Shown here: piece by piece, positions 1-64,000 of the stretch
Position numbering within the stretch: position 1 is the first letter of the stretch
Layout: every line of letters starts with the position of its first letter
DNA from: Rhodocyclaceae bacterium
GTDB lineage: Bacteria > Pseudomonadota > Gammaproteobacteria > Burkholderiales > Rhodocyclaceae
Assembly: GCA_028713915.1 (NCBI GenBank)
Contig: JAQTNK010000010.1
Location: 34,598-98,597 of the forward strand
Length of the DNA stretch: 64,000 nucleotides
Direction: 5' to 3'
Notes under the pieces: generated by a model
What the model was told of the DNA's origin: nothing
Databases searched by the model: none
What the model saw: the letters and a program-made list of their open reading frames with translations, nothing else
Position numbers and translations under genes: made by a program

Positions 1-1
1 G

Positions 2-589
2 TTTGTCGGCATCGCGATCTTTGCGCTGGCGATCGCTTTGGTGGTGGCGCAAGCGTGGATATTTTTCGCGTTGCGTGCCGAAGCGGATACGTGCCAATCC
101 GATCGGCATCGTCTGGATCGACTCGCCGCTACGCAGCGTGCGCAGGAGTCACTCGAAGCGCGCGAACGGCTGCAGGCAGAACTGCGTCTTGCCAACCGAA
201 TCATCGACAAGCTCGATACCCCGTGGGACGCCCTGTTTGGCACCATCGAGTCTGCCGGCGGCGAACAGGTCATTCTTCTGGGCGTCGACCCCGATGCCGA
301 GCAGCGGGATGTGCGTCTCACCGGGGAAGCCAAGGATATGTCGGCCGTGCTCGGCTATCTCCGCGATCTGCGTCGCGCGCCGGCGCTCAAGAGCGTCTAT
401 CTGACCGGCCACCAGATCAACCTTCAGGATCCGCAGCGGCCGGTCCGCTTCGCAATCGATGCCCACTGGGTCGAGGTGCCGCCGGCGCCGAAGGAATCCC
501 AAGCGGCAGCGGCCGCCAAGGAAGCCGTTGGCCCGCCGGTCGCGACGAAACCGTCAGATAGTCCAGCGATGCCGGGAGAGGAACCATGA
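2..589 (+). CDS. PilN/MshI-like fimbrial assembly protein (5' truncated)
   Basis: The frame is open from the window edge, so the true start lies outside. The first residues form a hydrophobic membrane helix, followed by a coiled-coil-like helical stretch rich in Arg, Glu and Gln and a small alpha/beta domain, then an Ala/Pro-rich tail. This is the layout of PilN, the inner-membrane platform protein of type IV pili and MSHA pili. The stop overlaps the start of the PilO-like gene by 4 bases. The assignment rests on architecture and on the following PilO-PilP-secretin order rather than on a sequence signature. Confidence 0.6.
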   Translation, partial: FVGIAIFALAIALVVAQAWIFFALRAEADTCQSDRHRLDRLAATQRAQESLEARERLQAELRLANRIIDKLDTPWDALFGTIESAGGEQVILLGVDPDAEQRDVRLTGEAKDMSAVLGYLRDLRRAPALKSVYLTGHQINLQDPQRPVRFAIDAHWVEVPPAPKESQAAAAAKEAVGPPVATKPSDSPAMPGEEP

Positions 590-1134
590 ACGGCCGCATC
601 ACCTGGGAAGCCAGGCGCCTGATGCGCGAGGTCGGCTGGCCCGGCATTGCCGGCGTGGGATTGATGCTCTGCGTCATCGTCTTCCGCGTCGAGGGCATGC
701 TTCCGCTGCGCGAACAGGTGACGCAGCTGCAGCGCGACGCCGACGTCTTGCGCGCCAAGCTGGCGGCGCGCCGGACAAGCTCCCAAGCCGTCAATCCGGC
801 GAATCAGCTTTCGCAGTTCTACGAATTCTTCCCCGACGGCAACGCGATGGCCGATACGCTGGAGCGCCTGCAGGCCACCGCCGCCGCGGAGAATCTGACG
901 CTCGAACAGGGCAAGTATCGGCTAGCGTCCGAAACGATCGGACAACTCGCGCGCTACGACATAGTCCTGCCGGTGAAAGGAGCGTACCCGCGGGTGAGGC
1001 GTTTCATCGCCCGTGCCCTGCGCGAGAATCCCAGTCTCGCGCTCGAAGGGGTGAGCTTCGGACGGCAGGCAGCCATCACCATCGGCGTCGATGCGCAGGT
1101 GCGGATGATCTTGTACCTGAAGGACGTCCAATGA
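586..1134 (+). CDS. PilO/MshJ-like pilus assembly protein
   Basis: This 182-residue protein has a short cytoplasmic N-terminus, one membrane helix at about residues 18-36, a heptad-like helical segment and a ferredoxin-like C-terminal domain, as in PilO/GspM. With PilN it would form the inner-membrane alignment subcomplex linking the cytoplasmic motor to the outer-membrane secretin. It overlaps both neighbours by 4 bases (ATGA type), which indicates translational coupling. Sequence conservation in this family is low, so the call depends on size, topology and gene order. Confidence 0.6.
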   Translation: MNGRITWEARRLMREVGWPGIAGVGLMLCVIVFRVEGMLPLREQVTQLQRDADVLRAKLAARRTSSQAVNPANQLSQFYEFFPDGNAMADTLERLQATAAAENLTLEQGKYRLASETIGQLARYDIVLPVKGAYPRVRRFIARALRENPSLALEGVSFGRQAAITIGVDAQVRMILYLKDVQ

Positions 1135-1640
1135 AGCCGACTACCGGGCGCCGTCCGTTGCTCGCCGTCGCGCTGGTGGCGAGTTTTGCGGCGGTGTTCT
1201 GGGTACGTGGCGACGAAGGGGACGCCGCGGATACCGTTGCTGCTGCGGCACAAACGCCGGCGAACTCTGCATCGGAGGCGTCGGCGCCGTCGCCGACTGC
1301 GCTGGCGCTGGCGCGGCTCGGGCGCCGTTCGCCGGCCGACGCCGATGCCGATCCGTTCCAAGCCAAGACTTGGTACGTTGCGCCACCGCCACCGCCGCCG
1401 GCGCCACCACCGAAATCCAGCGCGCCGCCGCTGCCGTTCCTATATGTCGGCAAGTTCGAGGAAGTCGCCGGCGGCAAGCTCGTGATCTATCTCGCCAGGG
1501 GTGACGAGTCCTTTGCCGTTTCTCCCGGCGACAAGTTCGACCACGATTATCAGTTCGAAGGCATCGAGCGGGGCCAGATAGTCATCGTTTATCTGCCCCT
1601 TTCCATCAAGCAACGCCTGTCCGTTGGAGCACCCGATTGA
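1131..1640 (+). CDS. PilP/GspC-like secretin-connecting protein
   Basis: The protein has 169 residues. An N-terminal signal or anchor helix precedes an Ala-rich linker, a proline tract (PPPPPPAPPPK, about residues 86-96) and a compact beta domain resembling the HR/PilP domain that contacts the secretin N-domains (around FLYVGKFEEV). The ATG overlaps the preceding stop by 4 bases. The longer open frame that begins at 459 is not the gene: its first part is antisense or out-of-frame noise across pilN and pilO. Confidence 0.6.
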   Translation: MKPTTGRRPLLAVALVASFAAVFWVRGDEGDAADTVAAAAQTPANSASEASAPSPTALALARLGRRSPADADADPFQAKTWYVAPPPPPPAPPPKSSAPPLPFLYVGKFEEVAGGKLVIYLARGDESFAVSPGDKFDHDYQFEGIERGQIVIVYLPLSIKQRLSVGAPD

Positions 1641-3904
1641 TTTTCCGTCGCCTCGCGATTCTGTATCTGGTGCTCACGCTGGCTGGATGCGGAGCTATGG
1701 CCAGCCATCGCGAAGGCCTCGATCTGAGCGCAGAAGGCAAGACGGAGGAAGGGCTGGCGGCGCTGGCCAAAGCCGTTGAAGGCGAGCCGACCAATGCCGA
1801 GTACCGCAAGGATCTCTACATGCGGCGCGCCGCTTTCCTGGATCGTGCACTCTCGCAGGCACAGAGCCTGCGCGCAGCAGACAAGACGATGGACGCCGAG
1901 GCCATTTACCAACGCGTGCTGGCGATCGATCCCGACAACATTCGCGCGAAGACCGGCCTGAACGATCTGACGCGGGACAAGCGCCACGCCGAGATCGTCG
2001 CCGCCGCCAAAGCGTCCCTGAAGGCTGGCGATCTCGACAAAGCGGCACAATTGCTGCGGCCCGTGCTCGCCGAGAACCCGACGAGCCGCGGCGCGGCCGA
2101 CGTCATGCGCAAAGTCGACGAACTGCAGGTGAAGCGCCAGTCGGTGCAGCCGACATTGCGCAGCACGTATTCGAAACCGATCAACCTGGAGTTCCGCGAT
2201 GCCAACGTGCGAATCGTCTTCGAAGGGCTGGCGCACACCACGGGCATCAACTTCATCCTCGACAAGGATGTGCGCCCGGATCTGCGTACCACGATCTTCC
2301 TGAAGAACGCCTCGATCGACGATGCCATCGATCTCATCCTGCAGACCAGCCAGTTGCAGCGCAAGGTGCTCAACAGCAACACGGTCCTCGTCTATTCGAA
2401 TTCGCCGGAAAAGATCAATGACTACCAAGACCTGATGGTCAAGGCGTTTTACCTGCAGAATGCCGATGCCAAGCAGGTGCAGACGACGATCAAGACGATG
2501 CTCAAGACCAAGGACACGATCATCGACGAGAAGCTCAACCTGCTGGTCATGCGCGACACGCCCGACGCAATCCGGCTCGCCGAGAAACTGGTGGCCATGC
2601 ATGACATCGCCGAGCCGGAAGTGATGCTCGATGTGGAAGTGCTTGAAATTGCCCGCTCGCGCCTGATCAATCTGGGTATCCAATGGCCCAACCAGCTGAC
2701 GCTGACGCCGCTGGCAACCGCCACCGGCACCGGCCTGACGGCAATCGATTTGAAGACGCTCAACGCCACGAAGCTGGGCGCATCCATCGGCGGGGTTGCC
2801 ATCAACGCTCGCAAGGACGACACCGACACGAATCTGCTTACCAACCCGCGCATTCGCGTACGCAATCGTGAGAAGGCGAAGATCCTGATCGGCGACAAGG
2901 TTCCCGTCGTAACGGCGACGACCACCGCGACCGGAATTGTTTCCGACAGCGTTCAGTACGTCGACGTAGGTCTCAAACTCGACGTTGAGCCCGACATCCA
3001 TCTGCAGGACGAGGTGGCGATTAAGGTTGGCCTCGAGGTGAGTTCCATCGCCAAGCAGATCACGACGCCAAACGGTACGCTCGCATACCAGATCGGCACG
3101 CGCAACGCCAATACCGTACTGCGACTGAAGGACGGCGAAACGCAAATTCTCGCCGGTTTGATCAGCGACCAGGATGCCGCCACCGGCAGCGGTATTCCGG
3201 GGCTCTCCGACCTGCCAATCCTCGGGCGACTATTCGGGAGTCGGCAGAACAGCCGCGACAAGTCAGAAATCGTGCTCTCGATCACGCCACACGTGGTTCG
3301 CAATATCGTCCTTCCCGACGCTCCGGCGGCGGAGTTTTGGTCGGGAACGGAGTCGGCGCTGCGCACGAAAGCGCTGACGCTGCCGCCGATGAAACCGCCT
3401 GCAGCGGCCGAGCCGGGGGTGGGCACCGGCGCGCCGGAGGCCAATGCAGCCGATTCAAACGACAGTCAGCCGCGTGGAGCGGCGAAGGTGGTGAATCTGA
3501 CCTGGACGGGGCCGGCGCAGGTCAAGGTGGGTGAGACTTTTAAATTGGGACTGCGGCTCAAGTCCGACGGATCGGTAAGAAGTCTGCCGTTCCAGGCATC
3601 GTTCGATCCGGTAGCCTTTCAGGCAATTGAGGTCGTCGAGGGCGAGTTCTTCAAGCGGGATGGCGGGACGACGAGTTTTTCCAGCAACATCGAGCCGGCG
3701 AGCGGCAAGGTATTTGTGAGCGTAACGCGGTCCGACCTGGATGGCGCGGTCGGCGACAATACGGTCGCGGTCGTGACCTTGCGCGCACTGACGGCCAAGG
3801 CGCCGGCGGAGGTGAAGCTCCTGTCGGCCGCGCCCATCGTGCAGGACGAGAAATCGCCGGCAGCGCTGCTGCCGGCGCCTTATGTCGTTACCATCAATCC
3901 CTGA
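1637..3904 (+). CDS. Outer-membrane secretin lipoprotein with TPR and C-terminal cohesin-like domains
   Basis: A 755-residue GspD/PilQ/MshL-type secretin. The start is TTG, overlapping the upstream stop (TTGA). A lipobox (LAGC) at residues 15-18 predicts a lipoprotein. TPR-like helical repeats occupy about residues 25-160, then come a secretin N-domain (about 180-260, LEFRDANVRIVFEGLA) and the secretin core (about 400-560, ending near VVRNIVLP). The last 140 residues after a Pro/Ala linker read as an all-beta cohesin-like domain starting near VNLTWTGPAQVKVGETF. Classical PilQ lacks this domain. It probably forms the outer-membrane channel for a pseudopilus. Confidence 0.85.
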   Translation: MIFRRLAILYLVLTLAGCGAMASHREGLDLSAEGKTEEGLAALAKAVEGEPTNAEYRKDLYMRRAAFLDRALSQAQSLRAADKTMDAEAIYQRVLAIDPDNIRAKTGLNDLTRDKRHAEIVAAAKASLKAGDLDKAAQLLRPVLAENPTSRGAADVMRKVDELQVKRQSVQPTLRSTYSKPINLEFRDANVRIVFEGLAHTTGINFILDKDVRPDLRTTIFLKNASIDDAIDLILQTSQLQRKVLNSNTVLVYSNSPEKINDYQDLMVKAFYLQNADAKQVQTTIKTMLKTKDTIIDEKLNLLVMRDTPDAIRLAEKLVAMHDIAEPEVMLDVEVLEIARSRLINLGIQWPNQLTLTPLATATGTGLTAIDLKTLNATKLGASIGGVAINARKDDTDTNLLTNPRIRVRNREKAKILIGDKVPVVTATTTATGIVSDSVQYVDVGLKLDVEPDIHLQDEVAIKVGLEVSSIAKQITTPNGTLAYQIGTRNANTVLRLKDGETQILAGLISDQDAATGSGIPGLSDLPILGRLFGSRQNSRDKSEIVLSITPHVVRNIVLPDAPAAEFWSGTESALRTKALTLPPMKPPAAAEPGVGTGAPEANAADSNDSQPRGAAKVVNLTWTGPAQVKVGETFKLGLRLKSDGSVRSLPFQASFDPVAFQAIEVVEGEFFKRDGGTTSFSSNIEPASGKVFVSVTRSDLDGAVGDNTVAVVTLRALTAKAPAEVKLLSAAPIVQDEKSPAALLPAPYVVTINP

Positions 3905-3916
3905 GGCGCCACGAAG

Positions 3917-4417
3917 ATGCCGTATCATTCATCGTGCCGCTGTACCGCTTGTGTGGCTGGTTTCACCATCGTCGAATTGCTCGTGACGCTGGTCATTATC
4001 GGCATCCTGGCGAGCGCGGTGCTCCCGATGGCAGAACTGACTGTGCATCGAGCCAGGGAGCAGGAACTGCGCGACGCGCTGCGCCAGATTCGCACGGCTC
4101 TCGATGCTTACAAGCGCGCCGGGGACGAGGGCCATATCGAGCGCAAGGTCGATGAATCCGGCTATCCGCATACCCTGGATGACCTGACCAAGGGCGTCGT
4201 GGACGCAAAAAACCCCAGCGGCTTGCCGTTGCGCTTCTTGCGCACGATTCCGCGCGATCCGTTCGCGCCCGATGACGACATCTCCGCCGCAAAGTCATGG
4301 GGGCTGCGCAGCTATGCATCGAGCCACGAAGATCCCAAAGTTGGGCGCGACGTCTTTGATGTCTATTCCGCCGCGCCGGGGGCCGGGCTCAACGGCGTGC
4401 GGTATCGGGATTGGTGA
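3917..4417 (+). CDS. Type II secretion/MSHA-like pseudopilin 1
   Basis: The class III (prepilin) leader ends in Gly before FTIVELLVTLVIIGIL at about residue 16, the signature processed by PilD-type peptidase. The leader is 15 residues and contains two cysteines. The C-terminal part resembles GspG, with a conserved YRDW end. It lies 12 bases after the secretin, and its stop (TGA) overlaps the ATG of the next pseudopilin, so the three pilin-like genes are one operon. Confidence 0.85.
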   Translation: MPYHSSCRCTACVAGFTIVELLVTLVIIGILASAVLPMAELTVHRAREQELRDALRQIRTALDAYKRAGDEGHIERKVDESGYPHTLDDLTKGVVDAKNPSGLPLRFLRTIPRDPFAPDDDISAAKSWGLRSYASSHEDPKVGRDVFDVYSAAPGAGLNGVRYRDW

Positions 4418-4794
4418 TGAACCTCAGGGCTCGTGGCTTTACGCTCGTCGAACTGCTGGTGGTGCTGGCCATCATCGCGACGCTGATGACCCTGGTGGCG
4501 CCGCGCTACACGGGAAGTGTCGACAAAGCCAAGGAAGCCGTCCTGCACGAAGACCTCGCGACCCTGCGTCAAGCCATCGATAAGCACTTCGCCGACACCG
4601 GCAAGTATCCCGCTTCGCTGAATGACCTGTTGGCAAAGCGCTACATCCGGCGGCTTCCCGTCGATCCGGTCACCGATAGCGCGATGACATGGATTCTGGT
4701 GCCGCCGGACGATCCGCAAATGGGGGCTGTCTTCGACGTGAAGAGCGGCGCGCCCGGCAGGAGCCGTGACGGATCGGCCTATCGGGATTGGTGA
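4417..4794 (+). CDS. GspG-like pseudopilin 2
   Basis: A short leader (MNLRARG) precedes FTLVELLVVLAIIATLM. The mature part matches the GspG fold, with a long N-terminal helix, the PASLNDLL segment, the VDPVTDSAMTW segment and a final YRDW. I chose ATG 4417, which overlaps the previous TGA, over the TTG and GTG codons at 4411 and 4414 because it gives a normal prepilin leader. It probably encodes a major pseudopilin. It ends with the same C-terminal tetrapeptide as the previous gene, suggesting duplication. Confidence 0.85.
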   Translation: MNLRARGFTLVELLVVLAIIATLMTLVAPRYTGSVDKAKEAVLHEDLATLRQAIDKHFADTGKYPASLNDLLAKRYIRRLPVDPVTDSAMTWILVPPDDPQMGAVFDVKSGAPGRSRDGSAYRDW

Positions 4795-4798
4795 CGGT

Positions 4799-5293
4799 AT
4801 GGTCGGTCAGCGTGGTTTCACCTATCTGGGGCTGCTTTTCGCAATTGCGCTGGCGGGCGTCGCTCTGGCGGCGACCGGTACGGTTTGGTCGTTCGAACGG
4901 CAGCGCCAACGTGAGGTGGAGCTGTTGTTCATTGGCCAGCAGTTTCGCGATGCGATCGCGAGCTATTACGAACACTCGCCGGGATTGGTGAAGCGCTATC
5001 CAGCCAAGCTCGAGGATTTGCTCAAGGACAATCGATTTCTGACGGTGCAGCGGCATCTGCGGCGGATTTATCGTGACCCGATGACCGGGCTCAGGCAGTG
5101 GCAGATCGTCCCGGCGCCCGAAGGCGGTGTGATGGGCGTCTTCAGTGGCTCAGCGGCTGAGGCGATTAAGCATGCCGGATTCCCGCCTGGACTGTCAGAT
5201 CTAGAGGGAACGACAAACTACGCAGAATGGAAATTCGTTTATCGGCCGCAGACGGGAGGACAGCCAATGACGCCTCAATTGGGGATTGAATAG
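4799..5293 (+). CDS. Pseudopilin-like protein 3
   Basis: The prepilin-type segment MVGQRGFTYLGLLFAIAL starts at ATG 4799, five bases after the preceding stop. The helix lacks the Glu at +5 (TYLGLL instead of TLVELL). Minor pseudopilins often lose that residue, so this may be an initiating or minor subunit. The C-terminal domain (about 130 residues) keeps the YPAKLEDLL and RIYRDPMTG features of GspG-like proteins. It is the last gene of the secretion operon. Confidence 0.75.
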   Translation: MVGQRGFTYLGLLFAIALAGVALAATGTVWSFERQRQREVELLFIGQQFRDAIASYYEHSPGLVKRYPAKLEDLLKDNRFLTVQRHLRRIYRDPMTGLRQWQIVPAPEGGVMGVFSGSAAEAIKHAGFPPGLSDLEGTTNYAEWKFVYRPQTGGQPMTPQLGIE

Positions 5294-5298
5294 GTTGC

Positions 5299-5314
5299 TC
5301 CCGCCAAGGCGGGA
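5299..5314 (+). terminator. Hairpin after pseudopilin operon
   Basis: The inverted repeat TCCCGCC-AA-GGCGGGA begins six bases after the last pseudopilin stop codon. No T-run follows, so an intrinsic terminator is only possible. Confidence 0.35.
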
Positions 5315-5371
5315 AGCTGGAGGTTTGTAGCCGAGCGCGGAGAGAGAACCTGATGGCGACAGCGTGAGAAA

Positions 5372-6093
5372 CTAAACCCCTAACGTGAGAAGAAGAAGCT
5401 TCAACCCGATGATGACGATTGGCGAGTTCTCCTCTGCCTCATTCAGCGCGGAAACGATATCGGGAATTCGCCGCTTCTCAAGTGGAGAGGCATGAGCGGT
5501 AGGCGCCAGGTGAATAGCGTCGCGCAGAGCGTAGGTCGGGGCGACCTGCACGAGACTTGTCGCTATCCCATAGCGGAATTTACCTCCCATCCAAATGCGT
5601 AGCTTCACTGCTACTGCGGGCGCGCCCCGCTTTTGGACATCACGTAGTATGTCGAGAAGGTGTGCGGAAGTAACGTCTGCGATTGGTAGCCTGCCAATCT
5701 TTGCGGATACGTCCGATTCCAGAAACTTTTCTGCCTGCGACGAGTACCTGGAGTCCCACCGCTTTGCGCTTGACTTCAGGTACTCCCTTGCGACAACTCA
5801 AACGAATTGGCTTGAGCCGTTACAAGAACAATACGGGCCAATCTTCTTTGCTGCGTCGGATGCTGCCCCTGAACAACGGTATCCTTAGCGCGATCACGTG
5901 CTTTTCGGGCATCAGCCAGACTGACCCGCGGATATTGACCAATCCTAAATATCTACTGTTTCCCGAGCCGTCTGAACCGATATCGCCAAAGCTTACTACC
6001 AGTGGGAACCACATATAGGTAGAGGGCACCGCCGTCGGCAAGCGTGTATGCTTTGTCGCGAAGTTTAGCGTTTCGAACAGCATCAAAGGATTG
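5372..6093 (-). pseudogene. Decayed P4-family tyrosine recombinase (integrase)
   Basis: Reading the - strand in three pieces reconstructs an integrase. An N-terminal Arm-binding (DUF4102) segment reads AVRNAKLRDKAYTLADGGAL and continues to the RVSLADARKARD motif, interrupted by an in-frame TAG at 5953-5955. A frameshift follows near 5795-5800. The core-binding domain then reads on in another frame (REYLKSSAKRWDSRYSSQAE, then LLDILRDVQKRGAPAVAVKL and GGKFRYGIATSLVQ). The reading ends at 5372 just where the catalytic domain should begin, so the R-H-R-Y residues are missing. There is no start codon in frame. This is a relic of a genomic island, and no tRNA or att site is visible beside it. Confidence 0.8.
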
Positions 6094-6127
6094 TTATAAT
6101 CCTGTGCCATAATCGCCTCTGCTCCTC

Positions 6128-7372
6128 GTGCCCGCCAACACCGTCAGCACCGCCTTCCTCGCCGCGCTGCTTGCCACCACCGCCTTGCGTGCCTGGCTGG
6201 CGCTGCGCCAGATTCGCCACGTCGCCAGTCACCGCGGCCAGGTGCCGGCCGAATTCGCCGCCAGCATTCCGCTCGCCGACCACCAGAAGGCGGCCGACTA
6301 CAGCATCGCCAAGACGCGGCTGTTCCTTGCCGAACTCGCCGTCGACGTCGCCCTCATGCTCGCCTTCACTTTCGGCGGACTGCTGCAATGGCTCGCCGAC
6401 ACGCTGTCGGCTCTCGGCACCCACGGCTATGTCCACGGCCTTGCGCTGTTCGCCGCTTACGGCGCTATCGGTTTCGCCGTCGGCCTGCCGTTCTCGCTTT
6501 ACCGCACTTTCAAGCTGGAGGCACGCTTCGGCTTCAACAAGACGACGCCGGCCCTGTTCGTCGGCGACCTCGCCAAGGGCATGCTGCTGGCCGTCGTCAT
6601 CGGCGGTCCGGTGCTGCTCGCCGTGCTCTGGCTCATGACGGCGATGGGCGACTACTGGTGGCTCTACGTCTGGATCTTCTGGCTGGCCTGCAACCTGCTG
6701 ATACTGCTGCTCTACCCGACGCTGATCGCGCCGCTGTTCAACAAGTTCACGCCGCTCGCCGACGACGCCCTCCGGACGCGCGTCGAGAGCCTGTTGGCGC
6801 GCTGCGGCTTCAAGGCTTCCGGCCTTTTCGTCATGGACGGCTCGCGCCGCTCGGCGCACGGCAACGCCTATTTCATGGGCTTTGGCAAGGCGCGCCGCAT
6901 CGTCTTCTTCGACACGCTGCTGGAGAAGCTCACGGCCGACGAAATCGAGGCCGTGCTGGCGCACGAACTCGGCCATTTCAAATGCCACCACATCTGGAAG
7001 CGCATCGCCGCCCTGGCCGCCGCCAGCCTCGCGCTGCTGTGGCTGTTGGGCGCCCTCATCGCCGCGCCTGGCTTCTATCGCGGCCTCGGCGTCGCCACGC
7101 CCGGCACGGCGATGGCCCTGATCCTGTTCTCGCTGGTCCTGCCGGTGTTCACCTTCCCGCTCGCGCCGCTGACGTCCCTGCTGTCGCGCCGTCACGAGTT
7201 CGAGGCCGACGCCTATGCGGCGCGGCACGCCGCCGCGAACGATCTCGTCAATGCGCTGGTCAAATTGTATCGGGATAACGCGGCGACGCTGACGCCCGAT
7301 CCGCTGCACTCGCTGTTCCACGACTCGCACCCTCCCGCCAGCCTGCGCATTGCCAGGCTGCGAACCAGTTGA
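6128..7372 (+). CDS. M48 family zinc metalloprotease (CAAX prenyl protease 1/Ste24-like)
   Basis: This 414-residue multi-pass inner-membrane protein has at least six hydrophobic segments and the zinc-binding motif HELGH (about residue 279), with the downstream third ligand in EFEADAYA (about residue 358). The N-terminal hydrophobic peptidase_M48_N domain and overall length match bacterial Ste24 homologues rather than the shorter HtpX. The start is GTG at 6128. Its likely role is membrane protein quality control. A short gap separates it from a cytochrome c gene on the same strand. Confidence 0.88.
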   Translation: MPANTVSTAFLAALLATTALRAWLALRQIRHVASHRGQVPAEFAASIPLADHQKAADYSIAKTRLFLAELAVDVALMLAFTFGGLLQWLADTLSALGTHGYVHGLALFAAYGAIGFAVGLPFSLYRTFKLEARFGFNKTTPALFVGDLAKGMLLAVVIGGPVLLAVLWLMTAMGDYWWLYVWIFWLACNLLILLLYPTLIAPLFNKFTPLADDALRTRVESLLARCGFKASGLFVMDGSRRSAHGNAYFMGFGKARRIVFFDTLLEKLTADEIEAVLAHELGHFKCHHIWKRIAALAAASLALLWLLGALIAAPGFYRGLGVATPGTAMALILFSLVLPVFTFPLAPLTSLLSRRHEFEADAYAARHAAANDLVNALVKLYRDNAATLTPDPLHSLFHDSHPPASLRIARLRTS

Positions 7373-7383
7373 AAGGAGTCACC

Positions 7384-7677
7384 ATGCGCTTCCTCGTCCT
7401 CATGTCCCTGCTGGCCGTAGCGACATCGGCCAGCGCCGCCGGCGACCCGAAAGCGGGCAAGCTGCTGCACGATGAACGTTGCGTCAGTTGCCATGTGGAG
7501 AAGTTCGGCGGCGATGGTTCGAAGATCTATACGCGCTCGCCGCGCCTCATCAACAACAAGACGGCGCTGGCGCAACGGGTCGCCATGTGCGCCGCGATGA
7601 CCGGAGCGAAATGGTTCCCCGAAGAAGAGGCGGACGTCGTTGCCTACCTCAACCAGCAGTTCTACAAGTTCAAATAG
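7384..7677 (+). CDS. Small periplasmic c-type cytochrome
   Basis: A 97-residue protein with a Sec signal peptide ending at ASAAG and a single haem-binding motif CVSCH (about residues 34-38). A distal Met in the MCAAMTGAKW stretch is the likely sixth ligand. The ribosome-binding site AAGGAGT lies upstream of ATG 7384, which I prefer to the in-frame TTG at 7369. Probably an electron carrier; its partner cannot be told from context. Confidence 0.85.
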   Translation: MRFLVLMSLLAVATSASAAGDPKAGKLLHDERCVSCHVEKFGGDGSKIYTRSPRLINNKTALAQRVAMCAAMTGAKWFPEEEADVVAYLNQQFYKFK

Positions 7678-7686
7678 GAGACCGCC

Positions 7687-8025
7687 ATGGAAGCCGCATG
7701 CGATCTTGCCAAGGGCAAGTGCAAACCCTGCGAAGGCGGCATCCCGCCACTCAGCGCCGCCGATGCCGAAGGCATGCTGAAGCAGCTCGCCGGCTGGTCG
7801 CTCCTCGGCCATGCCATCGTCAAGACTTATCACTTCAAGAACTACTACGAGACGATGGCCTTCGTGAACGCCGCCGCCTGGATTTCCCACCGCGAGGATC
7901 ACCATCCCGATCTCGCCGTCGGCTACAACAAGTGCACGGCGACCTACACGACCCACGCCATCGGCGGCTTGAGCGAGAACGACTTCATCTGCGCGGCGAA
8001 GCTCGACGCGCTGTTCGCGCTTTGA
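7687..8025 (+). CDS. phhB: Pterin-4a-carbinolamine dehydratase
   Basis: A 112-residue member of the PCD/DCoH family with the signature region ISHREDHHPDLAVGYNKC, including the catalytic His pair and the HPDL motif. It dehydrates 4a-hydroxytetrahydropterin, supporting aromatic amino-acid hydroxylases or molybdopterin metabolism. The N-terminal extension CDLAKGKCKPCEGG is common in proteobacterial versions. Its stop overlaps the next start. Confidence 0.9.
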   Translation: MEAACDLAKGKCKPCEGGIPPLSAADAEGMLKQLAGWSLLGHAIVKTYHFKNYYETMAFVNAAAWISHREDHHPDLAVGYNKCTATYTTHAIGGLSENDFICAAKLDALFAL

Positions 8026-8888
8026 GTCTGCAGGGAACGATCGTCGCCGCCTTCGGGCGGCACTATGAAGTCGAGTCCGACGATGGGCAGTTGTGGCAGG
8101 CCACGCCGCGCGGCAAACGCAGCGTCTATGCCTGCGGCGACCGCGTCGCCCTCGAACCCGGCGCCATCGGTCAGGCACGCATCGCCGACCACCTGCCGCG
8201 CACCTCCCTGCTTTACCGCAGCGACGAGTGGAAGCAGAAGCTGATCGCCGCCAACGCCACGCAAGTCGTGCTCGTCGTCGCCAGCGAGCCGGGCTTCAGC
8301 GACGAACTGCTGTCGCGCGCGCTGGTCGCCATCGAGCATGACCGCCTGCGCGCCGTCATCGTGCTGAACAAGTGCGATCTCGTCGAGCGCCTGCCGGCGG
8401 CACGCGCCCAGCTTGCGCCGTTCGCCGCGCTCGGCTATCCGGTGCTCGAACTGTGCGCCAGGCAAAGCGCCGCGCCGCTGTTGCCCTATCTTCACGGCCA
8501 GGTCTCGGTGCTCGTCGGCCAGTCGGGCATGGGCAAGTCGACCGTCATCAATGCGCTCGTGCCTGGCGCCGCCGCGCCGACGCGCGAAATTTCCACCGCG
8601 CTCGATTCCGGCAAGCACACCACCACGTACGCACGCCTCTACCGCCTCGACGCCGACAGCGCCATCATCGACTCGCCCGGCCTGCAGGAATTCGGCCTCG
8701 CGCACCTTTCTTTCGGCGACATCGAGGACGGCTTCCCCGAATTCCGCGCCACGCTCGGCCGCTGCCGCTTCCATGACTGCCGCCACGGCGCCGAGCCCGA
8801 CTGCGCGGTCAAGGCCCTGATCGCGTCGGGCGCGGTCGACCGCCGCCGCTACGACCACTTCCGCGCCATCACGGCGCGGGCCGCCTGA
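8022..8888 (+). CDS. rsgA: Ribosome small-subunit biogenesis GTPase RsgA
   Basis: The protein has 288 residues. It shows an OB-fold N-terminus, then circularly permuted GTPase motifs: G4 NKCD, then G1 GQSGMGKST, then G3 DSPG. It ends in a zinc-binding tail (CRFHDCRHGAEPDC). RsgA matures the 30S subunit late in assembly. The start is taken as TTG 8022, which overlaps the phhB stop; no ATG is available near the N-terminus. Confidence 0.92.
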   Translation: MSLQGTIVAAFGRHYEVESDDGQLWQATPRGKRSVYACGDRVALEPGAIGQARIADHLPRTSLLYRSDEWKQKLIAANATQVVLVVASEPGFSDELLSRALVAIEHDRLRAVIVLNKCDLVERLPAARAQLAPFAALGYPVLELCARQSAAPLLPYLHGQVSVLVGQSGMGKSTVINALVPGAAAPTREISTALDSGKHTTTYARLYRLDADSAIIDSPGLQEFGLAHLSFGDIEDGFPEFRATLGRCRFHDCRHGAEPDCAVKALIASGAVDRRRYDHFRAITARAA

Positions 8889-9314
8889 ATGGGCAACGAC
8901 AACTTCCTGCCACGTCATGCAAAATGGTTTATGGCGCTGGGCGCCGGCAACGCCGCCCTGGCGATCGCCCTCGGCGCCGCCGCCATGCACGGGCTGCGCG
9001 CCCTGCTCGCTGCCAACGATCCGGCCGGATGGTTCGCGACGGCGCTTCACTACCACCAGCTGCATGCGCTCGGGCTGATCCTCGTCGGTCTCGCCGCGGC
9101 ACGCTTTCCGGCCTCGCGCGGGTTCGCCTGGAGCGGCTGGCTGCTCGTCGCCGGTATCGTGCTCTTCTGCGGCAACCTCTACCTGCGCAGCCTCGCCGGC
9201 ATTCACACATTCCACGCCGCCACGCCCTACGGCGGCGGCGCCTTCATCCTGGCCTGGCTGGTCTTCGCTGGCGCCGCGCTGCGGCTGCGGACCACGACAT
9301 CGCAACCTTCGTGA
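8889..9314 (+). CDS. DUF423 inner-membrane protein
   Basis: A 141-residue protein with four predicted membrane helices and the DUF423 features GAAAMHGL and YHQLHALGL. Function is unknown in the family. The ATG follows the rsgA stop directly. A strong palindrome after it separates it from the convergent thiolase gene. Confidence 0.85.
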   Translation: MGNDNFLPRHAKWFMALGAGNAALAIALGAAAMHGLRALLAANDPAGWFATALHYHQLHALGLILVGLAAARFPASRGFAWSGWLLVAGIVLFCGNLYLRSLAGIHTFHAATPYGGGAFILAWLVFAGAALRLRTTTSQPS

Positions 9315-9334
9315 ACGGCGAATCTGAATAGAAA

Positions 9335-9366
9335 AGCGGGCCTGGGGAGCGCTCCCCAGGCCCGCT
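9335..9366. terminator. Bidirectional terminator hairpin
   Basis: A perfect 32-base palindrome (AGCGGGCCTGGGGAGC and its complement) sits between the converging DUF423 and thiolase genes. It is preceded by AAAA and followed by CGTATTGT. Confidence 0.8.
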
Positions 9367-9389
9367 CGTATTGTGCCGCCGCGTCCGGT

Positions 9390-10574
9390 TTAGAGGCGTT
9401 CCCAGACCGTCGTGATGCCTTGGCCGCCGCCGATGCACATGGTGGCGAGGCCGTACTTGCCGCCAGTGCGTTGCAGCTCGTAGAGCAGCTTGGTGACGAT
9501 GAACGCGCCGCTGGCGCCGACCGGATGGCCAAGCGCAATGGCGCCGCCGTTCGGGTTGGTCTTGGCCGGGTCGAGTTCCAGGCCGCGGGCGACGGTGATC
9601 GACTGGGCGGCGAAGGCTTCGTTGGATTCGATGACGTCCATCTTGTCGAGCGTCAGGCCGGCCTTCCTGAGGGCAACCTTGGTCGAGGGGATGGGGCCTT
9701 CGCCCATGACGTCGTTGGGCACGCCGGCGATGGCGTAGGCGACGAGGCGGGCGATGGGCTTGTGCCCGGCGGCGGCCGCCTTGGCGGCATCGGCCAGCAC
9801 CAGGAAGGCGGCGGCATCGTTGATGCCTGAAGCATTGCCGGCGGTGACGGTGCCGTCCTTCTTGAAGGCGGGCTTCATCTTGGCGAGCGTTTCCATCGTC
9901 GTGCCGGCCTTCGGATGCTCGTCGGTATCGAAGATGACGTCGCCCTTGCGGGTCTTGAGCGTGATCGGCACGATCTGCGACTTGAAGTGGCCGGCCGCGA
10001 TGGCGGCCGCGGCGCGCCTTTGCGATTCGACGGCGAAGGCGTCCTGCTGTTCGCGCGTGATGCCCCACTTGACGGCGAGATTCTCGGCCGTCACGCCCAT
10101 GTGGCCGACGCCGAAGGGGTCGGTCAACACGGCGACCATCATGTCGATGGCCTTGGTGTCGCCCATGCGCGCGCCGGAACGCAGCGCCGGCAGCAGGTAG
10201 CCGCCGCGCGACATGACTTCGACGCCGCCGGCGAGGGCGAAGTCGGCGTCGCCGAGCAGGATGGCCTGGGCCGAACTGACGATGGCCTGTTGCGAGGAAC
10301 CGCACAGGCGGTTCACGGCGAAGGTCACCGAATCCATGGACATGCCGCCCTGGATCGTGGCATTGCGGGCGACGTAGGCATAGCGCGCCTCGGTCGGAAT
10401 GCAGTTGCCGACGGTAGCGAAGGTGATCTGCTTGGGATCGACGCCGGAACGCGCGATGGCTTCCTTGACGACGAGGCCGCCCAAGTCTGCCGGTTCCATG
10501 TCCTTCAGTGATCCATTGAAGGTGCCCACGGCGCTGCGTGCGGCACTCAATACGACGACTTCTTTTTCAGCCAT
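9390..10574 (-). CDS. Acetyl-CoA acetyltransferase (thiolase II)
   Basis: A 394-residue thiolase. It has the acyl-accepting Cys91 in NRLCGSS, the NEAF motif, the GHP motif (ALGHPVGASGA) and the C-terminal catalytic CIGGGQG. It interconverts two acetyl-CoA and acetoacetyl-CoA, or longer 3-ketoacyl-CoA as in BktB. A ribosome-binding site GGAG precedes ATG 10574. It stands alone, but could cleave acetoacetyl-CoA formed from the acetoacetate produced by the epoxide pathway at 57-62 kb (inference). Confidence 0.92.
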   Translation of the reverse strand: MAEKEVVVLSAARSAVGTFNGSLKDMEPADLGGLVVKEAIARSGVDPKQITFATVGNCIPTEARYAYVARNATIQGGMSMDSVTFAVNRLCGSSQQAIVSSAQAILLGDADFALAGGVEVMSRGGYLLPALRSGARMGDTKAIDMMVAVLTDPFGVGHMGVTAENLAVKWGITREQQDAFAVESQRRAAAAIAAGHFKSQIVPITLKTRKGDVIFDTDEHPKAGTTMETLAKMKPAFKKDGTVTAGNASGINDAAAFLVLADAAKAAAAGHKPIARLVAYAIAGVPNDVMGEGPIPSTKVALRKAGLTLDKMDVIESNEAFAAQSITVARGLELDPAKTNPNGGAIALGHPVGASGAFIVTKLLYELQRTGGKYGLATMCIGGGQGITTVWERL

Positions 10575-10594
10575 TGTCTGCTCCTAACGAAAAT

Positions 10595-11518
10595 TCAACT
10601 ACCCACCCAGCTGGCGACCCACAGCAGCGCCAGCAGGAATAAAGCCATCACCAAGGTGCGCCACACCAGGCCGATGGTGCTTTGCATGAAATCGGCATCG
10701 GCCTCGTCGTCCAGGCCGAGTTCGGGCCGGTCGGCCATGGCGCCGTCCTGGCGCAAGGGCATGCCGAGCCGGACGCCGAGCGCGCCGGCGCCGCTCGCCA
10801 AGAGGATGCCGGGGCCTTCTTCGGGCCACCGCTGCGCCTGGTTGCGCCAGCAATAAATCGCATCCTCGAAGTCGCCGACCACGGCGAAGGACACCGCCGT
10901 CAGACGCACCGGCAGCCAGTCGATGACGGTGAACGCCTGCGCGGCGAAAGTGCCGAAGTCGCCGAACTCGGCATCGCGGCGCTCGCTCCACTGCTGCTGC
11001 AGCGACAGCGACAGGCGGTAGAGCAGCGCCCCGGCCGGCCCCAGCAGGGCGAAGCAGCAGAATGGCGCAAAGACATGACGATGCGATGACACCAGCGCCT
11101 GCTCTATCGCCAGGCGCGCGACTTCGCTGGAACCCATGTGTTCGGTGCTGCCGCCGCGCCAGGCGGCGAGGAGTTGCCGCGCGCGGTCGAGCTCGCCCAT
11201 GCGCAGCGCCAGATGGATGTCGGTGAAGTAATGGCTGAACTGGCGAAAGCCCGCCGTCAGGTAGAGCACGCCGACGCCGAGCGCCAAGGTGAACAGCGGA
11301 TGGCCGAAGTACGCCAGCGCCGCCTGCACGGCCAGCAGCGCGGCCACCGGCGCCGCCACGCCGGCCGCCCATGCGGCCAGGCCGTGATGACGCTCGCCGG
11401 CGTTGAAGCGCCCTTCGAGGAACAATCCATAGGCGCGCAGCCAAGTCTCGACGCGCGCGGCCGGCAGCGGCTTGGCCTGATCGAGGGCGAGGGCGAGGGC
11501 GATGGCGAATAGGGTCAT
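10595..11518 (-). CDS. cobD: CobD/CbiB family adenosylcobinamide-phosphate synthase-like protein
   Basis: A 307-residue integral membrane protein that begins MTLFAIALALALDQAKPL and has several membrane helices. It includes motifs typical of the CbiB/CobD group found in betaproteobacteria (RFSHYFTDIH-like region, DFEDAIYCWRNQA). The family joins aminopropanol to cobyric acid, but this distant branch may have another role, since no other cobalamin genes are nearby. I chose ATG 11518; the upstream extension of the frame is antisense to the Nudix gene. Confidence 0.7.
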   Translation of the reverse strand: MTLFAIALALALDQAKPLPAARVETWLRAYGLFLEGRFNAGERHHGLAAWAAGVAAPVAALLAVQAALAYFGHPLFTLALGVGVLYLTAGFRQFSHYFTDIHLALRMGELDRARQLLAAWRGGSTEHMGSSEVARLAIEQALVSSHRHVFAPFCCFALLGPAGALLYRLSLSLQQQWSERRDAEFGDFGTFAAQAFTVIDWLPVRLTAVSFAVVGDFEDAIYCWRNQAQRWPEEGPGILLASGAGALGVRLGMPLRQDGAMADRPELGLDDEADADFMQSTIGLVWRTLVMALFLLALLWVASWVGS

Positions 11519-11609
11519 AGGAATTTTGCTGCGTTGCAGCGAGAAGATACCACAGGTTGCGGCGCTGCCGCCCGGCGGCGGGCGGCGGCCGAAAGTAGGG
11601 AAGCGAACC

Positions 11610-12197
11610 CTAGGCGCATTCGGCGCAGAGGAAACGATACAGGCTGACGAGCATGCCCGCGGTGGCGCCCCAGATGTAATAGCCCTTCCAGGGCATCGCC
11701 CAGTATTCGCGCAGCGCTCCGCCGTATTCGAGCTTGTGGCGCTGATGATTGGCGGCATCGAGGAGGAATTCCAGCGGCGGCTCGAAAACGTCGGCGACCT
11801 CGAAATCGTCGAGGCGCAGGTTCAGCGGCGGATTGACGAAGCCGACCACCGGCGTGACGCGAAAACCCGTGCTGGTCAGGTACTCCGGCAGGCAGCCGAG
11901 GACTTCGACCTGCGCCGGCTCGATGCCGACTTCCTCGTGCGCCTCGCGCAGCGCCGTGTCGACGCGGTTGGCGTCATGCGGCTCGCAGCGCCCGCCGGGG
12001 AAGCTCACCTGCCCGGCATGGTCGCGCAAATGCGCCGTGCGCTGGGTCAGCAGCACGGTCATGCCGCTCGCGCGGCGGACGATGGGAATCAGCACGGCGG
12101 CAGGCGTGAGCGCCGTTTGCGGCACGTCGGACTCGGCGACCGCGGCGCCGCCACCGCCGCCGGCGAAACGCTCGCGGATGCGCGCGACCGACAGCAT
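11610..12197 (-). CDS. Nudix hydrolase, CoA pyrophosphatase-like
   Basis: A 195-residue protein carrying a Nudix box from GGRCEPHD to ALREAHEEVGIE and the UPF0035-type region upstream (VSFPGGR), as in CoA pyrophosphatase NudL/YeaB. It would hydrolyse CoA or CoA disulfide to 4'-phosphopantetheine and 3',5'-ADP. The start is ATG 12197; the long upstream continuation is antisense to the amidotransferase gene. Confidence 0.82.
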   Translation of the reverse strand: MLSVARIRERFAGGGGGAAVAESDVPQTALTPAAVLIPIVRRASGMTVLLTQRTAHLRDHAGQVSFPGGRCEPHDANRVDTALREAHEEVGIEPAQVEVLGCLPEYLTSTGFRVTPVVGFVNPPLNLRLDDFEVADVFEPPLEFLLDAANHQRHKLEYGGALREYWAMPWKGYYIWGATAGMLVSLYRFLCAECA

Positions 12198-12374
12198 CAG
12201 CAGCGCGTCTCCGACATCATGGCGTCGCCTTCGCGGCGCCGTTGACCGCGCCCGGGACCATGCACTGGCTGCAGCCCCGCCAGCGCGACGTCGGCCGCCG
12301 ACGTCGCCGGCATGGCCAGCCACGCGGCGCACGCCACGATAGAATGCTGCACTAGTCTTGCCAGGGAAAAATCC

Positions 12375-13073
12375 ATGAAGCCCGTCGCCATCTTTCGTCA
12401 CAGCCCGGGGGAAGGTCCGGGCTATTTTGCCACATTCCTCGATGCCCACTCGGTGCCCTGGCAACTGCACAAGACCGACGCCGGCGCGGCCGTGCCGGAC
12501 GATCCCGACGCCTATTCGGGACTGTGCTTCATGGGCGGCCCGATGAGCGTCAACGACGAGCTGCCGTGGATAGCGCCGACGCTCGCGCTGATCCGCGCCG
12601 CCGTCGCGAAAGACATTCCCGTGATCGGCCACTGCCTCGGCGGCCAGCTGATGTCCAAGGCACTCGGCGGCGCCATCGGGCGCAATCCGGTCAAGGAGAT
12701 CGGCTGGGGCAAGGTCGCCGTCGCCGACGCGGCGGCCACGCCGTGGCTGGGCGACATCGACGCCTTCGACGCCTTCCACTGGCACGGCGAGACTTTCACG
12801 ATCCCGGACGGCGCCACGCGCATCCTCGCCAGCCCGTACTGCGCCAACCAGGCTTTCGTCATGGGCCCGCACCTCGGCATGCAATGCCACGTCGAGATGA
12901 CGGAAGCGCTGATCCGCTTGTGGAACCAGCAGTGGGCGGCGGAAAGCGCGACGCCCAGCGCCTCGGTGCAGACGCCGGAGCAGATGTACGAAGGCATCGA
13001 GGCGCGCATCGCGGCGATGCGACTGGCGGCGGATCGGCTCTATGCCAAATGGATAGACGGCTTGCGCGACTGA
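12375..13073 (+). CDS. Type 1 glutamine amidotransferase (GMP synthase-like)
   Basis: A 232-residue class I glutamine amidotransferase. It has the nucleophile in GHCLGGQL and the His/Glu pair in GMQCHVEMT. Without an attached synthetase domain it belongs to the YLR126C/GAT group of stand-alone proteins whose acceptor is unknown. ATG 12375 begins MKPVAIFRHS. It is divergent from the Nudix gene, with about 180 bases between. Confidence 0.82.
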   Translation: MKPVAIFRHSPGEGPGYFATFLDAHSVPWQLHKTDAGAAVPDDPDAYSGLCFMGGPMSVNDELPWIAPTLALIRAAVAKDIPVIGHCLGGQLMSKALGGAIGRNPVKEIGWGKVAVADAAATPWLGDIDAFDAFHWHGETFTIPDGATRILASPYCANQAFVMGPHLGMQCHVEMTEALIRLWNQQWAAESATPSASVQTPEQMYEGIEARIAAMRLAADRLYAKWIDGLRD

Positions 13074-13165
13074 TGGCTGCCTGATGCCGTCGCGTCGCGG
13101 CACGGCGGCGGCACTCCGCGCGGGCGCGACGGGCTCGATTGCGAGCGCGCGCCGGCGTCAACCGC

Positions 13166-13660
13166 TCAGTCGCGGAAGTTGCCGTATTGCAAGGGAAAGT
13201 CGGTCACCGACGTCTTCACCAGCGCGATCGCTTCCTGCAGCAAGTCGCGCTTGGCGCCGGTGACGCGCACGGCGTCGCCCTGGATGGTGGCCTGCACCTT
13301 GAGCTTGCTGTCCTTGATCATCTTGACGATCTTCTTCGCCAGTTCCTGCTCGATGCCGAGCTTGATCTTGAGTTCCTGCTTGGCCTTGTTGCCGGAGATG
13401 ACCTGCACGGCGCCGACGTCGAGGCGCTTGGTGCTTTCGCGCTCCTTCTTTTCCATCTCGGGAAAAAGGATGTCCTTGACCTGGCTGAGCTGGAATTCGG
13501 AGTCGCCCCAGATCGTGATGAGCTTGTCCTTCTCGTTGAGCTCGGCTTTGGCGCTGGTGCCCTTGAAGTCGTAGCGGTTGCCGATGTGGCGGCCGGCCAC
13601 ATCGACGGCGTTCTTGAGCGCGACCATGTCGGCTTCTGAAGTGATATCGAATGACGGCAT
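13166..13660 (-). CDS. yajQ: YajQ family nucleotide-binding protein
   Basis: A 164-residue UPF0234 protein, near-canonical from MPSFDIT to the end QYGNFRD. The family has two ferredoxin-like domains, and members bind nucleotides (cyclic di-GMP in Xanthomonas). ATG 13660 is preceded by a GGAG-type ribosome-binding site. It is a single gene. Confidence 0.92.
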   Translation of the reverse strand: MPSFDITSEADMVALKNAVDVAGRHIGNRYDFKGTSAKAELNEKDKLITIWGDSEFQLSQVKDILFPEMEKKERESTKRLDVGAVQVISGNKAKQELKIKLGIEQELAKKIVKMIKDSKLKVQATIQGDAVRVTGAKRDLLQEAIALVKTSVTDFPLQYGNFRD

Positions 13661-13718
13661 GGCAGTCTCCCCGATTGAATAGTGATGACGCGATTATCGC
13701 AAATCGCGGTCGTGCGCG

Positions 13719-14372
13719 TCAGCGCCGCCGCCACACCATCCAGCGCTCGCGCCCGGCGAACACCGGGATCGAATCGGCGACGGCTTCATCCGCCTCGAGA
13801 TCGAAATACGGCGCCAGCAATTCTTCCAGCGCTTGCCGCACGATCGGAAACGGCGGCCCCTTGAGTTCGTCGCCGAAGAGATAGAAGCCGGCGAGGCAGC
13901 CGCCGGCGTCGAGCAGTTGCGCCATGCGTTCGCCATAATCCGGCCACAGCTTGCGCGGCAGGGCGCAGAGGAAAGCGCGCTCATAGACGAGCGCGTAGGG
14001 CAGCTCCGGCCGATGGGCGAAGAAATCCGCCTGCACCAGCGTGCCGTTCCAGTCGCCGAGGTTGCGGCGCGCGCTGTCGACGGCGCCGGCGGAAAAGTCC
14101 AGCGCCGTCACCGCCCAGCCGAGCCGGTCGAGGAAGGCCGCATCGTGGGCGCTGCCGCACCCGGGGACCAGCACGCGGCGCGGCTGGCCGGCCGGGTCGC
14201 GGCTGCCGTGCCGCGCGGCGAAGGCCTGCAGCGCCGCCGGCACGCCGCCGGCATCCCAGGGCGTGACGCCCTTGTCGAAGCGATGGTCCCAGAACGCCGG
14301 GTGTTCCGGGCGCTGCTGGTCCGGCTTGTCCGGCTTGGAAATGGCGATGAGGTCCGCAGGCGCCGCGATCAG
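13719..14372 (-). CDS. Thiopurine methyltransferase-like SAM-dependent methyltransferase
   Basis: Class I methyltransferase with the SAM-binding motif [12 protein letters not shown], the acidic VTALDFS strand and a TPMT-like pattern ([19 protein letters not shown]). No ATG, GTG or TTG lies between the ppnP stop and the conserved sequence. A CTG at 14372 that overlaps the ppnP stop is the best candidate, so the exact N-terminus is uncertain. Substrate unknown. Confidence 0.78.
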
Positions 14373-14683
14373 CCGAAGTGGCAGACGTAGTGGTACGCCT
14401 CGCCGCTCACTTCGATGTCGAAGCTGGAATTGCCGGGAACGCTGAAGCTCTGGCCGGCGCCGTAGGTCTTCCACTCGGCTTCATCCTTGAGGCGCACGCG
14501 GCAGGAACCGGCGACGCCTTCCATGATCTCGGGAGCGCCGGTGTTGAAGGTCAGCGTCGCCGGCAGAATCACGCCGACGCTCTTCCTGGTGCCATCGGCG
14601 AACTGCACGGTGTGACTGACGCACTTGCCGTCGAAATAGACGTTGGCTTTCTTGACGACGGATACGTTATCGAATTGCGACAT
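14369..14683 (-). CDS. ppnP: Pyrimidine/purine nucleoside phosphorylase (DUF1255)
   Basis: A 104-residue cupin-type protein running from [20 protein letters not shown] to the end YHYVCHFG, matching the PpnP/DUF1255 family that phosphorolyses diverse nucleosides. It sits between DUF2788 and the methyltransferase gene, both on the same strand and with almost no gap. Confidence 0.88.
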
Positions 14684-14686
14684 GGA

Positions 14687-14899
14687 TCAGATTCCCCACA
14701 TTTTCTCGATGATGGTCTTGGCGATGAAACCCAGCATGCCGAACGACAGCACGAAGAACAGCACGAAGGCGCCGAACTTGCCGGCGTTCGAGCGATAGGC
14801 GAGTTCGCCGATGATGAACAGCATGTAGAGCATGAACAGCCCGAGGCCCCACGTGACGCCCCAGTGCGCGAACTGCTCTTCGGTGACGCCGAACGGCAT
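14687..14899 (-). CDS. DUF2788 small membrane protein
   Basis: A 70-residue protein with two membrane helices and the DUF2788 pattern (TEEQFAHWGVTWGLG, then GKFGAFVLFFVLSFGMLGFI). It is found next to argG in many betaproteobacteria. Function unknown. It lies 3 bases after the argG stop. Confidence 0.85.
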   Translation of the reverse strand: MPFGVTEEQFAHWGVTWGLGLFMLYMLFIIGELAYRSNAGKFGAFVLFFVLSFGMLGFIAKTIIEKMWGI

Positions 14900-14902
14900 G
14901 GC

Positions 14903-16147
<1,245 letters not shown>

Positions 16148-16157
16148 AGGATTCCAC

Positions 16158-17084
16158 TCACTTGGTTTCGAGATGTCCGAGCAGGAGGTACTCCATCAGC
16201 GCCTTTTGCGCATGGAGGCGGTTCTCCGCTTCGTCCCAGACGACGCTTTGCGGCCCGTCGATCACTTCGGCCGCGACTTCCTCGCCGCGATGCGCGGGCA
16301 GGCAATGCATGAACACGGCCGCCGGCTTCGCCTGCTTCATCATGTCGGCGTCGACCTGCCAGTCGGCGAAATCGCGCAGGCGTTCGTCGTTCTCCGCCTC
16401 GAAGCCCATGCTGGTCCACACGTCGGTGGTGACGAGGTCGGCGCCGCGCGCAGCAATCATCGGATCGGCGAACTCTTCGTAGTGCCCGGTGCCGTGGAGG
16501 CCGGCGCGCTCGGGCTCGATTTCGTAGCCCGGCGGCGTGGACACGCGGACATTGAAATCGAAAACCTCGGCGGCCTGCAGCCAGGTGTTGCAGACGTTGT
16601 TGGAGTCGCCGATCCAGGTCACCGTCTTGCCCTGGATCGGACCGCGGTGCTCGATGTACGTATAGATGTCGGCGAGGATCTGGCAGGGGTGGTATTCGTT
16701 GGTCAGGCCATTGATCACCGGCACGCGCGAATTGGCGGCGAAGCGCTCGATGATGTCCTGCTCGAAAGTGCGGATCATGACGATGTCGCTCATGCGCGAA
16801 ATCACCTGCGCCGCATCCTCCACCGGCTCGCCGCGGCCGAGCTGCGAGTCGCGCGTATTGAGGTAGATCGCCGAGCCGCCGAGCTGCTGCATGCCGGCTT
16901 CGAAGGACAGGCGCGTGCGCGTGCTGGCCTTCTCGAAAATCATCACCAGCGTGCGGTCCTGCAGCGGCCAGTACTGCTGGTAGGACTTGAACTGCTGCTT
17001 GATCCAGCGCGTGCGCACGAAAATGTGGTCCAGCTCTTCGCGCGTGAGATCCATGAGCTGCAGGAAGTGTTTGAGCGCGGCCAT
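16158..17084 (-). CDS. argF: Ornithine carbamoyltransferase
   Basis: A 308-residue enzyme with the carbamoyl-phosphate motif STRTR ([13 protein letters not shown]), the HPxQ-type HPCQ and the ornithine-binding [11 protein letters not shown]. It forms citrulline from ornithine. It lies one base after the argD stop. Confidence 0.96.
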
Positions 17085-17085
17085 G

Positions 17086-18258
17086 TCAGGCTCCTAGGAA
17101 CTTCTTCACCAGCGATGCCAGCGCCTCGACGAGCTGCTTCGCCTCGGCATCCGACAGCACCAGCGGCGGCAGCAGGCGGATCACCTTGTCGGCGGTGACA
17201 TTGATGAGCAGCCCCGCGTCGAGCGCCTGAGTGACGAGTTCGCCGCAGGCGCGGTCGAGCTCGATGCCGATCATGAGGCCGTCGCCGCGGATGTCGACGA
17301 CGCCGGCAACGCCTTCGAACCGCTCCTGGAGGCCGGCGCGGATATTGGCGCCGAGCTGGGCGGCGCGATCCAGCAAGCCGTCGCCGATGATGACATCGAG
17401 CGTCGTCAGCGCGGCGACGCAGGCGAACGGATTGCCGCCGAACGTCGAGCCGTGATTGCCGGGCTTGAATACCGCGGCGGCATTGCCCGCGGCAAGACAG
17501 GCGCCGATGGGCACGCCGGAGCCGAGACCCTTTGCCAGCGTCATGACGTCGGGCTTCACGCCCGCATGCTGATGGGCGAACCAGGCGCCGGTGCGGCCGA
17601 CGCCGCACTGCACCTCGTCGACCATGAACAGCCAGCCCTTGTCGTCGCAGATGCGGCGCAGGGCGCGCATGTAGTCGTTGTGCGCGATATTGACGCCGCC
17701 TTCGCCCTGGATCGGCTCGAACAGCACGGCGACGACGTTCGGATTGTTGGCGGCGACCTGTTCGACGGCCGGCAGGTCGTCGAAGGGCACGCGCACGAAG
17801 CCGGACACCAGCGGCTCGAAGCCGGCCTGCACCTTGCGGTTGCCGGTGGCCGACAGCGTCGCCATGGTGCGGCCGTGGAAGGCCTTTTCCATGACGATGA
17901 TCGCCGGATTGTCGATGCCCTTCTGGTGGCCGTAGAGGCGCGCCAGCTTGATGGCCGCCTCGTTGGCCTCGCAGCCGGAATTGCAGAAGAACACCTCGTC
18001 CATGCCGGCGAGCGCGGTGAGCTTGTCCGCCAGCAGTTCCTGTTCGCGGACGCGATAAATGTTGGATGTGTGGATCAGCCGGCCCGCCTGTTCGGCCAAG
18101 GCCTTGACCAGGCGCGGATGATTGTGGCCGAGCGTATTGACGGCGATGCCGGCGAGCGCGTCGAGATAGCGGCGCCCCTGCTCGTCATAAACATGACAAC
18201 CCTGGCCGTGGGTAAATGCCACGGGCAGCCGCACATAGGTATTCATCACGTGAGACAT
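17086..18258 (-). CDS. argD: Acetylornithine aminotransferase
   Basis: A 390-residue class III PLP aminotransferase. The PLP lysine lies in MTLAKGLGSGVPIGA and the FFCNSGCEANEAAIKLAR motif is present. ATG 18258 (MSHVMNTYVRLP) is preferred to the longer frame starting at 18288. First gene of the arg run. Confidence 0.93.
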   Translation of the reverse strand: MSHVMNTYVRLPVAFTHGQGCHVYDEQGRRYLDALAGIAVNTLGHNHPRLVKALAEQAGRLIHTSNIYRVREQELLADKLTALAGMDEVFFCNSGCEANEAAIKLARLYGHQKGIDNPAIIVMEKAFHGRTMATLSATGNRKVQAGFEPLVSGFVRVPFDDLPAVEQVAANNPNVVAVLFEPIQGEGGVNIAHNDYMRALRRICDDKGWLFMVDEVQCGVGRTGAWFAHQHAGVKPDVMTLAKGLGSGVPIGACLAAGNAAAVFKPGNHGSTFGGNPFACVAALTTLDVIIGDGLLDRAAQLGANIRAGLQERFEGVAGVVDIRGDGLMIGIELDRACGELVTQALDAGLLINVTADKVIRLLPPLVLSDAEAKQLVEALASLVKKFLGA

Positions 18259-18368
18259 GGGATACTTGCTCCGCGTTAAAAAAGACACGGCGACCCGCCA
18301 TGTGGCCGCCGTGCTTGCGAAACGGCGTATCTTAAGTGAAAGCGCCTTGTATAGGAAGCCCCACGGCC

Positions 18369-19127
18369 ATGCGCATCGCGATCTTCAACCAGAAAGGCGG
18401 CGTCGGCAAAACGACCACCGCCCTCAATCTCGCGGCGGCGCTGGCACGGCATGAACAACGGGTCTTGCTCGTCGACCTCGATCCGCAGGCGCACCTTTCA
18501 GCCATTCACGGCCGCGCCCTCGGCGAGGTGGCGACGAGCATCTTCGCCTTCTACCACGACAATCGGCCGCTGCCGGAACTCGAGATCGAGTGGACCGGCA
18601 TCGGCCGCCTGATCCCGGCGCATACCGAACTCATCAAGGTCGATTCGCTGTTCGGCAAGGGGCCGAACATCCTCAACAAATTGAACCGGGGTCTCGCCGA
18701 ATGCGAAGACGGGCGCACGGTCATCGTCGACTGCTGCCCGTTCCTCGGCGTGCTGTCGCTGAATGCCATTTTTGCCGCCGACAAGGTGCTCGTGCCGATC
18801 GCGTCCGATTACCTGTCGCTGCGCGGCGCGCTGCAGATCGACCGCACGCTGAAAGCCATCGAGCCGGTGCTGAAACGGCGCGTGGACCGGCGCTACCTGC
18901 TGACGCGCTTCGATCGGCGACGCAAGATGAGTTTTGAAGTGCAGTCGCGGCTGCGCGAACAATTCGGCGCGGACGTCTGCCAGACCACGATTTCGGAAAA
19001 TGTCGCCGTCGCCGAGGCGCCGGCACTGAATCGCGACATCTTTTCGCACGCCGCCAACAGCCGCGGCGCGCAGGACTACGAAACCTTGCGCGATGAACTC
19101 GTCGCCGCGGGCTTCTTCAGCAGGTAG
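18369..19127 (+). CDS. parA: ParA family ATPase
   Basis: A 252-residue deviant Walker A ATPase ([14 protein letters not shown] at about residues 10-23, LVDLDPQAH after). No parB is beside it, so this is an orphan ParA/MinD-type protein that positions an unknown cargo. Its end overlaps the converging 74-aa gene by 11 bases. Confidence 0.85.
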
Positions 19128-19341
19128 CGATCAAGCGGGCCACATCCTCGAAGTTGGCGGACGGGCCGCGTACGGCATCGACCATCGGCATGCATTCGAT
19201 GATTTCGCAGCCGTGGTACATCTGCCGCAGCTTGCGTTCGGCATCGCCGCCGTCGCGACCGTGGATCAGTAGATTATCGACCGTCAAGCCGTCGCGGGTG
19301 CGAATCCGGAAGCCATACTTTGTCATTGCCGGGGCCTGCAT
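19117..19341 (-). CDS. Small conserved hypothetical protein
   Basis: A 74-residue protein, not recognised. It reads like a compact alpha/beta domain ([32 protein letters not shown]). A good ribosome-binding site (AGGAAGGGG) lies about 8 bases upstream of ATG 19341. It overlaps the end of parA head-on. The upstream 135 bases (19405-19538) hold no gene. Confidence 0.65.
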
Positions 19342-19538
19342 GAACAATCCCCTTCCTGTCAATAATATTATTACCAATATATCCAGAAAATTATGACAAA
19401 TCAAGCTGGCGCTTGCCTATCGCCAGGTCTCCCGCTGTTCCAGGATTTTCCTTGCGGCGTGAAGCCGGCGCCTTCGACGCAGCGTGCCGCGGGCATTGGC
19501 GCGCCGATGTCCGCATCCGGCGCCGGGCGGCGCCCAAC

Positions 19539-19572
19539 GAAAAATCGCCCGCCGGCCGAAGGCCAGCGGGCG
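19539..19572 (-). terminator. Rho-independent terminator of rpsT
   Basis: On the - strand the stem CGCCCGCTGGCC pairs with GGCCGGCGGGCG around a TTC loop (one mismatch), followed by ATTTTT. It lies 22 bases beyond the rpsT stop. Confidence 0.88.
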
Positions 19573-19594
19573 ACGGAACCGCAACCGACTGTGG

Positions 19595-19855
19595 TCAGAG
19601 CGCCTTGATGGCGGCGGTCAGACGGCTCTTGTGACGAGCAGCCTTGTTCTTGTGAATGATGTTCTTGTCGGCGATGGAGTCGATGATGCCTTGCGACTCC
19701 GTGAACACCGCCTGGGCGGCAGCCTTGTCGCCGGCATCGACAGCCTTTTGCACCTTCTTGATCGCGGTGCGCAGGGTCGAGCGTAGGCTCATGTTGTGGG
19801 AACGCTGCTTGACGGCTTGGCGGGCGCGCTTGCGCGCTTGTGCGGAATTGGCCAT
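19595..19855 (-). CDS. rpsT: 30S ribosomal protein S20
   Basis: An 86-residue basic protein beginning [14 protein letters not shown] and ending [10 protein letters not shown], the classical S20 pattern. It binds 16S rRNA early in assembly. The true start is ATG 19855 rather than the extended frame. It is divergent from murJ. Confidence 0.96.
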
Positions 19856-20013
19856 GAACTGGAATCCGGTGAGGTTCTGGAAAATGTACTCAGAGCCGGC
19901 AAACTTCCGCCTTGGCGGGCGACATGCCGGAACTGAAAGGGGCGGATTATAGGGGTTTCCTCCCCCCAATGCAAGGCGCCTGAAACCGGCACGAGCCGGT
20001 AGCATGCGTGACC

Positions 20014-21552
20014 ATGAATCTTCTCAGAGCATTGGCCACGGTCAGCAGCATGACGCTGGTGTCGCGCATTCTCGGCTTCGTCCGCGATTTCGTCATCGCC
20101 CGCATCTTTGGCGCCGGGTTTGCCACCGACGCCTTCTTCGTCGCGTTTCGCCTGCCCAACCTGCTGCGGCGGCTTTTCGCCGAAGGCGCCTTCTCGCAGG
20201 CTTTCGTGCCGCTGCTGGCCGATTACCGCAATCGCCGCGGCGAAGCCGACACCAAGCAGCTCGTCGACCGCGTCGCCACGGCCCTGTTCCTGACGGTCAT
20301 GCTGGTCACCCTGATCGGCATTCTCGGGACGCCGCTGCTGATCTACGTCACGGCCCCGGGATTCTCGGCCGACGCCGGCAAGTTCGCGCTGACCGTGCAG
20401 CTCACGCGCATCACCTTTCCGTACATTCTCTTCATGGCGCTGGTGGCGCTTGCCGCGGGCATCCTCAACACCTGGGGCCGCTTCGCCCTGCCCGCGTTCA
20501 CGCCGGTGCTGCTGAACTTTTCGTTCATCGGCATGGCGCTCCTGGCGGCGCCCTATTTCGATCCGCCGGTCATGGTGCTGGCTTTCGCGGTGTTCCTCGG
20601 CGGCGCGCTGCAACTGGCGATCCAGTTGCCGGCGCTGAAGAAGATCGGCATGCTGCCGCGCTTCGATTTCGCCCCCGGCGATGCCGGCGTGCGCCGCGTG
20701 CTCAAGCTGATGGGACCGGCGGTGGTCGGCGTTTCCGTCTCGCAGATCTCCTTGCTCATCAACACCGTCTTCGCCTCGTTCCTGCCGTCGGGCAGCGTCT
20801 CCTGGCTCTATTACGCCGACCGCCTCATGGAATTTCCCGCCGGGCTGCTCGGCGCCGCGCTCGGCACCGTCCTGCTGCCGAGCCTGGCGAAGGCGCACGC
20901 GGCGCGACGGCCGGAGGAATTTTCGGCGCTGCTCGACTGGGGCCTGCGCCTGACTCTGCTGCTGACGCTGCCGGCGGCGCTGGCCCTGGCGATCCTGGCC
21001 GTGCCGCTGCTGGCGACGCTGTTCCACTACGGCGCCTTCTCGGCCAACGACGTCATGCAGACGCGCTCGGCGCTCGTCGCCTACAGCGTCGGCCTGTCCG
21101 GCCTGATCCTGGTCAAGATCCTCGCGCCCGGCTTCTACGCACGCCAGGACATCAAGACGCCGGTGAAGATCGCGCTCGTCACGCTGGCCGCGACGCAGTT
21201 GATGAATCTGGTCTTCGTCGGCTGGATCAAGCATGCCGGGCTGGCCTTGTCCATCGGCCTGGCGTCTTGCTTCAACGCCGCCCTGCTTTTCCGCGGCCTG
21301 CGGCAACGCGACGTCTATCGTCCGGCGCCCGGCTGGCTGCCGTTCGCGCTCAAGCTGGCGGCAGCGCTGCTGGCCATGGCCGCCGGACTGTGGCTGGCGA
21401 TGGGCGACAACGCAGCGTGGTTCGCGATGTCGGGAAGCCACAAGATCGTGCGCCTCGGCGCCGTCGTTGCCGTCGGCGTCTTCGCCTACTTCGGCACGCT
21501 CGCGCTGCTCGGCTTCCGGCTCGCGGATTTCAAGCACCGCACCATCGCCTGA
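20014..21552 (+). CDS. murJ: Lipid II flippase MurJ
   Basis: A 512-residue MOP-superfamily membrane protein with about 14 helices. It has the conserved start [20 protein letters not shown] and the [12 protein letters not shown] motif. It moves lipid II across the inner membrane for peptidoglycan synthesis. ATG 20014 is preferred to GTG 20008. Divergent from rpsT, as in many betaproteobacteria. Confidence 0.95.
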
Positions 21553-21591
21553 CACTGACTCCTGACGCCGACTCCTGACGCTTAGTCGCGG

Positions 21592-23289
21592 TTAGTCGCC
21601 GACGGCGAGGCCTTCGCGGCGCGGGTCGGCGGCGCCCAGCCAACGCGCACCCCGGCGCACGATGACGTGCAGGCCGCTGGTCATCTCGGCCGTGACGACG
21701 TCGTGGCCCAGCGCCTCCAGGCGCGGCTTCATGCCGTCGGCAAAAGCGCCGCTTTCCAGTTCGGTCGGGCCGTTGCGGCTGCCGAAGTGCGGCAGCGCCA
21801 GCGCGGCGTCGGGCGCCATGCGCCAATCGAGCAGGGCCACCAGCGTCTGCGCCACGTAGTTGATGATGCGCGGCCCGCCGGGCGAACCGAGCACGGCGAC
21901 CAGGCGGCCGCGCCGATCGAACACCATCGTCGGCGCCATCGACGACAAGGGTCGCTTGCCGGGCTCGACGCGGTTGGCGGCGGGACGGCCGCCCTCGTCC
22001 GGCGCGAAGGAGAAATCGGTGAGCTGGTTGTTGAGCAGGAAGCCGCCGGCCATCTTGCGGCTGCCGAAAGCATCCTCGACGGAACTCGTCAGGGCGACGG
22101 CATTGCCGTCGGCGTCGACGATGGAGAGGTGCGTCGTGGCGGGGATTTCGAGCGCCGTATCGTCGGCAAGGGCGTCGCGCTGCGCCAGTTCGCCCGGCGG
22201 CGCCACTCCCAGCGACTTGGCGGGACTCAGCAGTTGCGCCCGCGCCGCAAGGTAGCCGGGCGCCAGCAATTCACGCTGCGGCACGGCGACGAAATCGGCA
22301 TCGCCCAGGTAGCGCTTGCGGTCGGCGAAAGCGAGCCGGCCCGCTTCGGCGAACCAGTGCACGGCCGCCGGCGACAGCGGCGGCGCCTGCGCGAACGGCA
22401 CGCGTTCGAGCACGCCGAGCATCTGCAGCACGCTGATGCCGCCCGATGATGGCGGCGGCATGCCGCAAACGCGCCAGACGCGGTAGCTGCCGCAGACGGG
22501 ATCGCGCACGATGGCTGCGTACGCCGCGAGATCGGCCAAGTCGAGATCGCCGCCGGCCGCGCGCGCCGCGGCGACGACTTCCACGGCCAGCGCACCATGG
22601 TAGAAGGCCTGCGGCCCGGCCAGCGCCAGTTCGCGCAAGCTGGCCGCCAGCGCCGGGTTGCGCAGCGTTTCGCCCACCGCCAGCGCACTGCCGTCGTCAT
22701 GGTAGAAAAGCACGCGCGCCTGGGCATCGTTGCGCAGGAAGGCATCGTCGCGCAGCAGTTGATGCAGGCGCGGCGACACCGCGAAACCGGTTTCCGCCAG
22801 CCGCACGGCCGGCGCGAATAGTTGCGGCCACGCCATCTTGCCGTAGCGTCCGTGCACCGCCGCGAGCAGCGCGACGATGCCCGGCGTGCCGATGGACCGG
22901 CCGGTGGCGACGACGTCGCGAAATTGCGCACCGGCGAAGCGATCCGGCGTCGCGGCGTGCGGCGCGGTTTCGCGGCCGTCGTACGCGGACAGCTTGCGCG
23001 CCTTGGCATCCCAATACAGCATGAAGCCGCCGCCGCCGATGCCGGAGGACTGCGGCTCGACGACGTTCAGGACGAGCTGCGCCGCAACGGCGGCATCTAC
23101 GGCGCTGCCGCCCGCGCGCAGGACATCGACGGCGGCGGCGGTCGCATGGGGATTGGCCGTCACGGCCATGAAGCGCTTGCCGCCGACGGCAGCGCGCGGC
23201 GCAAATCCGGTCGCCGCTTCCGGCTGCGCCGGCACCTGGGCAGTCGCCCAAAGCGGGAGGCAAAGCAACAGGGCAAAAAGTCGTTTCAT
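21592..23289 (-). CDS. ggt: Gamma-glutamyltransferase (periplasmic)
   Basis: A 565-residue proenzyme with a Sec signal peptide (MKRLFALLLCLPLWATA). The self-cleavage and nucleophile threonine is in ATTHLSIVDADGNAVALTSS (about residue 382), and the GGGGF-type oxyanion region is IGGGGFMLYWD. It cleaves glutathione and transfers glutamyl groups. Downstream, GACTCCTGACGC-type short direct repeats lie between its stop and the murJ stop. Confidence 0.93.
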   Translation of the reverse strand: MKRLFALLLCLPLWATAQVPAQPEAATGFAPRAAVGGKRFMAVTANPHATAAAVDVLRAGGSAVDAAVAAQLVLNVVEPQSSGIGGGGFMLYWDAKARKLSAYDGRETAPHAATPDRFAGAQFRDVVATGRSIGTPGIVALLAAVHGRYGKMAWPQLFAPAVRLAETGFAVSPRLHQLLRDDAFLRNDAQARVLFYHDDGSALAVGETLRNPALAASLRELALAGPQAFYHGALAVEVVAAARAAGGDLDLADLAAYAAIVRDPVCGSYRVWRVCGMPPPSSGGISVLQMLGVLERVPFAQAPPLSPAAVHWFAEAGRLAFADRKRYLGDADFVAVPQRELLAPGYLAARAQLLSPAKSLGVAPPGELAQRDALADDTALEIPATTHLSIVDADGNAVALTSSVEDAFGSRKMAGGFLLNNQLTDFSFAPDEGGRPAANRVEPGKRPLSSMAPTMVFDRRGRLVAVLGSPGGPRIINYVAQTLVALLDWRMAPDAALALPHFGSRNGPTELESGAFADGMKPRLEALGHDVVTAEMTSGLHVIVRRGARWLGAADPRREGLAVGD

Positions 23290-23295
23290 AACGAA

Positions 23296-23319
23296 ACGGG
23301 CCGCCCTAAGGCGGCCCGT
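23296..23319 (-). terminator. Hairpin terminator after hppA
   Basis: The stem ACGGGCCGCC pairs with GGCGGCCCGT around a 4-base loop, followed on the - strand by TTTCGTT. It lies between hppA and ggt. Confidence 0.65.
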
Positions 23320-23340
23320 CGAACTAGCTCAACGCTTGGA

Positions 23341-25422
<2,082 letters not shown>

Positions 25423-25470
25423 AGATTCTCCCCTCTTAATTGAATAAAGCCAGTTTATAAGTCTATCATA

Positions 25471-25495
25471 CCCCGCGAGCGTTAAGCTCGCGGGG
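25471..25495 (-). terminator. Terminator hairpin after pfp
   Basis: CCCCGCGAGC and GCTCGCGGGG form a 10-bp stem around 5 bases, 20 bases beyond the pfp stop. AT-rich sequence follows on the - strand. Confidence 0.75.
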
Positions 25496-25515
25496 CTGCC
25501 ACTTCTTCCCTTGGA

Positions 25516-26772
25516 TCAGAGCTTGAACTCCGGCAGCTTCTTCGGCGCGGCGACGTTCTTCAGCGTCACGTATTGCGGCAAGCCGTCCTTGTAGGGCGGA
25601 TAGTCTTCGCCTTTCATCAGCGGGCCCAGGTAGGTGCGGCATCTCTCGGTAATGCCGAAGCCGTCGGTGGTGATGAAGTTCTTCGGCATCATCTTCTCGA
25701 CGTTGGCCACCTTCGCCAGCGGCGCCATGCCGACCTTCCACTTGTAAGGCTTGTCGGAAACGCGGTCGATGGTCGGCATGACCGAGTTGTGGCCTTTCAG
25801 CGCAAATTCCACCGCCGCCTTGCCGGTCGCGTAAGCCTGATCGACGTCCGCTTTCGACGCGATGTGGCGTGCCGCGCGCTGCATGTAATCGGCGACGCCC
25901 CAGTGGAACTTGTGGCCGAGAGCGTCCTTGATCATGTTCGCGACCACCGGCGCCGCGCCGCCCAATTGCGCGTGGCCGAAGGCATCCCGCGTCCCCTGTT
26001 CGGCGAGGAACTTGCCGTCGGGATAGTGGCAGCCTTCGGAGACGACCACGGTGCAGTAGCCGAATTTCTTGACCAGCGCGTCGACCTTGGCGAGGAATTT
26101 CTTCTGGTCGAACAGGACTTCCGGAAACAGCACGATGATGGGCAGTTCCTGATCCTTGGTCGAGGCCATCGCACCGGCGGCGGCGATCCAGCCGGCGTGC
26201 CGGCCCATGACTTCGAGCACGAAGACCTTGGTGGAGGTCTTGGCCATCGAGCGCACGTCGAAGGTGGCTTCGAGCGTAGACACGGCGATGTACTTGGCGA
26301 CCGAGCCGAATCCCGGGCAATTGTCGGTAATCGGCAGGTCGTTATCGACCGTCTTCGGCACATGAATGGCCTGCAACGGATAGCCCATCGCCTCGCCGAG
26401 CTGCGAAACCTTGAGACAGGTGTCGGCCGAGTCGCCGCCGCCGTTGTAGAAGAAATAGCCGATGTTGTGCGCTTTGAAGACCTCGATCAGGCGCTCGTAT
26501 TCGCGGCGATTGGCCTCGATGCTTTTCATCTTGTAGCGGCAGGAGCCAAAGGCGCCAGAAGGCGTATGGCGCAGCGCGGCAATGGCGCGGGCGGACTCCT
26601 TGGTGGTATCGATCAGGTCTTCGGTGAGGGCGCCGATGATGCCGTTGCGTCCGGCAAAGACCTTGCCGATGCGGTCCTTGTGCTTGCGCGCGGTTTCGAT
26701 GACGCCGCAGGCCGAGGCGTTGATGACGGCCGTCACCCCGCCCGATTGAGCGTAGAAAGCATTCTTCTTCAT
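25516..26772 (-). CDS. pfp: Pyrophosphate-dependent 6-phosphofructokinase
   Basis: A 418-residue phosphofructokinase with GGGDSADT and PKTVDNDLP. The lysine in PKTVDND (Gly in ATP enzymes) and the GGDS-type loop mark the PPi-dependent branch. It gives reversible fructose-6-phosphate/fructose-1,6-bisphosphate conversion. ATG 26772 (MKKNAFYAQSGG) is the start; the frame's upstream part is antisense to adk. Confidence 0.92.
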   Translation of the reverse strand: MKKNAFYAQSGGVTAVINASACGVIETARKHKDRIGKVFAGRNGIIGALTEDLIDTTKESARAIAALRHTPSGAFGSCRYKMKSIEANRREYERLIEVFKAHNIGYFFYNGGGDSADTCLKVSQLGEAMGYPLQAIHVPKTVDNDLPITDNCPGFGSVAKYIAVSTLEATFDVRSMAKTSTKVFVLEVMGRHAGWIAAAGAMASTKDQELPIIVLFPEVLFDQKKFLAKVDALVKKFGYCTVVVSEGCHYPDGKFLAEQGTRDAFGHAQLGGAAPVVANMIKDALGHKFHWGVADYMQRAARHIASKADVDQAYATGKAAVEFALKGHNSVMPTIDRVSDKPYKWKVGMAPLAKVANVEKMMPKNFITTDGFGITERCRTYLGPLMKGEDYPPYKDGLPQYVTLKNVAAPKKLPEFKL

Positions 26773-26783
26773 CGTCACCTCTG

Positions 26784-27479
<696 letters not shown>

Positions 27480-27581
27480 TTATTTTATGAACATCCACTC
27501 TGACCGACGCAACCATAATCCGAAACAGGATTCCCGATCAATGGATGTATCGATGATTCTATACTTTCGTCTTATCGAGAT

Positions 27582-28454
27582 TTATGGGCTCGGAGGCGCG
27601 GACCTGGCGGCGGCCTGAAAGCGCTGCCTGACGCGCTCGAGATCTTCGCTCGTATCGACGCCCGGCGCCGGCGCCGCCGCGCATTCGATGACGCGGATGG
27701 CATAACCATGCCAAAGCGCGCGCAGTTGTTCCAAGGATTCCCACGTTTCGCAGGGCGCCGGCGCCAGGCTGCCGTAGCGCTGCAGGAAGGCGACGCGGTA
27801 GCCGTACAGGCCGATGTGCCGCCAGGCCGTGAAGCCCGCCGGCAAGACGTCGCGCGCCGCGGCGAAGCCGTCGCGATGCCAGGCGATCGGGGCGCGCGAA
27901 AAATACAGCGCGCGGCCCGACGCGGCGATGACGACCTTGACGACATTGGGGTTGAAGAACTCTTCCGCGGCGGTGATCGGATGCGCTGCCGTCGCGATCG
28001 CCGCCTGCGGGTCGCCGGCCAGCGCGGCAGCCGTGGCGGCGATCAGCTGCGGATCGATCAGCGGCTCGTCGCCCTGGACATTGACGACGATGTCGTCATC
28101 CGCCCAGCCGAGCCGCTGCGCCACCTCGGCGATGCGGTCGGTGCCGCTGGCATGGTCGGCGGACGTCATCACGGCCTGATGGCCATGCGCCGCGACGACC
28201 TCGGCGACGCGACTATCGTCGGTGGCCACCCAGACGCCGAGCGGTTGCGCTTGCAACGCCGCCTCGACCACGCGCACCACCATCGGCTTGCCGGCGATGT
28301 CCGCCAGCGGTTTGCCCGGCAGACGCGAAGACGCGTAGCGGGCGGGAACGACGATGCGAAATGATCCCCCCCCGAAAACCTCGCTCCGCTCGGTTCTCCC
28401 CCCAGGGGGCGAAGAAACGCTTGGGGCGGCCCGGCGCGTTTCTTTGGCCGTCAC
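27582..28454 (-). CDS. kdsB: 3-deoxy-manno-octulosonate cytidylyltransferase
   Basis: Activates Kdo as CMP-Kdo for lipopolysaccharide. The conserved core begins at [19 protein letters not shown] and continues through [10 protein letters not shown] and the C-terminal [12 protein letters not shown]. Oddly, no normal start lies just before the core. The reading frame runs back through a repeat-like segment ([16 protein letters not shown]) to a GTG at 28454 that overlaps the trm112 stop. That gives an unusual N-terminal extension of about 30 residues, total 290 aa. Either the repeat inserted at the 5' end and is translated, or a non-standard start is used. Confidence 0.9.
28366..28437. repeat. 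Probable dispersed intergenic repeat inserted at the kdsB 5' end
   Basis: This is a C-run (CCCCCCC), then ACCTCGCTCCGCTCGG, another C-run, GGGGGCG, then CTTGGGGCGGCCCGGCG. It contains inverted G/C runs typical of short mobile repeats. I recall similar [24 protein letters not shown] elements from betaproteobacterial intergenic regions, but only one copy is present in this window. Confidence 0.5.
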
Positions 28455-28627
28455 ACTTCCTCGGCCGGAACCTGACGCGCTTCGTCTTCGAGCATCACCG
28501 GGATGTCGTCCTTGATCGGATAGGCCAGACGGCAGCCCTTGCAGACCAGTTCGGACGCCGTCTTGCGGTAGTCGAGCGGCCCCTTGCACACCGGGCAGAC
28601 GAGGATTTCAAGCAGGCGGACGTCCAT
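28451..28627 (-). CDS. Trm112 family zinc-binding protein
   Basis: A 58-residue protein beginning [20 protein letters not shown], with a CPVC pair and a second pair region CKGC. This is the bacterial YcaR/Trm112-like family usually found between lpxK and kdsB. It overlaps lpxK by 20 bases and kdsB by 4. Confidence 0.9.
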
Positions 28628-29591
28628 TGACTTTCTCCATGACGAAGGTGGCGAGATCGGGCTCGATCTGCGCATCCACCGGCAACACCCACACGGGCAG
28701 CGGTGACAGGCCGCGCAATTTTACTCCATCCTTTTCCGTCGCCAGGAGGGCGTCGCCGGCGAAATCCAGATCGGCGGCGACGTAGCGATGATGATCGGGA
28801 AAGGCATGCGTCTCGCAACGCAGGCCGAGCGCCGCGAGGTGATCGAAGAAGCGTTGCGGCACGCCGATGCCGGCGACCGCATGCAGACGCTGCGCGGAAA
28901 AATCTGCAGCATCGCGAGTGCTCGCCGCCGCATCGAGGGAAACGAAACGTTCGCCCTGAATGCGCATGTCGAACGTCGGAACGCCGCGCACGTCGATGTC
29001 CACCGCGCCGTTCTTCACTACGGCATCGACCGTCGCCAGTCTCGCTACCGGCTCGCGGCAGGGACCGGCCGGCTGCATCCAATGATTGGCGAGCAGGCGG
29101 GCATCGATCACCGCGATCTCGATGTCGCGCGCCAGCCGATAGTGCTGGAGCCCGTCGTCGCTGACGATGACGTCGCAGGCCGGGTAGCGCGCCAGCAGAG
29201 CCTGTGCCGCGGCGACACGGTCGCTGCCGACGAACACCGGACAAGCGGCCCGCGCCTTCAGGAGCAGCGGCTCGTCGCCGACGACGTCGGCAGCGTCCCC
29301 GGGCTGCACCTCGCGCACGCCTTTGCCGCTGCCGCCGTAGCCGCGGCTGACGATGCCCGGATGGCGGCCGCGCGCCGCCAGTACCTTCACCAGGGCCAGC
29401 ACCAGCGGCGTCTTGCCGGCACCGCCGGCGGCGATATTGCCGACGACGATCACCGGCACCGGCAGCCGCATCGACTTCAACCAGCCGGCGCGATAGGCGC
29501 GCCGGCGCAGGAAGACGAGCAGGGAAAACAGCAGCGCGGCGGGCAGCAACAAATGCGCTGCGAGCCCGCGCTTTTGCCAGACGGCGATCAC
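28608..29591 (-). CDS. lpxK: Tetraacyldisaccharide 4'-kinase
   Basis: A 327-residue inner-membrane-associated kinase of lipid A synthesis. It has an N-terminal membrane helix, the P-loop [14 protein letters not shown] and SRGYGG. It overlaps exbD by 4 bases in the usual exbB-exbD-lpxK-trm112-kdsB-adk order. Confidence 0.94.
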
Positions 29592-30007
29592 TGCTTCTGT
29601 TGGGTGGCGAACGAGATGTGCGTCAGCCCCGCATGCTGCGCGGCCTGCATGACGTCGATCACGCTCTGATGTGTGGCCTTGGCATCGGCGTTGATGATGA
29701 TGACCGGCTCCTTGGCGCCGTTGCCGGCGGCGCGCTTCAAGGCCGCCGCGATGGCGTCGACGTCGCGGCTGCCGACGGGCGCCTTGTTGACCATGACATC
29801 GCCCTGGGCAGTGACGACGACGTTGATCTCGCTCGGCTGGTCCTGATTGACCTGGGTATCGGCCGTCGGCAGGTTGATTTCGAGACCGGCGAATTTCGAG
29901 TAGGTAGTGGTGATCATGAGGAAGATCAGGATCACCAGCAGCACGTCGATCATCGGGATCAGGTTGATCTCGGGTTCTTCGCGGGGGCGGCCACGCTGGA
30001 AATTCAT
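29588..30007 (-). CDS. exbD: Biopolymer transport protein ExbD
   Basis: A 139-residue protein with one N-terminal membrane helix bearing the essential Asp (INLIPMIDVLLVILIF) and a periplasmic domain. It energises TonB-dependent or related transport with ExbB. 19 bases after exbB. Confidence 0.92.
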   Translation of the reverse strand: MNFQRGRPREEPEINLIPMIDVLLVILIFLMITTTYSKFAGLEINLPTADTQVNQDQPSEINVVVTAQGDVMVNKAPVGSRDVDAIAAALKRAAGNGAKEPVIIINADAKATHQSVIDVMQAAQHAGLTHISFATQQKQ

Positions 30008-30026
30008 GCCGGCGTCTCGAAAAAAA

Positions 30027-30632
30027 TCAGGCGCGTTCGCCGTGCACCAGTTCCACGAGCTTGACGGCCTGCTGCTCCATCTCGATCACCAGGCTATCGA
30101 CCTGGGCGCGGAAGTGGCGATAGAAAATCATGCTCGGAATGGCGATGATGAGGCCGAAGCCGGTGTTGTAGAGGGCCACCGAAATGCCGTGGGCCAGCGC
30201 CTGCGGATTGTTGCCCGCAGCGGTGGACGAGCCGAAGATTTCGATCATGCCGACCACCGTGCCGAACAGCCCCATCAGCGGGCTGATCGAGGCGATGGTG
30301 CCGAGGCTGGTGAGGAAGCGTTCCAGTTCGTGCGCCACGCCGCGGCCGGCCTCTTCGATGGCTTCCTTCATGATCTCGCGCGAATTCCGGGTGTTGCGCA
30401 GCCCGGCGGCGAACACGCGCCCCAGCGGCGAATGATTGTCGAGCCGCTTCAGCATCTCGTCGCTCGCGCCCGATTTCCTGAACTCGGCGATCACGCTTTG
30501 CAGCAGGCCCGGCGGCACGATCTTGGCGCGGCGCAGGGCTCCGGCGCGCTCGATGATGAGCGCCACGGACAGTATGGATGCCAACAGCAGCGGCCAAATC
30601 GGCCAGCCGGCCGCCTGGATGATGGAAAACAC
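30027..30632 (-). CDS. exbB: MotA/TolQ/ExbB proton channel protein
   Basis: A 201-residue protein with three membrane helices and the conserved LGTIASISPLMGLFGTVVGMI segment. Forms the proton channel with ExbD. No tonB gene accompanies it in this window. It is divergent from the J-domain gene; 30633-30766 is the shared promoter region. Confidence 0.9.
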   Translation of the reverse strand: MFSIIQAAGWPIWPLLLASILSVALIIERAGALRRAKIVPPGLLQSVIAEFRKSGASDEMLKRLDNHSPLGRVFAAGLRNTRNSREIMKEAIEEAGRGVAHELERFLTSLGTIASISPLMGLFGTVVGMIEIFGSSTAAGNNPQALAHGISVALYNTGFGLIIAIPSMIFYRHFRAQVDSLVIEMEQQAVKLVELVHGERA

Positions 30633-30766
30633 GGATAAGCCTTTCGCGCGTTAAACGGGCCAGCGCGCACTTTATCGTCAAGGGCGCGATTCAGCAAGGA
30701 AAGATAGGCCGATTTCGCCGCGCCAGTTCGGCTGATCTTGCCCGGAGCGCGCGCTACAATCGCCGC

Positions 30767-32170
30767 ATGATGAATGAAGGCACGGATGCCGCCGGGGTCG
30801 TGCAGTCTTGGCTCGCGCACCTCGATGCGCGGGCCGCCACACCACTGTGCCAGGCCGAATTGCCGCCGCGCCCGGCCGCGGCGTTGGCCGCGCTGGCCGC
30901 CGAGGCGTTGGCGCGCGGCCGCAGCCTGACCATCGTCGTTGCCGACGACGAACCGCTGCCGGACATCTCCAACGCGCTCGATCTCGGCCTGCGTCCGCTG
31001 TGCCTGGTATTGCCCGCCGCCGACTATGCCGTTCGCATCGCGCTGCGGGCGACGCTGTCGCTGCTGAAGAGCCGGCTCGCGCGCGACGACGCCGAAGGCC
31101 CGGCCTGGGCGGCGCAGCGCGCCCGCCTCGCCGACGACGCCGAATTGTGGCAATCGGCGCTGGCCTGGAGCCAGCGCGGCCTCGACCGCGAATCCTGGCC
31201 GCCGGGCATCGCGCAACTGTTTCCGGTGCACATTCTGCCGCTGGCGATGGCTCAAGTGCTGTCGGCGCCGACCGACTGGGTCGCCCTGGTCCAGCCCGAA
31301 CGCCTGCCCGCCGACGTGCGCACCGCCTGGCCCGGCGCGCTGCGCACGCTGCTGCTCGGCGGCGGCGCCATCCCGGCCGGCCGCGGCGCGCTCACCGTCG
31401 TCGATGCGACAGCCCGGCTGCGCGGCGAACTCGAACTTCTGACGCAGGAACTCGCCGAACTCGAACTGGAATTGGCCACCGCGCAGGCCGAGATCGGCGA
31501 ATTCACGCGCCGCTATGCCGGCGTCGTCGGCCACCGCATGGCCGAACTCGACCGCCTGCAGGCGCAGATCGCCGCAGCGCGGGCGGAACGCGAACCCGAC
31601 AACGCCGAGGCGCACCGCTGCGCCGAACGGGCGCAAGCCCAGGCCGAGCAAACCCGGCGCGAGAAGGCGCGCTTTGCCGACCTCGGCCGCGAGGAAGCGC
31701 CCGCCTTCGCGCCCAGCCGCGACATCAAGAAGCTCTACCGCTACCTGGCGCAGAAGATCCACCCCGACCGCGCCCGGGACGAGCGCGACCGCAGCTGGCG
31801 CACCCAGTTGATGACGGAGGCCAACCGCGCCTATCGCAGCGGCGACGAATCGGGCTTGCGCGAAATCCTGTCGCTGTGGCAGGAAGGCCAGGGCCGCACG
31901 CCCGCCGGCCAGGAGACCGGCGCCACCTCCGCCAACCTCATGGCGCAGGTCGCCGGCGTGCGCCGGCGCGTCGCCGAAATCGAAGCCGAGCTCAACGGGC
32001 TCTACGGCTCGCGGCTCTACGAATTGTTCGCCGCCGCCAACATGGCGCGTCGCCAGGGGCGCGACTTGCTGCAGGAAATGGCCGACCGGCTCGACCTCCA
32101 GATCGCCGCCGCGCAGGCCGAGCTCGACGGCACGCTGCCCGACATCCCGGCCGCGAATCCCCGCCGCTGA
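30767..32170 (+). CDS. J-domain protein with coiled coil
   Basis: A 467-residue protein. The N-terminal half (about 1-210) is Ala-rich and not recognised. A long coiled coil (about 210-310) is rich in Glu, Ala and Leu. A J-domain-like segment follows at about residues 315-370 (KKLYRYLAQKIHPDRARDE), containing the HPD tripeptide that stimulates DnaK ATPase. It therefore looks like a specialised co-chaperone. Start at ATG 30767, or 30770 just after. Confidence 0.75.
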   Translation: MMNEGTDAAGVVQSWLAHLDARAATPLCQAELPPRPAAALAALAAEALARGRSLTIVVADDEPLPDISNALDLGLRPLCLVLPAADYAVRIALRATLSLLKSRLARDDAEGPAWAAQRARLADDAELWQSALAWSQRGLDRESWPPGIAQLFPVHILPLAMAQVLSAPTDWVALVQPERLPADVRTAWPGALRTLLLGGGAIPAGRGALTVVDATARLRGELELLTQELAELELELATAQAEIGEFTRRYAGVVGHRMAELDRLQAQIAAARAEREPDNAEAHRCAERAQAQAEQTRREKARFADLGREEAPAFAPSRDIKKLYRYLAQKIHPDRARDERDRSWRTQLMTEANRAYRSGDESGLREILSLWQEGQGRTPAGQETGATSANLMAQVAGVRRRVAEIEAELNGLYGSRLYELFAAANMARRQGRDLLQEMADRLDLQIAAAQAELDGTLPDIPAANPRR

Positions 32171-32188
32171 GCCGGCGGCGCGATTGCG

Positions 32189-34171
32189 TCAGTTGAGGCG
32201 CGTGCCCTTGCCGACGCGCTCGAGGAACGCCCGCGCCTCCTCGTGGCCGTGACCGGCGGCCATGCGCAGCCACTTCATGGCCAGCTTGAGGTTCTTCGCC
32301 ACGCCGGTGCCGCGGTAATAGGCGCAACCCAGTTCGTGCTGCGCGCTGGTCTCGCCCATCAGCGCGGCGCGCCGCAGCCAGCGCGCCGCCAGGCGCAGGT
32401 CGCGCTTGGCGCCGTGGCCGTGCAGCAGGCAGAAGCCGAGGTTGTACATGGCATAGGCATCTTCATGCTGGGCGACGGCCTGTTCGTACCAGCGGAAGGC
32501 TTCGCGCAAGTTGCAGGCGACGCCCTGGCCGAAATAGTACATGTCGCCGAGCGCCACCTTGGCATCGAATTGCGATGCCGCCTTGCGGTACCACAGCAAG
32601 GCCTCGACATGATCCACGGCCGTGCCCAGTCCATGACGATAGCATTCTCCGAGCATGAACGAGGCGCGGCGGTGACCCAGCTCGGCGGCCTTGCGATAAC
32701 ACGCCAGGGCGCGCGCCATCTCCTGCGCATCGTCGTGGCTGGCGAAATGGCGCTCGCCCTTGGCGAACCAGTAGCGCTCCAGCTCGCCCAGCGCCGACGG
32801 CCAGCCGGCCTCGGTGGCGGCGCGCAGCATTTCCTCGCCGCGGCGAATGTCGGCCGGCACGCCGATGCCGTGCAAATGGCAGCGGCCGAGCTCGGCCATG
32901 CCGTGAGCATCGCCGGCAACGGCAGCGGCGCGATAGTGCCCGAGCGCCGCGATCGGGTCCGCCGCCAGGCCTTCGCCATGCTCACAGCATTCGCCGAGCC
33001 AGACATGGGCCTGGGCGTCGCCGCCGTCGGCGGCGCGGCGATACCAGGCGACGGCGAGCGCAGGATTTTCGGCGACGCCTTCGCCCCAGCGATAGCAGTG
33101 GCCGAGCTTGATCTGGGCGCGGGCATGGCCCTGGCGGGCGGCCGAACGCCACCAGCGCAGCGCTTCCTCCATGTCCGGGCCGGCCTGCCCGCGGCCGGCG
33201 GCGCAGGCGACGCCGAGTTCGAATTCCGCCTCGCGGTTGCCGCGCTCGGCGGCGCGGCGATACCAGGCCAGACCGGCCTCGGGATCGCGCGTCACGCCGA
33301 AGCCGAAGGTGTAGCACTGGCCGAGCAGGAACATGGCGCCGGCGATCTGCTTGCGCGCCGCGGCGCGAAACCACGTCACCGCTTCGGCCTGGTCGGCCGG
33401 CGTGCCCTCGCCGGCATACAGGCACATGCCCAGGCAGAACATCGCCGGAGCGAGATCGGCTTCGGCGGCGACGCGCCAATGGCGTACGGCGGCGGCACGA
33501 TCCTGCGGCACGCCGCGGCCGAAGAAGCAACAGCGCGCCAGCAGGTCGGCTGCCGGCGCCAGGCCGTGCGCGGCGGCGAGTTCGAGCCAGCGCGCGGCAG
33601 CGCCGAAATCCCGCGCCACATGCTGGCCGGTGTAGTGCAGCCGGCCGAGCCAATACTGCGCCAGGTGCGATTGGCGCTCGGCCGCCTTGCGCAGCAACGC
33701 CAAGGCGCGTTCGCCGTCGCTGTCGACGCCGTGGCCGCGCAGCAGGCACAGCGCCAACCAGATCATGCCGCGGCTGTCCTCGCGCTGCGCCGCGCGTTCG
33801 AACAGGCGCGCGGCTTCGGCGTAATCGCGGGGCAGGCCGAAGCCCTGGTAGAGCAGCCAGCCCAGCACCGCCTCGCCAGCCGGACAGGATTTCTCCGCGC
33901 TTTTCGACGCCCAGTTCACGGCCTGGGCATAGGACTTCGCCATGCCCTCGCCCGCCGCCAGGCGCCAGGCGAGTTCCGCCTGCGCCGTCGGATTGCCGCC
34001 CTCGGCCATGCGCTTGAGTTCGAGCGCCGGCACGCGCTGCCAGAACTCGTCGGCGTGGCCGATCAACTCCAGACCTTGCGCTGCGCCGCGCTCGACCAGG
34101 CTGCTGTCCAGGACTTCCCGGAAGAAGCCCATCAGCACCGGCAAGCGCAGGGGAACGAGTTCGTTGGCCAC
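32189..34171 (-). CDS. Sel1-like repeat protein
   Basis: A 660-residue protein built almost wholly of about 16 Sel1/TPR-like repeats of 36 residues (pattern A..WL..AA..G...A...LG.CY..G.GV..D...A..WYR.AA). There is no signal peptide. Such proteins scaffold signalling or envelope complexes; the partner is unknown. It converges with the J-domain gene, 18 bases apart. Confidence 0.85.
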   Translation of the reverse strand: MANELVPLRLPVLMGFFREVLDSSLVERGAAQGLELIGHADEFWQRVPALELKRMAEGGNPTAQAELAWRLAAGEGMAKSYAQAVNWASKSAEKSCPAGEAVLGWLLYQGFGLPRDYAEAARLFERAAQREDSRGMIWLALCLLRGHGVDSDGERALALLRKAAERQSHLAQYWLGRLHYTGQHVARDFGAAARWLELAAAHGLAPAADLLARCCFFGRGVPQDRAAAVRHWRVAAEADLAPAMFCLGMCLYAGEGTPADQAEAVTWFRAAARKQIAGAMFLLGQCYTFGFGVTRDPEAGLAWYRRAAERGNREAEFELGVACAAGRGQAGPDMEEALRWWRSAARQGHARAQIKLGHCYRWGEGVAENPALAVAWYRRAADGGDAQAHVWLGECCEHGEGLAADPIAALGHYRAAAVAGDAHGMAELGRCHLHGIGVPADIRRGEEMLRAATEAGWPSALGELERYWFAKGERHFASHDDAQEMARALACYRKAAELGHRRASFMLGECYRHGLGTAVDHVEALLWYRKAASQFDAKVALGDMYYFGQGVACNLREAFRWYEQAVAQHEDAYAMYNLGFCLLHGHGAKRDLRLAARWLRRAALMGETSAQHELGCAYYRGTGVAKNLKLAMKWLRMAAGHGHEEARAFLERVGKGTRLN

Positions 34172-34225
34172 GGAGAGTCCGCAATCGGAAGACCCTGAGA
34201 GCCTAATGGAAAGCGCGGCAAAGGC

Positions 34226-34248
34226 TTATCCACAAAAACTGTGGAAAA
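34226..34248. promoter_or_regulatory. Inverted DnaA-box-like pair
   Basis: TTATCCACA (34226-34234) matches the DnaA box. An inverted TGTGGAAAA copy follows at 34240-34248, the core TCCACA/TGTGGA arms being 5 bases apart. It lies in the 295-base region between the Sel1 gene and xseA. It could be a DnaA-binding site regulating either gene, or a chance dyad. Confidence 0.35.
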
Positions 34249-34466
34249 GTCTGTGAGTCCCTTGCCTTGAACGCCGCTAAGTCGGCCACCGCAAAGGACT
34301 TTCTCGCCACTGCCGCAAAAACATGCAACATTATCTTCTTTATAATCATTGCCTTACAACGATCGCCCTGCCGGGCAGCCGGTCTTCGGCCGGCCGCGGC
34401 CGAAAAGCCCGCAATTGTGGATCATGTAGAATCGACCGCCTCCCCCAGCCAGTCTGCGAGCCCGTT

Positions 34467-35789
34467 TTGGCCCCCTCCATTCTCACGGTATCGGAACTCA
34501 ACCGACTGGCGCGCAGCGCCATCGAGCAGCGCCTGCCCCTGCTCTGGGTCAGCGGCGAAGTCTCCAACCTGACGCGGGCGCCCTCCGGCCACGTCTATTT
34601 CTCGCTCAAGGACAGCGCCGCCCAGGTGCGCTGCGTGATGTTCCGCGGCCGCGCGCAACTGCTGCCCTGGCGCGTCGAGAACGGCCAGCAGGTCGAAGCC
34701 CAGGCGCTGGCCACGCTCTACGAGGCGCGCGGCGATTTCCAGCTCAACGTCGAGAGCCTGCGCCGCGCCGGCCTCGGCAAGCTCTACGAAGCCTTCGTGC
34801 AACTGCGCGAGCGGCTCGCCGCCCAAGGCCTGTTCGACGCGGCCGCCAAGCGCGCCGTGCCGCGCTTTCCGCGCCGCATCGGCGTCGTCACCTCGCCCAC
34901 GGCCGCGGCGCTGCGCGACGTCCTGGCCGCCCTGTCGCGCCGCGCCAGGCATGTTCCCGTCATAATCTATCCGACGCTCGTGCAAGGCGATGGCGCAGCG
35001 GCACAGATCGCCGCGGCCATCGCCACGGCCGGCGCGCGCGCCGAATGCGACGTGCTGCTGGTCGCCCGCGGCGGCGGCAGTCTCGAAGATCTTTGGGCCT
35101 TCAACGACGAGGCCGTGGCACGGGCGATTCGCGCCTGCCCGCTGCCCGTCATCGCCGGCATCGGCCACGAAACCGACGTCAGCATCGCCGACATGGCCGC
35201 CGATCTGCGCGCCGCCACGCCCACCGCCGCGGCCGAATTCGCCAGCGCCGGCTGGCATGCAGCCGCCGAGGAAATCGCCGGCCTCGCTCTGGCCCTGAAG
35301 CAGGCCATGCGGCAACACATGGAACGGCGCATGCAGGCCATCGACCTGCTCGCGCACGGGCTCGTCCATCCTGCCGAGCAATTGGCGCACGCGCGGCAGC
35401 GGCTGTCCCACCTGGCGACGCGCATCGCCGCGAACGTCAGTCGCGGCCTGCATCGCCGCGCCGCCGACCTGGCCGCGACGCGGCTGCGCTTCGTGCGCCT
35501 GCGGCCGACGACCGAAGCCGCGCGCAGCCGGCTGCTGCGCGCCGGCCTCGGCCTGCGCCAAGCGACGGCGAGGCTGCTCGCGCAGCGACGCGCGCAGCTC
35601 GAAACGCTGGCCGCGGCGTTGACCGCACTCAGCCCCGCAGCCACGCTCGGCCGCGGCTACAGCATCGTGCGCGATGCCCATGGCGCCATCGTGCGCGATG
35701 GCGGCACGCTCAACGCGGGCGATGCGCTTTCGCTGCGCTTCGCCAAAGGCGGCGGCGAAGCGGTTGTCATCACGGCAGTTCCCGACTAA
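34467..35789 (+). CDS. xseA: Exodeoxyribonuclease VII large subunit
   Basis: A 440-residue nuclease subunit. It has an N-terminal OB-fold (LWVSGEVSNLTRAPSGHVYFSLKD), the catalytic-domain VARGGGSLEDLWAFNDE and GIGHETDVSIAD, and a C-terminal coiled coil. The start is taken as TTG 34467 just before APSILTVSELN. The region upstream to 34172 holds no gene. Confidence 0.93.
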   Translation: MAPSILTVSELNRLARSAIEQRLPLLWVSGEVSNLTRAPSGHVYFSLKDSAAQVRCVMFRGRAQLLPWRVENGQQVEAQALATLYEARGDFQLNVESLRRAGLGKLYEAFVQLRERLAAQGLFDAAAKRAVPRFPRRIGVVTSPTAAALRDVLAALSRRARHVPVIIYPTLVQGDGAAAQIAAAIATAGARAECDVLLVARGGGSLEDLWAFNDEAVARAIRACPLPVIAGIGHETDVSIADMAADLRAATPTAAAEFASAGWHAAAEEIAGLALALKQAMRQHMERRMQAIDLLAHGLVHPAEQLAHARQRLSHLATRIAANVSRGLHRRAADLAATRLRFVRLRPTTEAARSRLLRAGLGLRQATARLLAQRRAQLETLAAALTALSPAATLGRGYSIVRDAHGAIVRDGGTLNAGDALSLRFAKGGGEAVVITAVPD

Positions 35790-35831
35790 GATACTCAAGC
35801 ATACTATCCCAACCCCCTCAGGAGAAAAAAC

Positions 35832-36416
35832 ATGGAACATACCCTGCCCCCGCTGCCCTTCGCGCTCGACGCCCTGGCGCCGCACATGTCGAAGGAAACC
35901 CTCGAATACCATTACGGCAAGCATCACCAGGCCTACGTCACCAACCTCAACAATCTCATCAAGGGCACCGAGTACGAAAAGCTCGACCTCGAGGCCATCG
36001 TCAAGAAAGCGCCGGCCGGCGGTCTCTACAACAACGCCGCGCAAGTGTGGAACCACACGTTCTTCTGGAACTGCCTGAAGCCCGCCGGCGGCGGCGTTCC
36101 CAGCGGCGCGCTGGCGGCGGCGATCGAGAAGAAGTGGGGCTCCTTCGACGAATTCAAGAAGTCCTTCCAGACCTCCGCCGTCGGCAACTTCGGCTCCGGC
36201 TGGACCTGGCTGGTGAAGAAGGCCGACGGTTCGGTCGACATCGTCAACATGGGCGCCGCCGGCACGCCGCTGACCACCGGCGACAAGGCGCTGCTGTGCA
36301 TCGACGTCTGGGAACACGCCTACTACATCGACTATCGCAACGCACGGCCGAAATTCGTCGAGGTCTTCCTGAACGCTCTCGCCAACTGGGACTTCGCAGC
36401 GAAGAACTTCGCCTGA
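35832..36416 (+). CDS. sodB: Iron superoxide dismutase
   Basis: A 194-residue Fe/Mn-type SOD starting [33 protein letters not shown] carries the Gln that indicates the Fe form. The metal-ligand motif [13 protein letters not shown] is intact. Good ribosome-binding site (CAGGAG) 9 bases upstream. Confidence 0.95.
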
Positions 36417-36438
36417 AGCCACGCTTCTTGTTTCGTGA

Positions 36439-36505
36439 GAATGAAGTCGTAACCGTGGGAATAGAGTCGTAATTTTTCCCGACCCACGTTGGAATAGAGT
36501 CGTAA
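36439..36505 (+). repeat. Three direct repeats GAAT(A/G)(G/A)AGTCGTAA
   Basis: Near-identical 14-mers start at 36439 (GAATGAAGTCGTAA), 36459 and 36492 (both GAATAGAGTCGTAA). The spacings are 20 and 33 bases. They lie between sodB and its terminator. Confidence 0.7.
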
Positions 36506-36507
36506 TC

Positions 36508-36538
36508 GAGAATGGGCACCCACGGTGCCCATTCTTTT
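36508..36538 (+). terminator. Rho-independent terminator after sodB
   Basis: GAATGGGCACC pairs with GGTGCCCATTC around CAC, followed by TTTT. Confidence 0.88.
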
Positions 36539-36693
36539 GACCGCTCCTCGGCCATCGCTGCCCGTGACCGGGGTGATACCGATCGGCCGGTATGTCGCGG
36601 TCACCCGACGACGGCTAAGAAGCCAAGCCCTTCACGGCGGTATCGACTAGAGGAGCACGCAGTGCCGGATCATCTGTCGGTCGCCGGATCGTG

Positions 36694-37092
36694 TCATTTT
36701 GGACATTCTGTTGGGGAAGCGGTTGCCTGACGCAACCAGGCGATCAGGTCGGCGCGCTCCTGCGGATTCGGTATGCCCGCGTAGGTCATGGCGGTGCCGG
36801 GTACCATGCGCGCCGGATTGGCAAGGAAGCGATCCAGCGTCCTTGCATTCCAGATGATCTTCGACTTGACCATGGCCGGCGAGTAGGCGAAGCCCGGCAC
36901 GCTGCCGGCGCGGCGCCCGAAGAGCCCGCAATGCTTGGGCCCGGTGCGGTTGTACGCCAGCGCGTGGCACGCGAGACAGCGGCCGTAAATGACCTCGCCT
37001 CGCGCTGGGTCGCCCGGCGCGGGAGCGGCAACGGCGATGGAAACCTGCACCGCCAGCGCAAGCAGCGCGGCGGCGGCGCATAGAGGTCTCAT
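36694..37092 (-). CDS. Class I c-type cytochrome
   Basis: A 132-residue protein with a Sec signal peptide (cleavage near AVAAP), haem motif CLACH (about residues 39-43) and a distal Met in the PGTAMTYAG stretch, as in cytochrome c550/c2 types. Its ATG overlaps the ferritin-like gene by 4 bases. Probably accepts or donates electrons for the co-encoded exported ferritin-like protein (inference). Confidence 0.88.
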   Translation of the reverse strand: MRPLCAAAALLALAVQVSIAVAAPAPGDPARGEVIYGRCLACHALAYNRTGPKHCGLFGRRAGSVPGFAYSPAMVKSKIIWNARTLDRFLANPARMVPGTAMTYAGIPNPQERADLIAWLRQATASPTECPK

Positions 37093-37685
37093 GACACGAA
37101 CGCGGCGGGCACCGGATTCTCGCCGAGGACCTGGCGCAGGATCGCCCAGTGCATCGCCTCGTCGCCCAGGATGCTGGCGGCAGCCTTCGCCAGGTCGCGG
37201 TCATGGAACAAAGGCACGGCGCCCAGGTAGGCACTGACCGCGCCGCGCTCGAGCCCGGCGGCGAAATTCAGCACGTCGTTCTGTGTCTTCAGCTTGTCGG
37301 TCGGGAATTCGTACTTGCTCTTGGCCTCCACCGGCGTGCCACCCAGTTTGCGGATGGTCTGTGTCAGGACATCCGCATGCTCCTTGTGCTGCCCCTGGAA
37401 CTGGACCGCGACATCGAGGATCGGTTTCTGCAAGAGGCCGCTGCCGGCGCCGACGCTGTAAGCAGCGATGGCTTCCAATTCGGCGCCCAGCGCCGTATTG
37501 AGAATGCGGACGTCGGACTGCGCATCGCCGCCTTTCTTCTTGCCGTGTTCCGCGGCCAGGGCGGGACGGCCGGCCAGCAGGGCGACGGTTCCGGCCGAGA
37601 GCAGCGCACTGGTCGAGCCGGCCAGGAAACGGCGACGGCTCAGGTCTTCCAGCGCGGCAAAGGGATTATTGATGCGGACAATCAT
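37089..37685 (-). CDS. Tat-exported ferritin-like domain protein
   Basis: A 198-residue protein. The twin-arginine signal DLSRRRFLAGSTSALLSAG lies near residues 14-32. The mature part is a four-helix ferritin-like domain (PF13668 type) with Glu/His pairs (GAELEAIAAYS, GQHKEHADVL, DEAMHW). The metal centre and function are unknown. ATG 37685 is the start; the sigma factor reading frame overlaps it by 20 bases. Confidence 0.8.
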   Translation of the reverse strand: MIVRINNPFAALEDLSRRRFLAGSTSALLSAGTVALLAGRPALAAEHGKKKGGDAQSDVRILNTALGAELEAIAAYSVGAGSGLLQKPILDVAVQFQGQHKEHADVLTQTIRKLGGTPVEAKSKYEFPTDKLKTQNDVLNFAAGLERGAVSAYLGAVPLFHDRDLAKAAASILGDEAMHWAILRQVLGENPVPAAFVS

Positions 37686-38418
37686 GATGATCTCCTTCAG
37701 GGGGACGGTGGAACAAGGTCTCCCTGGAATCAGGGAGCGTTGAGACGGCCAGGCCAAGGCGGGCGCATACGCGTGACACGATGCGGTCGCAACGACGGCC
37801 GTCGAATGCGAAGACGTTTTCCAGCAGGGGGCCGAGGTGCTGGCCCAAGGCGTCCCGCAATTGGGCTCGGGCGCGCAAGAACCGCGTCTTCGTGTTGGCC
37901 TGGGAGATTCCCAGGGATGCGGCGGTCTCTTCAACGCTCAAGCCTTCCACCGCGCGCAGGATGAAGACGGTGCGGTAGGTCGCCGGCAGTCCGTCGATGG
38001 ACGATTCGATGAGACGCCGCAATTCGCCGCGTATCGCCAGCGACTCCGGCGTTTCTGGTCGGACGCTGTTGTCTCCGGCGGAAATCAACTCGATGTCGCC
38101 CTCTGTTTCAACCGGAATGCGGCGGCGGCGTTTACGCTCAAGCGCCTGGTTGACGATGATGCGGGTAAGCCAGGTCGCCAGTTGTGACTCGCCGCGGAAA
38201 TCGGCCATTGCTCGATAGGCGTGGATGTAGCCGTCCTGGAGCGCATCCTCTGCTTCGGCGTCGTCACCCAGGATGCTGCGGGCAACACGAAACAAGCGGC
38301 GGTTGTGCTGGCGCATCATGCGCTCAAAGGCGTGAGGCTCGCCGCTGACGATGCCGGCTACCAGCGCAGCCTGCGGACTGGGTACATCGTTTGCGGAAGG
38401 ATGGATGGACTCTTGCAT
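37666..38418 (-). CDS. ECF-type RNA polymerase sigma factor
   Basis: A 250-residue sigma factor with region 2 (ERMMRQHNRRLFRVARSILG, DALQDGYIHAYRAM) and region 4 (LPATYRTVFILRAVEGLSVEETAASL). No anti-sigma gene follows. About 45 residues after region 4 form a Cys-containing tail (HHDCPHQ end). First gene of a three-gene overlapping operon, so it probably controls the ferritin-like/cytochrome pair (inference). Confidence 0.88.
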   Translation of the reverse strand: MQESIHPSANDVPSPQAALVAGIVSGEPHAFERMMRQHNRRLFRVARSILGDDAEAEDALQDGYIHAYRAMADFRGESQLATWLTRIIVNQALERKRRRRIPVETEGDIELISAGDNSVRPETPESLAIRGELRRLIESSIDGLPATYRTVFILRAVEGLSVEETAASLGISQANTKTRFLRARAQLRDALGQHLGPLLENVFAFDGRRCDRIVSRVCARLGLAVSTLPDSRETLFHRPPEGDHHDCPHQ

Positions 38419-38586
38419 GGCAGGCTCCGATGTTTGTCGATTAGATGGCGGATGGCGCCAAAAGGTGACAGTAACTTTCCCCGCCGATAGGATCAGCTGG
38501 CTTACCGCAGTGCCGTTGGCAGCGTGGATGCGCCGGCCCCTGGGCGCCGTGCTTCGCTACCATCGGTTACACGGTATTGAGTCCGG

Positions 38587-38913
38587 CTAAAGGTACGATG
38601 TCGAGACTAGTATTGCCCAGTCAATATCTTCTTTTGATGGCTCGTTCTTGGACTGCTCCGGCTTGCATAGGTCGTCTTGGGAGGCGGGCTTTCCAGGATC
38701 GTTCTTATCGAGAAGCTCGCTTTTCGCGACATCCTCTTTCCGGCCGTCGTCGGTCCGGCCGTCGTCGGTCGGCGTTCGGCGAAACTCGCACATGGGCTTA
38801 TGGTTGTCTTCGCGTGAACCGGCGACAAATATTTTGTGCGAGTTGGGCAGCCTTGCGACGACTTTATCCAGGCGGACGTGGTCGGCAATAAGTGTGTATT
38901 TTCGAATAATCAT
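38587..38913 (-). CDS. Hypothetical protein with charged repeat tail
   Basis: A 108-residue product, not recognised. A short N-terminal beta-like region (MIIRKYTLIADHVRLDKVV) is followed by a very hydrophilic tail with an internal TDDGRTDDGRKED repeat. Base composition is lower in GC than the flanks. ATG 38913 is preferred to the frame's earlier start. Confidence 0.45.
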   Translation of the reverse strand: MIIRKYTLIADHVRLDKVVARLPNSHKIFVAGSREDNHKPMCEFRRTPTDDGRTDDGRKEDVAKSELLDKNDPGKPASQDDLCKPEQSKNEPSKEDIDWAILVSTSYL

Positions 38914-39038
38914 GGACACACCTCCGTCAGATATCGACGTCTGTGTGAAGAAGATGCCCCGTGGAAGCAAGACCATTTGGATATTTCGTTGGGCAGCAAA
39001 ATCACAGCAAGATCACACGCCACGGCAAGTTTTCCGCG

Positions 39039-39347
39039 TTACGACAGTCGGTACGGCAAATGAAAATGTAGCCACCCAGCTTCGATGCTGAGAGCGAAGA
39101 CCATGACCAAGACGCAAAACATAAAGATGCAACAAGCACGTATGCCACGTAGGTACTCTGCGACTTCGCCCGCTTCCAAAACGACGACTCCATGGCAGGC
39201 ACCGACAAGAACGTATTGTTCGTCCGACGGGTCCTGGCGATTCGGCTTGGGGATGTATTGACAGGTTCCATACGCCGCATCCGGATCTTCCTGATCGTCC
39301 GTCCAGCCGTCGGTAGCACCAAGATTTTTCACCAACCTGTTCATCAT
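39039..39347 (-). CDS. Hypothetical protein with C-terminal membrane helix
   Basis: A 102-residue product beginning MMNRLVKNLGATDG, rich in Asp, with a hydrophobic segment (ACCIFMFCVLVMVFALSI) near the C-terminus. Not recognised. Same strand and low-GC character as the adjacent small genes. Confidence 0.45.
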   Translation of the reverse strand: MMNRLVKNLGATDGWTDDQEDPDAAYGTCQYIPKPNRQDPSDEQYVLVGACHGVVVLEAGEVAEYLRGIRACCIFMFCVLVMVFALSIEAGWLHFHLPYRLS

Positions 39348-39463
39348 TGCCTTCTCCCGCATTCGCTACGGCCCGGATCGGTTACTCGGTCGCCTACCAA
39401 ATCCCGGCAAAACTCTGCGGCCGGGACACTTCCGACGTGGACGCACGTAGGCCGTCATTCGTC

Positions 39464-39604
39464 TCACGGTTCTGCCCGCGACGCCATCGCCTCAAGCAAA
39501 TCGTTCAGCGTCGTCAAGCACGCCTGCATTCGAACAGTGCGTTCCAACATCATCTTGCCTTGCACCATTTCCGCGAAATCAAACCCAATTTCCCTCAAGG
39601 TCAT
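39464..39604 (-). CDS. Small hypothetical protein
   Basis: A 46-residue frame starting MTLREIGFDFAEMVQGKMM, helical in character, 8 bases after the next upstream gene's stop. Not recognised and may not be expressed. Confidence 0.35.
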   Translation of the reverse strand: MTLREIGFDFAEMVQGKMMLERTVRMQACLTTLNDLLEAMASRAEP

Positions 39605-39612
39605 AAGCCAAC

Positions 39613-39981
39613 CTACGAAATCGGCGGCGGCATTTTGTCGACACCGTTTGGTTCCGTCGCCGCCTGACGGATCAATAGGACAGCGAGCGCAAGGAACAGG
39701 ATGTCGGCAACAAATAGTCCATCCCATAGCGCGGCGGCGTCCAGTTCGCGACCAAATACGCTAAGACGGCTGGCAATACTGGCAACGTTGGCAATGCCGC
39801 TTTGCCCATCGATGAAATGACCGACCGCCAGCACATTCAGAATTCCCACCCCGCAAAGCATGATCACTGCTAGGCCGAATCCGAAACTGAATATATTGAC
39901 TCGCCGCATTGGTGTGCCGACCGCTTGCGGCGATGTAGCCGCCGTAGGCATCTCGAGGCTCTCGATATAGAAGGCATCCAT
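39613..39981 (-). CDS. Hypothetical membrane protein
   Basis: About 122 residues with two clear membrane helices (IFSFGFGLAVIMLCGVGILNVLAV and LFVADILFLALAVLLI) separated by a soluble loop. Not recognised. ATG 39981 is chosen over the TTG at 39999; ATG 39951 is also possible. First gene of the small - strand group and divergent from the sulfonate ABC operon. Confidence 0.5.
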   Translation of the reverse strand: MDAFYIESLEMPTAATSPQAVGTPMRRVNIFSFGFGLAVIMLCGVGILNVLAVGHFIDGQSGIANVASIASRLSVFGRELDAAALWDGLFVADILFLALAVLLIRQAATEPNGVDKMPPPIS

Positions 39982-40115
39982 GGCGTATAGAAGATTCAAG
40001 GACCGTGGCGAAGATTCACTCGCTTATTGGTAACGACACCGCACAAGCGCGCTCGCTGACGTATCCAATACTACTCACCCATTGGCCGCTTCGTCAATCA
40101 AATAAGCGACAACTA

Positions 40116-40145
40116 TTGACAGGCGTGGATATGTACGATTATATT
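40116..40145 (+). promoter_or_regulatory. Sigma-70-like promoter of the ABC transporter operon
   Basis: TTGACA (40116-40121) and TATATT (40140-40145) are separated by 18 bases, about 65 bases before the binding-protein start. The region is noticeably AT-rich. Confidence 0.55.
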
Positions 40146-40211
40146 TGGCATGGTTTTCGACGTCTGCAATCGGTAGGCCCAGTACTTGGATAATTGACAG
40201 GAGGGATTCGG

Positions 40212-41225
40212 GTGTTGCGTCCATTTCGTTACTTAGCGTTGGTCTCGTTGTGTATTGGGCTTGCCCCGGCTTTCGCTGCACCGGAACTTGAGAAGGTGCG
40301 CACCTATTCGCAAACGAACTACCCTGGGTTCGTCCAGTTCGTGGCCAAGGAAACCGGGCTGTTTGCGAAATACGGGATCGACCCCGAATTGCGCTTCTTC
40401 CCAAGCGGCGCCCCCATCGTTCAAACAGCCGCCACGAAGGAGTGGGACATTGCCTTTCTCGGCGCCCCGCCGGCGGTGATAGGTGGGTCCGCCCTAGGCA
40501 TTGTCACCATTGGACAGATATCCGACGAAGCGCCCTGGCATCAGCTCTACGGTCGTCCAGACTATGTCGCCAAGGTACTGGCCAATCCCGCGTCGCTCCG
40601 GGGCGCCAAGATATTTGTGACCACGCTGTCGACAGGTCATTACATGGTCGAGGCCTGCCTGCGCAAGTTCGGACTCGGCACGAACGATGTTTCAATCATC
40701 CCGAGCGAGCAGAGCGCCACCTTGTCCGCGTTCGCGTCCGGCCAGGGAGATCTGGCGCAAGTGTGGCCACCGTTCACGGCGTCCCTGAAGGAGCGCGGTG
40801 ACCGCGTCCTGTGCGATGGCGAGCAAGCCGGGATCAGCGTTGGCACGGTTTGGGTCGCGACCAAGGACTTCGCCGCGCGGCGCCCCGACCTGGTGGTTCG
40901 ATGGCTCAAGGCAAACGGCGACGCCGTCAAGTGGATCAAGCAGGACCCGGCACGCACAACGCAGATGTACCGGAAGTTCATGGCCCTCGCCGGGCAGTCT
41001 TTCACGGAGGCGACCGTCAAGGAGGTCGTCGCCATCGTCATGAAATCCAACACCCTGGAAGAGCAGTTGAAGTACATGACAGCCCCCGCCGGCGGCGAGC
41101 CGCCCATTGCCCGCATGTACGAGGGAATCGCGCAGTTCTTCATCCGCAATGGCCGGATGAAGTCAGTGCCCGACATTCCCGCGATGATCGACGCCTCGTT
41201 CCTGCTGAAGGCGGTACAGCCCTAG
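40212..41225 (+). CDS. Sulfonate/nitrate-type ABC transporter substrate-binding protein
   Basis: A 337-residue periplasmic protein of the SsuA/TauA/NrtA (NMT1-like) family, with a signal peptide ending at APAFAAP. The two-lobe fold shows in FVQFVAKETGLFAKYGIDPELRFF and in the EWDIAFLGAPPAVIGG region. GTG 40212, 6-7 bases after AGGAGGG, is a better start than TTG 40194. The ligand is not readable from sequence. Its position beside a coenzyme M gene cluster suggests a sulfonate such as taurine, sulfoacetate or CoM (inference). Confidence 0.85.
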   Translation: MLRPFRYLALVSLCIGLAPAFAAPELEKVRTYSQTNYPGFVQFVAKETGLFAKYGIDPELRFFPSGAPIVQTAATKEWDIAFLGAPPAVIGGSALGIVTIGQISDEAPWHQLYGRPDYVAKVLANPASLRGAKIFVTTLSTGHYMVEACLRKFGLGTNDVSIIPSEQSATLSAFASGQGDLAQVWPPFTASLKERGDRVLCDGEQAGISVGTVWVATKDFAARRPDLVVRWLKANGDAVKWIKQDPARTTQMYRKFMALAGQSFTEATVKEVVAIVMKSNTLEEQLKYMTAPAGGEPPIARMYEGIAQFFIRNGRMKSVPDIPAMIDASFLLKAVQP

Positions 41226-41235
41226 GACGCCGGAG

Positions 41236-42117
41236 GTGGAGCGCGCGGGCGTGGGAATCATCGAGGCTGACCTCGTCATGGACGCTGGCCCGTGCGAACG
41301 GGACATCCGGTCTGCAGCCAGAGGCAATGGCATCCGCTTCCAAAACGTGTCGATGTCGTTCGGCGGCAACCGCGGCGGGCACCCGACGCTTGCGGTGGAC
41401 GACTTCTCCCTCGAAGTCGCCGAGAACGAGTTCCTGGTGATTGTCGGACCGTCGGGCTGCGGCAAGAGCACCCTTCTTGCGATGGCCGGCGGCTTGACGC
41501 AGCCGACGACCGGACGTCTCTCTCTCGGCGACGAACCGATCGTGAAGCCCGGTCCGGACAAAGCCATCGTTTTCCAGACCTTCTCGCTCTTTCCCTGGAT
41601 GACGGTCATCGACAACATCGAGTTCGGCATGCGCCTCAACGGCGTGAGCCCGGCCGAGCGCCAGCGCCGCATCGACTATTACCTTCCCATCATCGGCCTC
41701 AAGGGCTTCGAGGATCATTACCCGAAACAGCTGTCCGGCGGCATGCAACAGCGCGTGGCCATCGCGCGCTGCCTCGTGCTGCGCCCGCGCCTGCTGCTGA
41801 TGGACGAACCGTTTGCAGCACTCGATGCGCAAAATAGAACCGTGATGCAGGAGGAACTGGTGCGGGTCTGGTCCGCGCACCGCCCAACTGTCATCTTCGT
41901 TACCCATAGCGTCGAAGAGGCGGTGTTCCTGGCCGACCGCATCGTGGTCATGACGCGCCGGCCTGGGCGCATCAAAGACGTGATAGACGTGCGCGACACG
42001 ACCGGAGCGCAGCATTGGCGCGCGGCGCCGCTGGACCAGGTAATGCGGCGCAGCGACTTCCAGGATCTGCGCGGTCGGGTATGGGACCTGATCCGCGACG
42101 AGATCGTCATTGAATAG
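41236..42117 (+). CDS. Sulfonate/nitrate-type ABC transporter ATP-binding protein
   Basis: A 293-residue ATPase of the SsuB/TauB/NrtD group, with Walker A GPSGCGKST, signature LSGGMQQR, Walker B LLLMDEPFAALD and the switch His in VTHSVEEAV. An N-terminal extension of about 35 residues precedes the first strand. Start GTG 41236 lies 10 bases after the binding-protein stop. Confidence 0.92.
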   Translation: MERAGVGIIEADLVMDAGPCERDIRSAARGNGIRFQNVSMSFGGNRGGHPTLAVDDFSLEVAENEFLVIVGPSGCGKSTLLAMAGGLTQPTTGRLSLGDEPIVKPGPDKAIVFQTFSLFPWMTVIDNIEFGMRLNGVSPAERQRRIDYYLPIIGLKGFEDHYPKQLSGGMQQRVAIARCLVLRPRLLLMDEPFAALDAQNRTVMQEELVRVWSAHRPTVIFVTHSVEEAVFLADRIVVMTRRPGRIKDVIDVRDTTGAQHWRAAPLDQVMRRSDFQDLRGRVWDLIRDEIVIE

Positions 42118-42895
42118 GCGCACGACCTACTTGCGGGTTGGACAACTCGGTTTCGGGGCAGTCAGCCTCGGCGTGATTCTGTTCGCCTGGTGGCAGGTAA
42201 CCGCAAACGGTATTGTCAGCGAGTTTCTGCTTCCTGCACCCGCCGCGGTATTTGAAGCCGCGCAGAGACTGAGCGCCGGCTATCTCGGTTCATCGCTAAC
42301 GGCACATCTCGTCGCCAGCTTGTCCGTCGTGCTGAGCGGCTATATTGCTGCCGTGTTGATCGGCGTGCCGCTCGGCATCCTCATGGCATGGTCGCGGCCG
42401 GTCGATATTGCGATGGGACCGCTCGTTGCCATCCTGCGGCCGATACCACCGCCGGCTTGGATACCGCTGGCGATCCTCTGGTTCGGGATCGACCTGCCCG
42501 GCAAGACATTCATCGTCTTCGTCTCTTCGATCACTCCCTGCCTGATCAATGCCTACGTGGCGATCAAGGAAGTTCCGGCGAACCTGATCAACGCCGCGCG
42601 CATGCTCGGGGCCGGCAACGCCTCGCTGCTGTTCCGTGTCGCGATCCCGGCGGGGCTGCCGATGATTGCGAACGGCCTGCGCATCGCCCTGGGCAGCGCT
42701 TGGGCAACGGTCGTCGCGGCGGAACTCGTGGTCGCAACCGCTGGCTTCGGCTTCGTCATCATGAGTGGCTACCGCAACATCGAATCCGACATCATGGCTG
42801 CGGGCATGATCGCCGTCGCGGTGACCGGCTTCATCATGAACCTGCTTTTCCGCGAAGTGGAAAAGCGCGTCATCCCGTGGGCCGAACATGAGTGA
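42110..42895 (+). CDS. ABC transporter permease 1 (SsuC/TauC-like)
   Basis: A 261-residue inner-membrane permease with about six helices and the EAA loop (NLINAARMLGAGNASLLFRVAIPAG region) that docks to the ATPase. Start TTG 42110 overlaps the ATPase stop by 8 bases. Together with the next gene it makes a heterodimeric channel. Confidence 0.9.
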   Translation: MNRRTTYLRVGQLGFGAVSLGVILFAWWQVTANGIVSEFLLPAPAAVFEAAQRLSAGYLGSSLTAHLVASLSVVLSGYIAAVLIGVPLGILMAWSRPVDIAMGPLVAILRPIPPPAWIPLAILWFGIDLPGKTFIVFVSSITPCLINAYVAIKEVPANLINAARMLGAGNASLLFRVAIPAGLPMIANGLRIALGSAWATVVAAELVVATAGFGFVIMSGYRNIESDIMAAGMIAVAVTGFIMNLLFREVEKRVIPWAEHE

Positions 42896-43694
42896 ACGGC
42901 GGCCGGACCCGACGCGGCTGCGGCGGTCTTCGCCGCAGCAAGCCGGGCTAGCAATGGCCGGTGTGGCGGCCTGGATATTGGTATGGTGGGGCGTCGTGTC
43001 GGTGTTCAAGGTGCCGCCGGAGTTCTTGCCGAGTCCTTGGCAGGTCGCGAAGAAGATCCTTTGGCTTGCCGCCAACGACATCGGCGAGGGCAAGCTTTGG
43101 CTTCATCTGGGGTGGAGCCTATTGCGCTTCCTGTCGGGATTTATGCTCGCCATGGCGCTCGGCGTCCCCCTCGGACTGTTGATGGGCCATTTCCGTCCGG
43201 CCCGGGAGATGCTCAATCCCTTGTTCGAGATGCTTCGCAACGTGCCGCCGATTGCCTGGGCACCGTTTTCGCTCCTGTGGTTCGGCGCAAGTTTCGGCTC
43301 TCAAGCCTTCGTCATTTTCGTCGCAGCGTTCCCGCCGATATTGATGAACACTCAGCAAGGCGTCCGATTGACGGACAAAGGGCTGATCAGCGCAGCGCGC
43401 ATGCTCGGCGCGGGATCGTTCACGCTGCTGTTCGAAATCGGCTTGCCGGCTGCCGCGCCGGCGGTGATTGCCGGACTCCGGATCGGACTCGCCAACGGCT
43501 GGCTGGCCTTGGTGGGTGCGGAAATCATCGCCGGGCCGGGCGCACTTACCGGCTTGGGTTTCCTGGTCCTCGTCGGCCAGCAGAATCTTCAGGCAACCAT
43601 CACCATCGGCGCCATGGCGCTGATCGGCATCATAGGAGCCTCGCTGGACTATGCTCTATGTCGGCTCGAAGCCAGCGTAGCGAGAGGCGCGTAG
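42888..43694 (+). CDS. ABC transporter permease 2 (SsuC/TauC-like)
   Basis: A 268-residue permease, paralogous to the previous gene (GLISAARMLGAGSFTLLFEI EAA loop). It overlaps the previous gene by 8 bases. Most sulfonate importers use one permease gene as a homodimer, so two different permeases are unusual. It converges with the regulator gene at 43717. Confidence 0.9.
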   Translation: MSERRPDPTRLRRSSPQQAGLAMAGVAAWILVWWGVVSVFKVPPEFLPSPWQVAKKILWLAANDIGEGKLWLHLGWSLLRFLSGFMLAMALGVPLGLLMGHFRPAREMLNPLFEMLRNVPPIAWAPFSLLWFGASFGSQAFVIFVAAFPPILMNTQQGVRLTDKGLISAARMLGAGSFTLLFEIGLPAAAPAVIAGLRIGLANGWLALVGAEIIAGPGALTGLGFLVLVGQQNLQATITIGAMALIGIIGASLDYALCRLEASVARGA

Positions 43695-43716
43695 CGTTGC
43701 GGAGCGCCCCTGCGCT

Positions 43717-44556
43717 TCAAGCCGCCGCGCAAACCTCCTGAGGCTGGAACAAACCGGGGGCACACCGATCCGGCAACTGCACATGCGGATGACTGTACAT
43801 CCCGCCGAGCGCCACGGCGCCGCTGAGCCGATGCAGGTCATAGTGACAAACAATGGTCACCTGCGGATAACGGAGAAGCATTCCGTTAAGGAGGCTTTCA
43901 TATTCCATCATGCGCTCGACGCCCGGCGCGCCCGACAAGTACCACGTCATTTCACCCGAGATAAGAATCTTGTCGTAACCGCTCGCGCGCCAGCTAAGAA
44001 TCGCGGCTTCCATGAAGTCGATCATGCGCTCGGGCACGAAGGTGCCGCTTCGCAAATAGGACTCGGCCGGAACCAGGAGCTTGAGCAGGCCGTCTGCGGC
44101 AAGGCGGTCGGGATCCCAGCCGCCGGAGCGGAGCCGCGCGAGTACATCTTCTCGCGCGTTCTCGTCGTGAATATAAAGGAACGGAGCGCCAGCCTTCAAA
44201 TGATCGGCAACATAGGGGCGGAATAGCCGCCACAGTTCGTCGCGATCATGAAAATAGAGCGCGATGTGATGCACCTCCCCGGCCGCCATTGCGCGTCCCG
44301 CGGGCAGTGTTTCCTCGACACGAGGCGACCTCGCCGTACGCAGCCTTGCCGTCGCCGTCGCAGCGACCGCTTCCGGGGAACGCTCGACGACAATCAGAAA
44401 TTTGTTGAGGTCGCTCTTCTGAAAACGCCGCTCGTGGCGCATGCCGACGCGGACGCACGGAAGCTTCTCCAGCTTGGTCCAGCGCCGAAGCGATGTCTTG
44501 CTGACGTTGAGGTACCGTGCGGCCTCTTCGATGGTGAGAAGTTGGTCTTCTGACAT
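43717..44556 (-). CDS. DcmR-like regulator: MerR/excisionase HTH plus MEDS domain
   Basis: A 279-residue protein. The N-terminal helix-turn-helix (LTIEEAARYLNVSKTSLRRW, residues about 6-25) is of the excisionase/MerR type. After a linker, a MEDS domain (about 100-265; starts HHIALYFHDRDELWRLF, contains FLYIHDENAREDVL and KILISGEMTWYL) follows. MEDS domains were defined in DcmR, the dichloromethane dehalogenase regulator, and in methanogen/methylotroph sensors. It ends the 16-gene CoM cluster and faces the ABC operon, so it is the best candidate local regulator. ATG 44556 is chosen over the upstream 44691 because the HTH follows it directly. Confidence 0.85.
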   Translation of the reverse strand: MSEDQLLTIEEAARYLNVSKTSLRRWTKLEKLPCVRVGMRHERRFQKSDLNKFLIVVERSPEAVAATATARLRTARSPRVEETLPAGRAMAAGEVHHIALYFHDRDELWRLFRPYVADHLKAGAPFLYIHDENAREDVLARLRSGGWDPDRLAADGLLKLLVPAESYLRSGTFVPERMIDFMEAAILSWRASGYDKILISGEMTWYLSGAPGVERMMEYESLLNGMLLRYPQVTIVCHYDLHRLSGAVALGGMYSHPHVQLPDRCAPGLFQPQEVCAAA

Positions 44557-44578
44557 CTGATCCACCCCACAAGAGCTT

Positions 44579-44596
44579 AGATTAAATAGGTAATCT
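44579..44596. promoter_or_regulatory. Dyad AGATTA-N6-TAATCT upstream of the regulator
   Basis: A perfect 6-bp inverted repeat 23 bases upstream of the regulator start, with a further GATTAGAT at 44611-44618. It lies in the AT-rich 202-base gap between panD and the regulator and is a candidate autoregulatory operator. Confidence 0.45.
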
Positions 44597-44758
44597 AAAC
44601 ATCTCTCGATGATTAGATCGCACATGGGGCGGCCCGGTTTTGCCGATATCCCATATGGGCCATAGTATAGCAAAGTTGTGCAGTGCGTCAAAGTCGTATT
44701 TCATCTAACGATACACCATACCTATGCGGGATCGAAGCGCTAAGCCATTCTGTGACTT

Positions 44759-45139
44759 CTAGGCCGCCTGGATCGAAATCCCGTTGCGCATATTAACGAC
44801 GCGGTTCCTGGCATCGACGTACACCAGCGTCGGCTCGAACCGCGCGAATTCGATCTCGCTGATGCTTGCGTAGGTAGCGATGATCAGCAGATCGCCCGGT
44901 GCCGCCTTGCGGGCCGCCGCACCGTTGACCGAAATCGTGCCGCCGCCGCGCTCGGCGCGAATGGCATAGGTGGTAAACCGTTCGCCGTTGTTGACGTTGT
45001 AGATGTCGATCTGCTGGTACTCGGCGATGTCCGCCGCGTCCAGCAGATTTTCATCGATGGCGCAGGATCCCTCGTAGTGAAGTTCCGCTTGGGTCACCGT
45101 CACCCGGTGCAATTTCGACTTCAGCATGGTTCGTTGCAT
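44759..45139 (-). CDS. panD: Aspartate 1-decarboxylase proenzyme (PanD) within the CoM cluster
   Basis: A 126-residue pyruvoyl enzyme with the self-cleavage site Gly24-Ser25 in [10 protein letters not shown] and the conserved [16 protein letters not shown] and SVNGAAAR segments. PanD makes beta-alanine for pantothenate and CoA. It is 29 bases downstream of the CoA-disulfide-reductase-like gene, in the same run as CoM biosynthesis. No other pan genes are nearby. It could be the housekeeping enzyme, or it could decarboxylate L-cysteate, an aspartate analogue, to taurine (inference). Confidence 0.9.
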
Positions 45140-45168
45140 GGTGACCCTCGGTATCTTCGCAAGCCGGC

Positions 45169-46533
45169 TCAGGCGGCCTTGGGAACCCGCGTCAGCTGCT
45201 TCACGCCGACGCTGGCCGCAATCAAGATCGGGTCATACACCGGCGCGAACGGCGGCGCATAAGACAAATCGAGGCCTTCGACCTGCGCCAGGGTCATGCC
45301 CGCATGAAGGGCGGTGGCGAACACGTCGATACGTTTGGCCACGGCTTCGCCGCCGATCATCTGCGCACCCAGCAGGCGCCCGGTGCCGCGCTCCGCATAG
45401 ACGACGGTGGTAATCGGCTTGTCGCCGGGGTAGTTGCGCGCGCGCGTGTGGTGATGCGACACGGCCGTGACGGCGGCAATGCCGGCGGCGGCGATGTCCG
45501 CCTCGCCCAGACCCGTGCGCGCCACTTCGAGATCGAAAAGCTTGAAGCCGGCAGTGCCGACGATGCCGCCGAAACGCTCGTCCGCCCCGGCCGCGTTTGC
45601 GCCGGCGACCTTGCCCTGCTTGTTGGCTGTGGTCCCCAACGGAATCCAGACCGGACGCCCCAGCACGAGATGCCGTGCCTGCGCGCAATCGCCGGCGGCA
45701 AAGACGTCGGCCGCGCTGGTGTGCATGCCATCGTCAACCGCGATCGCGCCGGTCTCGCCGAGCGTGATGCCAGCCGCCGTCGCCAATTCCACGTTGGCCC
45801 GCGCGCCGACCGAGACGATCACCAGTTGCCCGTTGACCGAGCCGGAATCCGTGCGCACCACGAGATCCGCACCCGCGCGCTCGACCGACTGGATGCCGAC
45901 GCCGGTCTGCACGTCGATCCCGTTGCGCTCGAGTTCCTGTTTCGCTTCCGCGATGATGGCCGGCGCGAATCCGGGCAGCACGCAGGCGGCCTTCTCGATC
46001 ACCGACACTTCGATTCCCAGGCCATGCAGGGCGTCGGCCATTTCCAGGCCGATATATCCTGCCCCGACGATCACTGCCTTCTTCACGATCGTGGCGCGAA
46101 GATACGCCTTGATGGCCTGTGCGTCCTCCAACTCCCGCACCACGAACACCCCCGGCGCATCCAGGCCCGGCAGCCGCGGCCGCGCCGCCGCCGCGCCGGT
46201 GGCGAGCACCAGCTTGTCCCAAGTCAGTTCGTACTCGCGACCGCTGTCGAGTTCGCGCACCTTGACCGTCTTGCGCTCCAGGTCGATCGACCGCACATCC
46301 TGCCGCGTGCGCACGTCGATCCCGCGTTCCTGACGAGCGCTGGCGGCGTCGAGAATGACAAGATCATCGGTCTCGCGCTTCGGATCGCCGATGTTGTATG
46401 GCATGCCGCAGGCGCTGTACGATATGTCCCGCCCGCGATGCAGCACCACGACCTCGATCCCGGGATCGCGGCGGCGCACCTGACTCGCCGCGCTCATGCC
46501 AGCGGCAACCCCCCCAATGACGACGACTCGCAT
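45169..46533 (-). CDS. CoA-disulfide-reductase-like FAD/NAD(P)H oxidoreductase
   Basis: A 454-residue flavoprotein of the single-cysteine disulfide reductase family. It has an FAD-binding [18 protein letters not shown] and a redox-active Cys42 in [12 protein letters not shown]. An NAD(P)H-binding [13 protein letters not shown] follows. The C-terminal region [16 protein letters not shown] has the tyrosines seen in CoA-disulfide reductase. In this cluster a likely substrate is a CoM-containing disulfide or persulfide, that is, the reductive last step or recycling of CoM (inference). A strong hairpin separates it from the aldehyde dehydrogenase gene. Confidence 0.82.
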
Positions 46534-46580
46534 AGCTCAGCTCCTGTGATTCCGCCTTTTGGCGCGGAAGATGATTCATT

Positions 46581-46606
46581 GCGGCCGCGGCGAACGCCGC
46601 GGCCGC
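46581..46606 (-). terminator. Strong intercistronic hairpin
   Basis: GCGGCCGCGGC pairs with GCCGCGGCCGC (11 bp) around a 4-base loop, in the 86-base gap between two co-directional cluster genes. No T-run follows, so it may be an attenuator or an mRNA-processing or stability element instead of a terminator. Confidence 0.5.
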
Positions 46607-46619
46607 GGTGCCAATCGGA

Positions 46620-48056
46620 CTACTTCCCGTGCTTGGCCCAGTGATTCGCGAACAAGACTTCGTCGCTCACCGGCGTCGCCTTCGCATCCACCACGCGGGA
46701 AACCCACGTGTAGTTGAGGAAATGGCGCACGTTCACGTTCTCGGTCGTGATGTTGCCGCCCCAGGTGCCGCACGACAGCGAAAGCGTGTAAGGCAGTCCG
46801 TTGCGGGGGCTGCCGGCGCCCTCGTTGAGATCCTGGTTCACCATCACGCGCGCCGTCTTGGTGCGCAAGGCCAGCGCACTGACGTTGGCGTCGTTCGCGG
46901 TGTGGATGCCGCAGGTATGTCCCAGTCCTTGATAGCCGGTGATGGCATTGACGAGGTCGATGGCGCCGTCGATCTTGCCCGCGTAGCGGTAGAGCGCCAT
47001 CACCACCGACAGTTTTTCGCCCGAGAACGGATACGCCGGGCCGGTGCCCGTTTCCTCGACGATAAGGAAGTTCTTGCCCTCCGGCAAATTGAAGCCCGCC
47101 AGCGATGCGATATGGCTGGCCGACTTGGCGATGATGTCGATGGTCGGAATGTGCTGATCAGGTTTGGGCCACATCGTCGCTTGCAGCTTGGCCTTCTCGG
47201 CAGCGTCGAGAACGTAGCCGCCCGCCGCGATGAGCTTCTCCTTCAATGCATCGTAGATCGCTTCATGGGCGACCACGGAGTTGTCGGCGAGACAGCTCGT
47301 CGCGAAATCGAAAGTCTTGGCGCGTGCAATCATCGCCGCCGCGTCGGCGAGATCGCCCGTTTCGTCCACGACGTGCACGCTGTTGCCGACGCCGACGCCG
47401 AACGCCGGCGTACCCGAACTGTAGGCCGCCGTGACCATGGCTTCGCCGCCGGTGGCAACGACCAGGTCCGCCTGCTTCATCAACTCCGCCGTCTTGGCGA
47501 CGGACGGATTCGGGACGATCTGGATCAGGTCGGCGGGGGCGCCGACCTGCTCGCATCCCTGGCGCATTCTTTCGACGACCAGTGCCGACGAATGCCAGGT
47601 GCGCGGGTGCGGAGCGATGATGATCGCGTTCCTTGCCTTCAGCGCGCCCAGGCCCTTGACCGGCGGCGTGGCGTCCGGCCCCGTCGTCGGCACCAGCGCC
47701 GCGATCACGCCGACCGGCTTGGCGATTTTCACGATGCCTTTTTCGGGCAGTTCCTCGACCACGCCGACCGTCTTGACGCCCTGCATGTCCTTGATGGTGC
47801 CGGTCACGCGATTGCGAATCTTCATGACCTTCGATTCGTAATTGCCGAACCCGCCTTCATCGACGGCGGCACGTGCGAGTTCCTCGCGATGCTTGACGAC
47901 GCTCCAGCCGACCGCCAGCACGAGCGCATCAACCTGTTCCTGACTGTAATCCGCAATCGCGCGCTGTGCCGCTCGCGCACGCTCCATCAGGGCCGTGATC
48001 TCGGGTTTCGGGTCCGCCTTGGCGGCACCGGCTGTAACTGCGTTTTCCTTGCTCAT
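46620..48056 (-). CDS. CoA-acylating aldehyde dehydrogenase, sulfoacetaldehyde dehydrogenase-like
   Basis: A 478-residue aldehyde dehydrogenase with nucleophile Cys255 (FATSCLADNS) and KPVGVIAALVPTTGPDATP, features of the acylating branch (acetaldehyde, propionaldehyde or sulfoacetaldehyde to acyl-CoA). Its overall pattern recalls SauS, the sulfoacetaldehyde dehydrogenase of Cupriavidus. Neighbours handling C2/C3 sulfonates favour sulfoacetaldehyde/sulfoacetyl-CoA as substrates (inference). ATG 48056 has an AAAGGT ribosome-binding site and lies 5 bases after the ligase stop. Acetaldehyde or propionaldehyde remain possible substrates. Confidence 0.82.
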   Translation of the reverse strand: MSKENAVTAGAAKADPKPEITALMERARAAQRAIADYSQEQVDALVLAVGWSVVKHREELARAAVDEGGFGNYESKVMKIRNRVTGTIKDMQGVKTVGVVEELPEKGIVKIAKPVGVIAALVPTTGPDATPPVKGLGALKARNAIIIAPHPRTWHSSALVVERMRQGCEQVGAPADLIQIVPNPSVAKTAELMKQADLVVATGGEAMVTAAYSSGTPAFGVGVGNSVHVVDETGDLADAAAMIARAKTFDFATSCLADNSVVAHEAIYDALKEKLIAAGGYVLDAAEKAKLQATMWPKPDQHIPTIDIIAKSASHIASLAGFNLPEGKNFLIVEETGTGPAYPFSGEKLSVVMALYRYAGKIDGAIDLVNAITGYQGLGHTCGIHTANDANVSALALRTKTARVMVNQDLNEGAGSPRNGLPYTLSLSCGTWGGNITTENVNVRHFLNYTWVSRVVDAKATPVSDEVLFANHWAKHGK

Positions 48057-48061
48057 GATGA

Positions 48062-50116
48062 CTACCTTTCTATGCGCATGCGCGCATCCACGATGGTGAA
48101 ACAATCCCCGCTCGCCACGAGCGGGTTCAAATCCAATTCAAGGCACCATGGCGCGCGCGCTATCCACGCAGACAGCCGCGCCACGAGTTCGGCCAGGGCC
48201 TGACGATCGACCGCCGGCGTACCGCGCAGTCCGTCGAGCAAGCGCTGGCCGCGCAATTCGGCGAAGGCGCGCAGCGCCTCGCTCGGGCCGATGGGTGCGA
48301 GGCGCAGAGCGACATCGCCCAAGGCTTCAGTCCAGATGCCGCCCAGTCCGCACATCACCAGCGGGCCGAAGGTGGCATCGCGCACCGCCCCCAGGGCGAT
48401 CTCGACGCCAGCCGCGACCTGCTGCTGCACCAGCGCAGCACCGGGGCCGAGCGTGCGCGACCATTCGAAGACAACACGGCGCACGGCATTCGCGTCGGCG
48501 AGGCCGAGGCGAACCGCCCCGGCCTCCGTCTTGTGCAGCAATCCGGGACGTATCGCCTTCATGACAACGGGAAACCCGAGTTCGCTCGCCGCGGCGATCG
48601 CGCCGTCGACGTCCTCGACGATGCGCCACGGCGCCACCGGCAAGCCCCACGAACTCAGCAGGGAGAAGACTTGATCCGGCGCCAGCCAGCCATCGGCCGG
48701 TACGTCGGCCGGCGGTGGCAGCGGCGGGCCGACGGCGGGCACGGCTTCCGGCTCGATCAGCCGGCACTTGGCCAGCGTCCGCGCCGTCCGCGCCGCCCAT
48801 TCGTGACACGGTATGCCGGCGGCGACAAGCTTCTGCCGCAACGGTTCGCCTGCCGCCGACGCCACCCAGCAGACATGCACCGGCTTCCTGACGCCACGTT
48901 CCACGGCCGCGCGCGACTCGGCAATCACCGCATCGACGACGCGCGGGTCCAGCGCCGAGCGCTGCAGAAGCACAGGGATCACGGCGTCGATCTCGTCGCT
49001 GGCGAGCAGCGCGCGCAAGCTCTCGCCGTACATCTCGGGAAAGCGATTCCATTGCGTGGTGACATCGACGGGATTGGCGGCGGAGCCGTGCGGCGGAAGA
49101 TGCCGCGCGATGTCGGCGCGCAGTTCGGCCGACAGTGCCGGCACTTCCAGGCCCTCGGCCTCAAGCAGGTCGGCAAGCTCGACGCCCGTGCCGCCGGAGT
49201 TGGTGATGACGGCGACGCGGCGCCCGCGCAGCGGCCCCTGGCGATCCAGCGCGGCGGCAACTTCGAACAGCGTAAAGCCGTCCTCGACCACCACGGCTCC
49301 CGCCTGGCGCAGCACGGCGCGCGTCACCGGAAAGTCCTGCGCATGCGCCGCCGTGTGGCTGGCCGCGGCGCGCATGCCCGCACCGCTGCGCCCGGTCTTC
49401 AGGATCACCACCGGCTTGGCGGGCGTCACCGCCCGCAACGCGGCGATGAACGCCGGGCCGTCGCTGAGCGACTCCAGCACCAGCGCGATGACGCGCGTCT
49501 CCGGATCGGCGCCGAAGAAGCGAACCGCGTCCGCTTCGGCAATGTCCGCCTTATTGCCGCCGGCCAGTACCTTGGCGAAACCGATGGCGCCCTCTTGCGA
49601 GCGCGACACCGCGGCCATGCCGTAGGCGCCGCTTTGAGTAAACAGCGAAACGCCGCCCGCGGCCGGCAAACCCAAGGCCAGCGAAGCATTCAAGCCACTG
49701 CGTGCGTTGATCAGGCCGAAACAGTTGGGGCCGACCAGCCGCACGCCGCCGGCCCGCGCCACGCGCACAATTTCCGCTTCCAGCGCGGCGCCTTGCGGGC
49801 CGGTTTCCGCGAAGCCGCCGCTGATGATCACCGCCACGGCAACCTTGGCCCGCGCGCAGTCTGCGATTACGCCGGGCACCGTTGCCGGCGGCGTGACCAC
49901 GATCGCCAGGTCGATCATGTCGGCAAGGTCGCAGATTTGCGGGTAGGCGCGGCAGCCGCGAATCTCCGTCGCCGTCGGGTGGATGGCCACAATCTCGGCG
50001 CCGCCGCCGGCGAGGAGATTGTCGATGATGACGCGCCCCACCTTGCCCGCCTCGTTCGACGCGCCGACCAGGGCGATGCGCCGCGGCGAAAAAGCGGCCT
50101 GGCCCCAGCGGTTCAT
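48062..50116 (-). CDS. ADP-forming acyl-CoA synthetase (fused subunits)
   Basis: A 684-residue single-chain acetate-CoA ligase (ADP-forming) type protein. The N-terminal CoA-binding Rossmann domain (SNEAGKVGRVIIDNLLAGG, residues 20-38) comes first. The succinyl-CoA-ligase-like domain with a candidate phospho-His segment (AASHTAAHAQ) follows. A C-terminal ATP-grasp domain is at about residues 460-680 (FPVVMKAIRPGLLHKTEAGAV). It would form an acyl-CoA from ATP and a carboxylate. Next to the acylating aldehyde dehydrogenase it could convert sulfoacetate to sulfoacetyl-CoA and thence to sulfoacetaldehyde (inference). It overlaps the PLP gene by 4 bases. Confidence 0.85.
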   Translation of the reverse strand: MNRWGQAAFSPRRIALVGASNEAGKVGRVIIDNLLAGGGAEIVAIHPTATEIRGCRAYPQICDLADMIDLAIVVTPPATVPGVIADCARAKVAVAVIISGGFAETGPQGAALEAEIVRVARAGGVRLVGPNCFGLINARSGLNASLALGLPAAGGVSLFTQSGAYGMAAVSRSQEGAIGFAKVLAGGNKADIAEADAVRFFGADPETRVIALVLESLSDGPAFIAALRAVTPAKPVVILKTGRSGAGMRAAASHTAAHAQDFPVTRAVLRQAGAVVVEDGFTLFEVAAALDRQGPLRGRRVAVITNSGGTGVELADLLEAEGLEVPALSAELRADIARHLPPHGSAANPVDVTTQWNRFPEMYGESLRALLASDEIDAVIPVLLQRSALDPRVVDAVIAESRAAVERGVRKPVHVCWVASAAGEPLRQKLVAAGIPCHEWAARTARTLAKCRLIEPEAVPAVGPPLPPPADVPADGWLAPDQVFSLLSSWGLPVAPWRIVEDVDGAIAAASELGFPVVMKAIRPGLLHKTEAGAVRLGLADANAVRRVVFEWSRTLGPGAALVQQQVAAGVEIALGAVRDATFGPLVMCGLGGIWTEALGDVALRLAPIGPSEALRAFAELRGQRLLDGLRGTPAVDRQALAELVARLSAWIARAPWCLELDLNPLVASGDCFTIVDARMRIER

Positions 50117-51120
50117 TCGGACGACCTCGCGTGATCAGTGAACAAGGCCGGTTCGCCTCCGGTGTGCACGAACACCAGCGGCCGGCCGTCGTCGCGCAGG
50201 CCATCCGCGGCCAGCGCCGCAAGAGCGGCAAACGCCTTCCCCGTATAGGTGGGATCGAAGAACACGCCCTCGGTGCGCGCCGCCACAGTGATGGCCGCAT
50301 CGCCCGCGCGCGTCGGAACGCCATAGCCCGCGCCGATGAAACCGCCGTGGATGACGACATCCGTTTCGCTTAACGTGGTGCCGACACCGATAAGCGCCGC
50401 GGCTTCCGTCGCCAGGGCAAGCACGCGCGCACGCGCCTCCGGCGCCGGCCGGCTCACCGTCACGCCCTCGACTTTCCAGGGCGCGCCGAGAAGTTCCGTG
50501 CCCAGCAGCCAGCCCGCCAGCGTTCCACCGGATCCGACCGCGAGCACAATCCGTCCCGGTCGCAGCCCGCGCGCGTCACATTGCAAATAGAGCTCGCGAG
50601 CCGCCAGGACATGGCCCAGCACGCCCAGCGCACAGGCGCCGCCGCGCGGTATGGCATAGGCGCGGCGCCCTGCGCGCGCCAGCGCCAGCACCGCCTCGTC
50701 GATGCCGCCATCCACGGAGTCGCGATCGTCATTGTTCGTAAACCGCGTCTGTGCGCCGAGCATGCGCGTCAGGCGCAAGTTGCCCTGCACCGACGCCGGC
50801 TCCCGCCCCCAATAGACCGCGACTGCATCGAGGCCGCAGTGCGCGGCGGCGGCGGCGGTCGCCCGCACATGATTCGACTGCGGACCAGCGCCGGTGACGA
50901 GAACTTCGGCGTGGTTGGCCTGGGCATCGGCCAACAGGAATTCGAGTCCGCGCACCTTGTTGCCGCCGAAGCCGAAGCCGATCAGTTCGTCGCGCTTGAG
51001 CCACAGCTCCGGAACGCCGATGGCACTGGCCAGCTTCGGCGCCTCCGTCAGCGGCGTCGGCAGCACGGCGAGCGGCTGGCGCGGCAGGGCGTCGAGGCGC
51101 GCAAACGCTTCAGCGTTCAC
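50113..51120 (-). CDS. PLP enzyme of the D-cysteine desulfhydrase/ACC deaminase family (XcbE/CuyA-like)
   Basis: A 335-residue fold type II PLP enzyme with PLP Lys55 in FGFGGNKVRGLEF, the GAGPQSNHVRA phosphate/carboxylate loop and a glycine-rich AVGSGGTLAGWLLG. Family members act on D-cysteine, ACC or, in CuyA, L-cysteate. A PLP protein of this family is part of the bacterial CoM biosynthesis locus of Xanthobacter (xcbE1), and the gene order here matches that role. Start GTG 51120 overlaps the upstream lyase stop (GTGA). The exact reaction cannot be read from sequence. Confidence 0.85.
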   Translation of the reverse strand: MNAEAFARLDALPRQPLAVLPTPLTEAPKLASAIGVPELWLKRDELIGFGFGGNKVRGLEFLLADAQANHAEVLVTGAGPQSNHVRATAAAAAHCGLDAVAVYWGREPASVQGNLRLTRMLGAQTRFTNNDDRDSVDGGIDEAVLALARAGRRAYAIPRGGACALGVLGHVLAARELYLQCDARGLRPGRIVLAVGSGGTLAGWLLGTELLGAPWKVEGVTVSRPAPEARARVLALATEAAALIGVGTTLSETDVVIHGGFIGAGYGVPTRAGDAAITVAARTEGVFFDPTYTGKAFAALAALAADGLRDDGRPLVFVHTGGEPALFTDHARSSE

Positions 51121-52472
51121 ACGGCCTCCGCCAGTACGCGGTCGACCATCGCCGCGCATTGGCCGGTGTGGTGACGATAGTCGAGCAAGCGATCAAGTTC
51201 GGCATTGCTCAAGGCACTGCGGATCGCCTCGTTTTCGCGCACGGCGTCGATGAAGCCTTGTCCGCGCTCGCGCGCCGCGGCGGCCGTCTCGTAGAGCAGC
51301 CAATGGGCAGCATCGCGCCCGAGCCGGGGCGCCAGCGCCAGCATGATCGCCTCCGACAGCACGGCGCCGCCGCTGGCGGCAAGGTTCATGTACATCCGCC
51401 CCTCGTCGACTTCCAGTTGCGCGCTGAGGTCGCCGAGCAGTTCGACCGCGCGCGCGGCAAGCATCGTCGCCTCGGGAATCGCGAACCATTCCGTCTTCCA
51501 GGCGCGGCCGTCGCGTTCGTGATCGTGCACCACGCCTTCGAGAACGGCTGCGCCCAGATGGCGCACGCCGCGCGCCAGGGTGCCGAGGTGCTCGCTGATC
51601 TCGGGGTTGCGCTTGTGCGGCATGGTGATGCTGCCGACCGTGCCGGCGACGAAGCGCTCCTTCACTTCGCCGATCTCCGAGCGTTGCAGGTTATAGACCT
51701 CGTGCCCGATGCGGTCGGCGGTGCCGGTGATCAACGTCAGCAGCGCGCACCATTCCGCATACACGTCGCGGCTCGAGGTCCACGTCAGGGAGGGCACGCC
51801 CAGTCCAAGCCGTTCGGCAAAGCGGCGCTGTATCGCCAGCGCGTCGGGGCCGAGCGAAGAGGCGCTGCCGACGCCCCCGGCGAGCTGAACGATATCCATG
51901 CGCGACTCGATCTCGCGCAGGCGCGCCAGGTTGCGGCGCACCTCGGCAAGCCAGCCGGCCACCTTGAAGCCGAAGGTGATCGGCAAACCTTGCTGGCCGT
52001 GGGTGCGTCCGGCCATGATGGTGTCGCGATGACGGCGCGCCAGCACGGCGAGCGCGCCGGCGGCGGTCTTCAAGTCGGACTCGATGATGCGGCGAGCCGT
52101 GCGCAAGGACAGCATCAGCCAGGTGTCGGTCACATCCTGAACCGTCGCGCCGGTATAGACCCAGCCGGCGGCTTCCGGCGCCAGCCGACTCTGGACGGCC
52201 CGGATCAGGCCCTGCATCGAGTGGCCGCTCTCCTCGCGGCCACGGCGAATTTCCTCGATGAACGCGGCATCCACGCCGAGCGTCCGGCACAGCGCAGCGA
52301 TTTCCTTCGCGGCAGGCGGCGGGATGAGTTCATGCTCGCCCTCGACCTCGGCCAGCACGGCGATGATTTCCAACCAGGCGCGGGTGCGCGGAATCTCCTC
52401 GAACAAGTCTTTGACCGAGCGCTTGCTCCACAAGCTGCCGAAAATCACCGAATCGATCATTGACGCGGCCAT
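51117..52472 (-). CDS. Aspartase/fumarase-superfamily lyase 2 (adenylosuccinate-lyase-like), CoM biosynthesis
   Basis: A 451-residue lyase of the PurB/CMLE branch, with GRTHGQQGLPITFG (catalytic His region, about 156-170) and the signature loop GSITMPHKRNPEISE (280-294). It is not housekeeping PurB: the loop has Ser-Ile where GSS is usual. Its neighbours are ComA-like and PLP genes. In Xanthobacter, members of this superfamily carry out elimination/addition chemistry on phosphosulfolactate-derived intermediates. It shares TAATG with the other lyase gene. Confidence 0.85.
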   Translation of the reverse strand: MAASMIDSVIFGSLWSKRSVKDLFEEIPRTRAWLEIIAVLAEVEGEHELIPPPAAKEIAALCRTLGVDAAFIEEIRRGREESGHSMQGLIRAVQSRLAPEAAGWVYTGATVQDVTDTWLMLSLRTARRIIESDLKTAAGALAVLARRHRDTIMAGRTHGQQGLPITFGFKVAGWLAEVRRNLARLREIESRMDIVQLAGGVGSASSLGPDALAIQRRFAERLGLGVPSLTWTSSRDVYAEWCALLTLITGTADRIGHEVYNLQRSEIGEVKERFVAGTVGSITMPHKRNPEISEHLGTLARGVRHLGAAVLEGVVHDHERDGRAWKTEWFAIPEATMLAARAVELLGDLSAQLEVDEGRMYMNLAASGGAVLSEAIMLALAPRLGRDAAHWLLYETAAAARERGQGFIDAVRENEAIRSALSNAELDRLLDYRHHTGQCAAMVDRVLAEAV

Positions 52473-54004
52473 TACGCTTCCCCGATCAGGTGGCGCGCTG
52501 CCGCCAGCAGGTCGGCGCGCGCGCGCTCATTGCGCTCACCCGCCGACTGCTGCCAAGCCATGCCGATTTCAAGCGCCTTGCGACATTCGGCAATCATTGC
52601 GGACATCGGCGCTTCGGCAGCACCGCCCGCGCCAGTGCGCGCCGCGATGGCCGCGCGCGGATCGAGGGCGCGCGCGAGGACGTCGGCGCCGATGCTCACC
52701 TTCCGCCCCAAGGCGGCGTCGGCGGCGCCCGCCACGTCGTCCGGCGTCAGGCTGCCGGCGAGGCGGCGCTCCGCATGCAAGGTCCGGGACAAATGGCCCA
52801 CCAGGCGGTGGGCGGCGCGATAGTCGAGGCCCGCTTCGAGGACCAGCACTTCGGCCAGGTCCGTGGCGAGGACGAAGCTGTTGAGCGTGCGCGCGGCGTT
52901 GTCCGCCGAAAGCGTCAGGCCGCCGAGCGCCGCGCCCAGCACCTCGGCCGCGCCGGCCGCGAGCGCAAGGGCGCGCGGCAGTTCGCCATAGGCCAGCATG
53001 CGGTTGTCCATCTGGCCGCTGGGCGTGCGGCCGGACGCCGCCAGCGCCGCCTGAATGCCAATGGCCTGATTGGCAGTTGCGCGGACATACGCAAGCGAGA
53101 AGGGATTCTTCTTCTGCGGCATGATCTTGCTCGCGCGCGCCTGGCCGTCGCCGAGTTCCACCAGGCCGAACTCGACGGTGGCGAACACCATCAGGTCTTC
53201 GGCCAGCCGGTCGAGATTCACTAGTCCCGCGACGACGACCGCCATGCCCTCGATCGGCAAGTCCGCTTGCCACATCGCGTCGCGTGCATGCGGCACCAGC
53301 CGGCGAAAGCCGAGCAACTCCGCAACGCGCTGCCGGTCGGGCGCCAGGCGCGAGCCATTGGTGCTGCCGCAGCCGGAAGGGCTGCGGTCGACGCGCGCAT
53401 AGAAGGACTGTGCCCGCTCGATGTCGCGCAGCACCGGATAGAGGAAGCCCAATAGATAGTGGCCGAAGCTCGTGGGCTGGCCGGCCTGGAGGTAGGTGTA
53501 ATCCGCGACCAGTGCGTGCCGGTGCTGCTCGGCCATATCGACGAGTTTGCTGCCGATGTCCGCCAGCGCCCGTACCAGCCCGAGAGTCTGCTCACGCACG
53601 ACGAGATGGAATGCCGTAGTCGTCGCCTCGCGCCGCGCCCGCCCCGCGCCTAGCCAGCCCGCGGCGGGCGTGCGGCGCATCAGCCAGGCTTCGCGGTTGG
53701 TGTAGAGGTCGCCGCAGGCGGCGTCGAGTGGCAGCGCCGAAGGTCGCTCCTGCAGTTCAAGCAGTGCCGCCAGCAGCGGTCGACCGACGTCGCGGGCGAC
53801 GACGCCGGCGTCGATCAAGCCGAGCGCATAGGCGATATCGACCAATCCCATGGCTTCGGCGAGCGGGCGCTGATTGCGCAATTCCTCGGCGAAGGCGTGG
53901 GCGACGAGTTCCGCCGCCGGCGCCGCCGCAAGACGTCCACCGACTTCGAGCGCATCGTGCGCACTTGCCATCCCCACCTCGGCGGCGAGTTCACTACTTC
54001 GCAC
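52472..54004 (-). CDS. Aspartase/fumarase-superfamily lyase 1 (argininosuccinate-lyase-like), CoM biosynthesis
   Basis: About 510 residues. It resembles argininosuccinate lyase ([17 protein letters not shown], signature loop [14 protein letters not shown] at about 291-304), but the usual YTHLQ motif reads YTYLQ (about 169-173). This replaces a catalytic-site His, so arginine metabolism is unlikely. Together with lyase 2 it fits the phosphate-elimination step of bacterial CoM synthesis (phosphosulfolactate to sulfoacrylate). The start GTG 54004 is preceded by GGAGG and overlaps the comA stop by 11 bases; ATG 53971 is the alternative. Confidence 0.83.
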
Positions 54005-54866
54005 TGTAGGCCTCCACGGTGCGCGCACCTTCGATCTGGTCCGGATCCCACTCGCCAGTCCGCGCCATGGCATCGGCGATCGGCTTCAAGGTTTCGAAAC
54101 GCAGCCCGAGCCGCAGCGCCTCCAGGGCCAGCACGCGCTCGGGCGCGATATTGCCCAGGCCGACGTTGCAGCCGAAGCGCTCGACCAGTGCGGTCTGCTG
54201 ATTCTTGAGCGGCGCTTCCCAGATCAGGCGATCGACTTTGTCGCCCATGATCCTGGCAAAGGTTTCGAGTGCTGCGCAATCGATCCGGCCCTCGTCGTCG
54301 AAGACTCCGACCCCCTGCCCGCATTCGCGTCCTTCGACGATGACCCAATGCGCGCCGGCTTCCAGGTCGTGCAAGGCTTCGATCGCGAGCTGCTCGGCAC
54401 CGGGCTGTGCGCGCGGATCCTTCTTGCCGACTTCGGTAATCGGCACGAGACCGGCCGCAATGGCGCAGTCGATCACCCGCCGGCGCCGGAACGGGGGGAG
54501 CTCGATGGTGCCGTCGGATATCTCCACGGCCGTGAAGCCGAGGTCGATGGCCAGCGACATGTAGTCGCGACAGTGGTGCTGGAGTATCGCTGCCTCGAAC
54601 AGCGTCCCGCCTGGGCAGGCGAGAACCTTGCGCGCGACGATCATTTCGAGCTTGCGCGCCAGGATTTCCGGCGGCACGAAGACCGAGGTACCGAAACTGA
54701 GCTTCCAGATGTCGATGTAGTCGCCGGCCATTTCGAGGACGTCCGCCGTCGCATGGAGACCGAGTCCGGTGTCGATCACCATGGTCAAGCCGGTGGATCG
54801 CGGCGCCATCGTTCGAGTGCGCTGGCGCTCGGCGATCACGGCAAGGTCCCCCCAGTGGCTACGCAT
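53994..54866 (-). CDS. comA: Phosphosulfolactate synthase (ComA/XcbB-like)
   Basis: A 290-residue TIM-barrel enzyme that adds sulfite to phosphoenolpyruvate to give (2R)-phosphosulfolactate, the first step of CoM synthesis. Recognisable family segments are TMVIDTGLG (about 27-35), [14 protein letters not shown] (about 47-60), [14 protein letters not shown] and [16 protein letters not shown]. It is an archaeal-type enzyme, rare in bacteria except in alkene/epoxide-metabolising loci. It overlaps both neighbours (8 and 11 bases), showing tight coupling to the 309-aa gene and lyase 1. Confidence 0.92.
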
Positions 54867-55788
54867 GGTCGTCGACCTCCGTCAGTTCGCGCAGCGCTCG
54901 CTCCACCATCGCAAGGTCGGAGCCCCACGGCACCGTCATGACCTGGCCCTCGCGCTCGATGTCGAATTCGAGCAGGCAGCACTTCAGCAGCGTCGGCTCG
55001 CTGCGCTTGCCCGCGATCTGGCGCGGGCACATCTCGACGCGCGGCGGCTCGTCGCCGTAGTAATGGCGGTGAAACTGGAGGCTGCGCTCGCAGCCGACCA
55101 ACACCCAGTCGCGCCGCTCGGCCGGCCGTTCGTCGAGAAAGCTGACCGGCGCACCGAGATCGTCCAGCCCACCCGAGCGACATGGCACCAGGTACTCGCG
55201 CGCCGAACACTGGCGGGCAAGCTCGGTGAGTTCGATGCGTTCCAGTTCGACGCGGATGGGCGGAAGATCGGCATAGCTCAGCACGCGCTTCACCAGATCG
55301 TAGAGCTTCGGCGGATCCGGCGGCGCGACTTCCACGACGCGAAACACAAACGGGGCGGGGTGGTGGATGAAATTCACATGGTCGTAGAGGCCCTCGACGA
55401 TCAGGCAGCGATCCGGTCCGACGCCATGCCGGTAAGCCAGATCCGCCAGCGCCGATCGATTGCCGCAGTCAGTCTGCGGATCTTTGACGAAGACGCAGAC
55501 ATCAGGCAGCGCCAGCACCTCGACCGCCGTAATCGGGGAGAACAGCGGTTCGTCCGACGTGCGTGTAATCGCGATCACGGCGTGGGGCATGTCTTCAAAG
55601 CGCGTGTCAGCACCGTTCCCCGCCCGCAGGACGATGAAGTCGCTGCGCCGGTAAGCTTCGCGCCCGAGAAAATGCGCAGTGATCGCTTCCGCCGTCATCG
55701 GGCCGGCATACCACTGCACGCTCACCCGCCGATACGGCAGCGGTACGACATTGAGCTGCTCTCCGAGCCTGGGCGCTTGACTCAACAT
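54859..55788 (-). CDS. Cysteine-rich protein of unknown function in the CoM cluster
   Basis: A 309-residue soluble protein not recognised as any family. It has nine cysteines (98, 108, 128, 194, 203, 233, 254, 270, 271), including a late CC pair, and a His-rich FHRHYY near 239. There is no signal peptide or membrane helix. It overlaps comA by 8 bases, so it is probably made in step with it. A role in metal binding or in sulfur transfer for the thiolation step is conceivable but unproved. The ATG (MLSQAPRLG) follows an AGGGAG ribosome-binding site. Confidence 0.8.
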   Translation of the reverse strand: MLSQAPRLGEQLNVVPLPYRRVSVQWYAGPMTAEAITAHFLGREAYRRSDFIVLRAGNGADTRFEDMPHAVIAITRTSDEPLFSPITAVEVLALPDVCVFVKDPQTDCGNRSALADLAYRHGVGPDRCLIVEGLYDHVNFIHHPAPFVFRVVEVAPPDPPKLYDLVKRVLSYADLPPIRVELERIELTELARQCSAREYLVPCRSGGLDDLGAPVSFLDERPAERRDWVLVGCERSLQFHRHYYGDEPPRVEMCPRQIAGKRSEPTLLKCCLLEFDIEREGQVMTVPWGSDLAMVERALRELTEVDDHA

Positions 55789-55807
55789 TTTTCGTCTCCC
55801 TCAACCT

Positions 55808-56653
55808 TCAAACGTGAGCGACCGGAAAGCTGCGCTTGCGATCCACCGGCCGCAGTTCCTTGACATGAACCTGGAGCGGGTCGAGCTTGCGGATGATGGC
55901 TACGCTGGCCGCGTCCGGCAGGGGAATCGCGGCGACAGTTTCGGCAACGCGCAACTCAAACCCGGTGCTCTCCTTGACCTCGTTGAGATCCACGTCGGGA
56001 TACAGGGCCAGCAGGCGCAGATGCCCTTCCTGGTCGAAGTCGAAATAGCCGAGTTCGGTAATCACCGAATCCGGACCGGCACCGCGATGCTTGAACTCGC
56101 TGCGCGGCCGCCCGTCGGCGCTGCGATGGCCGAGGCTGGTGACGAAATCGCAGCGCTCGACGAGGCGGTATTGGCGCTTGCCGTCCTTGCCGGGAGGACT
56201 CCGGTGCGCGGGCGTCCACAGCGTGACCTTATCGACGTCGCAAGAGAGATTGCAGCCGCCGCCGCCGCCCGGCAGCTTGAGCTTCAGACGGTCTTCGCCC
56301 AGGCGGCTGACGTTGGCATTGCCCCAACGGTCTATCTGCAAGCCGGAGAGGAACATCCGGTCCATGCGTCCCGATGCCGCCAGGTCGAACAACTCCTCGA
56401 TGTCGACGGAACATTCGGCGCCGCGGTCGAGCACCCAATCGTTGGACGTCGGCGTCAGGAACGGCGGCGTCGGATTGAGGCCGTAGGTGGCGCCCGCCAC
56501 GAAAACCAGATCCGGCGCATGCGTCTGTTTCGCCAGATGCAGGGCGAGCTGGATCAGGGGCGAGCCGAAACCATGAAAAACCAAATCGCCATTCCTGACG
56601 GTGCGCGCGAGGTTATAGATCATCGCCTCGCCGAGCGTACATGTCGCGCTCAT
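55808..56653 (-). CDS. CoA-transferase subunit beta (glutaconate-CoA-transferase/IpdB-like)
   Basis: A 281-residue family I CoA-transferase small subunit with SGLQIDRWGNANVSRLG and the glycine tract LPGGGGGCNLSC. It pairs with the alpha gene just upstream (4-base overlap). Similar subunits include IpdB and glutaconate CoA-transferase B. In this cluster it may activate acetoacetate or another beta-keto acid with CoA, or act on a sulfonated acid (inference). Confidence 0.83.
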   Translation of the reverse strand: MSATCTLGEAMIYNLARTVRNGDLVFHGFGSPLIQLALHLAKQTHAPDLVFVAGATYGLNPTPPFLTPTSNDWVLDRGAECSVDIEELFDLAASGRMDRMFLSGLQIDRWGNANVSRLGEDRLKLKLPGGGGGCNLSCDVDKVTLWTPAHRSPPGKDGKRQYRLVERCDFVTSLGHRSADGRPRSEFKHRGAGPDSVITELGYFDFDQEGHLRLLALYPDVDLNEVKESTGFELRVAETVAAIPLPDAASVAIIRKLDPLQVHVKELRPVDRKRSFPVAHV

Positions 56654-57594
56654 GCTCCAACCTCCTCGTAAAGTTTCATCCAGGCATCGGTACCTTCACT
56701 CCAACTCGCAAGCCGCTCGCGCGTCGCGCTGCCACCGATCGCTTCGAGATAGTCGGCATGGCTCTCGGCGGCGAAGACAAAGGGATCGAGGTATTGGGTC
56801 TTGAAGGCATCCGCACCCGCGCTTGCCGCCGCGTAGTACGCCGCCGTGTGAGGGCGATCGTAGGCATACATCGGATAGCAGGCGGTCGGATGGGCACCGA
56901 ACGGCACCTCGCTCACGGCGGCGACGTAGAAGTAGGGCACGTTGGCGCCGCCCATGTCGCACAACTCGCGGTTGGAAACGATCTTCTCGACGGTGGCGAT
57001 GACTTTCTTGGAGGCCCGCGCGAACAGCAGATCAGCCACCGGCGGACCTTCGATGCGCAGGTTGCCGTGGGCATCTCCGTACTGCGCGTGAATCACGGCA
57101 ACATCCGGTTGCAGCGCCGGCACCAGCAGCAACTCATCCCCGGTGTAGGGACAGATCATCTTTTTGTACTCGGGATGCAGGCCTTCGAAGCTCGTGCCGC
57201 GCACCGACCGCATCGGCATGAACGGAAGACCGAAGGCGGCCGCGCGCAGTTGCTGCACCACCGTGTAGCAGCAGCCGTCTGCGACTTCAACCGCGCCCGA
57301 CTCGCAGGCGCGCCGATAGTTCGGCGCCATGCCGAAGTCCTGCTCGAAGCCGACGTAACTCTCCGCCGACTTCGCGACCAGGCCTGCGCCGCAAAGCAGG
57401 TCGACATCGATGCCGTGCGCCGAGCCGACAACCTGGAGCCCCTTGCGACCGGCGCGCACGAGCGCGCGCAATGCGGCGATGGGTTCCCGCGACGAAAGCC
57501 CGCCGCCGATGGCAAGCCAGTCTCCGTCTTTCACGTGCGCGACGAGCTGGTCGAGACCCACCCGCTTGTCGCTGTTGGGATAGACGCCGCTCAT
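56650..57594 (-). CDS. CoA-transferase subunit alpha (glutaconate-CoA-transferase/IpdA-like)
   Basis: A 314-residue subunit with [16 protein letters not shown] near residues 27-42 (CoA-binding glycine loop) and [20 protein letters not shown] (about 160-179). ATG 57594 overlaps the S-HPCDH stop by 4 bases. The long frame upstream of it is antisense/out-of-frame to the dehydrogenase. Acts with the beta subunit as a heteromer. Confidence 0.83.
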
Positions 57595-58358
57595 ATCGCC
57601 GTCATGCCGCCATCTACGGCCAGAATCGACCCGACGCAATAGCTTGACGCGTCCGACAGCAGGAAGGCGACAGCCTCGGCAATCTCTTCCGCCTTGCCGA
57701 AGCGGCCGAGCGGATACTTGGCGAGCCGTCGGGCCATCGCCTCGGCGCTGGTGTCGCTGCCCACCAGGAAATGACCCATCGCCGTTTCGCCCACGGTTCC
57801 CGGACAAACGCAGTTCACGCGAATGCCGTGCTTCGCGTATTCGGCCGCCATCTGGCGCGTGAGGTTCACGACTGCACCCTTGACTGCGCAGTAAGCCGCC
57901 ATGGTGGGAATGCCGACGACGCCGGCCACCGAGCCGACGTTGACGATCGCACCGTGCTTCTGCTCGATCATGCCCGGCAGCACGGCGCGCGACGGCAGGT
58001 AGGTGCCGATGACGTTGACGTCCCACATGGCCTGCCAGCTTGCCGGTGAGCTGTCGTGAACACTGCCGAAGCCCGCGATGCCGGCGTTGTTGAACAAGCC
58101 GTCGATGCCGCCCATCGCCGTGCGCGCCGCGGCCACCGCCGCGTTTACCGCTGCCTCGTCGGTGACATTCACGCCGAAGCCGAAAGCCTTGCCGCCGTCG
58201 GCCGTCAGTGATTTCGCCGAAGCTGTCGCCTTGGCCCCATCGAGATCCAACAGCGCCACTGCCGCGCCTTCACGCACCAGGACTTTTGCCGTCATGAAGC
58301 CGATGCCGGCCGCGCCGCCGGTGATGATGATCTTGCGTCCCGCCAATTTACCTGACAT
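57591..58358 (-). CDS. xecE: 2-(S)-hydroxypropyl-CoM dehydrogenase
   Basis: A 255-residue short-chain dehydrogenase with NAD-binding GGAAGIG and catalytic Ser143, Tyr156 and Lys160. It keeps Arg211 and Lys214 (ARRLAKYP), the residues known to bind the CoM sulfonate in the S-specific enzyme of Xanthobacter. It oxidises 2-(S)-hydroxypropyl-CoM to 2-ketopropyl-CoM. ATG 58358 has the ribosome-binding site AGGAGGA. 57 bases after the R-enzyme gene. Confidence 0.93.
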
Positions 58359-58415
58359 ATATTCCTCCTAGTGCTCAGATTGATATTTACGACTGTTCCC
58401 TGCCAAGCGCTTTTC

Positions 58416-60811
<2,396 letters not shown>

Positions 60812-60841
60812 TCATTGGATCTTGTCTAGGCATTGCACCGC

Positions 60842-61039
60842 TCATCCGCCACAGCAGGGACAACCCTTGCCGTGCGGTTTTTCCCACGGATGTTCCAGGA
60901 TCGGTGCGTCCGGCTTGAGGGCCGCTTCGTGGCTGCCGCACTTTCCGCACACCCAAACCTCGGGTGGGCGCATGCCGGCGAATACCACGCTACGGAACGC
61001 ATGCCCGCAATTCGGACATTGCAATTCGAATACGGGCAT
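60842..61039 (-). CDS. Small zinc-ribbon (FmdB-like) protein
   Basis: A 65-residue protein. Cys8-X2-Cys11 and Cys31-X2-Cys34 form an FmdB/CxxC zinc ribbon (FELQCPNCGHAF, WVCGKCGS). The extreme C-terminus adds a third cysteine-rich patch, CPCCGG, after a His/Lys stretch. It lies between the transferase and 2-KPCC genes. The role is unknown; regulation, metallochaperoning of zinc to XecA, or sulfur handling are possible. Confidence 0.78.
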   Translation of the reverse strand: MPVFELQCPNCGHAFRSVVFAGMRPPEVWVCGKCGSHEAALKPDAPILEHPWEKPHGKGCPCCGG

Positions 61040-61125
61040 ACTTTCTCCTCTCGAAGAATGATCGAATCGAGGGCGCCACCTAATGGGTGACTTGCAGGTC
61101 GCGCCCCGACCGTCTCTCCTGTTTC

Positions 61126-62259
61126 TTATGCAGCCTTGGCCGGCAACTTGCCGGCAGCCAGTTCGGCACGAACGATCTTCGCGCCCTCGACCATGGCGTG
61201 CAGCTTGTCCTTGGCGATGTAGCGCTGCAGCAGAATCAGACCGCAGTCGGTGGTGATGCCGAGACGATCCGCCGGCACGTACTGGAGCAACTTGCGGATG
61301 CGCTCCGCGACGTCCTCGCCCGTTTCCGTGATCGTGCTCTTGACGTCGATCACGCCCGCCCAGAAATCGACGTTGGCCGGCAGCGGATGCTGCTTGATGA
61401 CGTCGAGGCCGGACAAGTCGTCGGAGCGGCGACCGCAGTTCTCGAGATTCAGGACGCTGATGTTTGCTTCATAAGCCTTAGGAATGATCGAGGCGGTTGC
61501 CGACGGCGCCTTGCCCTTGCGCTTGGTCAGATCGTAGACGTCGCCGGAGCTGGCCGTCTCGTCCGGCTGGTAGGCCGGCGTGCCGCCCCAGTTGCCCCAG
61601 CAGACGTGCACGATGATCTTGGCCTTGTTGATCCCTTCGACGGCGCGGTTGAACGCCTCGATGGCATAGTCTTCAAAGAAGTACGGCCAGGTGAATTCAT
61701 CGAGTTGGATGAAGTCGGCGCCGATCGCTTCGACTTCCTTGAGGTCGTCGTTGATGGCAGCGGCGATGGCCATGGCGCGTTCGCGGCTGGACTTGTAATG
61801 CAGATCGTTGGTGCACTGGGCGAGCACCTGAACCCCGGTGTATTGAACCTTGATCGGCTTTTGTGTTGCTTTACGCAGCGCTTTGGCCTGTTCCACCATC
61901 AGCGCGCCGTGGCGCTTGATTTCCTGCGTCACCGTGCCGGAATGGAGACGGCTGTAGATGGGGAAGCCGAGGTGGCCGCCCTTCAGATCGTAGCCGAGCC
62001 GCCGCATGTAGTAATAGACCGCTTGGTCGGCGTAGTTGTCGCCATGAACGCGGCCATCCGAAATGATGTCGAGCCCCGCTTCCTCCTGGTCGCGCACCAT
62101 AGCGCCGATCACGTCTTCCAGCGCTTCCTGCCACATCGCGTCGGGCGGCTGCTGGTCTCCCGTAAAGTGCCGCGCGAATGCGGCATCCCACCACCGCGGA
62201 TTCGGATAATTTCCCACCATGCTGGTTGGAATAATGATGTCCTTACTTCCGATTTTCAT
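61126..62259 (-). CDS. xecA: Epoxyalkane:coenzyme M transferase
   Basis: A 377-residue MetE-like zinc enzyme that opens epoxides with the CoM thiolate to give 2-hydroxyalkyl-CoM. Zinc ligands are visible as His218 and Cys220 (IIVHVCWGNWGG) and Cys339 (TTDCGL). Length and pattern match the Xanthobacter enzyme and EtnE of ethene/vinyl chloride degraders. A strong ribosome-binding site (GGAGGAG) precedes ATG 62259. It is the first gene of the - strand run. Confidence 0.94.
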   Translation of the reverse strand: MKIGSKDIIIPTSMVGNYPNPRWWDAAFARHFTGDQQPPDAMWQEALEDVIGAMVRDQEEAGLDIISDGRVHGDNYADQAVYYYMRRLGYDLKGGHLGFPIYSRLHSGTVTQEIKRHGALMVEQAKALRKATQKPIKVQYTGVQVLAQCTNDLHYKSSRERAMAIAAAINDDLKEVEAIGADFIQLDEFTWPYFFEDYAIEAFNRAVEGINKAKIIVHVCWGNWGGTPAYQPDETASSGDVYDLTKRKGKAPSATASIIPKAYEANISVLNLENCGRRSDDLSGLDVIKQHPLPANVDFWAGVIDVKSTITETGEDVAERIRKLLQYVPADRLGITTDCGLILLQRYIAKDKLHAMVEGAKIVRAELAAGKLPAKAA

Positions 62260-62406
62260 TGTTCATCTCCTCCGTTTAATACAGAAAGAACCCGTGTGCG
62301 GAAATCACATCTCCGCTCCTTATGCCTCTTACTGCACCACCACGTTGTTATCCACGCTATATCACTTTGTCCGCATCGCAGACATACCCGACATGTGGTG
62401 GTAGCC

Positions 62407-62436
62407 ATACTAGGTCGCACATATCCTCAGTGTCAA
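62407..62436 (-). promoter_or_regulatory. Probable promoter of the epoxide/CoM operon
   Basis: On the - strand TTGACA (62436-62431) and TAGTAT (62412-62407) are 18 bases apart. The predicted leader is about 140 bases. Within it, ACCACCAC (62336-62343) and GTGGTGGT (62395-62402) could pair. Confidence 0.5.
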
Positions 62437-62445
62437 CATATTTTC

Positions 62446-62462
62446 GAGGTCGAGTTGACCTC
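62446..62462. promoter_or_regulatory. Dyad GAGGTC-N5-GACCTC upstream of the -35 element
   Basis: A perfect 6-bp inverted repeat starting 10 bases upstream of the candidate -35 box, centred near -54. A typical position for an activator site. Confidence 0.45.
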
Positions 62463-63086
62463 CGGTACCGACATTCGCAACATTCCCAATAAAATCAATG
62501 ACCGCAGGCCGCAAAAGTTTTTCAATGGACCACAGTGGCTACGCCACGCTATGCCACCCCATAGGGAAGCCGATTCGGCACATGCAAGAGCGAGTTGCGC
62601 TGTTTGGGGCGGAGCACTTCAGCAACGAGTCAGGGAGATCGAAGCCCAAGGCGAAGGGTCGAACGCCCGCGTCGCCGTCGCCGACGCGGCATTGGAGACG
62701 GAAAGCGATGCCCGCCGCATGACCGGGGCGCGACTGAGCGAAGAGGAAGAATGCCTTGCGCGACCTCGGGTATTTCTTCAGCCGGCTGCTAATCGAAGAG
62801 TTCGAAGCGTCTATATGGCTGGATCGACATGCGGCCAGCAGGCGACGTCCTTAGCTCGCATCCGGCGGGTACTCGTGAAGTGCGGCCAGCCGATATGCTA
62901 TAAGCATGGCTCATCCATGGGTACATAGGGTGAGCAGCGCTTTTTGATAAGCGGCTGTTCAGACTTTCACCGGTCAGATCTATTGCCCTGTCCTATGAGC
63001 GGCGGCGATGCGATGCGCGCCACCGCAGCCGCATCCATTATCCGGCCGGACCTCGGAACGATCCGGCTCACCGCCGCCGGCGGCTG
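62463..63086. other. Region without a confident gene
   Basis: No reading frame here has a convincing start, ribosome-binding site and protein-like composition. A + frame at about 62580-62780 is rich in Glu, Ala and Arg and could be a remnant of a coiled-coil protein, but I do not recognise it. Confidence 0.4.
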
Positions 63087-63302
63087 TCAGTGATGGCCAT
63101 AGACCGATTCCAGCAGCGATTCCGTAAGTTTCGCCAGCGCCTCATCGACGGTCAATCCGGCAAGGGCCTGATCCGCTACCGGCTTGTCCCAATGAGGTTC
63201 GAATTGGCTCGCATCGTCGCGCGCATCGAGATGCGTCATCACATAGTCATCCGTTGGCCGGACGTTGGGCAGTGCGATGAGCCTGACAGCGTCGTTTTCC
63301 AT
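63087..63302 (-). CDS. Small hypothetical protein
   Basis: A 71-residue product beginning MENDAVRLIALPNVRPTDDY and ending with an amphipathic helix (LAKLTESLLESVYGHH). A GGAGGGC ribosome-binding site lies 6 bases upstream of ATG 63302. Not recognised. Confidence 0.5.
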   Translation of the reverse strand: MENDAVRLIALPNVRPTDDYVMTHLDARDDASQFEPHWDKPVADQALAGLTVDEALAKLTESLLESVYGHH

Positions 63303-63432
63303 TTTGCCGCCCTCCATGCAGGGAGTAACGGCACAACTCCGGCGAAGCTAAGCGGCCCGGTCGGTCGAACGAAGACTGAATTGCCCTTCTGTCCTGCGTT
63401 TCGGCACCTGCGTCTCCGAAGCGTTTTCGCGC

Positions 63433-63696
63433 TTAGCGATACTGTTCCGCACAGCGCCTGACGGCGGCATTTTCAGTGAAATGGAGACAGTTTCTGGCAT
63501 CGGCGCGGGGCGATGCGGCTCGCCTTCTCGGCGCCGCTGCCCGTGCGGCCGGCGCGGTGGGGTTGGCCAAAGTTGCCTGCGCTTGTGGCGGGGCCGGCGG
63601 CGCCGACTCGCGATCCGGCGCCGCCGCCATGGTGGCGGCGGGGAATAGGACGGCCAGCACGATTAGCCGTTGCACAATTCGCCGCTCTGCGATCAT
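63433..63696 (-). CDS. Small secreted hypothetical protein
   Basis: An 87-residue product with a Sec signal peptide (LIVLAVLFPAATMAAAPD), a Pro/Ala/Arg-rich linker and a short Cys-containing C-terminus (NCLHFTENAAVRRCAEQYR) whose two cysteines may form a disulfide. Good ribosome-binding site GGAGGA 6 bases before ATG 63696. Similar small exported proteins are common in betaproteobacteria; function unknown. Confidence 0.65.
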   Translation of the reverse strand: MIAERRIVQRLIVLAVLFPAATMAAAPDRESAPPAPPQAQATLANPTAPAARAAAPRRRAASPRADARNCLHFTENAAVRRCAEQYR

Positions 63697-63881
63697 GAAA
63701 ATTCCTCCATCTCCTGGCTCGGAAGAACAAGCTTAAACGAATCGACGGCACCGCGCGATGCGTCGGGCCGTGCGCATGCCTTCAAGCAGCGACGGTGCGC
63801 TCCCGGCCCGGCGGCCGCAAACGGCAAGCAAGCAAAATGCTGCGGCGGCCGGGGCGACAAGACGATGACGGCAGCGCGCCC

Positions 63882-64000
63882 TCAATGCGCGCCGGCCTGC
63901 ACGCCGGCGTGAATGGCGAGCCCGAGGCCGACGCTGCCGAAACGATCGCCTTCCACGAGCTTGGCCTGCGGCACCGTCGCCCGGCAGGCGGCGCGCACCG
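63882..64000 (-). CDS. Hsp70-like (YegD-type) chaperone, C-terminal end only
   Basis: A - strand frame enters from the window edge and ends at TGA 63882-63884. The residues (VPQAKLVEGDRFGSVGLGLA) resemble the last strand and helix of actin-like Hsp70-family proteins such as YegD. The bulk of the gene lies outside the window. Confidence 0.5.
   Translation of the reverse strand, partial: VRAACRATVPQAKLVEGDRFGSVGLGLAIHAGVQAGAH

Follow-up and report, generated by a model that had tools for sequence, protein, structure and literature searches.

We estimate a probability of roughly 80% that a run of genes on the minus strand of a 64,000 nucleotide stretch of DNA from a Rhodocyclaceae bacterium (the window) encodes CoM synthesis together with CoM-dependent epoxide carboxylation of the type known from Xanthobacter autotrophicus Py2. 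As judged from sequence, this run, likely acquired horizontally, would convert epoxides of the propylene oxide type to acetoacetate. Since relatives of the enzymes that make CoM and of those that take an epoxide to acetoacetate lie in a single run, the bacterium likely uses or detoxifies small epoxides.

Organization of the locus

Open reading frame calls and family matches reproduced the genes listed in a previous sequence-only reading at the same coordinates. Family, PDB and Py2 matches agreed with its assignment of XecA, XecC, XecD, XecE and a CoM synthesis set (ComA, two fumarase superfamily lyases and a PLP enzyme) to the minus strand. The features, with starts chosen by the analysts, were as follows.

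40194..43694, plus strand: ABC importer with an SsuA/TauA-like binding protein (40194-41225), an ATPase (41236-42117) and two TauC-like permeases (42110-42895, 42888-43694); PF09084, PF00005, PF00528
43717..44691, minus strand: MEDS-domain regulator with HTH (PF14417, 126 bits; PF12728), start uncertain
44759..45139, minus strand: PanD, the genome's second aspartate decarboxylase (TIGR00223, 160 bits, above 106)
45169..46533, minus strand: CoA-disulfide-reductase-like flavoprotein, CoADR-like (TIGR03385, 397 bits, below the cut-off of 579)
46620..48104, minus strand: SauS-like acylating aldehyde dehydrogenase (NF047625), start probably near 48056
48062..50116, minus strand: ADP-forming acyl-CoA ligase (TIGR02717, 392 bits, below 567; PF13549, PF13607, PF13380)
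50113..51159, minus strand: XcbE, PLP enzyme in CoM synthesis (NF052537, 480, above 450)
51117..52472, minus strand: XcbD, fumarase superfamily (NF052536, 615, above 600)
52472..53971, minus strand: XcbC, fumarase superfamily (NF052535, 661, above 575), start set after the identical 499-residue database protein P0001
53994..54866, minus strand: ComA, phosphosulfolactate synthase (TIGR03849, 299, above 280)
54859..55788, minus strand: XcbA family, DUF7714 (NF052538, 469, above 150)
55808..56653, minus strand: CoTb, CoA-transferase-fold beta subunit, with Ala at the catalytic Glu position of transferases
56650..57594, minus strand: CoTa, CoA-transferase-fold alpha subunit (PF01144; 1poi_A, 5mzw_A, 6coj_A), open frame extending further upstream
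57591..58358, minus strand: XecE, 2-hydroxypropyl-CoM dehydrogenase, S type
58416..59168, minus strand: XecD, 2-hydroxypropyl-CoM dehydrogenase, R type
59165..60760, minus strand: XecC, 2-ketopropyl-CoM oxidoreductase/carboxylase, start probably near 60733
60842..61039, minus strand: small zinc-ribbon protein
61126..62259, minus strand: XecA, epoxyalkane:CoM transferase
62407..62436, minus strand: promoter-like site upstream of XecA (TTGACA, 18 nt, TAGTAT), a consensus match only

The sequence-only reading had described one run of 16 mostly overlapping genes. A single minus strand run was found, comprising XecA/C/D/E, ComA, XcbA/C/D/E and accessory genes, but a 65-residue zinc-ribbon ORF, absent from the earlier list, brings the number to 17, and only 7 of the 16 junctions overlap. 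At five junctions the genes lie 57-199 nt apart. Relatives of the zinc-ribbon protein were present at 34 of 80 loci, and one also adjoins XecA in Py2. We infer that the run is transcribed as a single operon; promoter-like consensus matches numbered 5 in the region, compared with a mean of 2.4 in shuffled sequence.

Epoxide carboxylation and CoM synthesis

The key residues of a Py2-type epoxide carboxylase were found in all four Xec proteins. The best PDB match of XecC (residues 13-529) was 1mo9, 2-oxopropyl-CoM reductase (carboxylating), at 808 bits. The motifs GGSCPHNACVPHH and FLNPTHF, the redox Cys pair, Phe501 and His506 were all retained, indicating that the active site residues of 2-KPCC are intact; positions 501 and 506 are presumably those at which Phe and His, with the roles assigned to them, replace the usual His-Glu. 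XecD best matched 2cfc, 2-(R)-hydroxypropyl-CoM dehydrogenase (320 bits), and XecE best matched 4gh5 (301 bits), an entry labelled merely SDR that we take to be the S-specific 2-hydroxypropyl-CoM dehydrogenase. Both have the Ser-Tyr-Lys triad, and R152/R196 in XecD and R211/K214 in XecE are, we assume, the sulfonate-binding residues. The search against Xanthobacter proteins that had been proposed as a check showed, for XecA, 77% identity with the protein annotated in Py2 as 2-hydroxypropyl-CoM lyase. Its His-Cys-Cys set (H218, C220, C339), presumably the zinc site, was present in 38 of 38 aligned rows.

ComA, XcbA, XcbC, XcbD and XcbE, the set expected for bacterial CoM synthesis, all scored above their NCBIfam cut-offs (5 of 5). 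The predicted structure of XcbA had a mean pLDDT of 93.9 and no PDB match at E <= 0.001. What this protein, for which no close solved fold was found, adds to CoM synthesis becomes a testable question with the gene run. Five Chloroflexota loci carry CoM synthesis genes alongside corrinoid methyltransferase homologues, with no epoxide genes in reach, suggesting another use of CoM in some of the bacteria that make it, namely corrinoid methyl transfer.

In the proposed pathway, ComA would join sulfite and phosphoenolpyruvate, and XcbC, XcbD and XcbE would complete CoM, with XcbA contributing in some role. CoM would then open the epoxide on XecA, XecD and XecE would oxidise both enantiomers to 2-ketopropyl-CoM, and XecC would cleave this intermediate, using NADPH and CO2, so that acetoacetate forms and CoM is released. 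Activation of the product to a CoA thioester is probably the task of the ADP-forming ligase. The SauS-like dehydrogenase, CoTa/CoTb and the CoADR-like flavoprotein probably constitute a second, CoA-thioester branch for 2-oxoethyl-CoM derived from ethylene oxide. The importer likely takes up a sulfonate, PanD likely serves CoA supply and the MEDS protein is likely a substrate sensor.

Residue 506 divides the XecC homologues: XecD was present at 11 of 12 His loci and at 0 of 14 Tyr loci, 13 of the latter being from methanotroph taxa. Whether this residue decides between carboxylation and reduction in nature becomes testable. The division bears on the idea that the genes serve to detoxify epoxyethane in the manner proposed for Methylohalobius crimeensis: epoxides that arise by chance co-oxidation would be removed as acetyl-CoA, with carboxylation no more than incidental. 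The SauS-like, CoADR-like and CoTa/CoTb genes are indeed common to methanotroph clusters, and searches of the draft genome (assembly G000) with PF02332, PF02461 and PF00067 gave no match to an alkene monooxygenase (SDIMO, pMMO) or P450. The same searches detected PF02332 in 6 of the 12 genomes covered and PF02461 in 4 of 11. The SDIMO/pMMO-type monooxygenase expected of an alkene growth cluster was thus not found in the draft, from which a plasmid may be missing. However, methane monooxygenase, the proposed source of the epoxide in M. crimeensis, was also unmatched, and the window has dehydrogenases of both enantiomer types and a His506 XecC, whereas the M. crimeensis homologue (P0194) has Tyr506. 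Detoxification of this kind is therefore considered unlikely, and carboxylation of the Py2 type is preferred.

Accessory proteins

The importer had been called sulfonate-type. It did match sulfonate and taurine NCBIfam models (for the ATPase, among the best 25 of 185 families), but every score fell below the cut-off (SsuA model, 104 of 163.5 bits; TauC model, 179 of 342 bits), so that, at most, it may function like an aliphatic sulfonate/taurine importer. The ligase, CoADR-like and SauS-like proteins were likewise below the cut-offs of the families named, the last scoring 502 bits where 600 is required of an acylating sulfoacetaldehyde dehydrogenase. One could assign the importer, the SauS-like dehydrogenase and the ligase to sulfonate catabolism (sulfoacetate to sulfoacetaldehyde), as a module feeding CoM synthesis or the supply of sulfur and taking no part in epoxide breakdown, since SsuA/TauA, TauC and SauS are among the best NCBIfam matches. 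We think this rather improbable: those matches are all below cut-off, and in both Proteobacteria and Actinomycetota SauS-like and ligase genes recur next to epoxide genes. Aldehyde dehydrogenases of the JS614 and NBB4 (pMYCCH.01) regions share 66-67% identity with the SauS-like protein. PanD, 82% identical to the genome's other copy on contig C16, had been viewed as an addition to the pathway; it is uncommon, occurring at one of 80 loci (L045), many of which are partial.

The CoA-transferase label is doubtful. Ala replaces the catalytic Glu of the transferases in CoTb of the window and of other Py2-like clusters, and the Glu is kept in three outgroup enzymes and in CoTb of JS614, NBB4 and L019. 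A class I CoA-transferase is improbable on these grounds. The residues of an AibAB-type decarboxylase were not found either: in the alignment the AibB Glu72 column is Asn71 in CoTb and the Cys56 position is Ala/Gly. Cys56 and Glu72 are the AibB markers in the accessible part of PMC7756340, which also describes AibB Cys56Ala as still active. Judging by these residues, CoTa/CoTb is probably not a classical CoA-transferase and, lacking the key residue of the named family, is predicted to have a different job, one that the conserved pair now makes testable. A tentative proposal, which we consider somewhat less than even, is that the "glutaconate CoA-transferase" of Py2-like CoM-epoxide operons is a new enzyme. 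The Glu to Ala pair, like AibAB/IpdAB on the same fold, would act on CoA thioesters as a lyase or decarboxylase and complete a C2 branch, for example by releasing CO2 or CoM from the thioester product of the SauS-like dehydrogenase. A single operon would then handle ethylene oxide via thioesters and propylene oxide via CO2 fixation, and XecC would have switched repeatedly between His506 and Tyr506 as XecD was gained or lost.

Host genome and relation to known systems

The betaproteobacterial character of the flanks was upheld by a V-PPase (23344-25422) that shares 93% identity with a protein from a Rhodocyclales MAG, and the host is likely a Rhodocyclales relative, an assignment based on this one housekeeping protein. 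The assembly is 99.87% complete in 74 contigs, with no 16S found. Of 399 genomes sampled from the order, 2 had an XcbC above cut-off, and the sample's other 12 members of the genus or family had none, a patchiness that suggests horizontal gain of the run. Betaproteobacterial relatives of the cluster were found in the database. Synteny with a same-genus genome ends near window position 36410 and the assembly is a draft, as might be expected of a contig misplaced in the bin or of a cluster in decay; but betaproteobacterial housekeeping genes lie on the same 114,576-base contig and the translated cluster genes are free of internal stops, making either very improbable.

The cluster is outside the classic host, as had been claimed, but this is not new: the accessible part of PMC11507031 reports such clusters in methanotrophs, with top matches in HGW-Betaproteobacteria-11, Burkholderiales and Rhodocyclales. 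In that account, the M. crimeensis epoxyethane/CoM cluster, raised by ethylene, has EtnE, one SDR, a CoA-transferase pair, CoM synthesis genes, sulfoacetaldehyde dehydrogenase, flavoproteins and MEDS; unlike the window, it has no second SDR among the 13 genes listed. Nor does the notion of an expanded pathway hold as a novelty. The etn cluster described in the accessible part of PMC8727900 includes SsuA/B/C, CoADR, a two-component CoA-transferase, acyl-CoA synthetase, ACDH and MEDS. The Mycolicibacterium/Nocardioides etn clusters (L129-L131) share CoADR, CoTa/CoTb, acyl-CoA synthetase, MEDS and XcbA-E with the window, along with SsuA/B/C according to that paper, and L129 and L130 a SauS-like ALDH as well, but they contain a monooxygenase, their CoTb keeps the Glu and, the SauS-like protein excepted, their proteins are only 30-54% identical.

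Gene order is largely common to Py2 pXAUT01 and loci L010, L011 and L045. In the third pXAUT01 cluster (Xaut_5062-5075; 283485-298690) the core order is nearly that of the window, importer-CoADR-CoA ligase-XcbD-XcbC-ComA-XcbA-CoTb-CoTa-SDR-SDR-XecC, but its XecC is truncated and it has no XcbE, SauS, PanD or MEDS match; clusters Xaut_4864-4876 and 5047-5056 carry XecA-zinc ribbon-XecC-XecD-XecE and XcbA-E. A methane/phenol/toluene-type hydroxylase lies nearby in Py2, whereas none was matched in the window's genome. Betaproteobacteria MAG REEB268 (L011) and HGW-Betaproteobacteria-11 (L045) share XecA/C/D/E, CoTa/CoTb, XcbA-E, the ligase, SauS-like, CoADR-like and MEDS genes with the window. L045 additionally has PanD and an importer permease, but its XecC-XecD are on the opposite strand; L011 has neither PanD nor an importer in reach. 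Both genomes carry SDIMO genes, and that of L045 also PF02461, unlike the window's genome. The gene set is thus one more instance of a type of system already described, most of its accessory genes being already in print, as far as the accessible parts of the sources go, for methanotroph and Mycolicibacterium clusters. What it adds is a compact version of the Py2 system, with each component in single copy and all in one run, in a betaproteobacterium with no evident alkene monooxygenase.

Gene run and identity of its enzymes

The epoxide and CoM genes form a run on the minus strand, assigned from open reading frames and family matches.

Gene run and importer in the window
From 62259, minus strand: XecA, zinc-ribbon ORF, XecC, XecD, XecE, CoTa, CoTb, XcbA (DUF7714), ComA
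Onward to 43717, minus strand: XcbC, XcbD, XcbE, ADP-forming CoA ligase, SauS-like acylating dehydrogenase
Last genes, ending at 43717, minus strand: CoADR-like flavoprotein, PanD, MEDS/HTH regulator
Plus strand, facing the run: four-gene importer

With the starts chosen in the analysis, 7 of the 16 junctions overlapped, 4 were 5-29 nt and 5 were 57-199 nt. XecA was preceded by a weak promoter-like TTGACA-18-TAGTAT (5 such sites in the region versus a shuffle mean of 2.4).

The sequence-only reading, that the window encodes both epoxide carboxylation and CoM synthesis, was supported. The best PDB match of XecC was 1mo9, 2-ketopropyl-CoM oxidoreductase/carboxylase (2-KPCC; 808 bits, residues 13-529), and at E <= 1e-30 the only chain besides two variants of that protein was a mercuric reductase (115 bits). 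The active-site residues of 2-KPCC are retained in the window protein, with GGSCPHNAC containing the Cys pair and FLNPTHF the Phe and His. XecD matched 2cfc with R152 and R196 present, XecE matched 4gh5 with R211 and K214 present, XecA was 77% identical to the Py2 lyase, and all five CoM synthesis proteins passed curated cut-offs. XcbA, which had no PDB match at E <= 0.001, has five invariant cysteines (203, 233, 254, 270 and 271) and a confidently predicted structure, with a pLDDT of 93.9 (37 sequences).

The best 80 of 88 XcbC relatives in genome_contigs were used as loci, and 34 of these 80 contained zinc-ribbon relatives (37 rows, three loci twice); in Py2 the relative adjoins XecA. PanD had two matches apiece in the source genome and in that of locus L045. 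A BktB-type beta-ketothiolase, which could split acetoacetyl-CoA, was found at 9390-10574, about 33 kb from the run.

XecC residue 506 and the CoA-transferase-like pair

Of 141 aligned rows (the window, 120 database proteins including the window's own, P0121, and 20 from loci, with some overlap), 126 have His at residue 506 and 15 have Tyr; the window XecC is of the His type. Co-occurrence with XecD, assigned from the best hit where identity was at least 45%, was scored in 86 loci, the 80 XcbC-relative loci, five plasmid regions of three strains and L149. A readable motif was present in 26, the window (His, with XecD) being outside this count: 11 had His with XecD, one, the 4.2-kb contig L017, had His without XecD, and 14 had Tyr, none with XecD in the fetched stretch. 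Methanotroph names accompanied 13 of the 14 Tyr loci, the remaining one being L149; the M. crimeensis protein P0194 also has Tyr, and the methanotroph Methylocapsa aurea (L056) kept His506 and XecD. At least 4 changes at this residue were counted on a tree of 51 rows by a quick method that does not infer direction. With no more than 2 independent pairs available to a formal test, the link between residue type and XecD is suggestive. We infer that Tyr506 may mark a form no longer needing, or doing, carboxylation.

At the position occupied by Ala in the window CoTb, Glu is found in three outgroup CoA-transferases, in the CoTb proteins of the actinobacterial strains JS614 and NBB4, and in that of Ktedonobacterales L019. 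A first alignment had Ala in 41 of 42 rows, window included, all from records named Proteobacteria except L042 (named Nitrospira), and a second had 43 Ala and 7 Glu rows; one change suffices on the tree (support 95), at a point where long branches meet. The best PDB relatives by sequence were 5mzw/5n00 for CoTb and 1poi, next 5mzw, for CoTa, followed by IpdAB (6con/6co6). Excerpts of PMC7756340 describe AibA/AibB (5MZX/5MZZ) as a decarboxylase with Cys56 in place of the transferase Glu, in which Cys56Ala retains activity, and excerpts of PMC12400318 report that Glu to Ser in CtfAB abolished both transferase and hydrolase activity. Taken with these reports, the Ala of CoTb would make a classical transferase mechanism unlikely, judging from sequence. 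That CoTab is a simple AibAB copy is counted against by Asn71 of CoTb, which aligns with AibB Glu72, the proposed proton source.

Five loci (L039-L042 and L049; L040 and L041 are the sponge symbiont Porisulfidus) have XecA, the zinc ribbon, CoTab, XcbA-E and a SauS-like gene, with no XecC, XecD or CoADR match in reach, leaving CoTab as a candidate CoM-releasing enzyme in this small set.

Host, origin and epoxide source

The window V-PPase was 93% identical to that of Rhodocyclales bacterium GWA2_65_20; the other named matches among those listed were mostly Rhodocyclaceae, Azonexus, Sulfurisoma and Sulfuritalea, plus one Gammaproteobacteria and one Ignavibacteria MAG. Of 399 genomes drawn from the order, 2 had an XcbC above the cut-off, the source genome and G145; the sample's 12 further members of the genus or family had none. 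Synteny with a same-genus genome, G200, was lost at about 36410. The rarity of XcbC and the synteny break fit horizontal gain of the cluster, as argued for methanotrophs in excerpts of PMC11507031. Past the end of synteny, the cluster edge (36650-40190) carries ferritin-like and sigma-factor genes and then a lower-GC stretch (0.565 in 38001-40000).

Profile searches of the source genome gave no match to PF02332, PF02461 or P450; the same searches found PF02332 in 6/12 and PF02461 in 4/11 of the genomes covered, and P450 in 7/14 control genomes. The epoxide may be made by a plasmid-borne system missing from the assembly or by an enzyme outside the families searched, or it may be taken up.

CoM synthesis in other settings and known relatives

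Five Chloroflexota loci (L028, L032, L034, L054 and L061) have XcbA-ComA-XcbC adjoining MtaA/CmuA-family methylcobamide:CoM methyltransferase homologues and a RACo corrinoid activator, with XcbD and XcbE in L032, L034 and L054 and FolD and COX1 in L034; XecA and CoTab were absent from the fetched stretches. This arrangement predicts that bacteria also use CoM for another purpose, to accept methyl groups from corrinoids. Cut-offs speak against it: among the proteins scanned, the best MtaA-like one reached 210 bits where 244 are required, and the XcbE-like ones reached 396 and 398 where 450 are required. By term counts, PMC10418091 does not use the words "CoM biosynthesis". In the excerpts returned by a PMC search, which covers few subscription papers, the CoTb Glu loss, the XecC 506 split and the Chloroflexota clusters were nowhere discussed.

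Further complete or partial XcbA/ComA/XcbC/D/E sets, without epoxide genes in the sequence retrieved around them (in some cases a short contig), occur in L053, L058, L060, L063, L064 and L079, from records named Deltaproteobacteria, Alphaproteobacteria, Marinimicrobia and Chloroflexi; that of L079 adjoins a molybdopterin dehydrogenase and an amidase. In Burkholderiales and Rubrivivax loci L005-L008, a second XecA-like ORF (28-30% identity) precedes CoTa, and the fetched stretches have no XecC or SDR match; in L005-L007 XecA itself is encoded on the other strand. ComA adjoins an XcbC-like lyase (35-46% identity), with XcbD/E matches absent, in L057, L059, L067, L068, L075, L077 and L078 (Heimdallarchaeota, Saprospiraceae, Verrucomicrobiales and other names), perhaps another sulfonate pathway.

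Among the loci of the best 80 of 88 XcbC relatives, L010, L011 and L045 were closest in gene content, L045 also sharing PanD and an importer permease. The third cluster on Py2 pXAUT01 has nearly the core order of the window, but its XecC is truncated. Clusters bearing most of the accessory genes appear in excerpts of PMC11507031 and PMC8727900, and a marine strain of the Halieaceae has a cluster resembling that of Py2, according to excerpts of PMC6440738. The module that looked to the sequence-only reading like an expanded version of the pathway is therefore already known.
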